A program made the translations under genes and the position numbers. Positions 1-64,000 of a DNA stretch of 64,000 nucleotides are shown piece by piece. The stretch lies in assembly GCF_000143885.2 (NCBI RefSeq), contig NC_018580.1:1-64000 (forward strand), read 5' to 3'. The first letter of the stretch is position 1. The number at the start of each line of letters is the position of its first letter. This stretch comes from Gordonia sp. KTR9. Its GTDB lineage: Bacteria; Actinomycetota; Actinomycetes; Mycobacteriales; Mycobacteriaceae. The notes beneath the pieces are model-generated. The model was not told the origin of the DNA. It saw nothing but the letters and a program-made list of their open reading frames with translations, and did no database searches.

Positions 1-2
1 CC

Positions 3-950
3 ATGGCTGCACGGGACAAGTCCCCGCAACGCAACGCCGCCGCGCTGACACGAGTCGTCGCGCTCATCAACAGCAAGGGTGGAGTATTCAAGACGACCCT
101 GGCGTCCAACATTGGGGGACTGTTGGCTGCCTCCGACTACAAGGTCTTGCTGGTCGACCTCGACCCACAGGGCAACGTCGCCGAGGATCTCGGATACACC
201 AACACCGAGCACGACGACGATGGCAGCAACCTTGCCCAGGCCCTGGCATTCGGTGCACCGCTCGAACCGATTCGCGACGTCCGACCGAACCTCGATGTCG
301 CTCCTGGCGGGGCCCATCTCGAGGCGGCTACGGCGGCGCTGAGCTCTCGGGTCGCGAAGGATCCTGTTGGAGCCAAGCTCGCTCTGGCCATGGCGTTGGC
401 GCCCATCGCGCACCAGTACGACATGATCCTGCTCGATTGCCCGCCCGGCGACGAGTCGCTACAGACGGCCGCGGCCGCGGCAGCGCGGTGGCTGCTCATC
501 CCGGTCAAAAGCGACGCGTCCAGCCGAAAAGGTATGGCCGGCGTGATGAGTCGCCTCAACGCGGTACTCTCGGACAATCCCGATCTCGACCTTCTCGGTG
601 TCGTCCTCACAGGTATTGGACGCTCAGCAACCAAGGTCCAGAAGCAGGCACGCGACGCGATCGCCGAATCCTTCGGCGGGAGCGGCGACGTCGTCTTCGA
701 CCGGACCGTCAGACATTCCGAAGCCACGGCGCTCGCTACTCGTGAACGAGGCCTCCTCGTGCATGAACTCGACGAGTTCGTTCGAAACGGGCCCAAATGG
801 TACGAGGTACTCCGCGGCGAAGCTACAGCTCAGGCGTTGGCCCCGAGGTCATCGACGTCGGTCGCCGACGATCTTGTCGGCGTGACCGAAGAGCTCGTCC
901 GTCGGATCACCCAGGCAGAGACCGAGGCGGCACAGGAGGCCACATCATGA
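3..950 (+). CDS. parA: ParA-family partition ATPase
   Basis: Probable ParA/MinD-type ATPase that segregates plasmid copies. The deviant Walker A is visible at about residues 24-32 as SKGGVFKTT, with both the signature lysine and the P-loop lysine; a DLDPQGN switch region follows near residue 50 and LLDCPPG (Walker B-like) near residue 145. The usual glycine before the second lysine is phenylalanine here, which is uncommon but allowed by the KGGxxK[ST] pattern. At 315 residues it is a typical small ParA. Its stop overlaps the next start (ATGA), so the two genes are translationally coupled. The ATG lies two bases from the window edge, so an upstream start or a centromere cannot be seen. Confidence 0.93.
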   Translation: MAARDKSPQRNAAALTRVVALINSKGGVFKTTLASNIGGLLAASDYKVLLVDLDPQGNVAEDLGYTNTEHDDDGSNLAQALAFGAPLEPIRDVRPNLDVAPGGAHLEAATAALSSRVAKDPVGAKLALAMALAPIAHQYDMILLDCPPGDESLQTAAAAAARWLLIPVKSDASSRKGMAGVMSRLNAVLSDNPDLDLLGVVLTGIGRSATKVQKQARDAIAESFGGSGDVVFDRTVRHSEATALATRERGLLVHELDEFVRNGPKWYEVLRGEATAQALAPRSSTSVADDLVGVTEELVRRITQAETEAAQEATS

Positions 951-1357
951 CCGAACCTCGACGCAGTGTCAGCGGCTTGAACAGGGTGTCCACCGGTAGT
1001 CCGGGAACGCCCGGTGCGCGTCCAGTGACCGGAGATCTGTCAGCATTGCGCGCGAAGAACCGGGCATCAACACCGCCACCGCCGGTCGCGGCGCCTCCGG
1101 TCGCGGCGGTGGAGGAACCTGCCGAGAAGAAGCAGACCAACAAGCCTGTCACCGTCTACATCTCCCAGGAGGTCTACACGCGTGCTCGCCTGACCTACAA
1201 GGCAACGAGTTCTGCTGAGAGAGACCGGAACTGGTCCCAATTCGTCGAGAAGGCTATTGCCGGTGAAATCGAGCGTCGCGAACTGCGACACAACGCCGGA
1301 GGCCCGTTCGATGGCGTCGATACGCCATTGTCCCCGGGACGGCCGCTCGCTGACTGA
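947..1357 (+). CDS. Ribbon-helix-helix partner of ParA (ParB/ParG-like)
   Basis: 136-residue protein whose ATG overlaps the parA stop by four bases and is preceded by AGGAGG at 934-939. The first 60 residues are basic and proline/alanine rich and look disordered. The second half, starting at KPVTVYISQEVYTRA, reads as a beta strand followed by two helices, the usual ribbon-helix-helix centromere-binding arrangement. Position directly behind parA supports a role as the DNA-binding partner of a type Ib partition system, binding the centromere and stimulating ATP hydrolysis through its flexible N-terminus. Family membership is inferred from pattern and context. Confidence 0.75.
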   Translation: MTEPRRSVSGLNRVSTGSPGTPGARPVTGDLSALRAKNRASTPPPPVAAPPVAAVEEPAEKKQTNKPVTVYISQEVYTRARLTYKATSSAERDRNWSQFVEKAIAGEIERRELRHNAGGPFDGVDTPLSPGRPLAD

Positions 1358-1399
1358 GGGTGCCCGCACTCTGAGAGTGGATCTGTCACTGAGGCCGCG

Positions 1400-1439
1400 G
1401 CTTGGTCACCAACGGATACGGGGGTGTTGGTGGCCAAGC
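1400..1439. terminator. Inverted repeat after the parA operon
   Basis: A 14-base arm at 1400-1413 pairs with 1426-1439, with a single G-U pair. It lies 43 bases beyond the RHH stop and is a likely transcription terminator, although no T-run follows. The rest of the 1358-1706 gap contains no ORF with a believable start and no other structure that I can support. Confidence 0.55.
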
Positions 1440-1706
1440 CGCCGCCTTGCAGCGCGAGCGCTGGGGAATGACGCATCACCCAGAAGCGAACTCCCACATA
1501 CACGAAAGCATCTTCCAGGACGCCGAAGCGTCCCGCGCGCATCAGCATGCTACTTCTCCCGTGAGACAGTCGGCAACGGCATGCCCACGCGCGTGTTCAA
1601 GCAGCTTTCGACACCGCTGAGGTGGGTACGGTGCGGCCTTGAGTTGGAACTCGACCGTCCATCCTGGATCGGAGGGTAGGCCTTGTCACAGCGGTGATCC
1701 GAGCCC

Positions 1707-2327
1707 TCAAGTCCGATCTTTCCAGCGCTCGTTCGCTGACTGCCGACTCATGCCCGTGGCGGCGCCGATCTCGGCCCACGAGCGGCCCAAACGGCGGGCC
1801 TTGGCCACGGCGGCGTCAAGCTGTGCGTCGGCGTCCCTGCGGGCAGAAAGGGCGGCCCGGATCTCGTCGTCGACGTCGATCGGGTCGAGATGCTCGCGCC
1901 GCCACACACCTTGGGCGGACTCCACGACCTCAGGCCGCACGTTGACGTCGAGGTCGGGGTCCGGGGCGCAGACCCGACGTCGTGTGAGGTCCTCGAGGGA
2001 CGCTGAGGGCACCCGCATCCACTGGATGGGATCGGTCCAGGTCGATAACTCGGAGCTGTCCCAGCGACGACAATGGCAGCGCAGCAGCCAACCCACGATC
2101 TCTGCCGACGGCCGCAGGACGACACCGCTGCCCAGAGCAGCCATGTAATTCCGCACCGGCAGTGACGCACGCGCAGCCGCATCAGCGGCCTGACGCCGGC
2201 TGACCTCGACGAGCTCGTGGTCCACGCCGTCCATCATGGTCGACCCGCAGCTCTCGGTCCCGTCTTCGAACACCGCCACCAGTGACGCCTCATGCAGGTG
2301 CGTCTCGCTCTCGTGTATCCAGCCCAT
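1707..2327 (-). CDS. Small protein with C-terminal HTH
   Basis: 206-residue protein of unknown role. The N-terminal two thirds is acidic and not recognised. The last 30 residues, RSWAEIGAATGMSRQSANER, form a clear helix-turn-helix of the type found in many actinobacterial plasmid and phage proteins. It lies downstream of the replication gene on the same strand with a 90-base gap. No Shine-Dalgarno sequence precedes the ATG at 2327, but TCTAGCCT lies about seven bases upstream, so the mRNA may be leaderless. It could be a copy-number or maintenance regulator; that is a guess from location. Confidence 0.7.
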   Translation of the reverse strand: MGWIHESETHLHEASLVAVFEDGTESCGSTMMDGVDHELVEVSRRQAADAAARASLPVRNYMAALGSGVVLRPSAEIVGWLLRCHCRRWDSSELSTWTDPIQWMRVPSASLEDLTRRRVCAPDPDLDVNVRPEVVESAQGVWRREHLDPIDVDDEIRAALSARRDADAQLDAAVAKARRLGRSWAEIGAATGMSRQSANERWKDRT

Positions 2328-2417
2328 ACCATCAGGCTAGACCTGCCGCGTCAGGTAGTCCTGACGTCGGAGTCTTTGCTGGTTGGTGTACCTGACAAGG
2401 GATGGGGCATTGGCGTT

Positions 2418-4325
2418 TCAGGGGGACTTCCCGCCCTCACCGCCACCCGTTCTACCGACTGACGACCCTCGTGCTCTTCGGTAACGAGTGGATGTGCTGC
2501 GTGACATGGGTTTCGCGAACGTTGATCCGAACGGAAGCTCAGCGTGCGATTCCTTATCCGGCGGTCGTGAATCTCGACGACGCCGCCGCAGCCGTAGGCG
2601 CTCACGGATCGTGCGACTCGATCGCACAGTGGGAGCATGCCAGGCTGCTCGCTCGGCGGTGACCGTCTCGTGAAGGTCCTGCTGATGTGCGAGTGCACCG
2701 CACGATTCTGCCGCGGCGCTGAGACTTCGAGGTCCGCGCAGCCAGCGCGTTCCTCGTCCTTGGCCGACTCGCGCCGCTAGGCCGACACTCTCCAGCCGCA
2801 GAAGCAGGTGTAGTGCGCCGTGGGTGGAGGTGCCGGCAGGGAGGCCGGTGGCCCTGGCGATGGCGGCGGTGGGGAGGGCGGTCGTGGGGGAGAGCTGGGA
2901 CCAGGTGTGGTGGGCGGTGTGGGACAGGTGGCCCCAGAGGGGGTGCAGGAGGGTGGGAGTCTTCGTTCGCCCCCCTCCTTCTGTGACGTCATGGTGCAGA
3001 TCCGTGCGGTAAATCTCTGGAGGGGTTCGCAGGCTGTAGCAGGTGGCAGAGTGCGGTGCGGAAGCCCTGTCGTGAATGACAGTCACCACGAGAAGTCCTC
3101 GGTTGACGAGAGCGCGAAGTCGACGACCTGCGGTGTGGTGGCCGACATTGAGCCATAGCGCCATATCTCGCCACGAGATGGGACGTGCGTCCGTACCGTA
3201 GCCATCAGCAAAGCGATGGTGAATGCAGGCAAGGGCCGCAGCGACGAGATTCGCGTCGTCCCAGCAGGCGATCTCAGCGAGGACGGTACGGATGTGATCG
3301 GCGCCCGCCGGATCGGCAGGTCGGTGGCCCAAAGCGCGCGACTTAATCGATTCCCAATGCGCGCGGCCGTGATCGTCGCGATCGGCGAACTTTCGGAATG
3401 CAGGACATGTGCGGTACCAGCTCGCAGCGCGCCGCCAACTACGGATGCCGTACCTCCACAACACCCACGCCGCAGAGGTGGCGGCATGGGAACGGTGCCC
3501 CTCCTCGGGAGTGTGATGCAGAACAGCCCATTCACGGGGAGTGAACTGCCGACGCGGCCGCCACGCACAGGGTTGCTCGAGATCAGATGCTGCCGCGAAG
3601 TCGGTCGCTTCCGCGACGTCGAAGGCGGTTGACTCGGTCGCAGTGGTTGGGCGTTCATTGCGGCGTGAGGTCCGGTCTGCGACCGTGACCGCCGGTACCA
3701 CTGACAGCAGGGTGGGGAGCTCGAGGATCGCTCTGTGGGCCCTGCGGGTCGCTGCAGGCGCGGTCATCCGCCGGCCGTCGTCATCGATTGGATAGCACCA
3801 GCCGCCACCAGGTTTGAGCGGCGCCGAGCCTGGTAGGCGCAGGAACTGGTCAGATGTACGGACGTCGAGCTGGGTGGGAGACAGCGATTCCCATGCCCGA
3901 ATGGTGTCGATGCGGTCAAGCAGGTACCGGCGTGACGCGGTGGTAGGGCAGGCAACCACCAAGTGCTCTGAATCGGGTGAGCCGGATGCAGCGCGATATG
4001 CAATCAGCGCAGCAGAGTCATCGACGCTATCCACGATGCTCGAGGCGACTAGGTCGGCACATCCATCGAGGTCGACGACCAGTAGATCGGGACGGATCGG
4101 TGCGACCACCGCCCACACCGCACGGCCGGCACCTGCGTGCTCGGCCTGTGTAATCAGCTCAATCGGATCGCCTGAAGCTTCCCGGACAGGCTGCTGACCG
4201 CGGGTGGCGCGCAGGGCGTAGCCCTGTGTGCCTGGTGCCAGCAGCAGCCGATACAGCTCGGACCACCGAGTAGCCGTGTCGTATTCGTGATCCGACACGG
4301 TCATGTCAGATGTAGCGAACCCCAT
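2418..4325 (-). CDS. Probable plasmid replication protein, primase-like
   Basis: About 635-residue protein. Near residue 75 it has LLVVDLDG, resembling the hhDhD metal-binding motif of archaeo-eukaryotic primases; then EHLVVACP, where an sxH motif would be expected; then DVRTSDQFLRLPGSAPLKPGG, resembling the third catalytic motif and the conserved proline-glycine end of primase-polymerase domains. The middle has ISWRDMALWLNVGHHTAGRRL, a winged-helix-like DNA-binding segment. The C-terminus is arginine rich and looks disordered. This architecture fits primase-like initiators of large actinobacterial plasmids. The start is uncertain: ATG at 4325 or 4304, or TTG at 4358, none with a good ribosome-binding site. 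It is the best replication candidate in the window. Confidence 0.65.
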   Translation of the reverse strand: MGFATSDMTVSDHEYDTATRWSELYRLLLAPGTQGYALRATRGQQPVREASGDPIELITQAEHAGAGRAVWAVVAPIRPDLLVVDLDGCADLVASSIVDSVDDSAALIAYRAASGSPDSEHLVVACPTTASRRYLLDRIDTIRAWESLSPTQLDVRTSDQFLRLPGSAPLKPGGGWCYPIDDDGRRMTAPAATRRAHRAILELPTLLSVVPAVTVADRTSRRNERPTTATESTAFDVAEATDFAAASDLEQPCAWRPRRQFTPREWAVLHHTPEEGHRSHAATSAAWVLWRYGIRSWRRAASWYRTCPAFRKFADRDDHGRAHWESIKSRALGHRPADPAGADHIRTVLAEIACWDDANLVAAALACIHHRFADGYGTDARPISWRDMALWLNVGHHTAGRRLRALVNRGLLVVTVIHDRASAPHSATCYSLRTPPEIYRTDLHHDVTEGGGRTKTPTLLHPLWGHLSHTAHHTWSQLSPTTALPTAAIARATGLPAGTSTHGALHLLLRLESVGLAARVGQGRGTRWLRGPRSLSAAAESCGALAHQQDLHETVTAERAAWHAPTVRSSRTIRERLRLRRRRRDSRPPDKESHAELPFGSTFAKPMSRSTSTRYRRARGSSVGRTGGGEGGKSP

Positions 4326-4339
4326 AGGGTGCGCGCTAC

Positions 4340-4453
4340 TCTGAGACCTGTCTCCCAAGACAGTCCCTTCGGGGTTATGGGTGCGAGATTCCCGCCTCGC
4401 CCCTCAAACTTGAACGAATTGCCCTCGGTTGCAGCCGGGGGCAGTTCTTTTTT
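4340..4453 (+). ncRNA. Candidate antisense RNA over the rep leader
   Basis: On the plus strand, opposite the 5' end of the replication gene, three hairpins follow each other. CTGTCT/AGACAG lies at 4348-4353 and 4358-4363. A GGG-bulge-GCGAG stem starts near 4379 and pairs with CTCGCCCC ending near 4403. The third is a strong 13-base-pair stem ending in T6. No coding sequence on this strand ends here, so the terminator implies a short untranslated transcript complementary to the rep mRNA leader, as in countertranscribed copy-control RNAs. The promoter and 5' end are not identified; the given start is approximate. Confidence 0.4.
4416..4453 (+). terminator. Rho-independent terminator, plus strand
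   Basis: The stem GAATTGCCCTCGG (4416-4428) pairs with 4435-4447, including two G-U pairs and a six-base loop. It is followed immediately by T6 at 4448-4453. The T-run is on the plus strand only, so it terminates rightward transcription although both flanking genes are on the minus strand. Confidence 0.8.
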
Positions 4454-4484
4454 CAGTTGTGGTACGCCATCACCAATGGCGTGC

Positions 4485-4694
4485 TCATGCGCTGTGTCGC
4501 AGCGCGATCACCTCCTGGCGAATCGAGGCAGGTGCCATCTCGGGCTTGCCGGCTTTCTCGGCGATCGCGGCGGCTACCCAGTCAGCTAGGGAGACGCCCG
4601 CCTCCTGAGCGCCGGTACGCGCCAAGTCCTTGATTTCGGGACGTTGACGCATGTTCATGCGCTCGGTGTGGGTCTTGATACGGGGATCAGGCAT
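4485..4694 (-). CDS. Small RHH-like protein upstream of rep
   Basis: 69-residue protein with a clear start: AAGGGAG lies seven bases before the ATG at 4694. A basic N-terminus (RIKTHTERMNMRQRPEIKDL) is followed by two predicted helices with ADWVAAAIAEKAG, resembling small ribbon-helix-helix plasmid proteins. It is the first gene upstream of the replication gene and on the same strand, separated by the terminator-bearing leader, which is where CopG-like copy-number repressors usually sit. That role is inferred from position; the fold is judged from pattern only. Confidence 0.6.
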   Translation of the reverse strand: MPDPRIKTHTERMNMRQRPEIKDLARTGAQEAGVSLADWVAAAIAEKAGKPEMAPASIRQEVIALRHSA

Positions 4695-4914
4695 GGTGTA
4701 CTCCCTTCCGGCCTCTACTGTGCTGCACAAGCCGGGTAAAGGCGTCGCGACACGCCGCGCGCTGCACAACTCTTGCGATCGGAGCATACGCAGATTCTCA
4801 GCAGAACTGTCACAGGAAACTCGAGGTCGGCAAACTCGCAGCGTGTCGGGGTTTCTGTACGCAACAGTGAAAACTGCCCATATAATGAGCACCTTGTAGA
4901 CAGCAAAGGGGTTC

Positions 4915-5003
4915 ATCTGTTTTAGTGGCTGTAATGCGGGCTCTAAAGCAGGTGATGGACGGGACTGTAGGGGGCTGTTTGAGGCCAGTAGTGCATCTGT
5001 AGT
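4915..5003. other. CTGT-repeat cluster, candidate parC centromere
   Basis: Five short CTGT(A/T) repeats occur on the plus strand near 4916, 4929, 4965, 4974 and 4996, in a noncoding stretch that is less GC rich than its surroundings and lies directly before parR. Type II partition operons carry their centromere and promoter just upstream, bound by ParR at direct repeats. The repeats are short and unevenly spaced, so this is only a candidate. Confidence 0.35.
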
Positions 5004-5054
5004 GTCACCTGGGCGTCCGTTGACCGGCTGAACAGTGACGAAAGGCTGACACTC

Positions 5055-5477
5055 ATGACTCCTACAAGTGACGATTCGGACTCGTCGTCGAAGAAGTACT
5101 CGTTACGGCTGCAAATGCCGACTGACGACGCTGACGTCGAGGCGTTCCTGGCCGCGCAGGGGGCACGGCATCAATCGCAGGCCATCGTGATGCTGATTCG
5201 GATGTGGGTCAACGAGTTCGGTCCGACCAACGTGCTCGAGCAGGCGATGGGGTCGATCACGATGACCGGCCTCAAGCGCGGGCTGGGGTCAGCAGAGTCG
5301 ACAACAAGTCTGGCAGACAGCAAGGCCGGTAATGCTGGCAATGCCAGTCTGGCGCCCGACGAGCGGCCCGAGCAGGCTGCTCCATCGACGCCAACACGCC
5401 CATCAGCCACGCCGCAGAAGAACGAACGGACCACGGCCGGACCAAGCGACGACTTCGAGGACCTGTTCCGAAGGTAG
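5055..5477 (+). CDS. parR: ParR-like centromere-binding adaptor
   Basis: 140-residue protein with AAAGG ten bases before its ATG. After an acidic, serine-rich start, KKYSLRLQMPTDDADVEAFL begins a ribbon-helix-helix domain (about residues 13-55). A long disordered linker leads to an acidic and basic tail, DDFEDLFRR, resembling the C-terminal peptide with which ParR contacts the end of a ParM filament. It lies 75 bases before the actin-like gene, the expected partner. The order parR then parM is reversed relative to plasmid R1 but common in Gram-positive systems. Confidence 0.75.
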   Translation: MTPTSDDSDSSSKKYSLRLQMPTDDADVEAFLAAQGARHQSQAIVMLIRMWVNEFGPTNVLEQAMGSITMTGLKRGLGSAESTTSLADSKAGNAGNASLAPDERPEQAAPSTPTRPSATPQKNERTTAGPSDDFEDLFRR

Positions 5478-5552
5478 ACCTTCCCACGGGGGTGAGGTCT
5501 ACGCCGTTGCAGCACAACGCATTTGCACACAAAGAAACGGGGAAGATACGCA

Positions 5553-6935
5553 ATGAGCAGTGATCCGAAGGCCGGGCTCTTCGAGTACACGGCTGGTCTC
5601 GACATCGGCAACGGGTACGTGAAGGGGGTAATCGAAGATCGCAGCGCTGATCCACACGACCGCAGCGCCAATGTGCCAGTCGACATGGTCGACATGCCGA
5701 GTGTGGCTGCGACACTGATTCGGCCGAATCTACTTCAGACCCCCGACGCCGACGCACCGGACGTGCTGGCAGACGGTCAGGAGTGGTTCGACAACGCCGA
5801 TCTGGTGTTCAGCTCGAACCTGGTGCCCGACACATACCGCCGGGTCATCGGCCGCCGGGCCCTGGCCACGAAAGCCTCGAGTGTTGACGCTTTCGATTTG
5901 GTCGGCAACAAATCCAAGGCGGAGCAGCCCTTGTCGAAGGTGCTCGTCCTGGGCATCCTCGCGGCGAAAGCGCTGCGCGATTACGTGGCCGTCACCGGAC
6001 AGCTGCCGAGTCCCAACAATCCAGACACCGTCGCTTCGCTGACGGTGCGTGCAGTCCTCGCGCTCGCCCTGCCGATCAGTGAGTACGAGGTGCACCGCAA
6101 CAGCTACTCCGCCAGCTTCGTCGGCACAGCGACCGAGCCTCTCGTACACCAGGTCCGCATCAACAATTTCGTCACGCCGGTGACGGTGAGCATCGTGTTC
6201 GACAACGTCCTCGTGGTGCCGGAGGGCGCCAGTGCGCAGTACGCCATCAACTACTTCGGCGAACCGCTGATGGAACGTCTGCTCGCCGACGTGCGGAGCC
6301 GCGGAGTCGCGCTGGAGGGCATCGAGGCCACACATCTGCTCGCGGCCACCGACACCATCGGCGTCGATGTGGGGGAGGGGACGGTCAACTTTCCGGTGTT
6401 CACCGGCGGACGCTTCAACGCCGACGCGTCGCGGACTCTGCCGGCGGGTTACGGCACCGTCCTGGAGAACACCATCGAAGCGATGACCGAGAAGGGGGAG
6501 CAGCACGGCTTCGCTGGACGAAAGCACCTCGCGAATTTCCTTCAGGCAGAGGTCAATCCACTGAAAGCGAAGTTTCGCGCTCGCGTCGTCGAGGAGACAG
6601 AGGTCGCCTCTGACTTCTTCGTCCGCGAGGTCGCGTTGGAGCTGTCGCGGGTGCTCGATCTCGTCGGTGCCGTCACCCAGGCCATCTACGTGTACGGCGG
6701 CGGCTCCGGACCGTTGCGAGAATCCCTGCACAAGGCTCTCCTCGACAAGGTCACGGAGATGAACGGCGAGGATGCAGCTCCGGTGCTGTACCTGGACTCG
6801 GCCTATTCACGAGGGCTCAACCGTGAAGGTCTGATCATCGCGGCACGCAACCGTGCCGCAGCGCTGGCGCCGGCCGCGGCCGAGACCGGTTCGGAGGCAA
6901 AGTCATCCCGGCGAAAAGTTGCTACAGCCAAGTAG
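5553..6935 (+). CDS. parM: Actin-like plasmid segregation ATPase (ParM/Alp)
   Basis: 460-residue actin-fold protein. Phosphate-1 is AGLDIGNGYVKG at residues 14-25; phosphate-2 is GVDVGEGTVNFPVF near residue 270; the adenosine motif is IYVYGGGSGPLRES near residue 380. These are the three nucleotide-binding signatures of the actin/Hsp70/ParM superfamily. The ATG at 5553 follows GGGGAAGAT; an in-frame upstream ATG at 5523 lacks a ribosome-binding site. It would polymerise and push apart plasmid copies bound by the preceding ParR. The C-terminus ends in an alanine-rich basic tail. A strong terminator follows. Confidence 0.88.
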   Translation: MSSDPKAGLFEYTAGLDIGNGYVKGVIEDRSADPHDRSANVPVDMVDMPSVAATLIRPNLLQTPDADAPDVLADGQEWFDNADLVFSSNLVPDTYRRVIGRRALATKASSVDAFDLVGNKSKAEQPLSKVLVLGILAAKALRDYVAVTGQLPSPNNPDTVASLTVRAVLALALPISEYEVHRNSYSASFVGTATEPLVHQVRINNFVTPVTVSIVFDNVLVVPEGASAQYAINYFGEPLMERLLADVRSRGVALEGIEATHLLAATDTIGVDVGEGTVNFPVFTGGRFNADASRTLPAGYGTVLENTIEAMTEKGEQHGFAGRKHLANFLQAEVNPLKAKFRARVVEETEVASDFFVREVALELSRVLDLVGAVTQAIYVYGGGSGPLRESLHKALLDKVTEMNGEDAAPVLYLDSAYSRGLNREGLIIAARNRAAALAPAAAETGSEAKSSRRKVATAK

Positions 6936-6945
6936 TCGAGAACGA

Positions 6946-6980
6946 CACAAGCCCGGCTCCACGAGGGAGCCGGGCTTGTG
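6946..6980. terminator. Terminator after parM
   Basis: A perfect 15-base-pair stem, CACAAGCCCGGCTCC at 6946-6960 with its complement at 6966-6980, starts eleven bases beyond the parM stop. It lacks a long T-run, as is common in actinobacteria. Confidence 0.8.
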
Positions 6981-7028
6981 GGCAATCTGGGTGATCAGCG
7001 GAGCAACGATGCTAACGGAGGACGCTCT

Positions 7029-7556
7029 GTGACCAGTGACCTGTCGGATGAGACTCCCCAGTCCGACGTTGAAGACTACAGCGCCACACTCGACATCGAG
7101 GCGCAAATGTTGTGCTCGCTGCTCTGGACGCCGACCGGGCGTGTGGCGTCTGTCATGAAGGACCTCACACCCGAGGACTTCTATCAACCCGTACACGCGG
7201 CACTCTTCGAGGTCATCGCCGGCCTGATTGCAGCCGGCGAGCCGCACTCCGGGGCCTACGTTCTGATGACTCTGCAGCGTGACGGGCGAACCAGTGGACA
7301 CATTGGCAAACAGATGGTCACCACACTCACCCAGCTAATGACCATCGGCGTTCCGTCCGGAGCGCTCGAGCATTACGCGGCGGCCGTGCTGACGCAGGCC
7401 TACCGCCGAGGGTTTCGCACGGCCGCGAAATCTCTGGCCGAGGCCGCGGAGTCACTGCCCGAAGACCAGTTGTACGAGCACATGTGCTCTATCGGACGCG
7501 AACGACGAGCCGCATCTCAGCGTCTTCAGGCCATTCGGGAACGGCGTGCTCCCTGA
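7029..7556 (+). CDS. Orphan DnaB-helicase N-terminal domain protein
   Basis: 175-residue protein starting at GTG 7029, seven bases after GGAGG. Residues 15-125 match the DnaB N-terminal domain: LDIEAQMLCSLLWTPTGRVA, LTPEDFYQPVHAALFEVI, then GAYVLMTLQRDG and a final helical hairpin. In replicative helicases this domain mediates ring formation and primase contact. No RecA-like ATPase domain follows; the ORF stops and a tiny HTH gene begins. It may load or modulate the host helicase at the plasmid origin, or compete with it. The domain call is fairly firm, the role is inference. Confidence 0.75.
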   Translation: MTSDLSDETPQSDVEDYSATLDIEAQMLCSLLWTPTGRVASVMKDLTPEDFYQPVHAALFEVIAGLIAAGEPHSGAYVLMTLQRDGRTSGHIGKQMVTTLTQLMTIGVPSGALEHYAAAVLTQAYRRGFRTAAKSLAEAAESLPEDQLYEHMCSIGRERRAASQRLQAIRERRAP

Positions 7557-7594
7557 CGATCTCGAGTAGTTTCAGACGGAGACAAGGAGGCTCG

Positions 7595-7765
7595 ATGGTG
7601 GACGACGACGAATACGCCGCATGGAAACTCCGTCAGGACGGCGCGAGCTGGGAGAGCATCGCCGCCGAATTGGGTTGCACACCGGCAACCGCTCAGATGT
7701 TCGCCTCGGCCTACGTCAAACGCACTGACAGTGCCGCCGACGAGATACAAGGTCAACTGTTCTAG
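7595..7765 (+). CDS. Tiny helix-turn-helix protein
   Basis: 56-residue protein with AAGGAGG six bases before its ATG. Almost the whole chain is one HTH: WKLRQDGASWESIAAELGCT and then PATAQMFASAYVKR, a pattern seen in resolvase-like and sigma-like HTH modules. It lies 38 bases after the DnaB-N gene and is probably co-transcribed with it. A regulatory or DNA-binding role is likely; the target is unknown. Confidence 0.65.
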   Translation: MVDDDEYAAWKLRQDGASWESIAAELGCTPATAQMFASAYVKRTDSAADEIQGQLF

Positions 7766-7813
7766 GCGGTGCGCCCAGCGCCGCTGCGACTCAATCACCG
7801 AGACACAAAAAGC

Positions 7814-7847
7814 AAGTCCCGACTCCTCATGCGAGGAGTCGGGACTT
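7814..7847. terminator. Bidirectional terminator between convergent units
   Basis: A perfect 15-base-pair stem AAGTCCCGACTCCTC (7814-7828) pairs with 7833-7847, with a four-base loop. It separates the plus-strand replication block from the minus-strand accessory block, and the A/T ends suit termination in both directions. Confidence 0.85.
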
Positions 7848-7865
7848 CATTGCTACCAGAGCGGG

Positions 7866-8139
7866 CTAGGTGGTGTTCAGACCACAGCCCGGGCAGATCT
7901 GGACGAGGCCATCGAGAATCCACGTCGACGGCACGACAGGTCGCCGGAGTCTGCGGATGGGTGATGCCTGGCAGCGAGATGGTCTGTCGCCATGGAGCGA
8001 TTCTGGTCTGGTAGATCATCAGGTCAGGTGCCCCATGATAGCGGTCTGCGGTCGCAACCCAGTGCGCCCCGGCCTCATTCATCGCGGAGGCCAACTCCGC
8101 CTGATACTCGGTGTCGAAATCGTATGCGGTGGAGATGAT
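7866..8139 (-). pseudogene. Frameshifted small zinc-ribbon gene
   Basis: Two minus-strand frames each carry half of a credible protein. The upstream half reads ISTAYDFDTEYQAELASAMN, AGAHWVATADRYHGAPDLMI; the downstream half, in another frame, reads WILDGLVQICPGCGLNTT and stops at 7866, just before the terminator. If the first frame continued it would read through the terminator. The upstream half also lacks ATG, GTG or TTG at the right place: AAAGGA is followed by an ATC codon. Either the gene is decayed, the base sequence contains an error, or decoding is unusual. Coordinates are those of the combined reading. Confidence 0.45.
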
Positions 8140-8176
8140 GACGATCCTTTCTGAAGTACTGCAGGTAGGTGTGCGG

Positions 8177-8410
8177 TCAGATGCGTCGGTAGATCAGGAA
8201 TCCGGTGTGCTTGCCGATTCCGACGAACTCGACGTCGTCGGTTCCGAATGCTGCGCGAGCCACCGAGGTCGCCAACGCCGGCGACAGCTGGCCGTCGAGG
8301 TGTACGCGGTCGCCGCGCACGAGAGCGCGTGGCAGTTCTCGAGCGACCTGCTCAAGTGTGATGCCGCAGGCGATCTCGGTGTTGGTCAGTTCATGGGTGT
8401 AGTGGGTCAT
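8177..8410 (-). CDS. Hypothetical protein, 77 residues
   Basis: Starts MTHYTHELTNTEIACGITLEQVARELPRAL; soluble, mixed alpha/beta, with a C-terminal VGIGKHTGFLIYRR segment. Not recognised. The ATG at 8410 lies nine bases after the stop of the basic 56-residue gene at 8419, so the two form an operon. Ribosome binding may rely on GGGTAG within the end of the upstream gene. Confidence 0.6.
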   Translation of the reverse strand: MTHYTHELTNTEIACGITLEQVARELPRALVRGDRVHLDGQLSPALATSVARAAFGTDDVEFVGIGKHTGFLIYRRI

Positions 8411-8418
8411 GCGCGCGC

Positions 8419-8589
8419 CTACCCGCGCCCGGTCAGGCCGGGACGGACGTCTCGCCGCACCTGGCGCCGTTCGCGGCGGTTAGCGCGGCGCTTGATCGCC
8501 TTGAGCTCGCCCGCCCGCCAGCTGTGGACGTGGCGGGACTTGGAGAATGCGTCGATCTCGTCGCCGCCAATTGCTTTGCGTCGTGCCAT
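8419..8589 (-). CDS. Basic 56-residue protein
   Basis: Reads MARRKAIGGDEIDAFSKSRH and then VHSWRAGELKAIKRRANRRE, ending in an arginine-rich tail. GAAGGTGG lies six bases before the ATG. About a third of residues are Arg or Lys, so nucleic-acid or ribosome binding is plausible. The sequence resembles small basic head/tail-region proteins of actinobacteriophages, but I cannot name a family. It is followed within nine bases by the next minus-strand gene. Confidence 0.6.
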   Translation of the reverse strand: MARRKAIGGDEIDAFSKSRHVHSWRAGELKAIKRRANRRERRQVRRDVRPGLTGRG

Positions 8590-8636
8590 GATGTCCACCT
8601 TCGTGTGTGTCGTGAGGGTTCAGTGCGACCTCTGGC

Positions 8637-8651
8637 GGCAGCTGTGCTGCT
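8637..8651 (-). repeat. GC-RNA-GC stem-loop, copy 1
   Basis: GGCAGC-TGT-GCTGCT on the plus strand; on the sense (minus) strand the loop is ACA. Five Watson-Crick pairs plus one wobble-type position. It lies 48 bases upstream of the start at 8589, within that gene's leader. Confidence 0.5.
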
Positions 8652-8661
8652 GCACGCCCGA

Positions 8662-8895
8662 TCAGAGGTCCCTGGTGCCCACCACACATGCCCGATCGAG
8701 CAGCCCGCACTCCTGGCAGAGGCTGGGTTTCGGCGCCATGCCGCCGTCATCGAGGAGGCGTAGTAGATGGTCTCTGCAGGTTGGCGTCAGGTCCGGATTG
8801 TGGCCGCATAGGGTGTTGGTCTCCACCAGCGCCACAGGTGGTTCCGCGTGGGCTAGTCCCCAACCACAGTGAGGTGTTCGATTTCGGCGTCGCAT
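8662..8895 (-). CDS. Zinc-finger mini-protein, 77 residues
   Basis: Contains CGHNPDLTPTCRDHLLRLL and CQECGLLDRACVVGT, giving several Cys/His pairs that could hold one or two zinc ions. GAGGA stands seven bases before the ATG at 8895; a GTG directly before it is too close to the ribosome-binding site. Function unknown; such small treble-clef or ribbon proteins are common in actinobacterial mobile elements. Confidence 0.65.
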   Translation of the reverse strand: MRRRNRTPHCGWGLAHAEPPVALVETNTLCGHNPDLTPTCRDHLLRLLDDGGMAPKPSLCQECGLLDRACVVGTRDL

Positions 8896-8946
8896 CACGT
8901 TTCCTCAACAGTCGGACGTTCACGGCGGGTATTTCCAGTGTGAAGC

Positions 8947-8983
8947 CTGCACCCCGGGCCTCAAGGTGAGGTCCGGGGTGCAG
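8947..8983 (-). terminator. Long hairpin after the zinc-ribbon gene at 9001
   Basis: CTGCACCCCGG (8947-8957) pairs with 8973-8983, and the stem continues inward with CCTCA/TGAGG, leaving a three-base loop. It lies immediately downstream of the stop at 9001 on the minus strand. Confidence 0.75.
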
Positions 8984-9000
8984 GGGGTGTGGCGGCGCAC

Positions 9001-9144
9001 TCAGGCGGCGCAGAGGTCGATCTGGAGGTCGCGGTAGCCGCAGGCCCCGCAGATGTAGGCGGCCTGGCGATTCTGGTCGTAACCGAACTCCAGCTCGAGG
9101 GCATCGTCGCAGCTGTCGACACAACCGTTGGGGCACACAGGCAT
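9001..9144 (-). CDS. 47-residue zinc-ribbon protein
   Basis: MPVCPNGCVDSCDDALELEF is followed by YICGACGYRDLQIDLCAA. Two CxxC-type knuckles (CPNGC and CGAC) separated by about 27 residues form a classical zinc ribbon. The start is fixed by GAAGGA six bases before the ATG at 9144; the longer upstream reading has no support. Role unknown. Confidence 0.7.
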   Translation of the reverse strand: MPVCPNGCVDSCDDALELEFGYDQNRQAAYICGACGYRDLQIDLCAA

Positions 9145-9190
9145 GAGGATTCCTTCGTTCGGAGTGACCTTCTTCTTCACGACGGTTTCC

Positions 9191-9211
9191 GACGGCAGCT
9201 CCGCTGCTGTC
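9191..9211 (-). repeat. GC-RNA-GC stem-loop, copy 2
   Basis: GACGGCAGC-TCC-GCTGCTGTC on the plus strand; sense loop GGA. The nine-pair stem has a single G-U position. It lies 47 bases upstream of the start at 9144, matching the distance of copy 1 from its gene. Confidence 0.6.
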
Positions 9212-9263
9212 TTGTCCTGAAACGACCTTGCTCGCAACACGAATGCCTCACCGGGTGTCTGAG

Positions 9264-9662
9264 TTAGACCTCCAGCACGCTGCCGCGGCGAAGCTCAGAT
9301 TCGGAGCAGCAGATGTCGTATCCGCCGACTGGGTAGCTGGGGTGGTCGCTGGCGATGATCCGGCAGTCCCAGTACCCGTCGTGACGGCGAGGGAGCGGCG
9401 CATCCGCAGCCGTCTGCTGAAACCGCAGGGGAAGGACCACAATGCGGTGACGGCCGGTGCACTCATGAGACAGACCGCCGGTGGTTCCGGTGCAGGGGTG
9501 GGTCTCGTACCAGGGCAGTTCGATCAGGTGGTGTTTGTCGACATGAGGGGTGGTCACCGGGAGCAGCGAGAGGCTGTGATTGGTGGAGCCGACCGGGGCC
9601 TGGGCCAGGCGGGCGGTTTCCTCGGTGTCGGTCTCGACGAGCTTGATGCCGTGGAATGTCAT
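9264..9662 (-). CDS. Hypothetical Cys/His-rich protein
   Basis: 132 residues. AAGGAG is nine bases before the ATG. The chain is rich in His, Cys and Thr (HPCTGTTGGLSHECTGRH, GYWDCRIIASDHPSYPVGGY, DICCSES), suggesting metal binding, but the spacing does not match a family I know. A GACCTTC/GAAGGTC hairpin at 9693-9711 lies in its leader. Confidence 0.6.
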   Translation of the reverse strand: MTFHGIKLVETDTEETARLAQAPVGSTNHSLSLLPVTTPHVDKHHLIELPWYETHPCTGTTGGLSHECTGRHRIVVLPLRFQQTAADAPLPRRHDGYWDCRIIASDHPSYPVGGYDICCSESELRRGSVLEV

Positions 9663-9692
9663 GGGGTGGTTCTCCTTACTGTGAACGCCATC

Positions 9693-9711
9693 GACCTTCT
9701 CCTCGAAGGTC
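9693..9711 (-). promoter_or_regulatory. Leader hairpin GACCTTC-TCCTC-GAAGGTC
   Basis: Perfect seven-pair stem with a five-base loop (GAGGA in the sense direction), 31 bases upstream of the start at 9662. It also overlaps the end of the upstream zinc-ribbon gene by two bases. Similar position to the three-base-loop family but a different loop. Confidence 0.45.
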
Positions 9712-9925
9712 AGACGTCGTTTGCGTGCTGGATCTCGTAGCCTTCGAGATCACCGATCTCGTCATCCCATGTCGAGGGATTTCCGCGCCAGTCATCACGG
9801 AGTCGCTGTCCGGATGCGTTGTACTCAGCGCCACAGGTGCAGGTGACATCGCTTTCGCCGGGCCACCGTTCAACGGTCGTTCCGCACTTCCCGCAGATCC
9901 ATGTCTTGGTCGGGCCTTCACTCAT
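9710..9925 (-). CDS. 71-residue zinc-ribbon protein
   Basis: Begins MSEGPTKTWICGKCGTTVER and continues VTCTCGAEYNASGQRLRDDW. CGKC and CTC form a compact ribbon, and the tract after it (NPSTWDDEIGDLEGYEIQ) resembles a conserved actinobacterial phage/plasmid mini-protein family that I recognise by pattern but cannot name. GGAGG lies about twelve bases before the ATG. Confidence 0.7.
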   Translation of the reverse strand: MSEGPTKTWICGKCGTTVERWPGESDVTCTCGAEYNASGQRLRDDWRGNPSTWDDEIGDLEGYEIQHANDV

Positions 9926-9991
9926 CAGGTCTCGTGTCCTCCATCGCCGGTAGGCGGCTGTGTCATGTCTTCTGTCGGAGCAGTTCCTGCC

Positions 9992-10006
9992 GGCGGCTAT
10001 GCCGCT
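9992..10006 (-). repeat. GC-RNA-GC stem-loop, copy 3
   Basis: GGCGGC-TAT-GCCGCT on the plus strand; sense loop ATA. It lies 67 bases upstream of the start at 9925. The flanking TTCCTGCCGGC is nearly repeated at copy 7. Confidence 0.55.
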
Positions 10007-10039
10007 GAGTTCCGAAACCGTCTAGCAGACATGAGAAGA

Positions 10040-10074
10040 AAGACCCGGTCCACCATCTCGGTGAACCGGGTCTT
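10040..10074 (-). terminator. Terminator of the gene at 10077
   Basis: AAGACCCGGT (10040-10049) pairs with ACCGGGTCTT (10065-10074), abutting the stop codon at 10077. Leftward transcription would meet it directly after translation ends. Confidence 0.7.
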
Positions 10075-10076
10075 GA

Positions 10077-10544
10077 TCAGTTCTTCAGGGCGATCGCGAG
10101 CGACTTCGCGGTGCGGTCGGTCACCCCGGAGTAGACGCGAGCGGAACCTTCGCCGGCGGTCAGGCCCCACCGGATCTTGGTGCGTGCCGATCCGGCGGCC
10201 CGGCGCACGATGCCTCGGCCGCCGGCGCGAACTACGTTGTCGTTGAGGTTGCGCAGGTTGCGCAGCTCCGCGAGCAAATCTCGGGCGCTGTAGTTGGGCA
10301 GACCTGTCACGGCCGGGGTGTCGAGAGCGTCCAGATGGACGATCAGATCTTCGATGTAGGCGCCGAACGCGGTGATCGTGTCAGCGTCGTTGGCGGCGAC
10401 GAACCTCTTGTAGCGTTCGCCACGAGCGTTCCACTCGGCGATGATGGTGCGTTGCTCGGCCTTCCAGGCTTGCAGGCCGAGGCCCAACTCCAGGCTGGGC
10501 TGCTCAGCGGTGCGGGAGATCGGCGCGGCGGTGGCAGTGGTCAT
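10077..10544 (-). CDS. Hypothetical helical protein, 155 residues
   Basis: AGGAA lies five bases before the ATG at 10544. The chain is largely alpha-helical (LQAWKAEQRTIIAEWNARGE, RDLLAELRNLRNLNDNVVRA) with a basic C-terminal domain (GRGIVRRAAGSARTKIRWGL). No motif I recognise. It is preceded by a leader stem-loop and lies divergently from a lipoprotein gene. Confidence 0.65.
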   Translation of the reverse strand: MTTATAAPISRTAEQPSLELGLGLQAWKAEQRTIIAEWNARGERYKRFVAANDADTITAFGAYIEDLIVHLDALDTPAVTGLPNYSARDLLAELRNLRNLNDNVVRAGGRGIVRRAAGSARTKIRWGLTAGEGSARVYSGVTDRTAKSLAIALKN

Positions 10545-10626
10545 GATGTTTCCTGTCGTCGAAGTCTGCCGAATCAATGTCCGATCAGGGCTGATCGTTA
10601 TGATTCTGTTCAGGTACTTCTCCGCA

Positions 10627-10643
10627 GGGCTGCTCCGCTGCCC
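10627..10643 (-). repeat. GC-RNA-GC stem-loop, copy 4
   Basis: GGGCTGC-TCC-GCTGCCC on the plus strand, one internal T-T mismatch; sense loop GGA for the minus gene starting at 10544, 83 bases away. It lies in a divergent intergenic region, so it could also serve the plus-strand lipoprotein gene. Confidence 0.5.
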
Positions 10644-10796
10644 ATGGGTCTGCCACGGGGAGACTCACGCAGAACGACGCCGACGAAACTCGCGAATGAG
10701 AATTGCCGCGGACTTGTCGACGACGTCCGCGCCGCGCGAGCTGAGGCCGTCACCATTCGCCGGACCCGCCACAACGGAAAGAGAGTTCTGAACCCC

Positions 10797-11339
10797 ATGC
10801 GGAAATCACTTGCGCTCTGCGGTTTCATCGCCTCGGCGCTACTGCTGGCTGGCTGCTCCGGAGGAGAGGAGTCGGCACCCACGACCTACACCCGGGAGAC
10901 ACCGACCTCGGCGGACTTCGACTGGGGCCAGGAGACCGAGACCACACCGGAACCGACCTACACCACCACGACCAACCGTTCGGTGCAGCAGCCTGCCGAC
11001 CGGGGAGTCTGCGAGGAAGCGTCCCCCTCCGTGGTTGCCCGCATCCAGAGGGACATCAAGCCCAACGTCTCCTTCTCGGGAAACATCGAGGGCGCCTGGA
11101 TGCTCATGCTCGATGATCCGTCGAATGAGTCCATCATCGTGGGAGGACTGACTGCCGACCTTCCCAGTAACTTCCAGCCCCTGGTGTGGGAGATCACGGA
11201 GAGGGACAAGATCTTCTCTCTCAGTCTCAATACCGCCGAGATCACCACCGGAAGTTACGCCGGTCAGCTAGAGCCTTCCCTCGCCGCCGCGGTCATGCAG
11301 GTACAACGGTGCGTCAGAGCTAACGCTGCAGTCGAGTAG
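10797..11339 (+). CDS. Secreted lipoprotein, 180 residues
   Basis: MRKSLALCGFIASALLLAGC is a textbook lipoprotein signal with lipobox LAGC. The mature chain has a Thr/Pro/Glu-rich stalk followed by a compact domain with two cysteines (GVCEEASPS and VQRCVRANAAVE). GGAAAGAGAG precedes the ATG. Likely anchored on the outer face of the membrane; function unknown. A related exported protein lies at 16952. Flanking minus-strand genes indicate an independent transcript. Confidence 0.8.
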   Translation: MRKSLALCGFIASALLLAGCSGGEESAPTTYTRETPTSADFDWGQETETTPEPTYTTTTNRSVQQPADRGVCEEASPSVVARIQRDIKPNVSFSGNIEGAWMLMLDDPSNESIIVGGLTADLPSNFQPLVWEITERDKIFSLSLNTAEITTGSYAGQLEPSLAAAVMQVQRCVRANAAVE

Positions 11340-11363
11340 GTCGACACGGTAGGTCGACACGAT

Positions 11364-11570
11364 CTACTCGGCGTCGAGTGTGGTGACAACGGTTCCGGCC
11401 TCGGTCGCGTACGCGCGGGCTTCGGTCTGTTCGGCGTCAGTGAAAGCGCGGATCTGGGCCGGTCGCCCCGGTGGGCGCACGATCAGGGTGAGGTCAGCGA
11501 GCTCGGCGCGAGCGCGTGTGGGCGCGCGGCGATCGCTGATTCCGCCAGCGGAATCGATGTTCTCGGTCAT
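11364..11570 (-). CDS. Hypothetical protein, 68 residues
   Basis: Begins MTENIDSAGGISDRRAPTRA; the second half contains FTDAEQTEARAYATEAGTVV. Its ATG overlaps the stop of the upstream gene (ATGA), so it is coupled to it. Not recognised. Composition suggests a small soluble helix-strand unit. Confidence 0.6.
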   Translation of the reverse strand: MTENIDSAGGISDRRAPTRARAELADLTLIVRPPGRPAQIRAFTDAEQTEARAYATEAGTVVTTLDAE

Positions 11571-11893
11571 GGCTCGTCTTTCGTGTCGTGCTCGGCCGGA
11601 TGGATCGCGACGGCGGCAACAGTGAGCGGGATCGCGGCGTGAGACAGCTCATTGGCACTCGACACGCGCACCGAGACCACCCCTAGCCACCGACCGTCGC
11701 TGCTCTGTAACCACGCGTGCTGCCAACCCTGCATCCGGTGCTCGAGGCGCGCGCCACCGGTCCTCACTCGCAGTGGGACCGTGTTCGCTGGAGTGAACAC
11801 GCCGGCGACGCCCGCCGCGGCCATGTCGATCCACACCGGTCGTGGCGGGTCGTACAACCGTAGCGTCCGGCGATCAGACCACTCCTCGAACAC
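11567..11893 (-). CDS. Hypothetical protein, about 108 residues
   Basis: Best-supported part runs from VFEEWSDRRTLRLYDPPRPV to HPAEHDTKDEP. The start is taken as GTG 11893 because a TAGACT -10-like element lies just upstream and nothing before it looks coding; alternatives are GTG 12001 or ATG 11995. Alternating beta strands dominate. Overlaps the next gene by four bases. Function unknown. Confidence 0.5.
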   Translation of the reverse strand: MFEEWSDRRTLRLYDPPRPVWIDMAAAGVAGVFTPANTVPLRVRTGGARLEHRMQGWQHAWLQSSDGRWLGVVSVRVSSANELSHAAIPLTVAAVAIHPAEHDTKDEP

Positions 11894-11922
11894 GCATTCG
11901 AGTCTAGCTGTACGATGATGGA

Positions 11923-11993
11923 GACCGGCACGGGACGTCCGGTGAGGAACGCGGAGGGAAGCCGCTGACCCTTGCCGGCCGTCCGTGCCGGTC
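11923..11993. repeat. Large imperfect inverted repeat
   Basis: GACCGGCACGGGACG at 11923-11937 pairs with 11980-11993 with one bulged G, and inner CCGG arms could extend it. The resulting 70-base hairpin lies upstream of the gene starting at 11893. It could be a terminator for the gene at 12065 or an operator. Confidence 0.5.
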
Positions 11994-12064
11994 ATGTTCA
12001 CTGGTGGCTGTCCGGGGTGCGGGTTCCACCCAATTCGACGGCGAAGTGTCGCACCGTTCGGTGA

Positions 12065-12637
12065 TCAGTCGTCGAACTCCGAGAGCTCCCCATAGTGACC
12101 GTCCCGAGTCACGACCAGAGTCCAGTCGCTGTCATGACGGTAACTACCACCGAGTTCGGCCAGCTGAGGACCCAGATCGCCATCATCGACAACGGAAACG
12201 ATCTCGCCGTGACTGTCGGCAGGCGACGACACGAGTAGCCGCGATTGGTCTTTCCTGAAATAGCTCAGTTCGCCAGACGGGAACCAGCCGTTGTCATACC
12301 AGGAAACCTGGATGCGAAGAGCATAGATCTCGTCGTGGTCGACGATGGCACCCTTAGGCTGTCCATCGAGCGACTGCTGCGCACACCAGAACTCGGGATC
12401 GAGCACGGTCCAGGTGGTGATGTCTTCGAGGATCCTGTCGAACACGTCCTTGGCGATCCGAGTGTTCTCGTCATCACCGAGCGTGATACCGGCCGAGGCC
12501 ACGTCCAGAGCGTGGATGAACTCCATGCCGGTCACTGAAGCGGTGAAAATGTGCTCCGCGCCGGCATCGTCAACGACGACGAGTTGATGGGCACCATCGA
12601 CGGTGTGGGCGCGGACGGTGCGCAGAGTGCGAGTCAC
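12065..12637 (-). CDS. Hypothetical protein, 190 residues
   Basis: Starts at GTG 12637, seven bases after AAGGAG, overlapping the upstream gene's stop by four bases. Sequence reads VTRTLRTVRAHTVDGAHQLV and later WTVLDPEFWCAQQSLDG, with an acidic end. Mixed alpha/beta, soluble, no recognised motif. Part of an operon that includes the ATP-grasp and methyltransferase genes upstream. Confidence 0.65.
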   Translation of the reverse strand: MTRTLRTVRAHTVDGAHQLVVVDDAGAEHIFTASVTGMEFIHALDVASAGITLGDDENTRIAKDVFDRILEDITTWTVLDPEFWCAQQSLDGQPKGAIVDHDEIYALRIQVSWYDNGWFPSGELSYFRKDQSRLLVSSPADSHGEIVSVVDDGDLGPQLAELGGSYRHDSDWTLVVTRDGHYGELSEFDD

Positions 12638-12795
12638 GACGGTTTCTCCTTGTTGGAAGTGGGGTCTCGGCGCCACTGCCGCTGCGTGCGGCGGTACGAC
12701 CACCAGGCGCGCAGGAATCTGAGTGCGCGCGTGGGCGTCTTGTCGCGAACGAAGAACGCCTGGGCGGCGATGTATCGGATGTGAATGGTGGCCAT
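12634..12795 (-). CDS. Basic 53-residue protein
   Basis: MATIHIRYIAAQAFFVRDKT is followed by RALRFLRAWWSYRRTQRQWR. Strongly basic, aromatic helix at the end. Start taken as ATG 12795; GTG 12834 is an alternative and neither has a clear ribosome-binding site. It overlaps the next start by four bases. Function unknown. Confidence 0.5.
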   Translation of the reverse strand: MATIHIRYIAAQAFFVRDKTPTRALRFLRAWWSYRRTQRQWRRDPTSNKEKPS

Positions 12796-12885
12796 GTAGT
12801 CGAATTCGCGCGTGCGCGTACTCGAGGCCGGCACTGATTCGTGGGGTCAGGTTGGGTCATCTGGTTCTCTGTTCTGCTGGGACGG

Positions 12886-13947
12886 CTAGCGGACCCGCGT
12901 CGGCGTGTACTCGTAGTAGCCCTTGTGCTCAGTCTGGATGAGTGCGCGAGCCAACGCTTGGGCATCGCACGCGTACAACCCCGCGTTGGAGATCGAGTTG
13001 AACTCGACGACGACAGAGTCGTGCCGAGCGGGGACGTAGGCCATGTCCACGACATAGGTTCGCAGCCCGCGGGCGGCCATATGCGCGATCACCGGGGTGG
13101 CCGCAGCCAAATGCGTACGGACCGTTCGGGAGTCGTCAGTGATGTCGCTGTTCACGGTCGCTGCCACGGAGTTACCTCGGTGCAGCCGCACCGCGGGGTC
13201 GAAAGGGCCCGAACCCGAATGGTCGAGGGGGGTGTACTCCTCGATGCACCCGGCCCCGGTGACGGGAATCCCGTCGACGACGAAGACTCGATACTCGTAG
13301 GTTATCTCGATCCATGGACTGACGAGGAAAGCCGAGCGCACGCCATCGAGCCGGACCATGGTCCAGTCGAAGGCGTCGTGTAGCCGGCGGTTGATGACGC
13401 GCGTGTCGGGATCGAGCTCGATGCGGGCTATGCCTTGTTTGTGACCGGCGACCTTCACGACCGCCGCCGTGTGGCCGGCGGCCGCCAGGGTGGTCAAGTG
13501 CTGGGAGAGATCGTCAGCGCCGAGCGTTACGGATTCGCTGTCATAGGTGCAGACGGCGAACGTGCGGCCAGTCATATCGAGGGGAAGTCCAGCGAGAAGC
13601 TCCTCGAAGGCGTCCGCTCCGTGATACCCACCGTGTTCGTTGATACGCAGCGGCCCCATCCGGCAGGCTAGATCTTCTGAAGACCAGCATTTCGCGCTGC
13701 TGCGGAGTTCGATGGCGAGGCCGGCGTCGAGAGCTGCTCGGTAGGTCGTGGCGATCCGCACGGCGTCTTCCCAGAAATCCTCGACGTCGGCGGCTGGGTC
13801 GATCGGACCCTCGTCGAACCCTGCGGCCCAGATCTGTTCAAGAATGTCGAGCATTTGGGTGAGACGCTCACCGCTGGGGGCGCGACCGTCTTTGGTGATC
13901 AGGCCAGGAAACGGCCGGAGAGCATGTGTCATGAATACGGTGGACAT
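12886..13947 (-). CDS. ATP-grasp domain protein
   Basis: 353-residue protein. The C-terminal half has the layout of ATP-grasp enzymes: a lysine-bearing strand (AAVVKVAGHKQGIARIE), EITYEYRVFVVDGIPVTGAG, and the metal-binding end VVVEFNSISNAGLYACD, where Glu and Asn bind magnesium. It resembles the R2K-type ATP-grasp families found in phages and plasmids, some of which are proposed to ligate amino acids or peptides to a partner. No substrate can be read from the sequence. It follows the methyltransferase gene by 88 bases on the same strand. AAGGA precedes the ATG. Confidence 0.75.
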   Translation of the reverse strand: MSTVFMTHALRPFPGLITKDGRAPSGERLTQMLDILEQIWAAGFDEGPIDPAADVEDFWEDAVRIATTYRAALDAGLAIELRSSAKCWSSEDLACRMGPLRINEHGGYHGADAFEELLAGLPLDMTGRTFAVCTYDSESVTLGADDLSQHLTTLAAAGHTAAVVKVAGHKQGIARIELDPDTRVINRRLHDAFDWTMVRLDGVRSAFLVSPWIEITYEYRVFVVDGIPVTGAGCIEEYTPLDHSGSGPFDPAVRLHRGNSVAATVNSDITDDSRTVRTHLAAATPVIAHMAARGLRTYVVDMAYVPARHDSVVVEFNSISNAGLYACDAQALARALIQTEHKGYYEYTPTRVR

Positions 13948-14035
13948 GTGCCATCAGGTCCTTCATGGAGGTAGAGGTGAGTTCTAATGTCGGTGCGGCC
14001 CTGAGCGATTCTGGTTGGAGTTGTGACCGGGGCCC

Positions 14036-15031
14036 TCAGACGGTCGCGCCAAGCGCGGCGAGGACGCGGCCGCCGATCCAGCGGGCTGCGTCGACGGAGA
14101 CCGCGTTGCCGATCTGCTTCTTCACCTCGCCGACTGTGCCGGTGAAGTGATAGCTGTCGGGGAAGCCCTGTCCCCGGGCACATTCCCGGTTGTTGAGCAT
14201 GCGGAATCGCGGGCCGTCGGCGGTCAGTGTGGCGACGCCGTGGTGGTTCCCGCCGGCGGTGATGGTGGCGAGCGGGTGCTCGTCTGCTCGACGAGCTCGA
14301 GCGTTCCGGCGATAGGTCACCAGGTGCGGGGTGTCGAACTCGGTGATCTGTTCGATCTGATTCGAAACGTAGAGTCGACGAGTGACCGGCTTGCCAGGGT
14401 TGGTGTCCAGGATCGCCGCCGCGGTCTTTCGAGCGGGACGCTCGATAGTCAGATCCACGGCCCCGTCGCGAGTGAAGATCGCGAAGTAGCGAACCCGACG
14501 CTGCGCAGCCCCGACGTCGGCGGCATCGAGAATGAGGATCTGCTCGCGGTAGCCCAGCGCACGCATCCCATCCAGCCACCATGAGTACAGCGACCATGCT
14601 TGGAACTCGACGACGTTCTCGACGATGATCGCGTCGTACTGGTGAACCTCGGTGGCTGCGATGACCGCGAACGCGGTTGCTCGATCGATCGATCCGGGAT
14701 CAAGCCGGCGCATCTCCTCTGCTGCAGGGGGCTGTTTGCGGCCGCCGGAACGGGCATGCCACACGCACGAGGGCGACGCCCACAGGATGTCGGTCGACGG
14801 AAACGAGCGCCAGTCGACTTCGGACAGATTGGCGAGAATGTGTTCGGTGTCAGGATGATTCACCTGGTGTGTAGCGACGGCGACCGGCCAGTGGTTCGCC
14901 GCGACCTGGACCGACACGCCGGCTTGGGTCATTCCTTCGGAGCTACCTCCGGCGCCGCTGAAGATGTCGGTCATAGTCAGCGGTCCACCGGACAGCGACG
15001 GCCGCTGCGGATGGGTGAGAAACGTGGTCAT
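14036..15031 (-). CDS. C5-cytosine DNA methyltransferase
   Basis: 331-residue enzyme with the ordered motifs of the family: I (MTDIFSGAGGSSEGM, residues 20-34), IV with the catalytic cysteine in ASPSCVWHA (Cys89), VI (IIVENVVEF), VIII (AQRRVRYFAIF), a short target-recognition region with LATITAGGNHHGVATL, and X (QIGNAVSVDAARWIGGRVL). CAGGAG precedes the ATG at 15031. Motif IV has PSC in place of the usual PC, a variant seen in actinophage orphan methyltransferases. No restriction endonuclease is adjacent, so it is probably an orphan enzyme that masks plasmid DNA from host restriction. Confidence 0.9.
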   Translation of the reverse strand: MTTFLTHPQRPSLSGGPLTMTDIFSGAGGSSEGMTQAGVSVQVAANHWPVAVATHQVNHPDTEHILANLSEVDWRSFPSTDILWASPSCVWHARSGGRKQPPAAEEMRRLDPGSIDRATAFAVIAATEVHQYDAIIVENVVEFQAWSLYSWWLDGMRALGYREQILILDAADVGAAQRRVRYFAIFTRDGAVDLTIERPARKTAAAILDTNPGKPVTRRLYVSNQIEQITEFDTPHLVTYRRNARARRADEHPLATITAGGNHHGVATLTADGPRFRMLNNRECARGQGFPDSYHFTGTVGEVKKQIGNAVSVDAARWIGGRVLAALGATV

Positions 15032-15094
15032 CGACAGACTCCTGTGGTGTGTGGGTGAGCGAGATCGGCGCAAGATCGACGTGTGCGAAAAAGA

Positions 15095-15130
15095 GGGACC
15101 GCAACGCTGTGGAGCAAGCGTTGCGGTCCC
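15095..15130 (-). terminator. Terminator upstream of the methyltransferase
   Basis: A perfect 14-pair stem GGGACCGCAACGCT (15095-15108) with 15117-15130, followed in the leftward direction by TCTTTTTC. It ends the transcript of the gene at 15421 and separates it from the methyltransferase unit. Confidence 0.85.
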
Positions 15131-15166
15131 ATGTCCCGAACCGGATTGATTCAGGGGCGAAGTCCT

Positions 15167-15206
15167 ATCCGCAGCGCACCCGGTAGCGAGGAGGTGCGCT
15201 GCGGAT
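15167..15206. repeat. Perfect 14-base inverted repeat
   Basis: ATCCGCAGCGCACC (15167-15180) pairs with 15193-15206. It has no T-run and lies beside the terminator at 15095, so it may be a second terminator or a protein-binding site. The rest of the 15207-15420 interval shows no gene. Confidence 0.6.
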
Positions 15207-15420
15207 GAGGGGGATGTGAGAGCAGGTCGCGTGTTCGACGCGGTGTCTGATCGCACCCTCTTCGCATGACGGCGCTTAGACCGTCCGGTTGTCAGCGCGA
15301 GGCCAGCGACGATGATGGCCGAATCGGCATCGCAGCCCTGTCCTCACAGCCATTTCCGACGGGCGCTGTGCGCCTGTCCTTCGATATATCAACCGGCATG
15401 GATCGCCGGATACGAGCCCC

Positions 15421-15642
15421 TCATGCCGGGTCCGATGGCGCGTAGTCTTGCCGGTACTTTCGCTCGAGACCTTCAGGGGTGACCCAGTGTTCACGGCCGG
15501 TGTGGCAGTTCCGGACCTTGACTGACCGGTTGCCGCCTGTGTGCGACAGGAAGTCCGTGACTACCTCGAACGGTATGCCGTCCGCCTTCCGAGTCCAGAA
15601 CGAACCCTTGAGAGTCCTCACGACGAGGTTGGGAGTGGTCAC
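15421..15642 (-). CDS. Hypothetical protein, 73 residues
   Basis: GTG start at 15642 overlaps the upstream stop (GTGA). Reads MTTPNLVVRTLKGSFWTRKA with a later NRSVKVRNCHTGREHWVTPE, suggesting a small beta-rich domain with a basic face. Not recognised. Last gene before the terminator at 15095. Confidence 0.6.
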   Translation of the reverse strand: MTTPNLVVRTLKGSFWTRKADGIPFEVVTDFLSHTGGNRSVKVRNCHTGREHWVTPEGLERKYRQDYAPSDPA

Positions 15643-15968
15643 GAGGTTTCGCCTTGTGCGCGTTGCGCCGCGGCGATGAGAGCGACAGCGTGCTCGAATA
15701 CGGCATCAGGTGTCCGTGGCTCACCGTTGACGTACAGGCGGGTATCGTCTCGCTTGCCGGTCATGTCCACTCGAATATCGAAGTCGTCGAACCACACCTG
15801 ACCATCGCCGTCTGGCCCCACTCCGGTGGGTAGCGCGAGGACGGTGAGACCGCTATCGCGGACCGCGGTAACCAGCTCGCGCGCTTGGGGCATGGCTTCG
15901 TCGACGGAGATCCCCGCTTGGCTGGCGATGAACTCGGTGGCGACCTGCTCGAAGGTGGGCGTCGTCAT
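15639..15968 (-). CDS. Hypothetical protein, 109 residues
   Basis: AAGGAG lies ten bases before the ATG at 15968; a longer reading from 16061 would overlap the upstream gene and is less likely. Begins MTTPTFEQVATEFIASQAGI; contains VWFDDFDIRVDMTGKRDDTR and a C-terminal helix. Soluble, acidic, unknown function. Coupled to the next gene by a four-base overlap. Confidence 0.65.
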   Translation of the reverse strand: MTTPTFEQVATEFIASQAGISVDEAMPQARELVTAVRDSGLTVLALPTGVGPDGDGQVWFDDFDIRVDMTGKRDDTRLYVNGEPRTPDAVFEHAVALIAAAQRAQGETS

Positions 15969-16035
15969 GGCGCTAATTTCTCCTTGTCCATCTGGTGTAG
16001 GGCGCAGAACGGCGGCGTCGCGGCGTCTGAATCGG

Positions 16036-16437
16036 TCATCGAAGTCTCCTGACTGTGTCATAGCAGCGGATGCACTGGTCGTGGTGGAAGTCCTGAAGGC
16101 TGAGGCATCGCGGACACCACGACGTGTGGTTGCGCTCCAGGGTCGGCCATTCCGCGTTGACGGGGGAATTGCTGGATTCGGCCATCACGTGAACGTCATC
16201 GGTGGACCACGGGTTGATCGTCCGAAAGACCATCTCCGGCATACGGTGTCCCGGCTTCTCCCGGTTCCACCCCTCAACCTTTGCGGCGACCTGGTGGTAG
16301 AAGGCTTGCCGGGATTCCTCATTCTCGAAGGGGAGCACCCGCACCCATTGGCCTCTGGGATCGTCGGGGTCGCCTTCGTAGAACCGGACACCCCGTTCAG
16401 TTCGTGGCCCCGGTTCAGGGTCTCCTACATGTCTCAT
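16036..16437 (-). CDS. Hypothetical protein with C-terminal zinc ribbon
   Basis: 133 residues from ATG 16437, preceded by AGGGA four bases away. The body has GVRFYEGDPDDPRGQWVRVL and a helix FENEESRQAFYHQVAAKVEG. The end, SWCPRCLSLQDFHHDQCIRC, carries two CxxC knuckles spaced 12 residues apart. The zinc ribbon suggests nucleic-acid or protein contact. Role unknown. Confidence 0.65.
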   Translation of the reverse strand: MRHVGDPEPGPRTERGVRFYEGDPDDPRGQWVRVLPFENEESRQAFYHQVAAKVEGWNREKPGHRMPEMVFRTINPWSTDDVHVMAESSNSPVNAEWPTLERNHTSWCPRCLSLQDFHHDQCIRCYDTVRRLR

Positions 16438-16526
16438 AGCGTCCCTTCGAGGAAGTGATGTTCTAGCCATTGCCGAGGATGCGCATGCCTTCGACTGTCC
16501 GCTCTGCGTAACGACTTTCGCAGCCA

Positions 16527-16811
16527 CTAGTGGTGATGAACGGCTGCGCGAGGATGCGTGGGCGCCTGCCGGCCCCTATGCGGCGCAGCGACAGCGACGA
16601 CGCGGGCAACGGCGTGACGATGGGCGCGCCGGAGCAGGGAGATGAGCTTGAATCCTGCCCAGAGGATCAACCCCGCGGCGATCAGGGTCGCGGAGTTCAC
16701 GACGCCGGGGATGTGGCCAAGGTAGTAGGTCAGACTTGCCACCGACAGGAGGACCGCTACTGCGAACAGATCGCGACGGACAGCGGGCGGGTGATCCGAA
16801 ACATGTGTCAT
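16527..16811 (-). CDS. Small membrane protein, 94 residues
   Basis: AAGGAA lies nine bases before the ATG at 16811. Two hydrophobic helices (LFAVAVLLSVASLTYYLG and SATLIAAGLILWAGFKLISL) are followed by an arginine- and histidine-rich cytoplasmic tail ending AAVHHH. Function unknown. A three-base-loop hairpin lies 85 bases upstream. Confidence 0.65.
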   Translation of the reverse strand: MTHVSDHPPAVRRDLFAVAVLLSVASLTYYLGHIPGVVNSATLIAAGLILWAGFKLISLLRRAHRHAVARVVAVAAPHRGRQAPTHPRAAVHHH

Positions 16812-16895
16812 GAGCTGCTGTTCCTTAGATGAGGTGAATGTCGACGGCCCGCCCAGTAGTGACTGGCGGGCGAGTTCTGTCGAGACATTCCCTGT

Positions 16896-16912
16896 CAGCG
16901 GCTGCGCCGCTG
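16896..16912 (-). repeat. GC-RNA-GC stem-loop, copy 5
   Basis: Perfect seven-pair stem CAGCGGC-TGC-GCCGCTG; sense loop GCA relative to the minus gene at 16811. The same 17 bases, plus CCCTGT before and C after, recur at copy 6. It also lies 40 bases before the plus-strand start at 16952. Confidence 0.65.
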
Positions 16913-16951
16913 CTAATCTAAAGCCCGACATGAGAATTCGGGAGGAACACT

Positions 16952-17449
16952 TTGGGTACAGCAATCCGATCGCTGAAACTCGTTGCCGCCATGACTGCAA
17001 TCGCATTGGGAGCAGTCGGATGTGCAGATGCGTCGCAATCTGAGACAAGTGCATCCAGCGGTGCGGTAGTGACGACGACGATGTCGGCGGACAGCACCAC
17101 GGCAGCGACAACCCCGGCGACAACACCAGAGTCAACGGTGAGACCGCTCACGACGTCGAAAAAGCTGACGCCTGCGGACATCATGTGCGATCTGGTCCCA
17201 AACCCGAATGACAACAAGAGCACCCCTGTTGTGGTGCTGCAGGGGCAGGTGGACTGCAGCCAGGCACTGTCGGTGGCACGTGACTACCTCGCGGGCATCA
17301 AAGCAGGTGAAGCCGAGGGCCAGGGATTGTTCCTCACCGTGCAGGGATGGGACTGCAACTGGCCCTATGTCGAGGGGCGAAGCCACGCGGAGTCGTACTT
17401 GAAGTGCGTCGATCCCTCCCGGGCCAACGCGATCAGGATCGGCAACTGA
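16952..17449 (+). CDS. Secreted lipoprotein, 165 residues
   Basis: TTG start, seven bases after GGAGGA. The N-terminus LKLVAAMTAIALGAVGCADA is a lipoprotein signal with lipobox GAVGC. A Thr/Ser-rich stalk precedes a small domain with four cysteines (IMCDLVPNPND, VDCSQALSVARDYLAG, WDCNWPYVEG, YLKCVDPSR), probably two disulfides. Resembles short secreted domains of mycolata. Followed after seven bases by a membrane protein gene, probably one operon. Confidence 0.75.
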   Translation: MGTAIRSLKLVAAMTAIALGAVGCADASQSETSASSGAVVTTTMSADSTTAATTPATTPESTVRPLTTSKKLTPADIMCDLVPNPNDNKSTPVVVLQGQVDCSQALSVARDYLAGIKAGEAEGQGLFLTVQGWDCNWPYVEGRSHAESYLKCVDPSRANAIRIGN

Positions 17450-17456
17450 AGCCATC

Positions 17457-17723
17457 ATGACCGAAGCCTCCGAGAGTGACCGAGACGAGGAGAACGGCTT
17501 CGCGGGCCGTAGTCTCGTCCTCGCTTCGGGCCTGGGTATCGCTCTCCTGGCCATTGTCGTCCTCGGGCTCCGCCACTCCTGGCACCCCTACCTGGTGTGG
17601 GTCGTCGCGATTCCCGGTATCGCCCTGGGCGTCCAGCTGCACCGGGCGCCGGTGGCGGCGTTCTTTCAAGGCGCTCTGCTCGCACCGTTCGTACTAGGCC
17701 TGGTCCAGCTTTTCTGGCCGTGA
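17457..17723 (+). CDS. Small membrane protein, 88 residues
   Basis: Acidic N-terminus then three hydrophobic stretches (LVLASGLGIALLAIVVLGL, LVWVVAIPGIALGVQL, GALLAPFVLGLVQLFW). Starts seven bases after the lipoprotein stop, so it is likely co-translated with it. Could anchor or escort the lipoprotein; unknown. Confidence 0.65.
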   Translation: MTEASESDRDEENGFAGRSLVLASGLGIALLAIVVLGLRHSWHPYLVWVVAIPGIALGVQLHRAPVAAFFQGALLAPFVLGLVQLFWP

Positions 17724-17763
17724 ACGGACACACGACCCAATCTCGGAGACGCGGTAGTAACAC

Positions 17764-18000
17764 CTACTGGCCAGCAGAATCCTCCGACACAAGGACGAAT
17801 CGATAGTCGGAGTACGTCTCGAGATCGCCCATCCGCCCGAAACCAACCCAGAGCCCCGAACCATCGGGCTCCGCCCTCACACTCTCGATACGCCACCCGT
17901 CAGGTTCTGGGTACGCCGGCGTCGGCGACAACGCCCTATCCAGAAGTCGGGCAACCAAACCAGTCAACTCTGGCCCGCTCAACTCACGGGGATCAGCCAT
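17764..18000 (-). CDS. Hypothetical protein, 78 residues
   Basis: AGAGGA nine bases before the ATG. Begins MADPRELSGPELTGLVARLL and continues with beta-rich sequence WRIESVRAEPDGSGLWVGFG. Soluble, acidic; not recognised. Convergent with the plus-strand membrane gene, 40 bases apart. A GGCAGC/GCTGCC inverted repeat with a nine-base loop (18041-18061) lies in its leader. Confidence 0.6.
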   Translation of the reverse strand: MADPRELSGPELTGLVARLLDRALSPTPAYPEPDGWRIESVRAEPDGSGLWVGFGRMGDLETYSDYRFVLVSEDSAGQ

Positions 18001-18040
18001 GGCAAGAATTCCTCTCTACGGGGAGCTCGTCTTTGTATAC

Positions 18041-18061
18041 GGCAGCAGTCAGACAGCTGCC
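18041..18061 (-). promoter_or_regulatory. Leader inverted repeat GGCAGC-N9-GCTGCC
   Basis: Six perfect pairs around a nine-base loop, 41 bases upstream of the start at 18000. Arms match those of the three-base-loop family but the loop is longer. Confidence 0.4.
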
Positions 18062-18079
18062 CAGGACCCTAGTGGTCGT

Positions 18080-18337
18080 TCAGAAGAGGTCCTGTTCCAG
18101 CTCGAGGGAGCGCCGCCAGCGATGTGCCACCGCCGCTACGAAGGCGGCCAGCGTCAACCCGCCGGCCCCCCAGACAATCCACACCGGAATCGGTGACCAC
18201 AGGTGAACGAGCAGCAGTACGACTGTGACCACCGCCAGAGCTGCCGTCACGCGCGAACCCACACTCCAGCGCGGCCGCGCCATCACCTCCTGGGAGGGAG
18301 AGATCGTTTCACTTCCGAATTCGTCATCTGTTGCCAT
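18080..18337 (-). CDS. Small membrane protein, 85 residues
   Basis: GGGGAAG seven bases before the ATG. Two hydrophobic helices (VTAALAVVTVVLLLVHLW and PVWIVWGAGGLTLAAFVAAV) follow a 28-residue polar start. Basic/acidic tail RRSLELEQDLF. Function unknown. Confidence 0.6.
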   Translation of the reverse strand: MATDDEFGSETISPSQEVMARPRWSVGSRVTAALAVVTVVLLLVHLWSPIPVWIVWGAGGLTLAAFVAAVAHRWRRSLELEQDLF

Positions 18338-18515
18338 CGCTGCTTCCCCGAATCAGCCGTCGTCAACTTCTCATGTGCACCACGAGGCTACCGGCGTGCG
18401 ACGAATCCCCAAGGAACGCTCCCACATTCAAAGACCTTCGTGGTGACGCGACGCGAAAACCCCTGGGCCGTCGAAGCCAGGAAGTCCAGGCGCGGGGAAC
18501 ATAGCGAGCTAGAAG

Positions 18516-18549
18516 TACGACCCCGCCCCCTATCTGGGGCGGGGTCGTA
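18516..18549. terminator. Terminator after the gene at 18560
   Basis: Perfect 14-pair stem TACGACCCCGCCCC (18516-18529) with 18536-18549 and a six-base loop, eleven bases beyond the stop of the minus-strand gene at 18560. Confidence 0.85.
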
Positions 18550-18559
18550 TCCGGTACAC

Positions 18560-18976
18560 CTATTCGGTGTGCGTTCCGTGGTCACACAGTCCGAGAATCT
18601 CCTCGGCCGCCGCAACGGCTTCTTGCTTGCGTGTCTGCCAGTCCGACGGATCACCTCTCTCGATTCTGATCGGGTAGGGCAGGGGCACTTCGTAGGGGCG
18701 AGTACCGGCGCCGGGTGAGACCCACAGGTGAAATTGTCCGCCCGTTTTCCAGCCGCCGTCAGACTTCAAGACGGCGGCGACGTTACGGGTGACGTTGAGC
18801 CATTGGACCGTGCCGATCCCACCGTCGTCGTAGCTGTAGATCGGACTGTCACGTCGATACTGGCCGTAGCGGCCACTGTCCTGCCCCTGGACGATGGGGA
18901 ACCCATCGCGCCAGAAGGCGGGCAGGAGCGTGGCGTGATGACCGAGCAACACCCAGCCGTCCCGGTAGATCCTCAC
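18560..18976 (-). CDS. Hypothetical protein, 138 residues
   Basis: GTG start at 18976 with AAGGAAAGGA six bases upstream. Rich in tyrosine, tryptophan and glycine (GRYGQYRRDSPIYSYDDGGI, GGWKTGGQFHLWVSPGAG). The C-terminal helix WQTRKQEAVAAAEEILGLCD ends the chain. Soluble beta-rich domain, unrecognised. A CGATGC-N5-GCATCG hairpin lies at 18996-19012 in its leader. Confidence 0.65.
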   Translation of the reverse strand: MRIYRDGWVLLGHHATLLPAFWRDGFPIVQGQDSGRYGQYRRDSPIYSYDDGGIGTVQWLNVTRNVAAVLKSDGGWKTGGQFHLWVSPGAGTRPYEVPLPYPIRIERGDPSDWQTRKQEAVAAAEEILGLCDHGTHTE

Positions 18977-19024
18977 AATGATTCCTTTCCTTGAGCGATG
19001 CCCGGTGCATCGAAGGTACGGGTG

Positions 19025-19780
19025 TTAGTACCAGCGGGCGATCGGCTCACCGTGGTCGTGTTCGAAAGGGCATCGCCCGGCCGGCGTCGGGGTCCATGGA
19101 GACGGGTGCGCGTCATCCCACCGACGGCCGCAGTCATTGCACGTCGCGATCACCGCGAAATCTCGCCCGTACAACCGGACACCGGTCGCACGGCCGTCGG
19201 TGTCACGAGTGACCGTCGCGGCTTCGCCGGCGACATCAGCGGCGAGCGACCCGAGCCTGGCGCAGTAATCTTCGCTGTGCCCGATCTCGCGCACACCGGC
19301 GCAGTGGTCGTAATGGTCGCCGTGATCGATCACCGTGACGTCATCCCACCAGGTGACACCCTGCCGGCGCCACGCGACAAACACGCGGTTCGTGCGCGTG
19401 ATCAGCCGCAGGACGTCGGGACCGGTGTAGTACGCGCCAGGACCGTTGCGCCGCTTGTAGTCCGCCGGCGAGCGAGAATCGCGCTGTGCGTTGAAACCCG
19501 CGGACTGTAGCGACGTCAGTTCGCGCTGCGCAGCACGCCCAGTGATGAACCGCGTGACAGTGTGCTCACTGGTGAACCGCGGCGCCGTTGCCCATGCGGT
19601 CGGTCCAACGCGACCGGCACGCACGTCGGCGATGTCGGCAGGCATCGAATCGACACCGCTGCCGCTGCGCACGACGAGTTCACATGTGCGCGGTGTCCCG
19701 GTCGCCGTGACCGACCCGTAGGCGTAGCGGGTGCGGGTCGTGACGGACGAGTCGACGCCGTCGTGTGTTGAGATCAACAT
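19025..19780 (-). CDS. Hypothetical protein with C-terminal zinc finger
   Basis: 251 residues. The body includes WWDDVTVIDHGDHYDHCAGV and DYCARLGSLAADVAGEAATV; the end has ATCNDCGRRWDDAHPSPWTP and RCPFEHDHGEPIARWY, giving a CxxC...C...H zinc site of treble-clef type. CAGGA precedes the ATG. It forms a close minus-strand series with the genes at 19829 and 20442. Function unknown. Confidence 0.65.
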   Translation of the reverse strand: MLISTHDGVDSSVTTRTRYAYGSVTATGTPRTCELVVRSGSGVDSMPADIADVRAGRVGPTAWATAPRFTSEHTVTRFITGRAAQRELTSLQSAGFNAQRDSRSPADYKRRNGPGAYYTGPDVLRLITRTNRVFVAWRRQGVTWWDDVTVIDHGDHYDHCAGVREIGHSEDYCARLGSLAADVAGEAATVTRDTDGRATGVRLYGRDFAVIATCNDCGRRWDDAHPSPWTPTPAGRCPFEHDHGEPIARWY

Positions 19781-19828
19781 TGCGTTCGTGTCCTGTTCTG
19801 CGAGTGAGAGTTAGGCGAGATCGATTGC

Positions 19829-20404
19829 TCATGACAGGGCTCCGACGGTGCGCGCGCGCAGGATCTCTGGCTCGGCAGAGATCACTGGCGGCACATTCCA
19901 TTCGGCAGCCCATGCGAGGGTTTCTCGCACGGCCTTGCTGGGGATCTGCTTGAGGGTGGTGATGTAGCTGAGAAACGCCTCGGCACCGGTGACGTCGTTG
20001 CGCTCGTACAGGTCGAACGCGTCGATCGTCAGGTCTTCGAGCATGTCTGCAGCTTCCTGTACACCGGACCCTCGATGGGTTCGTCGGGCAACAGCGATGT
20101 CTTCGGCGGCCGACGTCCACTGCGCAACAAGCGTCTTCGATCGAACAGTGTGTGCGGTTTGCCGACACAGTTCGGCCACGCGGGAGCACAGCTGCCCCAG
20201 GGCAGGGACGCCGGCGGCGACGCCCCGTGAGGGGTCATCGAGCAGATCGGCGAACCAGAGCCATCGCGCCGTCGCAGACTCGATGACCGCAGGAGGGTCG
20301 ATCTGACCTAACCCGATGCTGAGAATCAGATCTCCGGTTGACCAGCTGGGATCATGCACGAGCTGCGAGAAGCTCACAGCCGAGGTGTGATTGGTGGAAG
20401 CCAT
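19829..20404 (-). CDS. Hypothetical helical protein, 191 residues
   Basis: CGAGGA six bases before the ATG at 20404. All-helical appearance: LVHDPSWSTGDLILSIGLGQ, PALGQLCSRVAELCRQTAHT, MLEDLTIDAFDLYERNDVTG, SKAVRETLAWAAEW. No known motif. Located between the SLOG-like gene and the zinc-finger gene in one operon. Confidence 0.6.
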   Translation of the reverse strand: MASTNHTSAVSFSQLVHDPSWSTGDLILSIGLGQIDPPAVIESATARWLWFADLLDDPSRGVAAGVPALGQLCSRVAELCRQTAHTVRSKTLVAQWTSAAEDIAVARRTHRGSGVQEAADMLEDLTIDAFDLYERNDVTGAEAFLSYITTLKQIPSKAVRETLAWAAEWNVPPVISAEPEILRARTVGALS

Positions 20405-20441
20405 GATGAATCCTCGGTTCTTCAACGGTGTGAGGTGGTGG

Positions 20442-21173
20442 TCAGAAGGGCACATCGACAGCCGCCTCTGCCAGGCTGATCGAGCGTGAGGGCTCGGCCG
20501 CGGTGGCCGCTGACTCGGACTGCTCAATGCCGTAGAGGTGGCGCAGAGCCCAGTGCTCGGCGATCATCCGATCGGTCTTTTCGTCGGACCAGAACAGCCG
20601 GAACGCAGTGTTGACTCCGCCGTCGGGGCTCCACACGATCAGAGTGGGGATTCCGGCACGCACCGCGGCATCAACGCAGCCCCAGGTGCCGCGCGAGCGA
20701 CCAATCTTCTTGGCGCGAGTCTTGGACACGGTGGGCATCGCGAGGAGTAGCCGCGGTCCTAGAGCGATCATCGCGGCGTTGCGCCGGTGCCCGGCCATCG
20801 CGCATTTGTCGAGTCCGCGATGTCGCGCCGGGCACAGATTCACCGTCTGTTCAGGACTGCCCGGGGCGAAGTCTGGCAGTTCGAACACGTGGGTGCTCCA
20901 TTGCGCGGGATGACAAACGGCTTCCCATCCGGGCGTGCGATCCGCCGCGGCCTGCCACACGGCTGTGTCAGCTCCGCCGGCGCCGCCATGGTCGAGCAGC
21001 AGCGGCGGCCGGTCGGCGGCCGGACTGGGTGTCAGGAGAATCCGCGCAGCGTTGAGCGCGAGAATGCCGGCCTCGGCCTGAGCGGAGGTGGTTGCGTGTC
21101 TGCAGCCGGAGGTCAGCACGCGAGTGCGACCGATGTGCTCGGAAGGGATTGAATAGCTTCGGTAGTCGGGCAT
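20442..21173 (-). CDS. SLOG/DUF2493-like protein
   Basis: 243 residues. GRTRVLTSGCRHATTSAQAE and LLLDHGGAGGADTAVWQAAA give the first strand and the glycine-rich GG..GAD nucleotide-binding turn typical of DUF2493 (YspA, a SLOG-superfamily Rossmannoid). Then VNLCPARHRGLDKCAMAGHR and GTWGCVDAAVRAGIPTLIVW, the usual final strand. SLOG domains bind nucleotides or NAD-like ligands and occur in defence and phage gene sets. AGGA lies five bases before ATG 21173. Ligand and role unknown here. Confidence 0.65.
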   Translation of the reverse strand: MPDYRSYSIPSEHIGRTRVLTSGCRHATTSAQAEAGILALNAARILLTPSPAADRPPLLLDHGGAGGADTAVWQAAADRTPGWEAVCHPAQWSTHVFELPDFAPGSPEQTVNLCPARHRGLDKCAMAGHRRNAAMIALGPRLLLAMPTVSKTRAKKIGRSRGTWGCVDAAVRAGIPTLIVWSPDGGVNTAFRLFWSDEKTDRMIAEHWALRHLYGIEQSESAATAAEPSRSISLAEAAVDVPF

Positions 21174-21245
21174 GGGGGTCCTCGCCTTCTCTGCGGGTCT
21201 GTCAGGGACGGACGCGTTCGGTTTGTCCACTGAGACAGCCCCTGT

Positions 21246-21262
21246 CAGCGGCTGCGCCGCTG
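21246..21262 (-). repeat. GC-RNA-GC stem-loop, copy 6
   Basis: Identical to copy 5 across 24 bases including the stem CAGCGGC-TGC-GCCGCTG; sense loop GCA. It lies 73 bases upstream of the start at 21173, between two minus-strand genes, so it can only serve the SLOG-like gene. Confidence 0.7.
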
Positions 21263-21321
21263 CCGTGGAGAAGGCGGATCGATACAGGCGCTCACACGCC
21301 GGTGCGCGCCAAGTTCAAACA

Positions 21322-21624
21322 TCAGAGTTGCGACAAGCTGATGAGAGCGTGAACGATGAAATACCCAATGACGGTGACGAACAGCGTCACCACGGCACCG
21401 CATCCGAGAAGTGTCTGGCGTTCACGTGTGGTGGCCCGCAGGATCTGAATCTCTTCGATCAGCCCCTGCTCGGTGCTCGACCCGTCGTCCTGGTGAGCCG
21501 ACACGAGGTCTTCGACGGCTGTATCCCGGCGAGCGACCAGCAGCAGACTGATCAAGGCCCATCCGCCGAGTACGCACACCACGATCAGCGCGAAGACCAA
21601 TGTGAGAATGGACAGATTGATCAT
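21322..21624 (-). CDS. Small membrane protein, 100 residues
   Basis: Two transmembrane helices at the ends (ILTLVFALIVVCVLGGWALI and GCGAVVTLFVTVIGYFIVHA) flank an acidic coiled stretch with STEQGLIEEIQILRATTRER. Hairpin topology with a cytoplasmic or external loop of about 45 residues. No clear ribosome-binding site. Function unknown. Confidence 0.6.
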   Translation of the reverse strand: MINLSILTLVFALIVVCVLGGWALISLLLVARRDTAVEDLVSAHQDDGSSTEQGLIEEIQILRATTRERQTLLGCGAVVTLFVTVIGYFIVHALISLSQL

Positions 21625-21729
21625 TGCACCCGGGTTTCTGTTCGAGGGTCCGCAGCAGCGACAGTACTGATTATCGATTATGATTGTGTGACGAGTGGCG
21701 CAAGGCCCCCTACGTGACCACTCGACGAT

Positions 21730-21778
21730 GTAGGCGACAGGCCTGTGAGACTCCTATATATGCAGGTCTGTCGCCTAC
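21730..21778. promoter_or_regulatory. Long hairpin with AT-rich loop
   Basis: GTAGGCGACAG (21730-21740) pairs perfectly with 21768-21778, and GCCTG/CAGGT extends the stem inward to 16 pairs around a 17-base loop containing TATATA. It lies between the end of the SSB unit and the promoter region of the gene at 21624. It could be an operator, a leader structure or a single-strand origin. Confidence 0.5.
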
Positions 21779-21866
21779 GGGGCGACAACAGTACCAATCG
21801 ATCGCTGTCGCTCGGCAGGACGCGAGATTGGTCCCGCGAGTAAGTCTCGGGGAAACTCAGAAAGAT

Positions 21867-21902
21867 AGAAGCCGGACAACCCGAGTGGGCTGTCCGGCTT
21901 CT
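21867..21902 (-). terminator. Terminator of ssb
   Basis: AGAAGCCGGACA (21867-21878) pairs with 21891-21902, with CCC/GGG continuing inside. It lies 24 bases after the ssb stop on the minus strand and is followed leftward by TATCTTTCT. Confidence 0.85.
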
Positions 21903-21925
21903 GCGTGTGGTGCGGAGGATGGCCC

Positions 21926-22378
21926 TCAGGCGAACGGGGCGTCGTTCTGCAGGGGCGCCTGCTCGACCGGTGCGCTCGCGGGTGCGGCCGCGGCGTTGTC
22001 GTCGGCGGCGTTGCGCTGGCGGCGCGCCGCGGTCTCCGCCTTGGTCTCCTCGAGCACGACGTTCTTGATCTCGTTGGTCGGCTCGTAGACGGTCTTGCCG
22101 TCACGCTTGAAGACCTGGGTGTAGGGCTCGTAGAACAGTCCCACCTTGGAACCGCGGACGATGTAGGCGTAGACGCCGTTGCCCTTGCCCTCGGGGATGT
22201 ACCCGGTCAACTCGATGTAGCGCGGCTGCGGCTCGGTCTGACCGTTGCGCACGAACTCTTCGGAGTAGGCCAGGTTGAGCTTGACGGTCTGCGAGCCGTC
22301 ACCGTTGGTGAAGAAGACCGGATCCCGGGTGAGGCGGCCGGTGACCTTGGCGAAGTTGTTGGCGTTGATCTGGGTCAT
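21926..22378 (-). CDS. ssb: Single-stranded DNA-binding protein
   Basis: 150 residues: an OB fold from FAKVTGRLTRDPVFFTNGDG through LAYSEEFVRNGQTEPQPRYI to EIKNVVLEE, then a short Gln/Ala-rich tail ending NDAPFA, which approximates the acidic SSB tail DDIPF that recruits partner enzymes. GGGAGAA precedes the ATG. It would coat single-stranded plasmid DNA during replication or after conjugative entry, and can suppress SOS in recipients in other plasmids. Shorter than the chromosomal actinobacterial SSB. Confidence 0.85.
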   Translation of the reverse strand: MTQINANNFAKVTGRLTRDPVFFTNGDGSQTVKLNLAYSEEFVRNGQTEPQPRYIELTGYIPEGKGNGVYAYIVRGSKVGLFYEPYTQVFKRDGKTVYEPTNEIKNVVLEETKAETAARRQRNAADDNAAAAPASAPVEQAPLQNDAPFA

Positions 22379-22569
22379 GATTTCTCCCGTGTGCTGTCCA
22401 GGATGTTCCTGGAGGTGTCGGATAGTCGACCCCGCCGACTGGTGTGCCCGTGGGGTTCATGTGTTCCTCCGGCGAAGGCTCTGCCTATCGCAGGTCTGTT
22501 GTTCTCTTCAGTTGTTCGTGATCGTCAGCGCGTTTCTAGCTGTGCGTTGGTTGGATCGCAGTTGTCCTG

Positions 22570-22588
22570 CCGGCAGCTCTGCTGCCGG
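22570..22588 (-). repeat. GC-RNA-GC stem-loop, copy 7
   Basis: Perfect eight-pair stem CCGGCAGC-TCT-GCTGCCGG; sense loop AGA relative to ssb, whose start is 192 bases away. Also 153 bases before the plus-strand gene at 22741. Preceded by TCCTG, as in copy 3. Confidence 0.6.
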
Positions 22589-22740
22589 ACGATCGTGAAA
22601 CAATCTGAAACTATCATCGAGAAACTCAGACTGATACCCTTTAGACAATGGCTATTGAGTGATTCCGCGATCTGTCACCGGCTTGAACTGGGGCGATACA
22701 CACACAGTGGCGCTACGACAACTTGACGGGAAGTTTCTCA

Positions 22741-23964
22741 GTGAGTAAATCGGTGAAGACGATTGCGGCACTCGTGACGGTGTGCGTTGCAGCGCTGGGG
22801 CCGACGGGATGCTCGACCATGGGCTCCGAGGGAATCGACTATTCGTCAGCGGAGTCAGATCAGTTCGGATTGCCGGCGGGAGCACCGGCGCTGATGACCA
22901 TGACCGTGACGAAGTCGTGGCCGATGGCCGACGCCGGACGCATTCAGGGCATGGATACCGTCTCCGGCGGCCGACTGATCGCGATCGCGGCACCCGACGT
23001 GAACAGCGGAGCGCCAGGGGAATTGATGACGATCGATACCTCAGCCGGTCCAGGCGTGGACCCTGCGTCCTCGCTGTACTCGATCCCGTTCGGGGCCGAG
23101 TACGCCGAGGCCTCGCGATCATCGGTCCAAATAGCCCATGGGTGGGCGGTGGCAACCGGCCCGGGTGGACGCACAGCAGTCAGCACAGGGAGCCGATTCG
23201 GTGTGATCGCTGATCTGACAGTCTCGCTCGACGATCCCGGCAACTACTTCGGCCTCGCTACCGACAGGCCGGGCTCGCCCATCACTCCGGTGACTGGGGC
23301 ATGTTGGTATCCGGGCGTCGGTGACGACGCAGCCGGAACCATGACGGCCCATGGCTCGAACACGGTGGAACGCAGAATGACCGCAGCCGGCCCAGGGGAC
23401 GGCCGCCCCACCCGAGTTCTGATGCAGAACGGGCCGTACATGAACGTGCGTGAAAACCAGGAGGGAATCGCGACCGAGATCGGTCCCGCCGCACCGCCGA
23501 AGCTCGCTCCCGCATACGAGCTCGGCGTCGGAGGTCTCACTGACCTCGTGTGCCTGGACGACACTCAGGTCGAGCAGCTGCACCGAGCAGGAGTGACTCA
23601 GGGACTGCGCCAGGGCCAGGGCGCCTCGCTGCTGGCGGTCATCGATCGCCAGCTCGCTGACAAGTGGTTCACCAGCGGTGTCGATGTAGTTACGAGGGCT
23701 ACCAACGGTCAGCAGGCACGGGGAGCCCACAACAGCGGGGCATTGGTCGGCCAGGCAACGGGGACCGGCGCCGATCGACTCGACGCCGTAGCCATCGATA
23801 CTGGGACCGGAGTGGCTGTTGCGGGGTTCCAGGTGCGCGGGGAAGATGTGCCCGAGGATGCTCAGGTGACGAGCCTGACCCTCGATACCGCCGATGCGCG
23901 CAGAGGCTGGGTCACGATCGAAGGTCAGGACAGACTCTATGAGTTTGTTATTGATATGACATAG
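22741..23964 (+). CDS. Large secreted lipoprotein, 407 residues
   Basis: GTG start preceded by ACGGGAAG. The signal TIAALVTVCVAALGPTGCST carries a lipobox-like PTGC. The mature protein is a long beta-rich domain with ACWYPGVGDDAAG, a single later cysteine pair and a C-terminal segment ending LYEFVIDMT. It recalls the exported 400-residue TraC-associated or ESAT-neighbourhood lipoproteins of mycolata plasmids, but I cannot assign a family. Followed by another membrane-anchored protein. Confidence 0.7.
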   Translation: MSKSVKTIAALVTVCVAALGPTGCSTMGSEGIDYSSAESDQFGLPAGAPALMTMTVTKSWPMADAGRIQGMDTVSGGRLIAIAAPDVNSGAPGELMTIDTSAGPGVDPASSLYSIPFGAEYAEASRSSVQIAHGWAVATGPGGRTAVSTGSRFGVIADLTVSLDDPGNYFGLATDRPGSPITPVTGACWYPGVGDDAAGTMTAHGSNTVERRMTAAGPGDGRPTRVLMQNGPYMNVRENQEGIATEIGPAAPPKLAPAYELGVGGLTDLVCLDDTQVEQLHRAGVTQGLRQGQGASLLAVIDRQLADKWFTSGVDVVTRATNGQQARGAHNSGALVGQATGTGADRLDAVAIDTGTGVAVAGFQVRGEDVPEDAQVTSLTLDTADARRGWVTIEGQDRLYEFVIDMT

Positions 23965-24075
23965 TCAGGACAAACTCGCGATGATACTTCGTGTAGGGGG
24001 AAACAGACGCACCATCTGTGAACACCCATCGCCTCCGGACGCGCTCGTCTGGGGGACATACGGAAAGACGAACTG

Positions 24076-24882
24076 ATGACCACGCCGAACGGATACCCGC
24101 CGCCCACACCGCCATACAACCCGAAGCCGCAACTTCCCAAGTGGCTGTTGATCGGCGCTGCGGCGGCGGTGGTCATCGTGATCATCGTGGTCGTGGCCGT
24201 CGTAGCGTCGACGGCCGGGAGCGATGACAGTGATTCGCCGGCCGAAACTGCGAGGACGAGTACCTCCTCGGCGCAGTCGGCGTTCGTGCCGAAACTCGAT
24301 AGCGCCGATTTCGCCGCCCGGTGGCAAGACAAGGAGAACGGCGAGTACGTCACCCCCCCGCAGAGCATCAAGATCGTCGGCAGCGTGGATGTGAGCGGCG
24401 ACGACGAGTCGATCGGCTACGGCAGTGTCGAGCAAAGCATGCCGAAGCGCGCGAACTACGCCCAGACGGAGTCGAGCTTCCCTCGCAATCCAGCGATCTC
24501 GATCGTCGCCGACACCGACGGTGATCTGCGGTTGGCCTGGGGATGCGAGACCAGCTATGCCGAGCCCGAGGGCGCCAATTGTCAGAATTACACCCTGACG
24601 GTGGACGTCTCCGGATCGCAGCCCAGGGTCGTGAAGGCGGCAGCCGAACGGGTCGGCCCGTACGTCGAAGCAGACGATTCGACGACGACGAAGGTTGCGG
24701 CCATGTCGGTGTCCAACCCGGAACAGCTACCGGCCTCGATCATGGGCACCGACAAGACCACCGGTGCGCCGACCGCGCTCGTGCTCGGTGCTGTACAACC
24801 AGATGAGGATTCGGAGACGGTCTACCTAGTGGTTCCCGATGCCCTCAAGATCTTCATCGGAGAGCTGCACAGCACTCGGTGA
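24076..24882 (+). CDS. Membrane-anchored extracellular protein, 268 residues
   Basis: A proline-rich cytosolic start (MTTPNGYPPPTPPYNPKPQL) leads into one very hydrophobic helix (WLLIGAAAAVVIVIIVVVAV, about residues 23-47), then a Ser/Thr stalk and a globular outer domain with two cysteines (LAWGCETSYAEPEGANCQNY). This layout is typical of mycobacterial MmpS-like or DUF-type anchored proteins. Probably forms a unit with the lipoprotein upstream. A terminator follows. Confidence 0.7.
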   Translation: MTTPNGYPPPTPPYNPKPQLPKWLLIGAAAAVVIVIIVVVAVVASTAGSDDSDSPAETARTSTSSAQSAFVPKLDSADFAARWQDKENGEYVTPPQSIKIVGSVDVSGDDESIGYGSVEQSMPKRANYAQTESSFPRNPAISIVADTDGDLRLAWGCETSYAEPEGANCQNYTLTVDVSGSQPRVVKAAAERVGPYVEADDSTTTKVAAMSVSNPEQLPASIMGTDKTTGAPTALVLGAVQPDEDSETVYLVVPDALKIFIGELHSTR

Positions 24883-24893
24883 ACCGTCGAGAA

Positions 24894-24929
24894 GAAAGAC
24901 CCCGCACCGGTTTTGGTGCGGGGTCTTTC
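24894..24929. terminator. Terminator between convergent genes
   Basis: Perfect 15-pair stem GAAAGACCCCGCACC (24894-24908) with 24915-24929, loop of six. A/T-rich ends allow use by both the plus gene ending at 24882 and the minus gene ending at 24973. Confidence 0.88.
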
Positions 24930-24972
24930 GTGGCGTACGTCGTCATGCGAAGGAGACCGCGGTGCGCCTGCA

Positions 24973-25248
24973 TCACCACACCGTTCCCACACCTGTTCGG
25001 TGGGTATACGTCATAAATACGCCCTTCGCTGTGTGTGGCACCCGTACGTCGAGATTCCGGGTGGTCTCGGCGACTCCTTTCCCCTCCCACCTCGAGCACG
25101 ATGCCTCCATCCTCGGCGCGGTCTTCCGTGCCTTGACCAACCACGACGCATCGAACCCGTAGGTGACGTGTCCCGGAGTTCTTCCCGTGCGCTTGAAGGT
25201 GAAGGACCAGTAGTGTTTTGACACTCGAACGTCAAACTTGACTCGCAT
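24973..25248 (-). CDS. Hypothetical basic protein, 91 residues
   Basis: AGGAGG six bases before the ATG makes the start firm. Begins MRVKFDVRVSKHYWSFTFKR and contains GHVTYGFDASWLVKARKTAP, a beta-rich basic domain. No recognised family. Confidence 0.65.
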   Translation of the reverse strand: MRVKFDVRVSKHYWSFTFKRTGRTPGHVTYGFDASWLVKARKTAPRMEASCSRWEGKGVAETTRNLDVRVPHTAKGVFMTYTHRTGVGTVW

Positions 25249-25300
25249 CTCATTCCTCCTGTGTTGATTCGAGGGGGCGCAGCTTCTCGTCGAGTTATGG

Positions 25301-25720
25301 CTAGATCCACCGGATTCGGGACTCAGTCAGGAGCTTCAGTCCGTCGGGATAGTCGAGGGATGTGATCCCGAGGGACAACCAGCCGTCGGCGCCAAGGACC
25401 CGACCTGCTTTGCGTTCCCTCCGCGTGATCCGCAGTCGGTTCGCCGCAGGTACGTCGCGTCGCGATTGTTCGTGCCAGCCGGTGTCGTACTGCAGTGGCA
25501 GGAGACACTCGGGGTGCAACCATGTCCGCTCCTCAACGATCTGGATGAGGTTCGACAGCGCCCGCGGCGGCGGTGCCTCGAGGTAGCCCGGATCTCCCGG
25601 CTCGAGCGCGTTCGCCTCGTTGTACTGGGCTGCGGCGGCCGCCGGCGTCATGCAGCGAGCGCCGGGGCTCAAGATCCCGGCCGCGATCTGACGTTCGGTC
25701 CACGAGCTGATGAGGGGCAT
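25301..25720 (-). CDS. Hypothetical protein, 139 residues
   Basis: Start taken as ATG 25720; GTG 25768, at the edge of a leader hairpin, is the alternative. Contains helical GARCMTPAAAAAQYNEANAL and a basic segment RDVPAANRLRITRRERKAGR, ending GLKLLTESRIRWI. Unrecognised. Confidence 0.55.
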   Translation of the reverse strand: MPLISSWTERQIAAGILSPGARCMTPAAAAAQYNEANALEPGDPGYLEAPPPRALSNLIQIVEERTWLHPECLLPLQYDTGWHEQSRRDVPAANRLRITRRERKAGRVLGADGWLSLGITSLDYPDGLKLLTESRIRWI

Positions 25721-25767
25721 AGCGAGGTCCAATCCCTGGGGGTCACTTTCTGTATGGATCCCCGTCA

Positions 25768-25780
25768 CCGGCTTCGCCGG
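25768..25780 (-). repeat. GC-RNA-GC stem-loop, copy 8
   Basis: CCGGC-TTC-GCCGG, five perfect pairs; sense loop GAA. It lies 48 bases upstream of the start at 25720, the same spacing as copies 1 and 2. Confidence 0.55.
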
Positions 25781-25954
25781 CTGATACCAGCCCTGCGCGG
25801 CTGGTGTGAGAGTTTTCGCTGAGACGTGGACACTGAATGAACTCCGTACCCGAGGTCCGGGGCTCGATCTCTCGTCCCATCAGGTCGTGACTACGGTTGT
25901 TGACTCGCCGGTGTGAGCAGACTCCGGAACCAAGACAGGGGAGGGTCTAAGGGG

Positions 25955-26245
25955 ATGGATACATCTGAGGTCCGATGCTCGATTCCGGCAGCGGAGAGCG
26001 GTCACACGATGGTGTTCGAGTTCCGCTATCGGGGAAGTGAAACCGCGGTGAGGTCTACGTTGCGGATTCGATGGGAGGACGACCCGATGGAGGGGTTGGG
26101 TACCTCATGGTGCGCGTCCTTCGATCGACCGCCGTGGCGACTCGACGGCCATCTCCCGGGACTTGTCCCGGGAGAAGTGTTAGCGGAAGTTGTCGCCGGC
26201 GAGCATCGCTCGGCAGAGGAACCGACGGGGTCACTCACCAGCTGA
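25955..26245 (+). CDS. Hypothetical protein, 96 residues
   Basis: Begins MDTSEVRCSIPAAESGHTMV and contains EFRYRGSETAVRSTLRIRWE, a small beta sheet with alternating charges, then an acidic tail. GGGAGGG lies upstream at slightly long spacing. Stand-alone, 215 bases before the RHH operon. Function unknown. Confidence 0.5.
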   Translation: MDTSEVRCSIPAAESGHTMVFEFRYRGSETAVRSTLRIRWEDDPMEGLGTSWCASFDRPPWRLDGHLPGLVPGEVLAEVVAGEHRSAEEPTGSLTS

Positions 26246-26459
26246 CCGTGTCTGTCGAACGGCCCACATAAGCGGGGTGCGGAGAGCGCTCCGAGGCACC
26301 TCTTGAGGTGGTACATCCCACTCGTGAAAGAACTATCAGTGTTTATCTGACAGGACCCCTGCGCTTGGAGTAATTGCAGGTGAGTTGCTGTAAAGTATGA
26401 CGTCACGGTTAGTCTCAGAAATACTGCGGCGGCATATAGATACGGCGGGTGGAGTGCAG

Positions 26460-26843
26460 GTGGGTACAGAGATCAAAGACAAGGCGTCGGTGGCGCGACC
26501 CACGATCAGGATGAACATGGAGACCTACGAGAGGGCCAAGTTCTGGGCCTCTCGTGACGCGGAAGCGGCGGGAACCACCCCGAACTTCAACGACTTCGTG
26601 ACCACCGCGGTGGAGAACGAGATCGCCCGGCGGTCCGGCGCCGAGATCGACACCGACAACATCCTCACTGGCCGCGTCAACCAGATGGCCGATGCTGTCA
26701 AGTCGATGGAGACCCAGCTCACCGCCGTGACCACGATGGTGCAGACCACGTTCTCGACGCTGATCGAACTCGCTCGCGGCGACAGCATTCTGACTGACGC
26801 ACCCGACGAGGAGGACGGCGAGCTCGATGGGGTGCGCCAGTGA
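26460..26843 (+). CDS. RHH plus coiled-coil DNA-binding protein
   Basis: 127 residues from GTG 26460, preceded by GGAG. Residues 10-55 (ARPTIRMNMETYERAKFWAS, NFNDFVTTAVENEIARRSG) form a ribbon-helix-helix; the remainder (QMADAVKSMETQLTAVTTMV, QTTFSTLIELARGD) is a coiled coil. This resembles accessory relaxosome or partition-type proteins. First gene of a four-gene operon and overlaps the next start by four bases. A TGACGTCA palindrome lies near 26398 in its promoter region, so autoregulation is possible. Confidence 0.65.
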   Translation: MGTEIKDKASVARPTIRMNMETYERAKFWASRDAEAAGTTPNFNDFVTTAVENEIARRSGAEIDTDNILTGRVNQMADAVKSMETQLTAVTTMVQTTFSTLIELARGDSILTDAPDEEDGELDGVRQ

Positions 26844-28054
26844 CCGAACAGAGCAATTTCGAGGGTGACGCAGCCGATCCCTTGGTCGAATGGGAATCGA
26901 TCCCGGGCGCCGGCGCCACCGTCGACCCGCACGACAACTTTCGAGGCGAATCAGGTGGGAACACAAGCGCGTTCGATCAAGTCCGAGGCCTCCTCTCCGA
27001 ACCAGGCGCACAGGTCGGGACCGCCAAGCTCAGTGAGAAGATGGTCGAGCAGATCGACTCTTTCAACCAGGCATGGGAGAACCGACCGATCTCTCCACTG
27101 GTCGCAGCCGGAAAGAAGATCGTGGAAAGCGATGCCTCTAGCGCATTGACTCGGCTACTCGGACTGCCCCGGCCCGACGCGAGCACGTCAGAGACGACAA
27201 TCGAATCCGTTGGCACTGACTCTGAGTGCGTGTCGGGTGAGCAGGACGACATCAGCGAGACGTCCCCGGACCCGGAGATCCTCGACGAGTCGCCGGCCGT
27301 GGGTGATGAGACTTCGGAATCGGTCGTGCCCGACGACGTCGCCTCTGAACTTCCCCCGGAATCGGCCGACTCCGACCGCATCTCTATCGCACCCTCCCCA
27401 CGGTTGACGGCGGCCTACGAGGCGTATGGCGCACTGAATCCCGTTGAGGCAGAGGTCTTCCGCAGCCAGAGCGGCCTGCTCGACTCGGTCCAGGTGCGCG
27501 AGGCGTCTGCTCGCGCTCAGTGGCTGGCGCTTGAGACACTCAGTGAATATGAGGAGAGGGCGGTGGACTTGCGGCATCAGCTGAACGCCGCTCGTCAGGG
27601 GGCCGCCGACGCGGCACAGACGGCTACCGAGCGTAACGAGGCGTTGGCGGCGACGGTACGCGCACTCGAGGGGCAGCTCGAGCTGGCACGGTCTGAGCTG
27701 GCCACGATGCGATCGGCCGGCACCGACGGGGACGGTGCGACTGACGGTGGCGCAGGACGACAGTTGATCAAAGGTGTCGACGACTTGCGACCCGTCGATG
27801 ACAGCGAAGAGCCGAGTAATGACGCCGTCGACGAGGACCACGACGACTCGAACACCGACATCGAAGCAGAGCATCTGATCCTCGATGTGGATCCGGACGG
27901 AGAGTTGACGGGCCTCGGCGGCGAGGACCGGGAGACTGACGTGTCCGACGAGGACGGTACCGAAGACGGTGGCGACGGCGGGATGCTGCAGGCGCTGCAA
28001 CGGCTCGCACAGGGTCACGACGAACCGCTCGAGCAGCGAGACTTCGGTGCGTAG
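26840..28054 (+). CDS. Acidic coiled-coil protein, 404 residues
   Basis: GTG start overlaps the upstream stop. The N-terminal third is low complexity and acidic; a helical core (RLTAAYEAYGALNPVEAEVF, REASARAQWLALETLSEYEE) leads into a long coiled coil (RNEALAATVRALEGQLELAR) at about residues 235-290, and a very acidic tail. Could be a scaffold or filament-like partner of the RHH protein. Not recognised. Confidence 0.65.
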   Translation: MTEQSNFEGDAADPLVEWESIPGAGATVDPHDNFRGESGGNTSAFDQVRGLLSEPGAQVGTAKLSEKMVEQIDSFNQAWENRPISPLVAAGKKIVESDASSALTRLLGLPRPDASTSETTIESVGTDSECVSGEQDDISETSPDPEILDESPAVGDETSESVVPDDVASELPPESADSDRISIAPSPRLTAAYEAYGALNPVEAEVFRSQSGLLDSVQVREASARAQWLALETLSEYEERAVDLRHQLNAARQGAADAAQTATERNEALAATVRALEGQLELARSELATMRSAGTDGDGATDGGAGRQLIKGVDDLRPVDDSEEPSNDAVDEDHDDSNTDIEAEHLILDVDPDGELTGLGGEDRETDVSDEDGTEDGGDGGMLQALQRLAQGHDEPLEQRDFGA

Positions 28055-28096
28055 GTCGTGGGGTCAATCTCGTGCAATGAGAAGGGTGGTATCCGG

Positions 28097-29218
28097 GTGA
28101 ACGAGAAGGTCCCGTCACCGCATCGGCAGCAGCTACTCGATCGGGCCGGCAAGCTCTGGGATCAGTTTGTGACGAAGGCGGATCGCAGCCTGTTCGACGC
28201 TGGGTTCACCGAGTGGGACGGTGAGCAGAACGCGCAGGTGTGGAGGTCTGTTGCCTCATCTCGCGTACCCCGGTTGATGCGCCTGGTGAAGGATGTCAAC
28301 CCTGAGCAGCTCGAGAAGGCGATCGAGACCTACCTGATGGGTATCGACGAGCTCTATACGCTGCGAGATCAGATCAGGGCGATTGATTCTGGCGAGGGGG
28401 GCGACCAGATCACGACGGGAGCTGGCGTGAACGGCCAATCCCATTCCGGCGCCTTGGCCGACGAACTCCACCACCGCAGCCAAGAACGTCTGTCCAGTTC
28501 GAAACCGGGCCTGTTGGTTACCCAGTTCGCCGGCAAGAAGGTCACCATCAGCCCCCGAGTCACCGAGGTGCGCCCCGAGGCGGGAGCATCCATCGGCGTC
28601 AGCTCGGCGAGAGCGCAGACGCTCAGCTCTCTGGCTGGCTCGGTCAAGCGGGTTGATCGTGTCGATGAAGCGCTCCTGGAGCTGTTGCGTGAACGGGCTA
28701 CGGTCTCGATGCGGGCCGCCGGCATCGAACCGTCCGGGTTCGGCACTGATTCCGGTGCGGTATCTCGCGCCGCCGTTGTCACCGCGGCCCTGACGATGGT
28801 TGTACGGGCGGCCGGGATCACCGGCGTTCAGCTCAATGAGGAGGGTGAGCTGTTGGTCGAACTCCTCAGCGATACCGGAGATCTCGCGAGAACCGCGAGT
28901 ATCGACGCTCGCCTGGCCCTTCTCGGCGATCAGCTCGACAGAATGGAGGCCACCGGGCGGGCCACCCACAAAAAGACTGTGGACATCGAGAAGCAGGGTT
29001 TCCTGACCAAGCTGGTCACAAACTATTTGCTGGCTGAGAGGTTGCGCGTGGTCCGCCCGGGCACCGAACGACCGGGCGCCGACGTCGACGTCGCAGATCC
29101 GAAAGCGTTGGGTCTACTCGAGACGATGACGGCACAAGCCCGTCGAGAGTTGTCTCGGCGCACCCACAGCAAGGGGCGTCCTGGTCCGGACAGGGTCGGC
29201 GAAGCAACCGTCTTGTGA
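28097..29218 (+). CDS. Hypothetical helical protein, 373 residues
   Basis: GTG 28097 follows AAGGGTGG. Helical N-terminal domain (LLDRAGKLWDQFVTKADRSL, LEKAIETYLMGIDELYTLRD), a low-complexity linker, then a second domain (DEALLELLRERATVSMRAAG) and a C-terminal coil LLGDQLDRMEATGRATHKKT followed by a hydrophobic TNYLLAERL. The C-terminal coil recalls the tails of its operon neighbours at 26460 and 29414. Function unknown. Confidence 0.65.
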   Translation: MNEKVPSPHRQQLLDRAGKLWDQFVTKADRSLFDAGFTEWDGEQNAQVWRSVASSRVPRLMRLVKDVNPEQLEKAIETYLMGIDELYTLRDQIRAIDSGEGGDQITTGAGVNGQSHSGALADELHHRSQERLSSSKPGLLVTQFAGKKVTISPRVTEVRPEAGASIGVSSARAQTLSSLAGSVKRVDRVDEALLELLRERATVSMRAAGIEPSGFGTDSGAVSRAAVVTAALTMVVRAAGITGVQLNEEGELLVELLSDTGDLARTASIDARLALLGDQLDRMEATGRATHKKTVDIEKQGFLTKLVTNYLLAERLRVVRPGTERPGADVDVADPKALGLLETMTAQARRELSRRTHSKGRPGPDRVGEATVL

Positions 29219-29413
29219 TAGTCCCACGAATTTACTCGGAGATTGTCGGGCTGTCCCGCCGCACGTGACGTATGCGCAGGTCGTATGTGTATAGTCAGAA
29301 CCGAAGAACACCAATTCACAAGGTCCTGCGGTTATTGGTCGGGGATTCTCCACCGGGCTGTGTGACCTTTCGTTCCGGACCACGTGTTCGGGGGACAAGA
29401 TGAGGAGCGGTAC

Positions 29414-29818
29414 ATGGCTGCGGACGAGGGCGGAAACGGAAAGCTCGACATCAAGAAGTTGCTGTCGGACATCCTGCACAAGCTCGAATCTCTGGAGAAG
29501 AAGCTCGATGAAGAGGTCGAGGCGCGCCGCGATCTCACCGAGAGCGCAACCGAGACGCTGATCAACTACAGCAAGTCGATCGAGGCTCTCCAGCAGGGAA
29601 CCTTCGCGATGCTGAGCATGCACATCGACATCGTCGGGCCGCGACGTAACCATCCCGACCCCGCCGTCGCGGAAGAGGCCGCGAATCACGCGAAGCTGGC
29701 AATGGAGGCGCAGGCCTGGGTCGCGCCGACCCTCTTCGAGAATCTGTACGGCATCAGCGCCGAAACGGGCGAAACGCTTCCCGGGCGTGAAGCTGGGGTC
29801 AAGCTTCAGCAAGCCTGA
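29414..29818 (+). CDS. Coiled-coil protein, 134 residues
   Basis: GAGGAG six bases before the ATG. Residues 10-45 (LLSDILHKLESLEKKLDEEV) form a strong coiled coil; a second helical part has SKSIEALQQGTFAMLSMHID, then helices around EEAANHAKLAMEAQAWVAPT. Fourth gene of the RHH/coiled-coil set although a 195-base gap precedes it, probably with its own promoter. Function unknown. Confidence 0.6.
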   Translation: MAADEGGNGKLDIKKLLSDILHKLESLEKKLDEEVEARRDLTESATETLINYSKSIEALQQGTFAMLSMHIDIVGPRRNHPDPAVAEEAANHAKLAMEAQAWVAPTLFENLYGISAETGETLPGREAGVKLQQA

Positions 29819-29877
29819 CCCCGCGGGGGCCCTGTTGCTCGAGACCGAAGGCTCCTGATAGCCTGATGTCACAACCG

Positions 29878-29893
29878 CAGGTATTCGTACCTG
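29878..29893. promoter_or_regulatory. UUCG-tetraloop hairpin
   Basis: CAGGTA-TTCG-TACCTG: six perfect pairs closing the very stable UUCG tetraloop, four bases before a terminator. In RNA this would fold rapidly and may assist termination or protect the 3' end. Confidence 0.5.
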
Positions 29894-29896
29894 AGA

Positions 29897-29924
29897 GAAA
29901 CCCCCCGGGCAACCGGGGGGTTTC
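29897..29924 (+). terminator. Terminator after the coiled-coil gene
   Basis: GAAACCCCCCGG (29897-29908) pairs with 29913-29924; the arm ends in TTTC followed by TTG. It lies 79 bases after the stop at 29818. Confidence 0.85.
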
Positions 29925-29963
29925 TTGCGTCATAGCTCGTTGTTCTAAAGAGAAGGCTGTGCG

Positions 29964-30335
29964 GTGTTGATCGTTTTGGGACTCGTAGCGTGGTTGACCA
30001 TCGGCGCAGCACTCGGCCTGATGGTGGGATCGCAGGCCTTCGCGCAGGGCTGGTCGGATGCCGCACCTGCGGAACCGCATTCAGGGCCTCGGCTGCAGAA
30101 AGAAGTAGCCGACGACCGCAACGGTCGCCGGCTACTGATGGTCTCCACGGTCACCGCGGTGGTGACGGGGTTGATCTCGATGGTGGTGTTGATCGGCGAG
30201 ACCCTTGTCGGCCTGCTGATTTCACTGCCGGCGGCCGCGATCGGCGCGGCCGCGGCGCTGTTGATCATGTCGGCGGTGGGGTCCGCCGCTGACGGTGATG
30301 GCTCGGTCGACGATCAGATGCCCTTGGACCAGTAG
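29964..30335 (+). CDS. Membrane protein, 123 residues
   Basis: GTG start seven bases after AGAAGG. N-terminal helix LIVLGLVAWLTIGAALGLMV, a 40-residue polar loop, then two helices (VSTVTAVVTGLISMVVLIGE and VGLLISLPAAAIGAAAALLI) and an acidic tail. Its 3' end overlaps the convergent gene at 30314 by 22 bases. Function unknown. Confidence 0.65.
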   Translation: MLIVLGLVAWLTIGAALGLMVGSQAFAQGWSDAAPAEPHSGPRLQKEVADDRNGRRLLMVSTVTAVVTGLISMVVLIGETLVGLLISLPAAAIGAAAALLIMSAVGSAADGDGSVDDQMPLDQ

Positions 30336-30550
30336 GCGATCCCTACTGCCTCCAGCTCCGACAGCACAGTTTCGTCCGGCATTTCCTCCACGGCGCAACT
30401 GAAGTCGCCATCCTCGTCGTAGAAGACGATGGAGGTACGGACATCGAGGTTCGCACGTTTGAGCAGGTCGGCGTTGATGTAAGCGACCATCACGCCGCGG
30501 TTGATCTCCCGCGACATCGGGTTCGCGTCAGTCATTTCGGTGATAGCCAT
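30314..30550 (-). CDS. Hypothetical acidic protein, 78 residues
   Basis: GAAGGAG eight bases before the ATG. Reads MAITEMTDANPMSREINRGV and later TSIVFYDEDGDFSCAVEEMP. Small alpha/beta protein, acidic C-terminus. Tail-to-tail overlap with the membrane protein gene on the plus strand. Function unknown. Confidence 0.65.
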   Translation of the reverse strand: MAITEMTDANPMSREINRGVMVAYINADLLKRANLDVRTSIVFYDEDGDFSCAVEEMPDETVLSELEAVGIAYWSKGI

Positions 30551-30649
30551 GGTCTGAGCTCCTTCGGACGGGCGAGCGGGGCGCGCGCGAGATGTAGACG
30601 CCGGTATGCGTCACGGCGCTGGACCTATGTCGGGTCCTGCATCTATCTC

Positions 30650-30670
30650 GGCGGCGGCTCCGCTGCTGCC
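30650..30670 (-). repeat. GC-RNA-GC stem-loop, copy 9
   Basis: GGCGGCGGC-TCC-GCTGCTGCC on the plus strand, nine positions of which two are G-U; sense loop GGA. It lies 100 bases upstream of the start at 30550. Confidence 0.5.
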
Positions 30671-30828
30671 TACTGCATCACGGTCCGCGCCCAGGCCCGG
30701 GCGACCGAGCTGGTGGGTATCGACATGGACCGTGTGAACCGTCATGCCTGGCGCAGCGACACCAATGCTTGCATTCACAGGATCGCTGCCTGACGAGAAA
30801 CCGGTAGCGCGTAACACTTTCGGCAACC

Positions 30829-31269
30829 GTGTACCGGTTCGGCCGCAACAAAATGGGTACAACCGGCACATGACCTATCGCCGCAGGTCAGTGTCATTAT
30901 CGATGTGACGGACCTTGTCGAAACTCTCACACCTTGAAATGAGGAATGGGTACAAGTCGTAACCTTATGACCTGCACCAATACGAACCATGTACCGGGGA
31001 TAAGCCGTGTACCCACGATTCTCAGAAACTCCTCGAACCACGATCTAGGCCGCGCAGCCGTCGCGAAATCTGCTCTGTAACAGGTTTTCCGGCGACAAGA
31101 AGTTCACCGGAGGGACATCACAGCCTGCATCAGGGTGTTACCGCTGGTCAGCGGCGTGCCTACACGTACCCATTTCCGCGAACGCTTGTACCATTTTCCT
31201 CAGTGACTCGTATTAGTACAGTTCAGCGACGTGTTCAGAAGTGCAAGAAAGGCACGAGAAAGTGGTACA
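30829..31269. repeat. Cluster of GGTAC-centred repeats in a noncoding region
   Basis: Within the gene-free stretch 30551-31336, eight copies of GGTAC occur in both orientations, near 30831, 30856, 30949, 30991, 31009, 31167, 31188 and 31264. Four share a longer core close to AATGGGTACAAG: 30852, 30945 and, reversed, 31165 and 31185. About one GGTAC would be expected by chance in this length. No convincing ORF lies in the stretch. Iteron-like clusters of this kind serve as replication origins, transfer origins or multi-site operators; I cannot choose between them. Confidence 0.55.
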
Positions 31270-31336
31270 TAGGCAGATGTCACACGGCGCCCAGATGCTG
31301 GTGGGATCTACCGACCCCGCCGTCTAAAGTGGGTTC

Positions 31337-31882
31337 GTGACCGGGGTGGAAGAGACGATGCAGACCGTTGGCGAGAGCTCGAATGAGCCGCTGTCAGTAC
31401 GACAACCGTCGACGACGACAATCAGTTCTGCGATCGAGTTCCGTAGCGGCTGCATCCGTCAATGTCCCCAGGTCTACGACTTCAGCGTCACGGCGGTTGT
31501 CACTACCCCGAGAGTCACTGACGGTGGAGGCGCGAGAACAGATCAGGCAGCGATGCGCGGGCTATTGCAGCAGCTGGCCGCCATCTTGGGTCACCGCATG
31601 CTGTGGTACCCAGAGGATGTAGCGGAGCTGCATCGTCCGGTGCTGTGGCCGGCCGGTGTCGGTGGCCCACGTCTCCCACTGCAGCACTGGCGGATTCGGC
31701 CAACCGCGGGGAACGTGGCGATGTGGATTGCCGGCTGGCTCGGCGATCGACTCGAGGTCTGGGACCCCAATACGGCGCTGGTGGCTGTCGAACTGCGAGA
31801 ATCCCCCAACCTGGCGGCGATCGTCCGCGGTGTCGACATAGAGGACTGCAGGGGCTTTCCGGGGCTCACATACGGACTGTGA
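31337..31882 (+). CDS. QueD/PTPS-like T-fold protein, degenerate
   Basis: 181 residues. The C-terminal part (IRPTAGNVAMWIAGWLGDRL, then a strand LVAVELRESPNLAAIVRG) matches the PTAENLA...VRVWET pattern of 6-pyruvoyl-tetrahydropterin synthase/QueD, and IEFRSGCIRQCPQVYDFSVT aligns with the strand that normally carries the zinc-binding HGHNY. That zinc motif is missing, and only GHRMLWYPEDV remains of the later DH..L region. It may be an inactive or repurposed tunnelling-fold protein. GTG 31337 may be leaderless (TAAAGT seven bases upstream); ATG 31358 is the alternative. Confidence 0.5.
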   Translation: MTGVEETMQTVGESSNEPLSVRQPSTTTISSAIEFRSGCIRQCPQVYDFSVTAVVTTPRVTDGGGARTDQAAMRGLLQQLAAILGHRMLWYPEDVAELHRPVLWPAGVGGPRLPLQHWRIRPTAGNVAMWIAGWLGDRLEVWDPNTALVAVELRESPNLAAIVRGVDIEDCRGFPGLTYGL

Positions 31883-32004
31883 TCTGCCAACCGAGTTTCG
31901 ACTGTTCGCGCTAGACAGAGCCCGTGGACCCTGTTGTTCGTGCGGGAACACACTGCGGGGCCGCGTCGACGCACTCATGTCGCAAACTCGGTGACTCTTG
32001 GATC

Positions 32005-32020
32005 TGACGCCCAGGCGTCA
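32005..32020. promoter_or_regulatory. Palindrome upstream of the topoisomerase
   Basis: TGACGCC-CA-GGCGTCA, seven perfect pairs around two bases, in the 31883-32223 gap. It is a likely operator for the topoisomerase or the divergent-looking leader. The rest of the gap shows an AT-richer stretch near 32130-32150 (TTATTCATCAG) that may hold the promoter and no supported gene. Confidence 0.45.
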
Positions 32021-32223
32021 TGCCAAACACGTCTTCCGTGGACGCGGTGCGTGACAATCCGAGCGCATGGTCCATGCTCTCCGCCTGAGAATCCGGGTCA
32101 GGCCGAGGGCTCCATTCGTCATCACTGTTATGGTGAGTGTTATTCATCAGACAATGCGGCAGCGACACCGTACCGCCATGTACCTGCATGAAGACAGCAT
32201 CCGGCGATGATGGGACAAACACT

Positions 32224-34614
32224 ATGGGGAAAGTAGGAATACTTACTGAGAAGCCCTCGGCGGCCCGCAACTTCGCCGCGGCGCTCGGCGGTATGAGCGG
32301 CTCGTTCGACGGAACCGAGTACGTCATCGTCAACGCTCGCGGTCATCTGCTGGAACTGAAAGATCCGTCGGAGATGGTCCCGGCGTCACTCGCCGAGAAG
32401 TACCGGAGTTGGGACCTGGAGCATCTGCCCTGGGATTCCGGCGACTTCCGCTGGGAACGCGAGATTCGCCGCAAGGTCTCGGGGAAGAAGTTGGTGACCG
32501 ACCCCGACGCCAAGAGTCTGCTCCAGGAGCTCAAGAAGACCCTGTCGAGCTGTGACACGGTGTGCAATGCAGCCGATCTTGACCCCACGGGCGAAGGGTC
32601 GCTTCTGGGCTGGGAGATTGTCGAGTTCCTGGGCCTCGAGGGTAAGAAGCTCGAACGCATGGAGTTTCTGGATGAGACGCCGGCGTCGTTGCAGAAAGCA
32701 TTCAAGGCCCGTCGCTCGGTGACATCGATCGAATCCGAGGGCGACTACCGCAAGGCTGACTTCCGGTCCAAGTGGGACATGCTCTCCATGCAGTTCACCC
32801 GCGTGGCCACGAAGGCATCGGGAGCAAGCACTGTCCTGCGCAACGGTCGACTCAAGTCGGCGATGGTCGTGATCGTCGGCGACGGCCTCGACGCGCACAA
32901 AAACTACGTGAAGAAACCCTTCTATGAGAACCGTTTTCGGGACGAAAACGGTGTCACCTACGCCGACCCCGAGGTCGATCGGTTCGAGAACAAGGCGGAT
33001 GTGCCGGGCGGGCTGGAGTCCTCACCGGTTGTTCATGACGGAGTCAGCCGCAAGAAGACCGCTCCGCCCCGGCTCATGGACCTAGCTGCCTTGTCCTCGC
33101 TCCTGTCCAAGAAAGGGTTTGGAGCGAAGAAGGTGCTGGAGACCTACCAGAAGATGTACGAGGCTCAGGTCGTCTCCTACCCGCGCACCGAGGACAAGTT
33201 CATCTCGATCGAGCAGTTCAACGAGCTGCTACCGCTCGTCGACCAGATTGCCGGGGTCGTCGGAGTCGACCCGGCCGACCTCAGTCATCGCGGACCGCGC
33301 AAGACCCACATCAAGTCAGGCGGCGCACACGGTGCCAACCGGCCGGGGCCCAATGTCCCCGCGAGCCTGGATGCCGTGGCAAAAGAGTACGGCGAACTCG
33401 GCAGAGAGATCTACGAGCTCCTCGCGAAGAACTACCTCACGATGCTCGCCCCGGACTATGAATTTGACCAGCACCGTGGACATGTCGAGAAGTACCCCAG
33501 CTTCGTCGGATCGCTGAACGTTCCCGCAGTGCTTGGCTGGAAGGGTGTGTTCGTCATCGAGGACGACGAGAACGAGGACAGCGACGAGGTCGCGCCGAAG
33601 GCCATCAGTTTGGGACAGGTGGCAGCGCCGTTCGTTCACGAGGGGTTCCCCAAACGGCCACCCCACCCGACGATGGGCTGGCTGATGAAGCAGCTCGAGA
33701 AGCGCAGCGTCGGTACCGGCGCCACGCGTACGAGCACCTACGCCGAGATCACCAACAACAGTGCCGGCAAAGCCCTGATGGTCGAGAAGAAGGGCAAAAT
33801 CACCCTGAGCCCGATCGGGGAACTCAACCACCGGATCCTGCCGGGTACACACATCGGAGACCTCACGATCACCGAGCAGGTGTTCGAACAGATGGCTCAG
33901 ATCGAGGCCGGCACCGGCGCTGCCGAGGACTTCCTGTCAGTTGTGGCCGACCTCGTCCGCGACGATCTCGCAACCATGAAGACCAACGCCGGGAAGTTGC
34001 CCCGCGAACTCACCGAGCGGACGGGCAAGGCCGGCTTGACTCGCGCAGCTGTCGAAGTCATCGATTTGCCGCCGGCACTTCACTTTCGACATGCGGACAA
34101 AGTCGCCACGCGCGCGAAGAGAGTGTTCGGTGGACATCGATTCACCGATTCGGAGGTGGCGAAACTGGTGGCCGGCGAGACCCTCGAGATCACAGCCACG
34201 AGCCCGAAGACCGGGAAGACTTACACCTGCAAGGGAAAGCTCGAATCCGGCGTGATGGACAAGGACGGGACGAAGTACCCGTACGTCAGTTTCAAACCTC
34301 AGTTCGAGGAACGCGCACCCCGAACGGATCTGGTCAGTGGGGTGTGGAAGGGCAAGCAGGTCTCGTTCAAGGCGCGCGGCTGGGGAGCCAACCCGCATTG
34401 GCCCGGCAAAGACTTCACCGACGAAGAGGTCATGAAACTCTTGGCCGGAGAGACAATCGAATTCGATGCCAAAGGAAAAACCGGGCGACCGTACCGGGCG
34501 AAAGGTGAACTGGGCGAGGGGACGTTCCAGGGGAACAAGACCTTCGGGTTTCGCCTCAAGCTCGATGATCGAAATTCGCCCCCGGGGACACGGAAGCGCA
34601 AGGTCGCAAAATAG
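32224..34614 (+). CDS. Type IA DNA topoisomerase
   Basis: 796 residues. The TOPRIM domain opens with VGILTEKPSAARNFA and has the acidic site NAADLDPTGEG (residues 115-125). The catalytic tyrosine is in AQVVSYPRTED (Tyr319), as in topoisomerase III/TraE-type plasmid enzymes. No zinc fingers follow; instead the last 170 residues hold two repeats (GGHRFTDSEVAKLVAGETLE and KDFTDEEVMKLLAGETIEF). Such enzymes resolve or decatenate plasmid DNA during replication and transfer. Start chosen at ATG 32224; the ribosome-binding site (GATGGGA) is weak. Confidence 0.9.
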   Translation: MGKVGILTEKPSAARNFAAALGGMSGSFDGTEYVIVNARGHLLELKDPSEMVPASLAEKYRSWDLEHLPWDSGDFRWEREIRRKVSGKKLVTDPDAKSLLQELKKTLSSCDTVCNAADLDPTGEGSLLGWEIVEFLGLEGKKLERMEFLDETPASLQKAFKARRSVTSIESEGDYRKADFRSKWDMLSMQFTRVATKASGASTVLRNGRLKSAMVVIVGDGLDAHKNYVKKPFYENRFRDENGVTYADPEVDRFENKADVPGGLESSPVVHDGVSRKKTAPPRLMDLAALSSLLSKKGFGAKKVLETYQKMYEAQVVSYPRTEDKFISIEQFNELLPLVDQIAGVVGVDPADLSHRGPRKTHIKSGGAHGANRPGPNVPASLDAVAKEYGELGREIYELLAKNYLTMLAPDYEFDQHRGHVEKYPSFVGSLNVPAVLGWKGVFVIEDDENEDSDEVAPKAISLGQVAAPFVHEGFPKRPPHPTMGWLMKQLEKRSVGTGATRTSTYAEITNNSAGKALMVEKKGKITLSPIGELNHRILPGTHIGDLTITEQVFEQMAQIEAGTGAAEDFLSVVADLVRDDLATMKTNAGKLPRELTERTGKAGLTRAAVEVIDLPPALHFRHADKVATRAKRVFGGHRFTDSEVAKLVAGETLEITATSPKTGKTYTCKGKLESGVMDKDGTKYPYVSFKPQFEERAPRTDLVSGVWKGKQVSFKARGWGANPHWPGKDFTDEEVMKLLAGETIEFDAKGKTGRPYRAKGELGEGTFQGNKTFGFRLKLDDRNSPPGTRKRKVAK

Positions 34615-34621
34615 GCCGTGA

Positions 34622-34652
34622 GACCACCGGACCGAGTTCTGGTCCGGTGGTC
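34622..34652. terminator. Terminator after the topoisomerase
   Basis: GACCACCGGACC (34622-34633) pairs with 34641-34652 around a seven-base loop, eight bases beyond the topoisomerase stop. Confidence 0.8.
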
Positions 34653-34678
34653 GTATTCGTGATTGAATATGGCCAGAA

Positions 34679-34693
34679 GTCGGATCATCCGAC
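34679..34693. promoter_or_regulatory. Operator-like palindrome
   Basis: GTCGGAT-C-ATCCGAC, seven perfect pairs around a single central base, 31 bases before the ATG at 34724. Position and symmetry suggest a repressor site or leader hairpin. Confidence 0.5.
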
Positions 34694-34723
34694 CTCATGT
34701 GACGATGATGAAGGAGTGTCACG

Positions 34724-35269
34724 ATGACCGAAACGAACACCCTCACCGAGCGCGAATACGTCGATCTACCAGAGGATCTGCACTATGCGACCGAGTTCGG
34801 CACCGCGACGCGGTTCAGCCGGAGCTGGGGAGGTCATCGCTTCACCGACGAGGAAGTGGCGGCATTGTCGGAAGGCAAGAGCGTCACCTTCACTCTCACC
34901 CGGAGCGACGGGAGCAGTGAGACGATCGTCGGTCATCTCGAAGGCAAGATGTTCGAGCCGGAAGACGACCCAGACCGCGGGCCCATCGTCTACGTGGGCT
35001 TCACCAAGGAGGCCAACAGCGCGACTCATGCTGAAGGGATCTGGGCGCGGACAGGGACGAAGGTCAGATTCAAGCGTTCGTTCGGCACACACACCTTCAG
35101 CGAAGGTGAGGTGACCGCATTGCTCGCGGACGAGTACGTCGGGTTCACCGCCACCTCGAGGTCTGGCGGCCAGTACGAGGCCACCGGCCGGTTGGAGCCT
35201 CAGTCCTTCGAGGCCGGAGGCGGCAGAGTGGTGAACTTCATCGGGTTCAAGCCTGATTTCGGACATTAG
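34724..35269 (+). CDS. Stand-alone topoisomerase C-terminal repeat protein
   Basis: 181 residues composed of two repeats, GGHRFTDEEVAALSEGKSVT and GTHTFSEGEVTALLADEYVG, each followed by strands and a conserved GFK or GFTK end. They match the repeats in the topoisomerase encoded just upstream (F[ST][DE]xEVxxL). AAGGAG precedes the ATG. The protein has no catalytic part, so it may bind DNA or protein at the site recognised by the enzyme's tail, or have arisen by partial duplication. Confidence 0.75.
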   Translation: MTETNTLTEREYVDLPEDLHYATEFGTATRFSRSWGGHRFTDEEVAALSEGKSVTFTLTRSDGSSETIVGHLEGKMFEPEDDPDRGPIVYVGFTKEANSATHAEGIWARTGTKVRFKRSFGTHTFSEGEVTALLADEYVGFTATSRSGGQYEATGRLEPQSFEAGGGRVVNFIGFKPDFGH

Positions 35270-35289
35270 TATCGTAGGAGTGCAGAGGA

Positions 35290-36180
35290 ATGGTCAAGAG
35301 CGCGTACAAGATTCCGGTCAGCATCGACCGGAGCCGCCTCGATCACAAGATCACGCTGCAGGCGTTTCAGCTCAAGAGCAAACCGATCTCGATCAAGAGC
35401 ATCCTGTACTGGGTGCTGTTCGTGTTCGTGACGGCCTGGATCGTGCTGCAGAGTCCGTTGTCGGCAGCTCCCTGGATCGTGCTGGTTCTCCTGGTCATCT
35501 GGATGTCGATCACCGCCGCGGTTCTGGGAAAACAGACCAAGACCGGGGACATGAAGTTCATGCAGATCCCGGCGCTACTCGACTACATTCCCACGCGTAA
35601 ACGTCGGGTGATGACCCGAACAAGCTCCAAACCGTATGGCTTCCTGTCGATCGTAGGGATCAAGGACGTCGAGGCGAGCGGCATTCTGCGGTATGTCGAC
35701 GGCGAGGTCGGGCAGATGTACTCGGTCGTCGGCAGCGCATCGGCTCTGCTGTTCGAAGGCGACCGCAACGCCATCGTGCGTCGGGTCGACAGCTTCCATC
35801 AGAAGATCGACAGTGGAACGTCCTGGTGCTATCTGACCACCAAGGAATCCCAACGGGTGTTTCAACAGATCGCGGCGGTCGAGCACCAGAACCGATCGTT
35901 GCGACACCGCGATCCCGAGTTGTTGGCGTTGGAACGCGAGAAGCTCGATGTGCTCGTCAACAAGGTCGGTGGCCAGTTCAGTTCGTTGCACCAGTACTTG
36001 CTGGTTCGAGCGTCGAACATGAAGGAGCTCAAGGCTGCTCATCGTGTACTGCGCGCCGAACGAGAGAACTCGTCACTGATGTTCCGCCGGTGCGAGTTGC
36101 TCAACGGGGCGGATGCGTTGGAGGTGCTGCGCTCGGTGTACCGCGCACCGGCAAAGGACAAAGTCGAGGCGATCATGTAG
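35290..36180 (+). CDS. PrgI-like membrane protein with VirB4-N-like domain
   Basis: 296 residues. Two adjacent hydrophobic helices (SILYWVLFVFVTAWIVLQSP and PWIVLVLLVIWMSITAAVLG) match the PrgI/TcpE-type inner-membrane module. The soluble part (YGFLSIVGIKDVEASGILRY, QYLLVRASNMKELKAAHRVL) resembles the N-terminal domain of VirB4/TrbE ATPases, without any P-loop. In Gram-positive type IV secretion systems such fusions form part of the base of the channel. TAGGAG, eleven bases before the ATG, serves as ribosome-binding site. Confidence 0.6.
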   Translation: MVKSAYKIPVSIDRSRLDHKITLQAFQLKSKPISIKSILYWVLFVFVTAWIVLQSPLSAAPWIVLVLLVIWMSITAAVLGKQTKTGDMKFMQIPALLDYIPTRKRRVMTRTSSKPYGFLSIVGIKDVEASGILRYVDGEVGQMYSVVGSASALLFEGDRNAIVRRVDSFHQKIDSGTSWCYLTTKESQRVFQQIAAVEHQNRSLRHRDPELLALEREKLDVLVNKVGGQFSSLHQYLLVRASNMKELKAAHRVLRAERENSSLMFRRCELLNGADALEVLRSVYRAPAKDKVEAIM

Positions 36181-36272
36181 ACCCATGACCTGCACAAACC
36201 GGATAGGACGAGCGATTGTCATCGATTGGGAGCGCGTCGAGGGTGGACGATGGTCACTATAGGATCACCCGC

Positions 36273-36542
36273 ATGGGAAAGCACGCGATCACGATGGGTC
36301 CGGTGGGGCGCATCGTGGCCACCAGGTTGGTGACACAGCGTTGCGACCTGGGGATGACTCAGAGAGAACTCAGCGAGGCCGTGAGTCAGAACGGCCGGCG
36401 GCTGGGGCGACAGGCAATCATCGAGATCGAGACGGGCCGACGTCGAGTCGACGTCGATGACCTGAGTGCGTTGGCCGCGGTTCTGCAGACCACGACGGCG
36501 TACCTGATGGGCGAGCTCGATGACCCGAACAAACGGTACTGA
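36273..36542 (+). CDS. XRE-family transcriptional regulator
   Basis: 89 residues from ATG 36273 with AGGA eight bases upstream. The HTH is CDLGMTQRELSEAVSQNGRR followed by LGRQAIIEIETGRRRVDVDD and LSALAAVLQTTTAYLMGELD, a standard Cro/C1 five-helix domain. A single-domain repressor, likely to control its own promoter and perhaps the neighbouring transfer or helicase genes. Confidence 0.85.
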   Translation: MGKHAITMGPVGRIVATRLVTQRCDLGMTQRELSEAVSQNGRRLGRQAIIEIETGRRRVDVDDLSALAAVLQTTTAYLMGELDDPNKRY

Positions 36543-36552
36543 CCAGTAGGAC

Positions 36553-36804
36553 TCACACGTGGGCGACAGGCAGGCAGTTGTCGTCGAATACATAGCCGGC
36601 CCGAGGCCCGCCGCCACCGATGTACGGAGCGCCCAGTACGCAGGTGACCCCATCGTCGGTGCGCACGACGGGCCGTTCGACGTCACCGGCGGGACGAGTG
36701 AGCAAGACGGCCAGCAGAACTACGAGACCGCAGGCCAGCACGCCATCGACGAACAAAACGATGCGCAACGGTCTACTGGCCACCAGTGAAGTGTACGAGA
36801 CCAC
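36553..36804 (-). CDS. Probable small membrane protein
   Basis: About 83 residues from GTG 36804. One or two hydrophobic helices (PLRIVLFVDGVLACGLVVLL) are followed by a polar tail VTCVLGAPYIGGGGPRAGYV. It is convergent with the XRE gene and divergent from the helicase. No clear ribosome-binding site and the upstream in-frame extension into the helicase gene has no start, so the call rests on composition. Confidence 0.4.
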   Translation of the reverse strand: MVSYTSLVASRPLRIVLFVDGVLACGLVVLLAVLLTRPAGDVERPVVRTDDGVTCVLGAPYIGGGGPRAGYVFDDNCLPVAHV

Positions 36805-36868
36805 ACAACCAGCGACCCCGGTGAACAGCAGTGCAGCTGCCGCAAACCACGCACGAAGGAGTCCGACG

Positions 36869-38809
36869 ATGACCGCCGTACTAGGAGCCCGGCCCAGCCA
36901 ACCCGCACCACCAGCGGTCGCAGTCCTCAGCGCCGAGCAGCAAGCAGTGGTCGACGCGGCCGCGAAAGGGCACGACGTGATCGTCGATGCTGCAATCGGA
37001 TCGGGCAAGACCAGCACAATCCAAGACCTGTGCGCCAGGCTCAGCGCCACCACACGCATCCTCTACCTCACCTACAGCCGGCTGCTCAAAGCAGACGCGC
37101 AGGACCGGGTCGGCGGCGCGCGAGTGCAGAACTACCACGGAGTGGTGTACCCCCACTTGCAGCGACTGGGCATCAGCTGCGGCATCGGCGAATCAGTCCA
37201 GGTCTTCAATGACAACTTCGAAGCGATTCGGCCGGGCTTCGGACAGTACGACCTCCTTGTCGTCGACGAGTACCAGGACATCAACACCGAGTACGCGATC
37301 CTCCTGCGCAACATCAAGAGCACCAACCCCAGAATGCAGATCGTGATGGTCGGGGACATGTCCCAGAAAGTCCGCAGCGACACCACACTCGACGTCCAAG
37401 CGTTCGCTCGGGAGTTCTGCACCGCACCGGTCATGCTGCCGTTCACCCAGAGCTTCCGGATGGGCCCGGAGATGGGGGCGCTGCTCGGCACCGCGTGGAA
37501 CAAGCCGATCGTCGGAGTCAACCCCGATCAGCGAGTCCGAATTCTCGATCACGCTGAGGCGATCGCATTGATCGCCGAGACTGCCCCCGGAGACCTGCTC
37601 TGCCTCGGGAAACAGACCGGAGCCATGGTGCACGCGCTGAATGAGGCCGAGAAACTGGCCCCTGAGCGGTACAACAAGTCAACGGTGTTCGCCTCGATTC
37701 GGGGGGGCGACTCCGCCGTCCGGCCGCAGGACGGAGTTGCGGTCTTCACGACGTTCGACGCCTCCAAGGGCATGGAGCGACCTGTCTGCGTGATTTTCGA
37801 CTACAGCCTCAACAACTGGACTGTGCGGGCCAACTTGCCCAACACCGACCACGAAGTACTGCGCAACGTCTTCCTGGTCGCCGCGAGCCGCGGCAAACAG
37901 GAGGTCGTCTTTGTGCGCAGCGGGGCGATGCGCAGGAATCCGATGCCGACCGATCCCGGCGCCGAGGAGATGATCGGACAGATGCCGGTCAGCAAGTTCA
38001 CCAACCTGCCCAACGCGGTGCGTCCCCAGTACAACCAGCCGTTCATGGCACAGGCGGCATTCTCGTTCAAATACTCCGAGAACATCGCTGCAGCAATGCG
38101 TTTGATCACTCGAGAACGACTCGATGACGGGACCGGAAGCGAGATCGTGATCGATCGGGCTGACGGCTTGATCGACCTGTCGCCGGCCGTCGCGGCCTAT
38201 CAGGAAGCACTCTTCTTCGAGCGCCATGACGCCACCGCGCAAGCAGTCATGATGACGCACACCTCGATCCTGGCCAGGAGTCTGCTGTCGGAGATCACGG
38301 GCGACCCGTGGAAGGACGCTCTGACATTGGCGGCCATTGAGACCCAGCAGATGCGATACCACAACCAAGTCAGCGCGACGATCCCCGCAGAGGTCGCTGC
38401 GGCCCTCACGCAGCGCTTGAGCACCCAGCTACCACGTGACTGTCGGGTGCAGGTGGGCATGGGACTGTCAGGGTTCGCCTACGCCGGCGCGGAGGACTGG
38501 AGCCCGATTACCTTCTCCGGCATCGCCGATGCCATCTACAACCGACAGATCTTCGAGCTGAAGTTCACCAGTGCACTCGACCACGAGATGTTCCTGCAGA
38601 CAGCTCTGTATGTAGCGATGGCACGATACGCAGGGTTCGACGTGCACTCAGGGGTGTTGTGGAATACCCGAACCGGTGAGCGATGGTCCGTGCAGGTCCC
38701 CGACCTCGCTCGATTCATGAACGCAGTGGTGTTGTGCGTGAGCAAACAGAGCTACTCACGGTTCGAGATCGAGACAACGCCTGCGGCAGCGCGGGCTCAG
38801 ATCCGATGA
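36869..38809 (+). CDS. SF1 helicase fused to PD-(D/E)XK nuclease
   Basis: 646 residues. Walker A is DAAIGSGKTST (Lys47), Walker B LLVVDEYQDI, motif III-like MVGDMSQKV, and a motif VI-like VAASRGKQEVVF, identifying a UvrD/PcrA-type superfamily 1 helicase. From about residue 545, FSGIADAIYNRQIFELKFTS and then HEMFLQTALYVAM give the D...ExK...Q-x-x-Y order of RecB/Cas4-type nucleases. AAGGAG precedes the ATG. A helicase-nuclease could process ends or transferred strands or act in defence. Motif VI has lost the usual TRA sequence. Confidence 0.8.
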   Translation: MTAVLGARPSQPAPPAVAVLSAEQQAVVDAAAKGHDVIVDAAIGSGKTSTIQDLCARLSATTRILYLTYSRLLKADAQDRVGGARVQNYHGVVYPHLQRLGISCGIGESVQVFNDNFEAIRPGFGQYDLLVVDEYQDINTEYAILLRNIKSTNPRMQIVMVGDMSQKVRSDTTLDVQAFAREFCTAPVMLPFTQSFRMGPEMGALLGTAWNKPIVGVNPDQRVRILDHAEAIALIAETAPGDLLCLGKQTGAMVHALNEAEKLAPERYNKSTVFASIRGGDSAVRPQDGVAVFTTFDASKGMERPVCVIFDYSLNNWTVRANLPNTDHEVLRNVFLVAASRGKQEVVFVRSGAMRRNPMPTDPGAEEMIGQMPVSKFTNLPNAVRPQYNQPFMAQAAFSFKYSENIAAAMRLITRERLDDGTGSEIVIDRADGLIDLSPAVAAYQEALFFERHDATAQAVMMTHTSILARSLLSEITGDPWKDALTLAAIETQQMRYHNQVSATIPAEVAAALTQRLSTQLPRDCRVQVGMGLSGFAYAGAEDWSPITFSGIADAIYNRQIFELKFTSALDHEMFLQTALYVAMARYAGFDVHSGVLWNTRTGERWSVQVPDLARFMNAVVLCVSKQSYSRFEIETTPAAARAQIR

Positions 38810-39051
38810 TCAACCCCGCTAGCCCGTCGGGCGGTCGAGAGCGTATTGCGCAGCCCCCGATGATCACTCGGAGTCAACGGCAGGGTGATCTGGGCGCCGC
38901 TCTCGGGCCAGCGAAGTATCGGATGCTGCGAACTCGACAGACGCACGAAACACCATCCGTCATCGATAAGCAGCTGCATGGTCTTGCGGACCTGCTTGTC
39001 GCCGACGAGGCGATACGGGTCGAGATTCGTACGCATCTGCCGCTTGACCAT
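38797..39051 (-). CDS. HicA-like protein, 84 residues
   Basis: KTMQLLIDDGWCFVRLSSSQ and HPILRWPESGAQITLPLTPS, then DHRGLRNTLSTARR, follow the HicA layout of helix, strand with a GSH-like site, strand, then a TPSDxRxLRNTL helix. The catalytic histidine is displaced (SSQH), so activity is uncertain. HicA toxins are mRNA interferases paired with HicB; no HicB-like gene is adjacent. Its end overlaps the helicase gene by 13 bases. No ribosome-binding site is visible at ATG 39051. Confidence 0.55.
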   Translation of the reverse strand: MVKRQMRTNLDPYRLVGDKQVRKTMQLLIDDGWCFVRLSSSQHPILRWPESGAQITLPLTPSDHRGLRNTLSTARRASGVDHRI

Positions 39052-39212
39052 GGGCTTGAGGCTACCGGCGAGCAGGATTTGCTAGACATCAGATGTCGTA
39101 AAACGCGACATCCCGAACTCGAAGGGACGGGGTCGAAAGTCATGAATGGGTCGAGAGTGTCCGCGGTGGTAGGGGTGGGCACGCCCACCTCGGGGGCGAA
39201 GCGGGCCCTGCG

Positions 39213-39683
39213 ATGACAGCTCTACGCGAGCTGTGGATCACTCGCAGGAACATGGTGCTCACGCTCGCCGCCGCCGTCCTGGTTGCCGTCGTCGCGATCG
39301 TGATGCTGCTCTGGCTCGTGGGCCGGGGTGCCGAGTCGTCGAACGATGCATCCGATGCAAACACGATGCTTGAAGGTCGCCCGGTCAGCGAAGGGATCAC
39401 CGCGGCCGGCGGCAGCTGCGAAGCGTCTGGCGCGATCGACCGTCGCAACTGCACGCTCGACGGCGTCACGTTCCAACTCTCCGAGGGCACCTGGGTTCGG
39501 CAATCGGGTGAACGGGAGCGCCAATGCATGCAGGGACAGGCCTCGCGACAAACGAAGATACTCACCAACCGAAGTTGGATGGTGTACGCCGACGACGAGG
39601 ACCAACTGATGAAGATCAAGGACCACCTGTCAGACAACGGTGTGGACTCGGAGATCGTCGGCTACTGCGACTGGGACGAGTGA
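39213..39683 (+). CDS. Single-pass membrane protein, 156 residues
   Basis: A short basic start then one strong helix (MVLTLAAAVLVAVVAIVMLL) and an outer domain with four cysteines (GSCEASGAIDRRNCTLDGVT, RQCMQGQASRQ, GYCDWDE). SWMVYADDEDQLMKIKDHLS is a helix-strand unit. Probably an exported anchored protein near the transfer operon. Followed by a terminator. Confidence 0.65.
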   Translation: MTALRELWITRRNMVLTLAAAVLVAVVAIVMLLWLVGRGAESSNDASDANTMLEGRPVSEGITAAGGSCEASGAIDRRNCTLDGVTFQLSEGTWVRQSGERERQCMQGQASRQTKILTNRSWMVYADDEDQLMKIKDHLSDNGVDSEIVGYCDWDE

Positions 39684-39715
39684 CCTCGCAGCGACGTAGG
39701 TGTGCCGGTTGAACA

Positions 39716-39750
39716 AGAGCCTCGATGCAGAACCTCTGCATCGAGGCTCT
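39716..39750. terminator. Terminator before the transfer operon
   Basis: Perfect 15-pair stem AGAGCCTCGATGCAG (39716-39730) with 39736-39750 and a five-base loop; 33 bases past the stop at 39683. Confidence 0.85.
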
Positions 39751-39845
39751 GTGCATGAGCGGGGCTCGGGTGAATTCCGTGCGGTTGGAATCGACGGATG
39801 ATTTCTGCGTAAGAACTCCGGTGGAAAAGTACGGCACAGACATAT

Positions 39846-39869
39846 CTGTACTGTGAACAGGCAGTACAG
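39846..39869. promoter_or_regulatory. Operator-like inverted repeat
   Basis: CTGTACTG (39846-39853) and CAGTACAG (39862-39869), eight perfect pairs with an eight-base spacer, about 80 bases before the transfer operon start. Likely a repressor dimer site. Confidence 0.55.
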
Positions 39870-39910
39870 GGTCTTCTCAAACCGATCCGAGTAATTCCAC
39901 ATGTTAGACT

Positions 39911-39928
39911 TCGACACAAATGTGTCGA
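39911..39928. promoter_or_regulatory. Palindrome overlapping the transfer promoter
   Basis: TCGACACA-AA-TGTGTCGA, eight perfect pairs, directly after TTAGACT, a plausible -10 element, and 20 bases before the ATG. A repressor here would block the start of the transfer operon. Confidence 0.6.
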
Positions 39929-39947
39929 CGAGGGTGGGATTGTGCCG

Positions 39948-42449
39948 ATGGGCCTGTTCAAACGAAACAACGCCGACATCGACTACTCCATCTTCGGTAT
40001 CGAATCAGATGAGGTCGATGACGAGGGTATCGATCCCGACCTGTGGGGCGGGACCTCGCAGCGCGACGACGACGCTGATGAGGGTCCGCTCGGTCAGATC
40101 GACGTCGCTGAGGAGTGGGAGACCGCTGCGGCAGTCAGCCGGGACCAGGACATCGACCTGGAAGAGGCTCTCGGCGAGGACATCTTCAATGTGGTCGCCG
40201 AGGACGTTGTGGCGCGAGTGGAGAGCCTACGCAGTGGGCAGCCGGCAACCTCGAGCGCGCCGACTGTCAAGCGTCCAGGGCGCTTCGACACCAGCCGCCT
40301 CGACGAGATCGCCGCACAGATCGCCGCAGAACAGGCCGCGAAAGCAGAGGAAGCGTCGTTCGACATCGAGAAGATGTCCAAGGAGCAACGCAAGCTCTAC
40401 ATCGAAGCGCTCGGTGAATCGCTCGAGCTCTACGACCACCTGGTGGCCATCAAGCCGCGTGAACGATACGTGTTTCGGTCGGACTACTACGAGATCGACG
40501 GATCAGGCGCGGTTGCATGCATTCTGGCGATGTTCCACCGAGACGAAGCACGCGACGAGTTCCCGACCTTTTGGGGAGTGAGCCGGATTCCGTCCGATCT
40601 GCCCACAGGTGTCACCGCGATCGTGTTCGAGCAGGTCGAACGTAAGGACGAGAAGTGGGTCGAGAACGCCCTCAAGCGCGCAGACAAGCTCGACCGACTC
40701 GAAGAACGCGAACAGGCCGACGGCGGCACGATGAGCACCAAACGGAGTGCGGCCAAAGCCGCAGACGATCTGTACAGCACAGTCGCTGAACTACAGGACG
40801 GTGCGTCCTACCTGTCGGTGCAGAACCGACTGCTGCTTCACGCTCCGAGCCTGGATGCACTCGACTCCGCGGTCGACAAACTCGCGCGACAGTACATCGA
40901 AGCATTCTCGTCGTTGCACGCAGCGCCGTATCACGGTGAACAACGTCAAGAGCTGTCCACGCTGTTCGCCAAGAACGACGACAAACGCAGCGACGGTTTC
41001 CACATGACCTCAACTGAGTACGCAGGGTCTTACTCGCTGGTGACCAACGGTCTCGCTGACCCCGGTGGCGAGTTCGTCGGTCAGATGAGCGGCGACTACA
41101 ACAACTCAGCGATCCTGTTCGAGGTCGACCGCTGGCGACACCATGTGGTCCTCGCCGATCAGGCTCTCAATCACGCACTCGACCGGGCCAGAGTGGTCGA
41201 CATGTGGGGGAGCAAGATCAGCCAAGCGGCGCTGCTCAACAACCATCGCGTGGTGCATCTGGTACTCAACGGCGCCCAGTTGGAAAAGCTCGGACCACCG
41301 CTGGAAAGAATTACCGCACGCTTGGACATGAGGCGTGGTGACGTCAACATGTTCGAGCTCTTCGGCGAGCGCAAGGATCAGCTCAGCCTGTACGGCATCC
41401 ACCTGACCAAACTGGTACTGATGGCCGAGCAGGCCCTCGGAGCGGCCGACCCATCAGCGGTCTCGATCATCCGCAGCGAACTCAAGGATCGGTTGACGGA
41501 GTTCTACGTCGACCAGAAGATGTGGGCGCGCTCGGCAGAGAAGAACCAAGAGAAACTCCGACTGGTTGGGCTCGACCACAACGAGGTCCCCCTCCTGCAG
41601 CACTTCGTCCCGTACCTCGACACGATGCACAAGAGACTGCTCCAGCAGGGCAACCAAGACACCGACGCGCAGCGCGCGATCAAGACTCTCCAAGGTGTCT
41701 TCAAAGACATGCTGCAGGCCAATTCGGACTTGTTCAATCAGCCGACGTCGGATGCGATCAACTCGGCAGCCTCGGCCCGACGAGTGATCTACGACTTCTC
41801 GGGCTTGGTCAACCGCAGCAAGGGGCTGGCGATGGCACAGCTGGTGAATGTCGTGGGCTTCGCCGTGGCATCCCTGGACGAAGGCGACGTCCTGCTCATC
41901 CACGGCGCCGACCAGATCACCGACAACCAGGTTCAGGAATACCTGGTAGCCCAGTTCGAGCGACTGTTCCGTCGAGGTGCTCGAGTCGGGTACCTCTATG
42001 AGAACCCCGATGTGATGCTGGCTAATCAGGGCTTCAACAAGTTCGAACGAGCCGACTACACCGTGCTGGGCCCAATGGCGAAAGAGACCATCACCAACTA
42101 CGAGACCGCACTGCACACCGCGGTCCCGACCGAGCTCAAGAGATTCCTTGCCGCCACCGACCTGGCGATCAGTTACCTGCGCCGGGGTTCGGTCAACGTC
42201 GTGTTCTCCACCCAGCTCAGTCTGGGACTCAAGATCGAGCAGCAACCAGGAGACGACGGTGAGGTCTTCGCCGCCCGCGTGCGAGAGGTCGACAGAGCCA
42301 AGAAGATCGCAGCGAACAGCGAGGTCGCGGCACTCGAGCGGGCCGAGCAGGAACGCGCTGAGGCTCGACGCGAGTTGTTGGCCGGCGAGCCCGTCAGGGA
42401 CCAGGGGGAGCCGAGAACCGCAGCGCGACTTCAGAGCTCACAGCGATGA
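39948..42449 (+). CDS. VirB4-like protein lacking a P-loop
   Basis: 833 residues, acidic start then a VirB4-type body. DYYEIDGSGAVACILAMFHR matches the N-terminal domain of TcpF/ConE-type ATPases; GSYSLVTNGLADPGGEFVGQ is the conserved stretch that normally precedes Walker A. Where the GxxxxGKS loop should be, the chain reads HHVVLADQALNHALDRARVV, with no P-loop; the Walker B position reads VLLIHGADQI without acidic pair. So it is probably an ATPase-dead VirB4 homologue. ATG 39948 is preferred to GTG 39942; both use GAGGGTGGGA. Overlaps the next gene by four bases. Confidence 0.7.
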   Translation: MGLFKRNNADIDYSIFGIESDEVDDEGIDPDLWGGTSQRDDDADEGPLGQIDVAEEWETAAAVSRDQDIDLEEALGEDIFNVVAEDVVARVESLRSGQPATSSAPTVKRPGRFDTSRLDEIAAQIAAEQAAKAEEASFDIEKMSKEQRKLYIEALGESLELYDHLVAIKPRERYVFRSDYYEIDGSGAVACILAMFHRDEARDEFPTFWGVSRIPSDLPTGVTAIVFEQVERKDEKWVENALKRADKLDRLEEREQADGGTMSTKRSAAKAADDLYSTVAELQDGASYLSVQNRLLLHAPSLDALDSAVDKLARQYIEAFSSLHAAPYHGEQRQELSTLFAKNDDKRSDGFHMTSTEYAGSYSLVTNGLADPGGEFVGQMSGDYNNSAILFEVDRWRHHVVLADQALNHALDRARVVDMWGSKISQAALLNNHRVVHLVLNGAQLEKLGPPLERITARLDMRRGDVNMFELFGERKDQLSLYGIHLTKLVLMAEQALGAADPSAVSIIRSELKDRLTEFYVDQKMWARSAEKNQEKLRLVGLDHNEVPLLQHFVPYLDTMHKRLLQQGNQDTDAQRAIKTLQGVFKDMLQANSDLFNQPTSDAINSAASARRVIYDFSGLVNRSKGLAMAQLVNVVGFAVASLDEGDVLLIHGADQITDNQVQEYLVAQFERLFRRGARVGYLYENPDVMLANQGFNKFERADYTVLGPMAKETITNYETALHTAVPTELKRFLAATDLAISYLRRGSVNVVFSTQLSLGLKIEQQPGDDGEVFAARVREVDRAKKIAANSEVAALERAEQERAEARRELLAGEPVRDQGEPRTAARLQSSQR

Positions 42450-45400
42450 CATCTGGAAAACGGGGGGTTTCAGTGGGGGTGATGATGACAGCGCAGTTCG
42501 TGGGCCGCAGGTCGTTGGCCGCAGTAGTGGCGGGATTGCTCATTCTGTTGGCGGCCGCCGCGGTGATCGCGGCATCGGCAGGAGCAGCCGGAGCGATCCC
42601 TGCCGATGCCAGCGCGAAGTACGGTCGCGGATACACCGAACTAACCGAGAAGAACATCGACAAGCTGTGTCCGGACGCAACGACCGACAGCGAAACGGAA
42701 GACCCGGAGTCAACCGACACCGCCGATCCCGGACTCGATGAACCGATCGTCGGTAGCGACTGCTCGATTGACGACGAGAAGCTGTGGGAAGCGGTTGAAA
42801 CCTGCATGGACTCAGACAAGAAATCTGAGCCAGACCCCGCGAAACTCGACGAGGCCGACTTCCTGGACTGCATGGCCGGCAAGGGATTCGGTGAGGAAGA
42901 TCCCGCATCGGAGGACGACGAGGAAGCTCCCAGCGACGAGGAGGCGGTTGCAAACCTGTCCTTGGCTCGGCTCAGCTCGTCACTGACCAGTTTCTACGTC
43001 AATGCGCTGTCACCGTTGGGCTCCAACGAGTCCGAAGAGAACACGCCCGAGGCTGAGGCTGAAGGAGCAGACGCCACTGAGACGAAAGCCGGCCTGGAAG
43101 CGTGGGGACCGATTCTGGGGAAACCAGGTAGCGCAGGATCGTTCGTCGGCAGCCCGGACCGGAGCAAGCAGGAAAGTACCGACTGGCTCTTCAGTGCAGC
43201 CGACGCGGCGAACGTGTCGAGCGTGAACTACTCCGCATTCAACCGCGACACCAGGAACTCCGGCGAGAACCTGACAGCAGTACCCCAGGCAGAATCCGCC
43301 GGGTCCGTGGATACCGGCGTCGAAGGGTATCTGCTCTACGGCGCCATGCTCTCCGGGATGGGTTTCGATACGGTCATGGCCGCCGACGGTGGTGCCGCAG
43401 CGGGACGAGGCCTCTCAGGCCTGCTGATGATGGGCGGATACGCGGGCGCAGGATTCGTCGACGTCGCATTCGACTCGGTTCTCTCGGTACTGCAGTGGAC
43501 TAACCCCTTCCGCTTCATGGTCGACGCGGTCAGCGACAACACCAACGAAACCTTCACCGCGGGAATGGAAGGCAACGCCGAGGAGCCACCGGGAGCGTTC
43601 GACGGGCTGCGTGAGTTCTTCGGGACTGTCTACGACGCCATGGTCAAGCTCGGGTGGATGGTGACCATCCCGATGTTCCTCGCGATGACCGTCGCCGGCA
43701 TGCTGCTGCTGCGAAAGTTCGACACGGGCAACAAGATGAAAGCCCTGATCATTCGCATCGCGTTCCTCGTTGTGGGACTACCGCTGCTCGGCACCAGCTA
43801 CACCGCAGGCCTGGAAGCCATGCACGGCGCCTCCGGAGACACGGCGAATGCCCAAGCCACCAAGGTTGTGCTCAGCACGTACGTCGATTTCGAAGCCTGG
43901 GTCAACGGCCCGCGCCTCCAACCACCGACGGGGGAGAAGAGCAACGGCGAGTTCTGGTGGAACGAGGATGACGATGCGCCCAACGGCGCTACCGCGGCGG
44001 TAGCGCGAAAACTGGCGCTCAACATCAACTCCGGCAACCGACCCGTGTGGTCCAGCTTCAGCGACACCACCATCAGCAAGGGCACAGCAGACGGTAACGA
44101 CACCACCTGGGCTTCATCGGTGAGCGGCGAGAATGCCTCGGGCCAGCAGACAGGCAATTCGGCGGCGGAGGAGAACAGCGACAGCAAGATCTTCACCTCC
44201 ACGATGGAGCTGCTCAACAAGTACCGCAACGGTGACACAGTCAGTGCCGGCGGTTTCGAGTCGAGCGTCAAGGCCGGGCTGATCAAGGAGATGGAGAAGT
44301 ACAAGGGTTCTCCGATGGAACAGGAGACCCGCGAAACGATCGCCTCGTGGTTCCAGGATCTGGCCTCGCCGGAGAGTCTGTCGGCAATGACCGGCGCGGA
44401 AGTCAAGGAGCTGAAGAACCCCCTGATCGACGTGGCCGATGGGGCCAGCTTCACAGCGACGCGGGACCCGAGCACCGAGTACTCGATCATGACCTTCGGC
44501 ATGGGACAAAGCAGCGAGTCGTGCCTGAACTCCACGGTGGTCAATCACCGGTGGGATGGCAAGGCGGACACCGACGCCCGTACGGCGTGCAACATGTCCC
44601 CGCTGGCCATGTACAACTACCTGAACACCTCGTTCGGACCGACCAGCATGAACGTCTACACCCCTGGCCAGACGACGAGCTCGTGGGCCAGGGAGGCCCA
44701 CGCGAGCGTCACTGCGATCGGCACCGGTCCCGCTCAGTTCATGTACTGGTTCTCGGCGATGACCATGCTGTTCTCATTCGTGATCATCGGTCTGGCCTAC
44801 GCCATGATGATGATGATCTCTTCGTTCAAGCGGGGCATCCAGCTGATCGGAGCGGTCCCGTTCGCCACCCTCGGCTTCGTTGCCGGTATCGCCAAGTGCG
44901 TGATCTACACCGCGGCAATGTTTCTCGAGATTCTGGGCACGATCTTCATCTACAAGGTAGTCCAGGAGCTAATCGTGGTCGTCCCAACGATCCTTGAGCG
45001 CCCACTGGCCGATCGGTTGGCAGACGGGGTATCGGAAGGAACCCGAGTCGCGGCAGCAACAGGAACCGCCGGCGTCCTGAGCTTGGCGGGTGAGAACAAC
45101 CTGCACACAGTGGTGCTGATCATCACGGCGATCAGCTCCGCGGGTCTGATCATGTTCACGATGATGGCCCTGAAGATCCGCAGGTCCTTGCTCGATGGTG
45201 TCGATCAGGCGGTGACGCGTCTGGTCAACAAGTTCATGGATACACAGGCATCTGGCGGTATGGATCCGGGTCAACCCGGGGCGTTGCGACAGGGCATTTC
45301 TCGCGGCGTGGGTATGGCCGGAACCTCGATGCTCGTCGGCGGCGGCCTCGGTGGCGACGGCGGAGATATAGGCGGCGATTCTGACGGAACCGGCCGCGAC

Positions 45401-46300
45401 GGTGGTGGCGCAGGCAACCCCGGAGTACCCGGCGCCGGTGACGGGTCGATGAGCGTGAGCAAAGACGGAACGCTTCTCGATAACGGAGGCAATCCCGTCA
45501 CCGCAGACGGGTCCGCGGGAGGACAGCCGCTCACAGCCGCCGACATGATGCCGGTCGACGCCGCCACCGGCAACGTCCACGACGGGACGGGAGCGCCCAT
45601 CCTGGGCGAGGACGGATCCCCGCTGGCGTCGGAGGATGTGGCCGGATTCGACGGTCAGGGGCGAATGCTCGGAGACAACGGCGAGGTTCTCATAGACGCC
45701 AACGGTAACGAGCTGACGAGCCAGCCAGCTGCAGCAGCAGCCTCCCGGCTCGCGGGGGATCGTCAGGTGGCCGCCGGTGTTCTCAGTCGCGGACTCAGCG
45801 ACTTCTCCAGTGGCGCGCCGGCAGGGACGCCCAGCCCATCGGCGACACCAATGGGGCCTCAGCCCGCAGCGCCAGTCGAGCACGCCGGGCCGAACCGCCA
45901 AGTGGGAGGTCCGCTGCGCTCCGATGTCATCGCGAACGGAGGAGGCAGCGACGACAGTTCGGTCCTGGGGCACACCGCAGCGCTGACTGCCTCATCGATG
46001 ATCTCCCAGCGGCTCGCAGGCCCACAGCGCCGGCGCCCGCCCGAGGCGATGGGCCCTTCCGGGAGAGGCGCTGGATCGGCAGGCGGTAACCAGGGTGGCG
46101 GCGGCGCCAGCGGTTCGATGGGCGGACAGGCTCCCCAGCGCCGCAGCGGCGGTGCCGGGACGGCGGCGATGTCGACCGCGGCTCTTTCGGCGGCCGCGGT
46201 GAATCAGCGGTCGGACGGCCAAGGCTCGCGGGTGCAGAATCCGAGCACCGGAGAGCGTGGAGATGGTGCGCCGATACCACGGCCACCTCGAGACAACTGA
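42446..46300 (+). CDS. VirB6-like large membrane protein
   Basis: 1284 residues. N-terminal signal-like helix (LAAVVAGLLILLAAAAVIAA), an acidic extracellular region, then multiple transmembrane helices: LGWMVTIPMFLAMTVAGMLL, IRIAFLVVGLPLLGTSYTAG, FMYWFSAMTMLFSFVIIGLA, FATLGFVAGIAKCVIYTAAM and TVVLIITAISSAGLIMFTMM. The last 330 residues are Gly/Pro/Ala rich and disordered. This is the TrbL/VirB6-type channel component of Gram-positive type IV secretion systems, with an unusual extracellular loop of about 300 residues between helices. Coupled to the VirB4-like gene by ATGA. Confidence 0.7.
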   Translation: MTSGKRGVSVGVMMTAQFVGRRSLAAVVAGLLILLAAAAVIAASAGAAGAIPADASAKYGRGYTELTEKNIDKLCPDATTDSETEDPESTDTADPGLDEPIVGSDCSIDDEKLWEAVETCMDSDKKSEPDPAKLDEADFLDCMAGKGFGEEDPASEDDEEAPSDEEAVANLSLARLSSSLTSFYVNALSPLGSNESEENTPEAEAEGADATETKAGLEAWGPILGKPGSAGSFVGSPDRSKQESTDWLFSAADAANVSSVNYSAFNRDTRNSGENLTAVPQAESAGSVDTGVEGYLLYGAMLSGMGFDTVMAADGGAAAGRGLSGLLMMGGYAGAGFVDVAFDSVLSVLQWTNPFRFMVDAVSDNTNETFTAGMEGNAEEPPGAFDGLREFFGTVYDAMVKLGWMVTIPMFLAMTVAGMLLLRKFDTGNKMKALIIRIAFLVVGLPLLGTSYTAGLEAMHGASGDTANAQATKVVLSTYVDFEAWVNGPRLQPPTGEKSNGEFWWNEDDDAPNGATAAVARKLALNINSGNRPVWSSFSDTTISKGTADGNDTTWASSVSGENASGQQTGNSAAEENSDSKIFTSTMELLNKYRNGDTVSAGGFESSVKAGLIKEMEKYKGSPMEQETRETIASWFQDLASPESLSAMTGAEVKELKNPLIDVADGASFTATRDPSTEYSIMTFGMGQSSESCLNSTVVNHRWDGKADTDARTACNMSPLAMYNYLNTSFGPTSMNVYTPGQTTSSWAREAHASVTAIGTGPAQFMYWFSAMTMLFSFVIIGLAYAMMMMISSFKRGIQLIGAVPFATLGFVAGIAKCVIYTAAMFLEILGTIFIYKVVQELIVVVPTILERPLADRLADGVSEGTRVAAATGTAGVLSLAGENNLHTVVLIITAISSAGLIMFTMMALKIRRSLLDGVDQAVTRLVNKFMDTQASGGMDPGQPGALRQGISRGVGMAGTSMLVGGGLGGDGGDIGGDSDGTGRDGGGAGNPGVPGAGDGSMSVSKDGTLLDNGGNPVTADGSAGGQPLTAADMMPVDAATGNVHDGTGAPILGEDGSPLASEDVAGFDGQGRMLGDNGEVLIDANGNELTSQPAAAAASRLAGDRQVAAGVLSRGLSDFSSGAPAGTPSPSATPMGPQPAAPVEHAGPNRQVGGPLRSDVIANGGGSDDSSVLGHTAALTASSMISQRLAGPQRRRPPEAMGPSGRGAGSAGGNQGGGGASGSMGGQAPQRRSGGAGTAAMSTAALSAAAVNQRSDGQGSRVQNPSTGERGDGAPIPRPPRDN

Positions 46301-46366
46301 CGTCCCGGGCCGGGGCACACCTCGCCGCCTGCGTCACGACGCGAGCGCGAAGTGGACGCGAGAAAC

Positions 46367-46453
46367 ATATTCTTGGCAAGTTATTGCGAAGGGCTCGTAT
46401 GTTGCCCCTACCTCGGCATGAAGCGTGATGTATATTCTTGGTGAGTTACTATC
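46367..46453 (+). promoter_or_regulatory. Tandem ATATTCTTGG promoter-like repeats
   Basis: ATATTCTTGGCAAGTTAT at 46367 and ATATTCTTGGTGAGTTAC at 46432 are near-identical copies 65 bases apart, upstream of the gene at 46553. A shorter match, TATTCTTG, lies at 63366 before the last gene. They may be two promoters of one class or activator sites. Confidence 0.5.
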
Positions 46454-46517
46454 GGGGCGGTTTAAGTCTTCCGCGCGCACCCGACCGGGACGTCACGAAG
46501 TGCCCACACACGAAGCT

Positions 46518-46532
46518 ATCGGCGGAGCCGAT
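46518..46532 (+). repeat. GC-RNA-GC stem-loop, copy 10
   Basis: ATCGGC-GGA-GCCGAT, six perfect pairs; here the adjacent gene is on the plus strand and the sense loop is again GGA. It lies 21 bases upstream of the ATG at 46553, just before AAGGAG. Confidence 0.6.
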
Positions 46533-46552
46533 GGATCAAGGAGAAAAGGCTG

Positions 46553-46984
46553 ATGAGCTGGAATCAGATTGCGGCCTCGGCCGACACTGCGGGATCGATC
46601 GTTGCCGCCGAAGAGGACGGCAGCGGCGGCGGTTGGGACCTCGTCGAGTTCTTCACGAACGGCCAGGATTACGCAGAGAAGGCCGGCGGGGCGTTCCTCG
46701 GGGTGGTCGGCGTGGTCTGCCTGCTGTTCGCAGCATGGAAGATCTTCCAGAAGCTGACCAACGAGCAGTCGCGCGAAAGCTGGGGCAAGGTCGCCGGTCT
46801 GGTCCTCCTGGGGGGAGTTCTGCTGTTCGGTGGGTACTCGATGATCAGCGATCTGGCCGAAGGCGGCAAGGACACCGTCGACAACTTCGGTGACACCGGC
46901 GGCAGCAACGCCATGCCGGCATCCACCGGCGCCAGCGACCCCCTGGTCATCGAAATCGGGGACGGAGCCATCGCCCGGCTGTAG
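46553..46984 (+). CDS. Small two-helix membrane protein of the transfer system
   Basis: 143 residues with AAGGAG before the ATG. Helices GGAFLGVVGVVCLLFAAWKI and VAGLVLLGGVLLFGGYSMIS are separated by a short basic loop, and the termini are acidic. Size and topology recall VirB2/TrbC-type pilins or the small Gram-positive subunit next to VirB6, though no signal peptide is seen. Ends before a terminator, so it is highly expressed independently of the next gene, as pilin-like subunits often are. Confidence 0.6.
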   Translation: MSWNQIAASADTAGSIVAAEEDGSGGGWDLVEFFTNGQDYAEKAGGAFLGVVGVVCLLFAAWKIFQKLTNEQSRESWGKVAGLVLLGGVLLFGGYSMISDLAEGGKDTVDNFGDTGGSNAMPASTGASDPLVIEIGDGAIARL

Positions 46985-47003
46985 TTCGGCGACCACAGAA
47001 GGC

Positions 47004-47045
47004 AACCCCGCACTTGCCCATATTGGGTTCAGGGCGGGGTTTTTC
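47004..47045 (+). terminator. Terminator after the pilin-like gene
   Basis: AACCCCGC (47004-47011) pairs with GCGGGGTT (47034-47041), with GCCC/GGG inside, followed by TTTTTCTTC. One of the few stems in the window with a proper T-run. Confidence 0.88.
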
Positions 47046-47095
47046 TTCTCTCGCAGCACAGAGATGGGCCTGTCAAGACATCGAAGAGGTGAGTA

Positions 47096-48544
47096 ATGGT
47101 CACAGCGACAGAGCGATCGTCGTCGCAGGAGGACCTGTCCTGGCTTGAGCGCGTTCGAGTGTGGCGCAAGCGCGTCTCGGACCGATTCAAGCTAGGTCCG
47201 CACTACACCATCGAACGGTTCGGGGTGGTGATGGCCGCACTGTCGTTGTCAGGGCTGTTGGTGGTGGGCATGACAGTGTGGGGAGCCTTGAGCGCAGGGA
47301 ACACTGTGCTGAGCGAAACCGCTTTGTACAACAGCACATTCGTCACATCGAGGACCGGTGTCGAGGGGACGGTGAACCCCGTTTACGTCAACCGGGACCG
47401 TGATCGCGCCCTGGTTCTGATGAAGTTTGAGATCCCTTCGCAGATGAGTTCTGACGCCGCGGACTATTACGTGTACGGCACCGGGATTGACGGCGGCCCC
47501 GGGGGCGGTCCGACCACGCTCGACACGCCGCTGGCCGGGGCGGTGTATTCGTTTGGCAACACCGGATACCTGGGGATCATCCTGGAAGCGCCCGACGGTT
47601 TCGCACCCCAGCTGATCAATCTGACTGTGCGGGCGCGCAAGGAACTCATGACACCGCGCAACCGACCTGTCGCGACAGGCATGGATCGCAGTTTCATCGA
47701 GAACGATCAGTGGAGGGTGGTTGTGAATCCCGCTGCCCGCGGTGCAGAGCACCTGCCCGCGCTGGATTCCGACCGCCTTCCCGAGCCTGAAGACATCTTC
47801 GCCGGCACCGTGACCTGGCGAACCGAGCAGGCGAAACGCAAGGTGCTCGACAGTCGGTTGGCTGACATGAAGACCCAGCTGACGAGGATCTCGAACTACA
47901 CCTCGCAGATGGCGCAGACCAGTGTCCGAGTCGGGAACGATCCCAGTGTTCGGCTGCTGCCGCCAGCGCTTCCGTCGGCAATCGATGGCGACTCGATCAC
48001 CGGCATGGACTCCGTCGAGCTGCGCACAGAACTGATGGAGAAGCCCTCCAGTGCGATCGAGGGTGTCGCCAACAAGACCGAGCGAGCCGCACTGCTTGAC
48101 ACCACGTTCCCCGACGGATACCTGGTGAACACCTACACCCTTCACTCATCCGGCCCGATGTCCGGAGGTACCGACTTCGACTGGCGGCAACGATCGGTTG
48201 CCGACGGATACTTCGAGACGCTGGGTACGGGAGAGCCGTCAATCGGGGACTACTTGGCGCATCTGTCTGAGCAGCCGATTCCGTCGATGAGTTCGCGCGA
48301 CCTCCGATGGCCGTTGAGCAATGGCGACACGATCAACGATGTGCGCCCCGGAGACACCCGGGCCAAGCCACTTATCGAACTTCGCAACAATGCGATGACC
48401 GCATACGACGAGTACTTCGCCCTCAAGAGGGCGTACCAGACTGTCGACCTCCTCGAACTGTTGGTCATGGAACAAACTCTGGATCAGGTGGTCTCGGAGT
48501 CGACGAAAGCCTCAGGACCGACAGCGGCGAGCTTCCGATCATGA
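47096..48544 (+). CDS. Envelope protein of the transfer system, 482 residues
   Basis: GAGG precedes the ATG by six bases. A 40-residue cytosolic start, one helix (GVVMAALSLSGLLVVGMTVW) and a long external part: a beta-rich domain (YYVYGTGIDGGPGGGPTTLD), then a helical region with RKVLDSRLADMKTQLTRISN and AYDEYFALKRAYQTVDLLEL. Probably a channel-scaffold protein, as several single-pass proteins occur in this operon. Not matched to a named family. Confidence 0.6.
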   Translation: MVTATERSSSQEDLSWLERVRVWRKRVSDRFKLGPHYTIERFGVVMAALSLSGLLVVGMTVWGALSAGNTVLSETALYNSTFVTSRTGVEGTVNPVYVNRDRDRALVLMKFEIPSQMSSDAADYYVYGTGIDGGPGGGPTTLDTPLAGAVYSFGNTGYLGIILEAPDGFAPQLINLTVRARKELMTPRNRPVATGMDRSFIENDQWRVVVNPAARGAEHLPALDSDRLPEPEDIFAGTVTWRTEQAKRKVLDSRLADMKTQLTRISNYTSQMAQTSVRVGNDPSVRLLPPALPSAIDGDSITGMDSVELRTELMEKPSSAIEGVANKTERAALLDTTFPDGYLVNTYTLHSSGPMSGGTDFDWRQRSVADGYFETLGTGEPSIGDYLAHLSEQPIPSMSSRDLRWPLSNGDTINDVRPGDTRAKPLIELRNNAMTAYDEYFALKRAYQTVDLLELLVMEQTLDQVVSESTKASGPTAASFRS

Positions 48545-48569
48545 CTGACACGCGGATGCGGGTCGGCCG

Positions 48570-50252
48570 ATGAGTGACAGTGGAATGGGACCGGTTCGGC
48601 CCCAACGGAATGAGTCGCCGCCCCCGGACGGAGATAACGGCTCGAAAGTCGCCGAGAGCGCGCTGAGCAAAGCCAGCGTGCTGACAGGGAACGCCGGATT
48701 CATGGCCGCGGGGTTGGCCATGAATGCCGCGCGCGGCGGCTCCAGGTGGGTGGGCGCGGGATTCCGCAAGCTCGTTGTTCTCGGAGTCCAAGCCGGAGCG
48801 AAGGTCTCGGGACTCACCGGCGGCGCACTGTCGGTGGGAGCGGGTACGGGTCTCGCCTTGGGTGGCAGTGGATTGATCCTGACGTTGTTGCTGTCACTTG
48901 GCGGACAAGTCATCGACCAGAAGACTCAACGTCGCGAAGCGATGACCGAGATCTGTCAGGAACTCACCGAAGAACCGCAGACTCGCGCCGGGAGCGGCGA
49001 TGCAAGCACCGTGGACGCCAGCATGGAAGAGCAGGCCAAGAAGGTGTATTCGGTGCTGAGCTATGCCGGAATGAACGACCAGAACATCGCGGGCGTCCTC
49101 GGCAATTTCCAGACGGAGTCCGGCATCGACCCGACTTCGATCCAGAACATCTTCGACGAGCCGTACAAGGTCGGCCCGAAGAAGCAGAGCAAGATCGAGG
49201 CTGGCGGTTTCGGTCACAACTCGACCGGCCTGGGTCTGGGGCAGTGGACCGGCTCCAGGGCTCAGCAGTTGCTCGACTACGCCAAGGACAAGGACCGCGA
49301 CTGGTACGACATCGAAATTCAGCTGGCCTTCGCGATGAGCGACGACTCTGGCGCTCCGATCTTCCAGGACATGATCGCCGGCAAGAATCCGGGGGCTGAC
49401 GACCCCGGGGACGCCGCTTTCTACTACCTCGACGAGTGGGAGAACCCTGCAGAACAAGCGCCCGGTGGACCCAACGACGTCACCCGACGCAAGCAAGCAG
49501 AACTCTGGTACGTGAAGATGGCGAGCTGGTCGGTCGAGAGCTCCCTTGGTTCATCGGTACTCGCACTCGCCGGCGAGACAAAGCGCACTGCAAGCAACAA
49601 GGCGCTGGTCGCAGAATTGCTGAAGTGCCCGGGGTTGGGCACCGGCGGGAGTCTCGGCGGGGGCAACAGTTCAGCCGCGGAAGCGATGGTCTCTTTCGCC
49701 TGGCCATTCCTCGACCAGAGTCGCGGCAATGACGGAACCGACCTGTACATGTATGTCCACGACCAGGTGTACCCAGGCGACCCCTACTACGCGAGCTGTG
49801 ACCGCGGCGTAGGGTCCGCGGTTCGGTGGAGTGGAACAGACGATTCGTTCCCGGCTGGACCGGTCAGCGCCCAGGAGCAGTACGTCAACGGAGAAGGCCG
49901 GGACAAGTGGGAGAAGGTCGGATCGGCAATGAACGAGGCCAACCTCAAACCCGGTGATGTCCTGATCGCACCGAACCACATCGAGATGTATGTCGGAGAA
50001 GAGGCAGTGAAGAAGGTCTGGCCGAATGAGTCCGACCATGAACCCAACGCCGTCATCGGCCACGCCTCGCTCAACGACAGATCGCCTGCCCTCGATAGTT
50101 TCGGCGCGATTAGCGATGACGGTAGAAGCTTTGTGGCGTACCGAATCAAGAACAAGGAGAAGGACTCCGAGTTCACCTCGGTCAAGGCGCCAGCAGCAAT
50201 GAAGCCCGGCAAAGGTGACGAGGACGCGGGGACAACAACACCCGGCCCGTAG
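48570..50252 (+). CDS. Two-domain peptidoglycan hydrolase of the transfer system
   Basis: 560 residues. A hydrophobic region (LSVGAGTGLALGGSGLILTL) near residue 100 anchors it. Residues 155-315 form a phage-tail-lysozyme-like domain: NIAGVLGNFQTESGIDPTSI with the catalytic glutamate (Glu183) and GLGLGQWTGSRAQQLLDYAK. The C-terminal domain has SCDRGVGSAVRWSG and LKPGDVLIAPNHIEMYVGE, the Cys-His pair of NlpC/P60 or CHAP-type cysteine peptidases. Such pairs (CwlT, TcpG) open the Gram-positive cell wall for the conjugation channel. Confidence 0.8.
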   Translation: MSDSGMGPVRPQRNESPPPDGDNGSKVAESALSKASVLTGNAGFMAAGLAMNAARGGSRWVGAGFRKLVVLGVQAGAKVSGLTGGALSVGAGTGLALGGSGLILTLLLSLGGQVIDQKTQRREAMTEICQELTEEPQTRAGSGDASTVDASMEEQAKKVYSVLSYAGMNDQNIAGVLGNFQTESGIDPTSIQNIFDEPYKVGPKKQSKIEAGGFGHNSTGLGLGQWTGSRAQQLLDYAKDKDRDWYDIEIQLAFAMSDDSGAPIFQDMIAGKNPGADDPGDAAFYYLDEWENPAEQAPGGPNDVTRRKQAELWYVKMASWSVESSLGSSVLALAGETKRTASNKALVAELLKCPGLGTGGSLGGGNSSAAEAMVSFAWPFLDQSRGNDGTDLYMYVHDQVYPGDPYYASCDRGVGSAVRWSGTDDSFPAGPVSAQEQYVNGEGRDKWEKVGSAMNEANLKPGDVLIAPNHIEMYVGEEAVKKVWPNESDHEPNAVIGHASLNDRSPALDSFGAISDDGRSFVAYRIKNKEKDSEFTSVKAPAAMKPGKGDEDAGTTTPGP

Positions 50253-50267
50253 CAGCCCGGAGGGTCG

Positions 50268-50291
50268 AAATAGTATTCCGTGATACTATTT
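50268..50291. promoter_or_regulatory. AT-rich palindrome
   Basis: AAATAGTAT (50268-50276) and ATACTATTT (50283-50291), nine perfect pairs with a six-base centre, in an AT-rich intergenic stretch before the gene at 50389. A likely operator or terminator-free regulatory site; unusually AT rich for this replicon. Confidence 0.55.
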
Positions 50292-50388
50292 TGTAGTCCC
50301 CGATTATGTGCTCTTACCAGCGCAAACAATAGCACTGAAAATCTGATCGAATAACTCTCAGACACGTTTCGACGAAGGGATGTTCTTC

Positions 50389-51447
50389 ATGGGCGAGGAT
50401 TCACCGCCCCAGACTCCGGGACCCGAGCCGGAAGAAACTGCACCAGTGCGTCACGAGGCCGGCATGGCCGAGAGGATGCGCAAGGCCAAAGAGGCGTCGC
50501 AGCGTAGTCGCGTAGACAACGCGCGACGTCGAGCGCCCGCGGCCTCGTTGATCCGCTATGCCGTCGTGGTCATCTTCGCGGTCGCCACACTGGGCATGAT
50601 CGTCTACTTCACTGGGACGAGCTCGGGCCACGAGAACACTGTCCGGTCCAACCTCTCGGAGATCAAAGAACTCGAGAAGGCATTGGCCGAGGCCGCGGTC
50701 GGCGCGAAGAACATCCCTGACGCAGAAGACCTGCGCCCGGCGTTCAGTTCGGCGGCAACCAAGGCTGATGACCTTGTGTCGATCCAGAACGAGATGGCCC
50801 AACTCGATTTCGAGGTCAAAGATCGCAGTACGGTCTTCGAGAAGTACGGGAGTCTGGTCGACGAGGCGAAGAAGTACTTCACGACGGGTTCGTTGAACGG
50901 AGGGGCCTTCCTGCCACACGGGCAGTGGTATCAACCGTACGAGCCCGGGAAGAACGAGCGCGGGCAGGCAGCATGGATCCGCATGCAGGCCGATACGTGG
51001 GAATGGCAGGCAATCCCGACCAAATCCGTTGACAGCGCAGGGAATATCACGACCTTGTGGGAGGCCCGGTTCGTCGGCGGAGCTGACGACGGGATGCTAC
51101 TGGCGTGGGTGCTCGGCAAGTACGACCCGCAGCGGGGGGAGTTCTTCGATCTGAAGCGAGGCCTCACGACCGAGGGACACAAGCGGGTGGGTGCAACGAC
51201 CAGCCCGCCGGAGGGCAGCACGGAGGAATCTCTGATTGTCGCGCCCGACGAGAAGGAACTGATCGACGGTGCACTGCGTCGGTCGCCGACGACGACTCCG
51301 AGCGAAACGACCCCTCCGGCGACACCGCGGCGTGACACCGAGCGAACCGAGGAGACCCCCACCGGCACAGGGGAGCCGACGGCCCCTACGACCACCGGTG
51401 AGCAGGATCCCGACATGGCCGATCCGGGTTTGGATGGAGCGAACTGA
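50389..51447 (+). CDS. Single-pass envelope protein, 352 residues
   Basis: ATG 50389 follows AAGGGA by nine bases; ATG 50380 overlaps that site and is rejected. Cytosolic proline/basic start, one helix (LIRYAVVVIFAVATLGMIVY), a coiled external stretch (LSEIKELEKALAEAAVGAKN), a beta domain WYQPYEPGKNERGQAAWIRM and a Thr/Pro-rich tail. Likely a periplasm-spanning part of the channel. Overlap-free but only three bases from the next start. Confidence 0.6.
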   Translation: MGEDSPPQTPGPEPEETAPVRHEAGMAERMRKAKEASQRSRVDNARRRAPAASLIRYAVVVIFAVATLGMIVYFTGTSSGHENTVRSNLSEIKELEKALAEAAVGAKNIPDAEDLRPAFSSAATKADDLVSIQNEMAQLDFEVKDRSTVFEKYGSLVDEAKKYFTTGSLNGGAFLPHGQWYQPYEPGKNERGQAAWIRMQADTWEWQAIPTKSVDSAGNITTLWEARFVGGADDGMLLAWVLGKYDPQRGEFFDLKRGLTTEGHKRVGATTSPPEGSTEESLIVAPDEKELIDGALRRSPTTTPSETTPPATPRRDTERTEETPTGTGEPTAPTTTGEQDPDMADPGLDGAN

Positions 51448-51450
51448 GCG

Positions 51451-52173
51451 ATGAGTACACCGAAAGGCGCCGGCACCGGCAGCTTCCACGCCGATACCTC
51501 GGATTCGCGGCAAGAACGTCTGCGCAAGTTCTTGATGCGGAACCTGCTGGTCATCGTGACGGCCGTGGTGTTCGTGATGACGTACCTGGTCCTGGGTGGA
51601 ATTTCATCAGATCGAGACGCCGACTTGGCGAGCCAGAGATCTGAGATCCTGTCCCTCAAGGGCGAACTGACGATGAACGAGGACCAGGTCCATAGCGCGC
51701 GCGGTGAGGCCGTCGAAGAGGCCACCGGCGGCATGGACCTCGACCACAAAGAAAGTGACGACAAGGCCATCACTGCCTTGATGAGAACAGCGCTGACTTG
51801 GAATGGGCTCAGCGAGTATCTCGATCATCGCGACGAGATCATGAAGACCTACGGTTTCGCAGAGGACAGCCAATTTATGCGCGTGTTCATGCCCGGCGAG
51901 AAGGAGGGCATGCAGCGAACTGCTCCCTCGGGGAAGACCTACACCGCCTTCGACAAGGACATGACAAGTGAGTTCGTCTCGCTGAACAGCTCAGTGACGG
52001 GCGTTGCCGGAGACGTGTACAGCTACTTCTCCGTCGTCGAGATGCGTGTCGCCTCCGGCTCCGGCGCTGCGAGCTCGACCGCGTACGTCTCACTGAGCTA
52101 CGACATGATCGATGAGAAACCGGGGAATTTGGACGCGTACACGATCCCAGGTGGGGTAGAGCGTTCGGGGTAG
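51451..52173 (+). CDS. Single-pass envelope protein, 240 residues
   Basis: Starts three bases after the previous stop. Helix FLMRNLLVIVTAVVFVMTYL then a coiled-coil stretch (SLKGELTMNEDQVHSARGEA) and a beta domain (VAGDVYSYFSVVEMRVASGS). Same overall layout as the preceding protein (helix, coil, beta domain), so the two may be paralogues or partners in one complex. Confidence 0.6.
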   Translation: MSTPKGAGTGSFHADTSDSRQERLRKFLMRNLLVIVTAVVFVMTYLVLGGISSDRDADLASQRSEILSLKGELTMNEDQVHSARGEAVEEATGGMDLDHKESDDKAITALMRTALTWNGLSEYLDHRDEIMKTYGFAEDSQFMRVFMPGEKEGMQRTAPSGKTYTAFDKDMTSEFVSLNSSVTGVAGDVYSYFSVVEMRVASGSGAASSTAYVSLSYDMIDEKPGNLDAYTIPGGVERSG

Positions 52174-52215
52174 AAGATAGTGTCCCCGGATATTCGTAAA
52201 TAGGCCCGGAGAGAC

Positions 52216-52254
52216 GAACGCCGCAGGTGACGAGCATGTTCACCTGCGGCGTTC
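52216..52254. terminator. Terminator after the envelope pair
   Basis: Perfect 15-pair stem GAACGCCGCAGGTGA (52216-52230) with 52240-52254 and a nine-base loop, 43 bases beyond the stop at 52173. Confidence 0.85.
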
Positions 52255-52362
52255 ACGATGGTAGGATTTATTCAGAAAATAATCGGCAGTGTCTATTGGC
52301 GCGATTGAATAGCCATCGCAGCGCGATTGTCGATGCATACGGACGAGCAGACGGGGTGGACG

Positions 52363-53004
52363 ATGGTCGCGAAAGACAAGCTGCAGCACAGCGGGAGCGA
52401 AGCGAGAATTGCATTGCGCGAGATCCGCGAGAGTATGGCGACGAACTCCGCTGCGCGAACCGAGCAGTTGGGCGACACCGGCCGCGAGCTCGTGAAGATC
52501 GGCGTCCCCGCGTGGACAGTACGAGCCCACAACCGGCTCGGCCACGTCGGCGGATTCATTCTGTTCGCGTGCCTGATGGTCGTTGCGTGGCCGGTAGCGG
52601 TCGTTCTGGTGACGACACTGCTGCGCACACTCGGAGTCAACATGATCACCAGGCTCCCGGCATCAGTGCTCGACGAGCTGGGAGTCCCGGTCGAACTGGC
52701 CGCGAGCACCACCGATCGCTTCCTGTTCACCTGGGTCATCCCCGTGGTGTTCTTCGTGCTGGTGCTCGCCGGCCTGACCTGTATGGCGCTTCGGCGGCTC
52801 GCGCTGTGGGGATGGGACTGGACCCGCCGGTTGGCCCTGGGCCTGTTCGCCGGATATGGCACCAGCATCCTGGCTGATCGACGCGAACGGAGGGCGCAAG
52901 CGATCAGCACGCAGAGTCACAAAGCCGCGGCCGAACGCAGGGAACCCGGCGCGAAGAAGGCGCAGAGCAAAGGGGCACGCCGTACCCCGGCCGCAGCAAA
53001 GTAG
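52363..53004 (+). CDS. Two-helix membrane protein, 213 residues
   Basis: ATG 52363 follows GGGGTGG; ATG 52333 is an alternative without a ribosome-binding site. Two long hydrophobic helices (GFILFACLMVVAWPVAVVLV and FTWVIPVVFFVLVLAGLTCM) with a basic C-terminal cytosolic tail of about 50 residues. Function in transfer presumed from location. Confidence 0.6.
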   Translation: MVAKDKLQHSGSEARIALREIRESMATNSAARTEQLGDTGRELVKIGVPAWTVRAHNRLGHVGGFILFACLMVVAWPVAVVLVTTLLRTLGVNMITRLPASVLDELGVPVELAASTTDRFLFTWVIPVVFFVLVLAGLTCMALRRLALWGWDWTRRLALGLFAGYGTSILADRRERRAQAISTQSHKAAAERREPGAKKAQSKGARRTPAAAK

Positions 53005-53095
53005 TAGTGCCGGCCACTCCACCGCGCCATCGCGGTAGAGACCATGAGCCCATTCCTGACACTGCCGACCACAGTCGCGACAAGGAGCACCCCGT

Positions 53096-54358
53096 ATGGA
53101 CAAGCCCATCAAACTCGCAGGGTTCTCGGCCGCAACGCCGCTGGCGCGGCAGCTGATCTCGTCCCGCCCGGTCGGGATGATCAGCATGGATCAGGTGCCC
53201 ATGCTCGCAGTGTTCACCTTGGAATCGACCACATTCGATTTCGTTGGTCCTCAGCACATTCCGCAGTTCCGCCTGATGGGCCAGCTGGAGCGACTGATTC
53301 CGGAACGCCCGCAGGAGATGCCGTACGGGATCGGTCAGATCACCCTCCCCGCTGAAGAGTCGATTCGAGTCGTCGGGGACTACCCGTTCAATGTCGAACA
53401 ACTCGGCACGCTGCTGCAGAAAGGGTTGTACCTGGAGGGCTTCGGACCGTCCGAGGATCTGATCGGCCGACCGTTTGAGGTCGACACTCAGATAGACCTG
53501 CGCATCCTTCCGCCGAACCAAGAGGGCGCACCGCCTCTGGTGATCGCGGATCTCTCGCCGATGCACTTCTTCGACATGCGACTGGACACCTCGCGTTACG
53601 AACTGGCCGCACACTTTCCCGACTACCGTGCGGCGCTGATCGAGGCAGGCAAAATCACCGGGTACGAGGCGCTGAGCGCTGAACCCGCCGACCCGGCGAA
53701 CCACACAGAGCTGTCAGACTTCTCGTTCGGTAATCGGGGCGAGGAGATCGATCTAGCGTCCATCACCGGCAGAGGTGGGAAGAATCTGGTCGAGCGGCTT
53801 TCGACGCTGTTAGACGTGGAACTGAGTGCTCCCACGGAACTGCGCGGACTGCGCGAGGATATGCGCGGAGCGCAGACGCGCGCGGACCGGGCGCGAGCCA
53901 ATCTGATGTCGCCGGGACTCGGTGAACTCCACATCGAAACCGGGCGTACGCAAGCGTCGACGTCGGCGAGCCTACCTCCCACAACCGACGCACTCAGCAA
54001 GGCCGCAGCACAACTCGACAACATGGACCTCGACGACCTCGATCTGAGCGGGTTCTCTCTCGGTGACAACGAGGCGGCCGCCGTTGACATCGAGGACGAT
54101 GACACATCGCTGCCGACCCTGACGCTCTCCGATTCGGATCCCATCGTCGCCTCCCTGATCGCCGAGCACGAGGAGGAAGGGTTCTCCTTCGGCAAACAGG
54201 TCGATGAGGACCCAGCTGTCAGAGCACGCAAGGCCCGGCAGGCCCGAGAGGCGTCGGCGCGGCGAGCTCGACAGAACCAGCAGCTCAACACCGCGCGCGA
54301 CCTACCAGAAGGCAACGCGGCGCCCACCAACGACAACGGCCCCCAGCTGGGTGGCTGA
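53096..54358 (+). CDS. Soluble transfer-region protein ending GPQLGG
   Basis: 420 residues. The first 180 residues form a beta-rich domain (TFDFVGPQHIPQFRLMGQLE, FEVDTQIDLRILPPNQEGAP); the rest is acidic and low complexity, with LDNMDLDDLDLSGFSLGDNE, then a basic patch RKARQAREASARRARQNQQL. The very end, NDNGPQLGG, matches the end of the protein at 59525 (DSGPQLG). Lies directly before the relaxase. Possibly a relaxosome partner or transferred protein. Not recognised. Confidence 0.6.
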   Translation: MDKPIKLAGFSAATPLARQLISSRPVGMISMDQVPMLAVFTLESTTFDFVGPQHIPQFRLMGQLERLIPERPQEMPYGIGQITLPAEESIRVVGDYPFNVEQLGTLLQKGLYLEGFGPSEDLIGRPFEVDTQIDLRILPPNQEGAPPLVIADLSPMHFFDMRLDTSRYELAAHFPDYRAALIEAGKITGYEALSAEPADPANHTELSDFSFGNRGEEIDLASITGRGGKNLVERLSTLLDVELSAPTELRGLREDMRGAQTRADRARANLMSPGLGELHIETGRTQASTSASLPPTTDALSKAAAQLDNMDLDDLDLSGFSLGDNEAAAVDIEDDDTSLPTLTLSDSDPIVASLIAEHEEEGFSFGKQVDEDPAVRARKARQAREASARRARQNQQLNTARDLPEGNAAPTNDNGPQLGG

Positions 54359-54429
54359 ATGCGTTGGCGAGGATGCGGGCGACATGAGTGCGACCGCGTC
54401 GTGCATCTCAGCAGCAAAGGACAGGGGCG

Positions 54430-57063
54430 GTGACACTCAAGCAGTCGATCGTCGTGGTCAACGAGTACACGGTCAAGACCGACGCTCAGAAGACCGGTGG
54501 GACCCGTGGAGGTAGTCCGGGCGCGTACGTGACGCGATACATGGCTCGGGAACTCGCGACGGAGCCAATCGCGCCAGTGCAGCGAACTGATCTCGACAGC
54601 TTCGTCACGAAGTACATGGCCCGGGCCGATGCCGTCGAATCCATGCTCGCCGATCACCGCACCGGTGAAGCCAGTATCGCAGGCGCAGAACGTTCGTCGG
54701 GATATGACGCACCCACTCTCGCCGGCCGGCGCATTCAGCGCACCGCGCGCCGCGCGATAGAGAAGATGCGCGCGGCCGTGGGTGGGACTGGACGTGATCA
54801 GGTCGGCCCGGCGGAGCTGAAATCAGAGTTCGCTGCGGCCCAAGGTGACAGCGGCGTCGCTTTCGGTCACAGCGGAGTGTCGCTGAGCCATGAACGACTG
54901 CACAGCGATGCCGCGCAGATCCAGGAATTGTTCTCCAACGGCCATACGGTCATGAAGACCGTGCTCAGCTTCGACCACGACTACCTTCGCGAACAGGGCC
55001 TGGTTCCGGCGGAGATGGACATCGATCCAAGCACCGGAGCAGCGCGCCGAGGCGCGTACCGAGGGCAACTCGATCAGCTCAAACTGCGGCTCGCCGTCAT
55101 GGAAGGCCTCAGGCGCATGTGCAGGGTCGGCGATTTCGATGACCTGCGCTATGTCGGGGTAATCCAGGTCGACACCGCACACGTGCACGTGCACCTGGCA
55201 ATGGTTGACGCCGGCCATGGCCGCCGCGCCGTCGACGGCAGCCAGAAGGGAAAGCTGACGGCGCGGGAGATGGGTTTGCTGCGCAGCGGCCTGCACTCGT
55301 CGCTCGACCGACACCGCCAGATCGAACATCTCTCCAGCGCGGTCGGTTACCAACGGCGAAGTGTCAGTGCGTTCGTGCGCCGTTGGGCCTACGAATCCCT
55401 CAGCGTCAGTGCCAGAGCGCAATTCATCCTCGCCTGCTTGCCCGAAGATCGTGCCCTGTGGCGTGCCTCGAGCAACAGCAAGGACATGGCAAAGGCCAAC
55501 CGGCTCGTTCGTGAGCTCGTCGAGGACCACCTCAGCCAGCCGGGTTCACCGATGCCAGATGCCGTAGCCCAAGTGCACGAGTACGCAGCGCATCGACGCG
55601 CGAAAGAAGGCCTGAGTCAACAGGAATACAACCGTTTGATCACTGAGGGACGCGAACGTGTCGTCGCTCAAGCAATGAACGGCGTGTACTCCGTGCTCTC
55701 TGCAGTCGCCGATGACGAGCTGACGGTACAGACGCCGCTGATGCTGTCGATGAGCGAGGATCTCGGTCAGCTCGTCGAGCAGATCTCGGAAGAACAGCTG
55801 CAGGCCACCGCGGCGGGCCGCCGCGTGGAAATGAGCGCAGGGCACTTCGCGCTCCGACTTCGCTCCTACACAGAAAGACTCAACCGCCACCAGACCTTGC
55901 GTGAGCAGATGCTACTGAAAGTGCGGTCCTGGGAGGACGCCGCACTGCTCGGACGTACCGCGCCCGGATCAGAGACGATGCGCACGTTCTACCTCACCGA
56001 GGCGGACTACCACGGACGTTGCGTGAGTAAGTATCAGCACTATCTCGACCTGGGCGGGGCTCGGCTGTCGGAGTGGTCAGAGCAGTGGCGGTCGGTCGAG
56101 GTGTACGGACGCAAACTGACTGGACTCCGGGCGCTGCGCGCCGACAAATCGATTCCGAAGATGAAGGACCCGGATGCTGCCGAACGGCTCGGGCAAGAAC
56201 TCTATGGCCAGGGCGGCGGAGGACGACTGGCACGGACCGGGTCTGAGGGTAAAGCCGGCCGTGCAGTCATCGACGCCCGATTGGAGATGATGACGCGCAG
56301 ATATTCGAACATGGTCGACGACCTGGTGGAGTCCTGGCGCAGAAGTGGATCCGCGGTGCGGGTCGACACGGTGGAACCCGGCACACCGACGTCGACGGGA
56401 CAGAGGCTGCTACCGGGCGGCCTCGAGCACGGACCCGTACTCGACATCCACGAGCCGGGCGCTCAGGTGGTGGTCTCCGCCCAACCAGAACACGCGTTTG
56501 AACTGGTCAAAGGTGTCGACATGCACGAGCTCGGCCTCGACTGGAACAGTGACCAGAAGGTGGGTCCTCGCACGGCGGCGCGATTCACAGCGATCGCGCG
56601 CTCACGCGCTGAAGCTGTCGAAGCCGCCGAGGAGTGGATGATCGCATCCGGCCAGCACGAAGAGGTCGCATCCGAGCTCGGAATGGCGATCTCCGACATC
56701 GCCGCAATGCGTGAACATGCGGCCACAATCCGATCAACCGGCCGATTGCCGTCTCTGCTCGCCGCCGCGGCGGACAAGGCCCGCAAACTGCGAGAACGTA
56801 TCCGCGCTGAACTCGACGCGGTCACAACGAGTGAGACGCCCCCGGCGGGTCCGGGGACCGACCACGCGTCGCTGCCCATCGCGCCTGCCAGCGACGGTCT
56901 GGAGGCGGTGCTGGCGCAACAGGCTCAAGGGCGACGGCCCAAGCGCAAAGGCGCGACGACACGCATCGATACGGGCCTGGGCGGTGCGATCAATGCGTCG
57001 ATGGAGGTGGCGGTCAGGCAGTACCGAGCCGACACCAGCAAGGACACATCACCGGGCATGTAG
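54430..57063 (+). CDS. MOB_P-like conjugative relaxase
   Basis: 877 residues from GTG 54430. GAYVTRYMARELATEP (Tyr37) resembles motif I of MobP2/MobL relaxases, and a second copy, SFVTKYMARADAVES (Tyr62), follows 25 residues later. The metal-binding histidine motif is DTAHVHVHLAMVDAG (His251, 253, 255), the HUH-type site. After LTAREMGLLRSGLHSSLDRH comes a long helical C-terminal region without helicase motifs. It would nick at oriT and lead the strand into the recipient. The exact MOB subfamily needs a profile search. Confidence 0.75.
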   Translation: MTLKQSIVVVNEYTVKTDAQKTGGTRGGSPGAYVTRYMARELATEPIAPVQRTDLDSFVTKYMARADAVESMLADHRTGEASIAGAERSSGYDAPTLAGRRIQRTARRAIEKMRAAVGGTGRDQVGPAELKSEFAAAQGDSGVAFGHSGVSLSHERLHSDAAQIQELFSNGHTVMKTVLSFDHDYLREQGLVPAEMDIDPSTGAARRGAYRGQLDQLKLRLAVMEGLRRMCRVGDFDDLRYVGVIQVDTAHVHVHLAMVDAGHGRRAVDGSQKGKLTAREMGLLRSGLHSSLDRHRQIEHLSSAVGYQRRSVSAFVRRWAYESLSVSARAQFILACLPEDRALWRASSNSKDMAKANRLVRELVEDHLSQPGSPMPDAVAQVHEYAAHRRAKEGLSQQEYNRLITEGRERVVAQAMNGVYSVLSAVADDELTVQTPLMLSMSEDLGQLVEQISEEQLQATAAGRRVEMSAGHFALRLRSYTERLNRHQTLREQMLLKVRSWEDAALLGRTAPGSETMRTFYLTEADYHGRCVSKYQHYLDLGGARLSEWSEQWRSVEVYGRKLTGLRALRADKSIPKMKDPDAAERLGQELYGQGGGGRLARTGSEGKAGRAVIDARLEMMTRRYSNMVDDLVESWRRSGSAVRVDTVEPGTPTSTGQRLLPGGLEHGPVLDIHEPGAQVVVSAQPEHAFELVKGVDMHELGLDWNSDQKVGPRTAARFTAIARSRAEAVEAAEEWMIASGQHEEVASELGMAISDIAAMREHAATIRSTGRLPSLLAAAADKARKLRERIRAELDAVTTSETPPAGPGTDHASLPIAPASDGLEAVLAQQAQGRRPKRKGATTRIDTGLGGAINASMEVAVRQYRADTSKDTSPGM

Positions 57064-57138
57064 CCCGGCGACAGCGGTCAGGTGCCGCGGCCGACCGGTC
57101 GCCGGCAGGGTGGGCAATTCGATGACGAGGAGACGGGT

Positions 57139-58626
57139 ATGGCGCGAGTCAAACAGACGGTTGTTGCGGTTGTCCACGGCAGCGATGAAGGTGCCGGTGT
57201 CGACGTCGAGGTGTATCCCTACGATCCGGCCATCGCGAACGGATACAAGGCCCAGGAGTTGCTGAGGTCCTGGCGGCCCCAGCCCGGCGAGCTCGACGAC
57301 AGGGAGAGCGTCAACCGCCGTGTGCGAGCGTTGCAGCGCACACCCGGGCACAGTCTCGTACCTCAGGATCGAGGCGCCAGAGGATTCCTCACAAGAGCGC
57401 GAGAGGGCGAGCTTACTTGGGGACGCACGGTGTCCGGAAACTCCGCGAGCCCGATTCACGACGCGAGCTACGAGTACGAACTCGGTGAAGTCCTCCTGTT
57501 CGACGCCGAGATCGACACCGACACGCTGCACATCGACTGGAATACTGCGGTGCCACACCCCTCCACCGACCCGCAGACGATCCCACATACCGGTTTGTTG
57601 CATCGCTTCGACGGCGTGATGCTCGATCCAGAGGCGTGCCGGCAGAGGATTCACCTGACGAAGGTCACGCCCGATGGGACGATGCACCCGTTCAACGAGG
57701 CCGGGCAGCTGGTCACCAGTCTCACGAGCCAGGAACAGGTCGACTACATCAACGCCGACCGGACACAGCTTCCTCATCGAGGGCCGCTGCTGATCACCGT
57801 CGACTTCGGCAATGGCGATCCGAACGCCGCCCGGTTGCGCGCGCAACCCGCGGACGTGGCGATGCGTGCAGGCACGATAGAGCCGATCGCACCACACCAA
57901 GGAGTCGCGTTTCGACCCGCCGACCTCGAGCTGCTGCGACGTGCGGCCGGCGACCAGCACGCCCGGATCACTGACGCCAACGGGTCAACCGTAGGTGCGG
58001 TGTACCTCGTTGAGGCCGACTACGGGATGCCGGGCCTGCCCGGATCGGTGGTGTTCGATGCGCTCGGCGCATCCGATGCGACACACAGCGATCCGAGTAT
58101 CGGATCACTCTCAGTCACCCAGGTCGGCGGCCAGCTCCAGGTACGCACGAGCGGGACGCGGTTTGCCACCGCAAACCCAGAGCGGTCGCCCGTTGCTAGC
58201 TCAGCATTCCTCGGAGGTACGGCGCCGACACGCGGCCAGCGGTGGCCAGCGGACAGCGCTGGATACTCCCATGGGCCGGGCGCCGGAGGCGACAGGCGCT
58301 CCACCGCTCAAACTTCGGCCGGCGAATCAGCGCAGGCCGAACGTAAAGCGCTGGCGGCGATTCATTCGCGGACCGCCGCGCTGGTGCGCGAACATGGCCC
58401 GACGGTAGTCAATGCGACCAAGAAGAAACTGAAAGACCCTGCGGTGCAGGCAATGTTGAAGAAGTCGATGTTGACCGCGGTCGAAGTCGGATTGGCGGGC
58501 AAAGGGGGCAGTTCGCTGAAGTTCGCCAAAGCAGCAAGCACCGCGATCCGCGTGAGCGACATCGTGGCCACTGCGCAGTCCCAGCAGCTCCGCACCGACG
58601 GGAAGTCGCCAGGACCATCTCTGTGA
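57139..58626 (+). CDS. Hypothetical transfer-region protein, 495 residues
   Basis: GAGGAG six bases before the ATG. Mixed alpha/beta body (VVAVVHGSDEGAGVDVEVYP, YEYELGEVLLFDAEIDTDTL, HRGPLLITVDFGNGDPNAAR), then a Gly/Ser/Arg linker and a helical basic C-terminus (ATKKKLKDPAVQAMLKKSML). Placed right after the relaxase. It could be an accessory or translocated protein; no motif identified. Confidence 0.55.
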   Translation: MARVKQTVVAVVHGSDEGAGVDVEVYPYDPAIANGYKAQELLRSWRPQPGELDDRESVNRRVRALQRTPGHSLVPQDRGARGFLTRAREGELTWGRTVSGNSASPIHDASYEYELGEVLLFDAEIDTDTLHIDWNTAVPHPSTDPQTIPHTGLLHRFDGVMLDPEACRQRIHLTKVTPDGTMHPFNEAGQLVTSLTSQEQVDYINADRTQLPHRGPLLITVDFGNGDPNAARLRAQPADVAMRAGTIEPIAPHQGVAFRPADLELLRRAAGDQHARITDANGSTVGAVYLVEADYGMPGLPGSVVFDALGASDATHSDPSIGSLSVTQVGGQLQVRTSGTRFATANPERSPVASSAFLGGTAPTRGQRWPADSAGYSHGPGAGGDRRSTAQTSAGESAQAERKALAAIHSRTAALVREHGPTVVNATKKKLKDPAVQAMLKKSMLTAVEVGLAGKGGSSLKFAKAASTAIRVSDIVATAQSQQLRTDGKSPGPSL

Positions 58627-58782
58627 TCAGTAAGTCTCTGAGTTTCCTCAGAAGTTTAGTTCTCGCAGCTCAGGCACGAAATTTATATTTCTATGCTATT
58701 AATGTAGAGCAGTCTAAACCGAGAGGACTTGCCCCGGCACCCCTGCCCGGGTGGAGAGTCTCCAGATTGAGGGATGTGAAGG

Positions 58783-59385
58783 ATGGCATATCTACGCGGC
58801 GGATCGACCAAGAACGTGGTCTTGGTCGGCAAGCTCTACGACAACGCCACGTTCGAGGGCAAGGAGAAGGACGACGGCACGCGCACGAAGGGTGGCCAGT
58901 TCGTCGACTTCGAGATCGCACGTTTCGTCGATGCGAACGGCAAGAAGGTCAACGAGAACCAGCCGCCGCAGTTCAACCCGAGCCTGCGCAACACCAAATC
59001 GATCACCCGGGAGAACACATTCGATCGAGGAGTGGCCTACAACGAGGACGAGCTCGCAAGCTTCCTCGCTGCAGCAGGACCCAACATCGAGACCATCTCG
59101 AACCACAAGACCGGCCAGCAGGTGGGCAAGCTCATCGTTCTGCAGGCTGACGTGCTACCGAGCAAGACAGGTGAGGGTCAGTCCTATCTTCGGGTGAATC
59201 ACAAGAGTGCGGTATCGATCTCCGACATCGCGCTACCGGAGAACATCCGCGAGGCTCAGTACACCGGGGTCCAGAACGACATCGCGAGCCTCCAGGCCGA
59301 GAAGAAGGCCAAGGACGATGCGAGCAAGGCGCCCGAGGCCGAGGCCGTCGCCGAGGTCGAGAAGGACGCGGTCCCGAATTTCTGA
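58783..59385 (+). CDS. OB-fold/SSB-like protein, 200 residues
   Basis: Starts MAYLRGGSTKNVVLVGKLYD; KNVVLVGKLYDN and QFVDFEIARFVDANGKKVNE echo the first strands of SSB-type OB folds, and the acidic end VEKDAVPNF resembles an SSB tail. The fit is weaker than for the gene at 21926. Preceded by an AT-rich leader (58627-58782) that probably holds its own promoter. It may coat transferred single strands or belong to the relaxosome. Confidence 0.5.
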   Translation: MAYLRGGSTKNVVLVGKLYDNATFEGKEKDDGTRTKGGQFVDFEIARFVDANGKKVNENQPPQFNPSLRNTKSITRENTFDRGVAYNEDELASFLAAAGPNIETISNHKTGQQVGKLIVLQADVLPSKTGEGQSYLRVNHKSAVSISDIALPENIREAQYTGVQNDIASLQAEKKAKDDASKAPEAEAVAEVEKDAVPNF

Positions 59386-59524
59386 TCGATGGCCACTTGC
59401 CACCGAGAACCGGTTCGGCACAGGCGCGGTGAGGGCGAGGGGTACCCACCGCGCCTGTGCTGATTCGGGACAGGTGGGGCGACCATGACATCTCTTGAGC
59501 AGAAGGAAAGTGAGGTATGACGAT

Positions 59525-60496
59525 ATGGGACCAGCAGCTGCAGCGGCACTTCCGCTGATCGGCAAAGGGTTGGCCGCCGGCGCGGCCAGTTTCGGGGCGA
59601 GCAAGGTACTGGGCAAGTTCTTCGGCGGCGGTGACGACGACAAAGACCAGCAGAACGTCGCACCAACCCAGGTACCGCAAGGGTTTCCGCCGATGCCTCC
59701 GATGGGGCAACAGAACCCGTATCAACAGGTTGCGCCGGGAGGACAGATGATGTCGCCCGTCGGGATGCAGCCCCAACCCGGGAATATACCGGGGGCGGAC
59801 GGGGGTCCGATCGTGACCGCTGCTCCGCCGGGTACGAATCAGCTCGCGCCGGCAACGTCGACGCCTGAAGGCGCAGCCACCGAGGACAGAGGCGGGTTTC
59901 TCGGGTCGGCGGGCCAGGTGTTGTTGGCCGCGGGCGCCGGCGGGTTGGCCGGTTTCGCGCTCAAGAACAAGGAGGCCCAGGAGCAGGGCGAAGATGGAGC
60001 CAGTTTCGGCGATCTCGCCAAAGGCGTACTCGCAGGGGCTGGTTCAGGAGCGTTCACCAAAATGGGGTACGACGCTATCCAAGAAGAGGGTGGTGGCCTG
60101 AAGGCGGGGCTCAACGGCGGCATCGCCGGCATGCTGGCATCAACGCTCAAGGAAGGCGGTCCCGGGCTGGGTGCGAGTTTCACCACCGCATTCGGCGCGG
60201 GTGCGGTGAGCAACCTCGCCCACGACAAGCTTGAGGAGCGGGGTAGCAGCAAACTGGCTGACGCCCTGGCTGGCGGTGGTGTGGTCAGCAGCCTGGGCTA
60301 CATCGGTCTGGGTGACGGCAAAGCCGCCGGGTTGCTCGGCCTGGGTGGGGCAGGAGCCGGAACCGCGCTCGGCGCTCTCGACGAAGCCGGAGGCCTGTCC
60401 GGAATGCTGAAAGAAGGCAACCCGATCGAGAAGCTGAGCGGCATGATCGGCAACGACAGGTCACCGGAGAAGGATTCGGGCCCGCAACTGGGCTGA
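59525..60496 (+). CDS. Glycine/alanine-rich protein ending GPQLG
   Basis: 323 residues from ATG 59525, nine bases after GTGAGG. Low-complexity body with Gln/Pro-rich stretch (GQQNPYQQVAPGGQMMSPVG) and repeated Gly/Ala helices (GQVLLAAGAGGLAGFALKNK, GGIAGMLASTLKEGGPGLGA, GGGVVSSLGYIGLGDGKAAG) that look like glycine-zipper membrane-insertion segments. The end DSGPQLG is shared with the protein at 53096. It could be a pore-forming or secreted structural protein of the transfer apparatus. Confidence 0.6.
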   Translation: MGPAAAAALPLIGKGLAAGAASFGASKVLGKFFGGGDDDKDQQNVAPTQVPQGFPPMPPMGQQNPYQQVAPGGQMMSPVGMQPQPGNIPGADGGPIVTAAPPGTNQLAPATSTPEGAATEDRGGFLGSAGQVLLAAGAGGLAGFALKNKEAQEQGEDGASFGDLAKGVLAGAGSGAFTKMGYDAIQEEGGGLKAGLNGGIAGMLASTLKEGGPGLGASFTTAFGAGAVSNLAHDKLEERGSSKLADALAGGGVVSSLGYIGLGDGKAAGLLGLGGAGAGTALGALDEAGGLSGMLKEGNPIEKLSGMIGNDRSPEKDSGPQLG

Positions 60497-60574
60497 TGCA
60501 GAGCCGCATAGCGCCGCGGTGGCGCACAACAGAAAGCTATGACCGTACAGGTCACCTCAGACAGGGAGAATGAC

Positions 60575-61150
60575 ATGGGACTACCCAATCCGATCAGCAC
60601 AATCGGCGGTGGGATCGAGACCTTCGGCCGAGGAGTCGGCAAGATCGCCACTGAAGGCAATGAGTGGATCGGCGATCGAACCAAGGATGTCGTCCGCGGC
60701 GACGTGTTCGGCATCAACCGCCGCGAAACCGAAGATCTTCGCAGGACTTTCGACGAAAAGCTCGGTGACAATCGAGAGACGATCGCGGAACTGCGCGAGA
60801 AGCTCGACCGGGGCGGTCTGGGTAACGCCGACGGCGACGAGATGACAGAGGTCGCGAGCGCATCGGTGCATGGGGGCAACGCACGTACAGGTGCACTGTC
60901 GAAGGACCTCGGCGAGATCCACACAGTCGCCGAGGGCGACACGCTCTCGGGGATCGCGGCCGATACGGGCAAGAGCGTCGAAGATCTGCTCGGGCTCAAC
61001 CCCGAACTGGGGGATGGAAATCTCATCCGACCGGGCCAGGAGATCAAGCTCGACGATTTCGTCGCCACCACCGATCCGGTCGGCGCGATCAAGACACTCG
61101 CGACGCCGGCCGAGTCGTCGCCGGAGGCAGGTCCTGAGATGAGCGCCTGA
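60575..61150 (+). CDS. LysM-domain protein, 191 residues
   Basis: AGGGAG six bases before ATG 60575. A Gly-rich start (STIGGGIETFGRGVGKIATE) and a coiled stretch (RRTFDEKLGDNRETIAELRE) precede a clear LysM domain: IHTVAEGDTLSGIAADTGKS, then VEDLLGLNPELGDGNLIRPG and QEIKLDDF. LysM binds peptidoglycan, so it may fix transfer proteins to the wall or come with the hydrolase. No export signal is visible. Followed by a terminator. Confidence 0.8.
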   Translation: MGLPNPISTIGGGIETFGRGVGKIATEGNEWIGDRTKDVVRGDVFGINRRETEDLRRTFDEKLGDNRETIAELREKLDRGGLGNADGDEMTEVASASVHGGNARTGALSKDLGEIHTVAEGDTLSGIAADTGKSVEDLLGLNPELGDGNLIRPGQEIKLDDFVATTDPVGAIKTLATPAESSPEAGPEMSA

Positions 61151-61179
61151 CCCGCCCGACGGCCATGTCAGACGGCTGG

Positions 61180-61215
61180 AACACCCCGACGGAACCGACC
61201 GTCGGGGTGTTTCTT
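61180..61215 (+). terminator. Terminator after the LysM gene
   Basis: AACACCCCGACGG (61180-61192) pairs with 61199-61211 and is followed by TCTTGTC; 30 bases past the stop. Confidence 0.85.
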
Positions 61216-61403
61216 GTCTGTGATCATCGACGGCGGCGAGAGCGGAATCTGAGGCTCGCCGGGTGACGTCACACGGGACGTCATGCCGCGATCTCCGACG
61301 TTGAAAGGTCCTATCGTGGGAACTGAGAAAATAACACGCTAGACTACGACAAAGACGCCAATTGTCGAGTTAGAGGGCCTGTTTTCGGGGGAACGGACAA
61401 ACT

Positions 61404-63293
61404 GTGGTGACAAACATGCGGAACGATTCCGAGAAGGGCCATGCGGTCGTGAACAGTGACAGTTCGGGCTTGCCTGAGGACATCGGCGACGACGGGACCG
61501 GCGACCTCGGACAGGCCCCCGTATCGAGCTCGAATCGGTGGGGAAGAGCCGGCGAGGAAACCCCCGGCGGTGTCGCGGTCCTCGAGGACGGGTCGATCAA
61601 CACTGAGCGCTTCTCCGAAGGCCCGGAGACCGAACTCGAAGTCACCTGGTGGAACAAACGCATGCTGTGGCAGGTACGTCGCGAACCCACCGGCCATCGA
61701 GTGGTGGTCGCGCGGGTCGTCGAGAATATCTGGCGTGTCCACATGATGATCGCGGGAGCGATCATCGCGGTGACCGTCCTGAGCATGGTCACCATCGGCG
61801 ACCTGCCGCTGCACTACGGGCTGTTGATGGGCGCCGTGGTGGCGTTAGTCGGATACGGAGCGCTGGCCTGGGAACGCCGCGCTGGTGACGAAAGCTCCGG
61901 GATCGAAGAGATCATCGAGATGGATTCGGTGATGTGGGTCGGGCTGCGGAACAAGGTTCGTACCGAATACCTCGCCTACACCGAAGAGGGCCAGAAACGT
62001 CGCTACGACGAGGCCGTCAAGCACGCACGCACCCTCTACGAGAAGAAGTACCGCGACGAAGCAACGGGCAAGGTCGGCAAGACCTACGCCGCGGGCGGAA
62101 AGGTGCTGCCCGTACCGAAGTTCGCAGTACCGAAGAAGATCACCGATGATTTCCTCGATAAGGCAACTCGCCTCGGACCCGACACCGTCGTGGAGAAGAT
62201 CAGGGCGCAGTTGGTCCCTGCCCGGCTCGAGAGTCACCGCAAAACGCTCCTCGCTCGGTACCGTTCAGACCCCAGACTCGTCGAGGCCATGGGCCGCGGC
62301 GTCTTGCGGTGCGAATGCGCCGCCTGCCAGGTGCAGTCCGAGCTCGGTATGGTGCCCGAACTGTCAGGGGCCGAAGCAGCCCGTCGGCGCGCGGCGGCCG
62401 CCGCGCTACGCAAAGCCTCTGCCGAGCCCGTCGATCCCGCGACGAGCTTGGAGCAGCTCCGCAAAGCTGCGGGTCGACTGCGAGGGACCGACGCCGAGCA
62501 GCCCGCGGCCCTCGGAGAGAGCAAGGATGCGATCAGGGCGCGGAAGGCGCTGGCGAAAACCGAAGCGAGGGCACGCAAACGCGAGGAAGCCGCCGCTGAG
62601 GCAGCGCGTAAAGCGACGGTGCGGGAAGAGCGAGAGGCGTCGCGGACACGCGTCGCAGCCACTGACAGCGACCCGGCGGGAACTGACCAGCACGACGACG
62701 CCGCCGCGCTGGCAGCCCTCCGGAGAAAGAAGAGCAAGGGCCATCTCGCGATCATCGGGGTAGCGACAGTCGTGAGTGTGATCGTGGTCGGCCTGGTGGT
62801 GGCGATCGTCGTCGCCGCGGGACCCAGCGCCGACGAAGAACCCGGCATCACTCTGCCGGATGAAACCACGACGACACAGCCGATGAGTACGTCCAGCCAG
62901 CCCACTTCGGCCAAACCTGTTGCGCCGCCGACCAATGGCGAAGCGGTAGGGGTCCCGATCGAGTTCGGTCCCGACGCCCGAGGTAGCCAGAAGGGTGGGG
63001 CCGCAGTCATCGCCGCATACGACTACGCCTATTACGTGCAGAGGTCGGGAGCCCAAGCGGTCGGCATGTATGCACCAGGGGCGCAGCCGAGCGCGACGTC
63101 GGCGCAGAACGCGATCGATGCCAATCCGGCGGGAACGCGGCATCGGTTGGTAGTCACCCCCGTGGTCGTCGGGCAGGAGTACGACGTACTGCTGAAGGTC
63201 ACCTGGCCAGGAATGGCAGAGCAGGAATTCAAGCAGAAGTTCTTTACTACATATTCCGATGGAAAGTACTACCTGCTTCGCCAAGCGACGTAA
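61404..63293 (+). CDS. VirB8/TcpC-like membrane protein with NTF2-type domain
   Basis: 629 residues. An acidic start, a pair of helices (MMIAGAIIAVTVLSMVTIGD and YGLLMGAVVALVGYGALAWE), a cytosolic part containing RCECAACQVQ and a long Ala/Arg helix (ARKREEAAAEAARKATVREE), then a third helix (LAIIGVATVVSVIVVGLVVA) and an external domain: AAVIAAYDYAYYVQRSGAQA through FFTTYSDGKYYLLRQAT, which resembles the NTF2-like fold of VirB8/TcpC. GTG 61404 or ATG 61416 are possible starts. A core channel component. Confidence 0.65.
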   Translation: MVTNMRNDSEKGHAVVNSDSSGLPEDIGDDGTGDLGQAPVSSSNRWGRAGEETPGGVAVLEDGSINTERFSEGPETELEVTWWNKRMLWQVRREPTGHRVVVARVVENIWRVHMMIAGAIIAVTVLSMVTIGDLPLHYGLLMGAVVALVGYGALAWERRAGDESSGIEEIIEMDSVMWVGLRNKVRTEYLAYTEEGQKRRYDEAVKHARTLYEKKYRDEATGKVGKTYAAGGKVLPVPKFAVPKKITDDFLDKATRLGPDTVVEKIRAQLVPARLESHRKTLLARYRSDPRLVEAMGRGVLRCECAACQVQSELGMVPELSGAEAARRRAAAAALRKASAEPVDPATSLEQLRKAAGRLRGTDAEQPAALGESKDAIRARKALAKTEARARKREEAAAEAARKATVREEREASRTRVAATDSDPAGTDQHDDAAALAALRRKKSKGHLAIIGVATVVSVIVVGLVVAIVVAAGPSADEEPGITLPDETTTTQPMSTSSQPTSAKPVAPPTNGEAVGVPIEFGPDARGSQKGGAAVIAAYDYAYYVQRSGAQAVGMYAPGAQPSATSAQNAIDANPAGTRHRLVVTPVVVGQEYDVLLKVTWPGMAEQEFKQKFFTTYSDGKYYLLRQAT

Positions 63294-63467
63294 ACCCTGC
63301 CTGAACAGGGGATACAGCTGGGACGACACAGCGAGTTTCGGTACGGCGTTATTTATTCACTGTGGTATTCTTGCCCGGAACCGGAGCGCGCGTGCGCACT
63401 CACAGCAGCAGATCACTTTCTCACCGAGGCAACCTGTCTCGGGATGCCATCGGGAGGACATCAGAAG

Positions 63468-64000
63468 ATGAAGGACGCAGGAAACGTCGGGGGACTGCCG
63501 AACCGCCGGGCTCGTCGAGCCGCCGGCCAGAGGGGCGCCCATCGAGCGGCCCCGTCGACCGCACCCAGCAAGACCGCACTGGGCGTCATCGGACTCGGAA
63601 CAGCACTGGCCGTGATGGCAGGGGTCGGCGGTGTCGCCGCAGCTGACCCCGAGTTCAATCCGTTGCCGCCCAGTGCAAGCAACCCGACGCCGAACACCTC
63701 GAACCCGACACCGCCCTCAGCTGATGTGGGCCCTGGCGCGATCATCGATCCGCCGAGCGAGTCGGGTTGGCGTTCCAACCCGTGGTCGGACAACGCGCCC
63801 GACTATGCGCCGATCCAGAACTGGACCCCGGCCGCCCCGACGTTCATCGGCCCGATCCAGTTGCCTCCGCCGCCGCCGATGATCATGCCCGAGCCGGGCA
63901 TGATCCGAGTCGGTAAGTACCAGGAGGTCAAACCGCCGTGGATGACCATGGCGGAGATGAACTCGATCAACCGCTGGTCGGCCTACATCGAGTCCCGCGT
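63468..64000 (+). CDS. Secreted proline-rich protein, cut by window end
   Basis: GGGAGGA ten bases before the ATG. The reading frame stays open to the last base (177 codons), so the gene continues outside. A basic start with RRARRAAGQRGAHRAAPSTA and a helix TALGVIGLGTALAVMAGVGG ending in VAAADPEF form a signal sequence; the mature part is Pro/Asn rich (NPTPNTSNPTPPSADVGPGA) with IQLPPPPPMIMPEPGM. A TATTCTTG element lies about 100 bases upstream. Probably an exported cell-surface or channel protein. Confidence 0.7.
   Translation, partial: MKDAGNVGGLPNRRARRAAGQRGAHRAAPSTAPSKTALGVIGLGTALAVMAGVGGVAAADPEFNPLPPSASNPTPNTSNPTPPSADVGPGAIIDPPSESGWRSNPWSDNAPDYAPIQNWTPAAPTFIGPIQLPPPPPMIMPEPGMIRVGKYQEVKPPWMTMAEMNSINRWSAYIESR

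What the first reader, a model, noticed from the sequence alone, without database searches (positions are those of the whole stretch)
8637..46532. A dispersed family of leader stem-loops with purine-N-A triloops
At least ten GC-rich hairpins (8637, 9191, 9992, 10627, 16896, 21246, 22570, 25768, 30650, 46518) have a three-base loop closed by GC. Read on the strand of the adjacent gene, the loops are ACA, GGA, ATA, GGA, GCA, GCA, AGA, GAA, GGA and GGA: all purine-N-A. Eight lie 21-100 bases before a start codon, three of these at 47 or 48 bases; copy 4 lies 83 bases off and copy 7 is an outlier at 192. Copy 10 is on the other strand and keeps the rule relative to its gene. This orientation dependence points to RNA rather than DNA recognition and suggests a plasmid-wide post-transcriptional regulon with an unknown binder. 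Three copies sit between divergent genes, so their orientation is assumed.
Basis: partly seen in the sequence, partly recalled or inferred. Interest (0 to 1): 0.85.

Follow-up and report, generated by a model that had tools for sequence, protein, structure and literature searches.

The report
Hairpin signals before plasmid entry genes
On two related soil-bacterium plasmids, a short hairpin of one fixed design sits in front of a dozen or more genes each in one block, always on the same strand and mostly where the usual promoter signal is missing, which suggests an undescribed switch for genes a plasmid may need when it settles in a cell.

Summary
Nine of its ten copies belong; copy 10 does not. 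Contig C1 (182 kb, resembling Gordonia pGKT2) has 12 copies (10 in the window), the related Rhodococcus plasmid pGS01 has 15. On the coding strand each is a 7-bp stem with apex GC-RNA-GC, then one base, C and four purines at a fixed distance. A fixed rule finds 11 minus and 0 plus intergenic hits on C1, 14 and 0 on pGS01; shuffles give 0.4 and 0.5. Stems covary. Seven of ten orthologous pairs differ in loop yet stay R-N-A. By the same rule 22 of 164 minus-strand and 0 of 149 plus-strand leaders carry it. 'RNA, not DNA' rested on copy 10 and is not established. Genes behind the element are about four-fold depleted of the sigma-70-type -10 motif TANNNT. I read it as the expression signal of these genes, slightly more likely acting at transcription initiation than post-transcriptionally, in function like the establishment-gene sequences of pLS20, which has a relaxase of the same Pfam family. 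Binder, start site and oriT are unknown.

The parts
8630..8652 (-). element 1: hairpin CAGCAGC-ACA-GCTGCCG + CAGAG
   Evidence: (28.8 bits)
9187..9209 (-). element 2: CAGCAGC-GGA-GCTGCCG + CGGAA
   Evidence: (34.7 bits); orthologue pGS01 61202
9985..10007 (-). element 3: CAGCGGC-ATA-GCCGCCG + CAGGA
   Evidence: (33.3 bits)
10620..10643 (-). element 4: GGGCAGC-GGA-GCAGCCC, A.A mismatch at pair 3 kept in pGS01, flank shifted by one base
   Evidence: (24.1 bits)
   Evidence: (26.6 bits)
15088..15290 (-). conserved non-coding leader behind element 15368, ending in an intrinsic-terminator-like hairpin with a T-run (about 15088-15130), before the methyltransferase gene
   Evidence: 80% identical to pGS01 67848-68050; gaps that break the frame and the terminator read from the alignment
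16890..16912 (-). element 5: CAGCGGC-GCA-GCCGCTG + CAGGG
   Evidence: (35.9 bits)
21240..21262 (-). element 6: CAGCGGC-GCA-GCCGCTG + CAGGG
   Evidence: (34.6 bits)
22565..22587 (-). element 7, before the ssb-like gene: CGGCAGC-AGA-GCTGCCG + CAGGA
   Evidence: 34.7 bits; orthologue pGS01 73045
25760..25782 (-). element 8: AGCCGGC-GAA-GCCGGTG + CGGGG
   Evidence: (26.6 bits)
30646..30668 (-). element 9: CAGCAGC-GGA-GCCGCCG + CGAGA
   Evidence: (29.8 bits)
21926..22378 (-). gene behind element 7: ssb-like
   Evidence: Pfam PF00436, 20.6 bits, below the cut-off of 26; the gene at the matching place in pGS01 is annotated single-stranded DNA-binding protein
14036..15031 (-). gene behind the 15368 element: C-5 cytosine DNA methyltransferase
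   Evidence: Pfam PF00145, E 1.4e-31
54430..57063 (+). relaxase of the MobL family, in the plus-strand transfer region
   Evidence: Pfam PF18555, E 1.7e-55

Best explanation
The hairpins are the cis-acting expression signal of a block of plasmid genes that look like establishment (entry) genes. Shown: the element (7-bp stem, apex GC-RNA-GC, one base, C, four purines) is under selection, occurs as a family on two related plasmids, sits on one strand about 35-195 nt before start codons (farther, 328 nt or more, before the methyltransferase gene), and the genes behind it are depleted of the sigma-70-type -10 motif. Inferred: the element stands in for the ordinary promoter. A hairpin extruded from supercoiled DNA, or formed while the DNA is single-stranded during transfer, lets transcription start at or just after the purine run, so that the A-rich, T-poor stretch after it is the transcribed leader, and the genes are on mainly when the plasmid enters a cell. 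The polymerase or helper protein is unknown.
For: Enrichment over shuffles and strand bias. Stem pairing where pairing was not required: 4.17 of 5 variable pairs in 23 minus-strand intergenic hits against 2.2 of 5 in the other 20 of 43 hits. Covariation: 31 cells changed on both sides against 10.0 in shuffles. Flank not used in choosing copies by script: C at +11 in 23 of 24, purines at +12 to +15 in 21-23 of 24. TANNNT 6 in 5,365 nt upstream of 24 element-bearing genes against 238 in 52,515 nt upstream of 284 others, Poisson p = 1e-5; TA followed by NNN and A, G or C is only about 1.2- to 1.5-fold lower. From -60 to -8 T exceeds A (0.224 to 0.176); at +17 to +45 A exceeds T (0.290 to 0.143); in 181 control leaders A and T are about equal except in the last 30 nt before the start (0.235 to 0.163). 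T-runs lie about 10-70 nt before the hairpin in 8 of 30 against 4.7-6.2% of random windows of C1, coding included. At copy 177123 the divergent gene starts about 90 nt beyond the hairpin centre, so read-through cannot serve it, and no TANNNT is seen in the printed stretch. A terminator-ended non-coding stretch follows element 15368 on the same strand in both plasmids, as expected if transcription starts nearby.
Against: No transcription start has been mapped. Leaders without TANNNT can use other sigma factors or read-through: 7 of 12 C1 copies have a minus-strand gene, or the contig end, on their upstream side. Inside the block the -10 contrast is smaller: minus-strand leaders without the element have 3.0 TANNNT per kb. 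The mirror pattern A-NNN-TA is also about two-fold lower. Two orthologous gene pairs have the element on one plasmid only (C1 182014 and pGS01 43854). No cognate polymerase was found; the one family search was uninformative because its controls did not ring either. In phage N4 the GNA hairpin is on the template strand; here the R-N-A loop is on the coding strand. 'Establishment genes' rests on one ssb-like and one methyltransferase gene; nine of the ten proteins scanned have no Pfam match.
Confidence: 0.4

Rival explanations
1. RNA leader regulon: the hairpin is transcribed and a plasmid or host RNA-binding factor, or the ribosome, reads the R-N-A loop and purine run to control translation, stability or attenuation.
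For: R-N-A loop and purines read on the coding strand; position in leaders; A-rich, T-poor downstream leader; loop rule in ten orthologous pairs; a conserved non-coding leader with a terminator stands between element 15368 and its gene in both plasmids, which would fit attenuation or a small RNA.
Against: Few promoter signatures upstream of the hairpin; A.C exceeds G.T on the coding strand (11 to 4, p = 0.12); none before plus-strand genes of the block (0 of 23); no Rfam match in the window at gathering scores.
Confidence: 0.33
2. Single-stranded DNA signal on the transferred strand: hairpins fold on the entering strand and prime second-strand synthesis or recruit proteins, without being promoters.
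For: All on one strand, in one block, beside an ssb-like gene. GC-GNA-GC is a known very stable DNA mini-hairpin (recalled; listing). In pLS20, whose relaxase is also PF18555, the transferred strand is the non-template strand of the establishment genes (PMC8708921 section 4.1).
Against: oriT and transferred strand unknown here; consistent placement before start codons is not needed for priming sites; 7 of 24 loops begin with A, not G.
Confidence: 0.13
3. Double-stranded operator: a dimeric plasmid repressor binds the imperfect palindrome, as Reg does at its motifs on p576 (PMC8708921).
For: Inverted repeat with conserved core; regulon-like spread; flank adds asymmetry.
Against: Stem bases change in compensating pairs, which a fixed operator does not predict; few promoter boxes beside it.
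Confidence: 0.1
4. Chance GC-rich hairpins in a GC-rich plasmid.
For: Loose triloop hairpins are only about two-fold enriched.
Against: The full element is 11 and 14 against shuffled means of 0.40 and 0.52; orthologues keep it.
Confidence: 0.01

Closest known systems
EGeRS1 establishment-gene regulatory sequences of pLS20-family Bacillus plasmids (PMC8708921: abstract, results parts 1-2 of 3 and section 4.1 read)
   Same: Repeated regulatory sequence with inverted repeats upstream of several operons of one plasmid region, no recognisable sigma-A promoter in the one studied, presumed establishment genes on the strand opposite to the transfer operon, relaxase of Pfam family MobL (PF18555) in both (21% identity over 233 aa).
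   Different: EGeRS1 is 420-750 bp with 62-95% identity; here only about 25-35 nt are shared. The GC-RNA-GC pattern with flank is absent from pLS20 (0 hits in 65,774 bp, both strands). Host phylum differs.
Frpo / ssi single-stranded promoters of F-like plasmids (PMC11541004, passages read)
   Same: Folded DNA element upstream of ssb and other leading-region genes on one strand.
   Different: Frpo carries -35 and -10 boxes in a folded duplex; here the stem is 7 bp and -10 boxes are depleted.
Phage N4 early promoters for virion RNA polymerase (PMC4496689, passages read)
   Same: GC-rich heptamer flanked by inverted repeats, 3-base loop; N4 heptamer centred at -11; here the loop centre lies 11 nt before the first conserved purine.
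   Different: The N4 hairpin is read on the template strand; here the R-N-A loop is on the coding strand. No such polymerase was found (one uninformative search).
Start-associated sequences (SAS/ESAS) of cluster K mycobacteriophages (PMC3203893, passages read)
   Same: Short repeats before many genes, about half with inverted repeats, nearly all in one orientation, in phages of a related host, unknown function.
   Different: SAS is one 13-bp sequence (GGGATAGGAGCCC); ESAS repeats are 17 bp of conserved sequence with a variable spacer.

Membership tests
EGeRS1 | conserved 400-750 bp sequence | tested here: not met
   only about -7 to +25 around the loop is conserved; pattern absent from pLS20
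EGeRS1 | several copies upstream of operons in one plasmid region | tested here: met
   fixed rule: 22 of 67 minus-strand leaders of the block, 0 of 97 outside it; block limits set after seeing the hits
EGeRS1 | no constitutive sigma-A promoter | tested here: inconclusive
   TANNNT depleted; not assayed
Frpo | -35 and -10 boxes in a folded stem | tested here: not met
   7-bp stem; TANNNT in 5 places over 30 aligned 253-nt stretches
Frpo | transferred strand is the template | not testable with these tools
   oriT unknown
N4 early promoter | 3-base loop, GC-rich hairpin at a fixed distance from a start | tested here: inconclusive
   geometry matches, start site unknown
N4 early promoter | GNA-type hairpin on the template strand | tested here: not met
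   R-N-A on the coding strand in 24 of 24 aligned copies, which were chosen on that basis; the fixed-rule scan of both strands gave 25 minus and 0 plus intergenic hits
N4 early promoter | cognate virion RNA polymerase | tested here: inconclusive
   PF00940 not found, but no control rang
SAS/ESAS | GGGATAGGAGCCC near the start codon | tested here: inconclusive
   not seen by eye in the printed leaders; no search was run

The most novel reading that the evidence does not exclude
A hairpin-type promoter class in an actinobacterial conjugative plasmid: sigma-70-independent transcription of entry genes that starts eleven bases from the centre of a 3-base loop, read by an unknown polymerase or co-transferred factor, as in phage N4 but with the purine loop on the opposite strand.
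Probability: 0.2. Interest if true: 0.88.

Novelty: new variant of a known kind. Interest (0 to 1): 0.62.

Why it matters
How establishment genes of Gram-positive conjugative plasmids are switched on briefly in a new host is open; for EGeRS1 the authors state that the mechanism is unknown (PMC8708921). Here the candidate signal is compact (about 25 nt) and present in at least 27 copies on two plasmids with natural compensatory variants, so it can be tested with small constructs. If it is a promoter it would be a hairpin promoter outside phage N4 and F-type plasmids; if it is an RNA element it would be a plasmid-wide regulon with an unknown binder.

Tried and rejected
Generic triloop enrichment: weak. 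Viral contigs: 9 and 2 stretches with exact matches to two sub-type patterns, judged chance from their contexts. Relaxase search: 1 of 301 family genomes and 1 of 59 genus genomes, own only. Both genome-contig scans found no relative. A neighbouring protein (window 20442-21173) was found in 1 of 401 genomes, own only. The model over 301 genomes gave hits at E up to 0.3 in 207, mostly chance level. I fetched 20 of the listed places; 3 carry the same AGTTGGCGGAGCCAAC leader (L025, L037, L038) and the other 17 I judged chance or undecided from flank and place. Streptomyces plasmid with the nearest other relaxase (L024, 42 kb of 639 kb): best model hit only 15.7 bits. Prescottella (L015) and Gordonia terrae (L016) plasmid stretches: no model hit with E up to 10. 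N4-like polymerase: uninformative. Energy models do not separate the strands: RNA parameters favour the template strand in 13 and the coding strand in 7 of 30; DNA parameters 11 and 11. A consistent outer stem or alternative pairing was looked for by eye and not found in all copies.

Rows left out when alignment A1 was made: from the C1 list, intergenic R-N-A hairpins at 4219, 25280, 46525, 109498, 122152, 167772, 167816 and 167859; from the pGS01 list, 24945, 35562, 68153, 142516, 176561, 192882, 204513, 220946 and 225901. The choice was by eye on place and flank; 10635, 30660 and 80045 were added although they fail the five-pair rule. repeat the test with fixed rules. In one search window 9137-9240 was counted as intergenic because the likelier start of that gene is near 9141. 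One search counted elements on minus-strand genes only, so its zero for plus-strand leaders was built in; one search replaces it (22 of 67 against 0 of 23, p = 6e-4; all leaders 22 of 164 against 0 of 149, p = 4e-7). The ten orthologous pairs were found among copies already chosen for R-N-A. Gene calls are from my own script, not a published caller.
Full report
What the window is. The window is C1:1-64000 of a 182,454-bp contig in a 5.89-Mb genome with four contigs. The contig carries a MobL relaxase (PF18555), a plus-strand run of large genes syntenic with the transfer region of Rhodococcus fascians pGS01, a protein with weak, sub-cut-off matches to actin-like families and a P450 gene 99.8% identical to one on Rhodococcus sp. 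DN22 plasmid p5. Size and content fit Gordonia sp. KTR9 plasmid pGKT2; that name is my recall, no call names it. PMC5640721 (passages read) cites laboratory transfer of pGKT2 to other actinobacteria, and PMC4446434 (passages) notes alpA/alpC homologues on it.

The observation. All ten hairpins are there. Nine (copies 1-9) share one design on the minus strand. Copy 10 does not: it lacks the flank, scores 13.4 bits (E 4.5), is not kept as an R-N-A hairpin in pGS01 and has its own -10-like TACTAT. I add 15368 in the window and 177123 and 182014 outside it. On pGS01 I count 15: 12 chosen from the scan and three first met as model hits at 73045, 61202 and 64204. The 27 best model hits over 16 stretches of C1, pGS01 and two other plasmids are all on the minus strand; 23 of them are training copies, three are new members and one (L021:705-748) lies in a gene. 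DN22 p5 has two copies, before orthologues of the genes behind 177123 and 182014.

The design. In 24 aligned copies, 12 from each plasmid, the two innermost pairs are always C-G and G-C, the loop is R-N-A, and outside anything the script selected for, position +11 is C in 23 of 24 and +12 to +15 are purines in 23, 23, 23 and 21 of 24. The 24 were selected for R-N-A and mostly for pairing, so I repeated the test without pairing: the bare pattern GC-RNA-GC-N6-C-RRRR hits 23 minus-strand intergenic places with a mean of 4.17 of 5 variable pairs formed, and 20 other places with 2.2 of 5 (one of the 20 is element 9201, counted as coding by my gene call). A combined rule gives 11 minus and 0 plus intergenic hits on C1 and 14 and 0 on pGS01, against shuffled means of 0.40 and 0.52 for both strands together, maximum 3 in 100 shuffles for each. 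Covariation: 31 cells changed on both sides against 10.0 shuffled, score 0.537 against 0.179.

Orthologues. Ten gene pairs carry the element on both plasmids at the same place; an eleventh (9999 and 62968) has an extra gene in C1. In seven of the ten the loop differs (for example ACA/GGA, GCA/AGA, AGA/GAA) and all stay R-N-A. Stems change in compensating ways (177123 AGTTGGC/GCCAACT against 27393 CGTCGGC/GCCGACC). Two pairs have the element on one side only: the gene behind C1 182014 has none in pGS01, and the gene behind pGS01 43854 has none in C1.

Where it is. With the fixed rule 22 of 164 minus-strand leaders and 0 of 149 plus-strand leaders of the two plasmids have it (Fisher p = 4e-7). 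In my block (C1 170-182 and 8-31 kb; pGS01 23-80.5 kb; limits set after seeing the hits) it is 22 of 67 against 0 of 23 (p = 6e-4), outside the block 0 of 97 and 0 of 126. In its own genome the 11 hits with E up to 0.3 are on C1; the best elsewhere is E 0.55 on the chromosome-sized contig. Three genomes of other genera carry the AGTTGGCGGAGCCAAC form before small genes (L037 and L038 before an orthologue of the C1 176677 gene, L025 before another), so the element is not confined to these plasmids.

What it replaces. TANNNT, the usual actinobacterial -10 (recalled), occurs 6 times in 5,365 nt upstream of 24 element-bearing genes and 238 times in 52,515 nt upstream of 284 others (1.1 against 4.5 per kb; Poisson p = 1e-5). 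Within the block, minus-strand leaders without the element have 3.0 per kb and plus-strand leaders 5.9. TA is somewhat rarer overall (16.6 against 23-27 per kb), yet TANNNA, TANNNG and TANNNC fall only about 1.2- to 1.5-fold while TANNNT falls 3- to 5-fold; the mirror pattern ANNNTA falls about two-fold. Composition flips at the element from T-rich to A-rich. At 177123 the divergent neighbour starts about 90 nt from the hairpin centre.

A telling case. Between element 15368 and the methyltransferase gene both plasmids have about 200 nt of conserved sequence (80% identity). The alignment has gaps that break any reading frame and ends in a hairpin GGGACCGCAACGC...GCGTTGCGGTCCC followed by TCTTTTT or TTCTTTTT, an intrinsic-terminator pattern on the same strand. 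So transcription very likely runs away from this element and stops before the gene unless something lets it through: a small RNA or an attenuator. This supports a transcribed leader after the hairpin; it does not say whether the hairpin itself is in the transcript.

How it might work. The coding strand, the mRNA and possibly the transferred strand have the same sequence, so the loop rule alone cannot choose between RNA and DNA. For initiation at the element: -10 depletion, composition flip, the purine run at fixed distance and the lack of any other conserved block upstream. For RNA: the same purine run and loop on the coding strand, and the leader of 15368. A.C against G.T (11 to 4, p = 0.12) and energy models are too weak to choose the strand. 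I give initiation 0.40 and RNA 0.33.

Comparison. The pLS20 relaxase is also PF18555 (E 4.1e-112), 21% identical to the window's over 233 aa. pLS20 has inverted-repeat regulatory sequences before several operons, no sigma-A promoter in the one tested, and a transferred strand that is not the template of its establishment genes (PMC8708921, read in part; oriT and relaxase in PMC5313138, passages). It is the closest functional relative, not a member: the motif is absent there. Frpo (PMC11541004, passages) and N4 early promoters (PMC4496689, passages) each fail a defining feature; SAS/ESAS (PMC3203893, passages) differ in sequence by eye. I found no description of this element in the listings (needed all six terms and returned two unrelated papers).

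Limits. Gene calls are my own script. The function of the block is inferred: one ssb-like and one methyltransferase gene are recognised among the genes behind elements, and nine of ten proteins have no Pfam match. No expression data, no oriT and no binder were available.

Noticed in passing
C1:166.6-169.9 kb (L017:2600-5900), outside the window: A 3.3-kb stretch without called genes, about 890 nt of it 79% identical to an unannotated part of pGS01, with long inverted repeats; one sub-threshold Rfam match only (sodF_sRNA, 28.7 bits against 46). Candidate large structured RNA, oriT or replication origin.
   Followed up: partly
window 15088-15290: Conserved non-coding stretch with a terminator between element 15368 and the methyltransferase gene; possible small RNA or attenuator.
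   Followed up: partly
window 22481 and pGS01 72958: A second, short-stemmed copy of the pattern overlaps a Shine-Dalgarno-like CCGGAG about 100 nt before the ssb-like gene on both plasmids.
   Followed up: no
L037:10014, L038:10031, L025:10031: The AGTTGGCGGAGCCAAC leader with an extended conserved stretch stands before small genes in three genomes of other genera, in two of them 21-24 nt after a terminator-like hairpin with a T-run.
   Followed up: partly
window 39716-39750: A perfect 16-bp hairpin with an ACC loop lies about 209 nt before the plus-strand gene at 39942; not part of this family.
   Followed up: no
pGS01 83879-88209 and 215164-217535: Two places of pGS01 match the window's topoisomerase gene (32188-34614) at about 77% DNA identity.
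   Followed up: no
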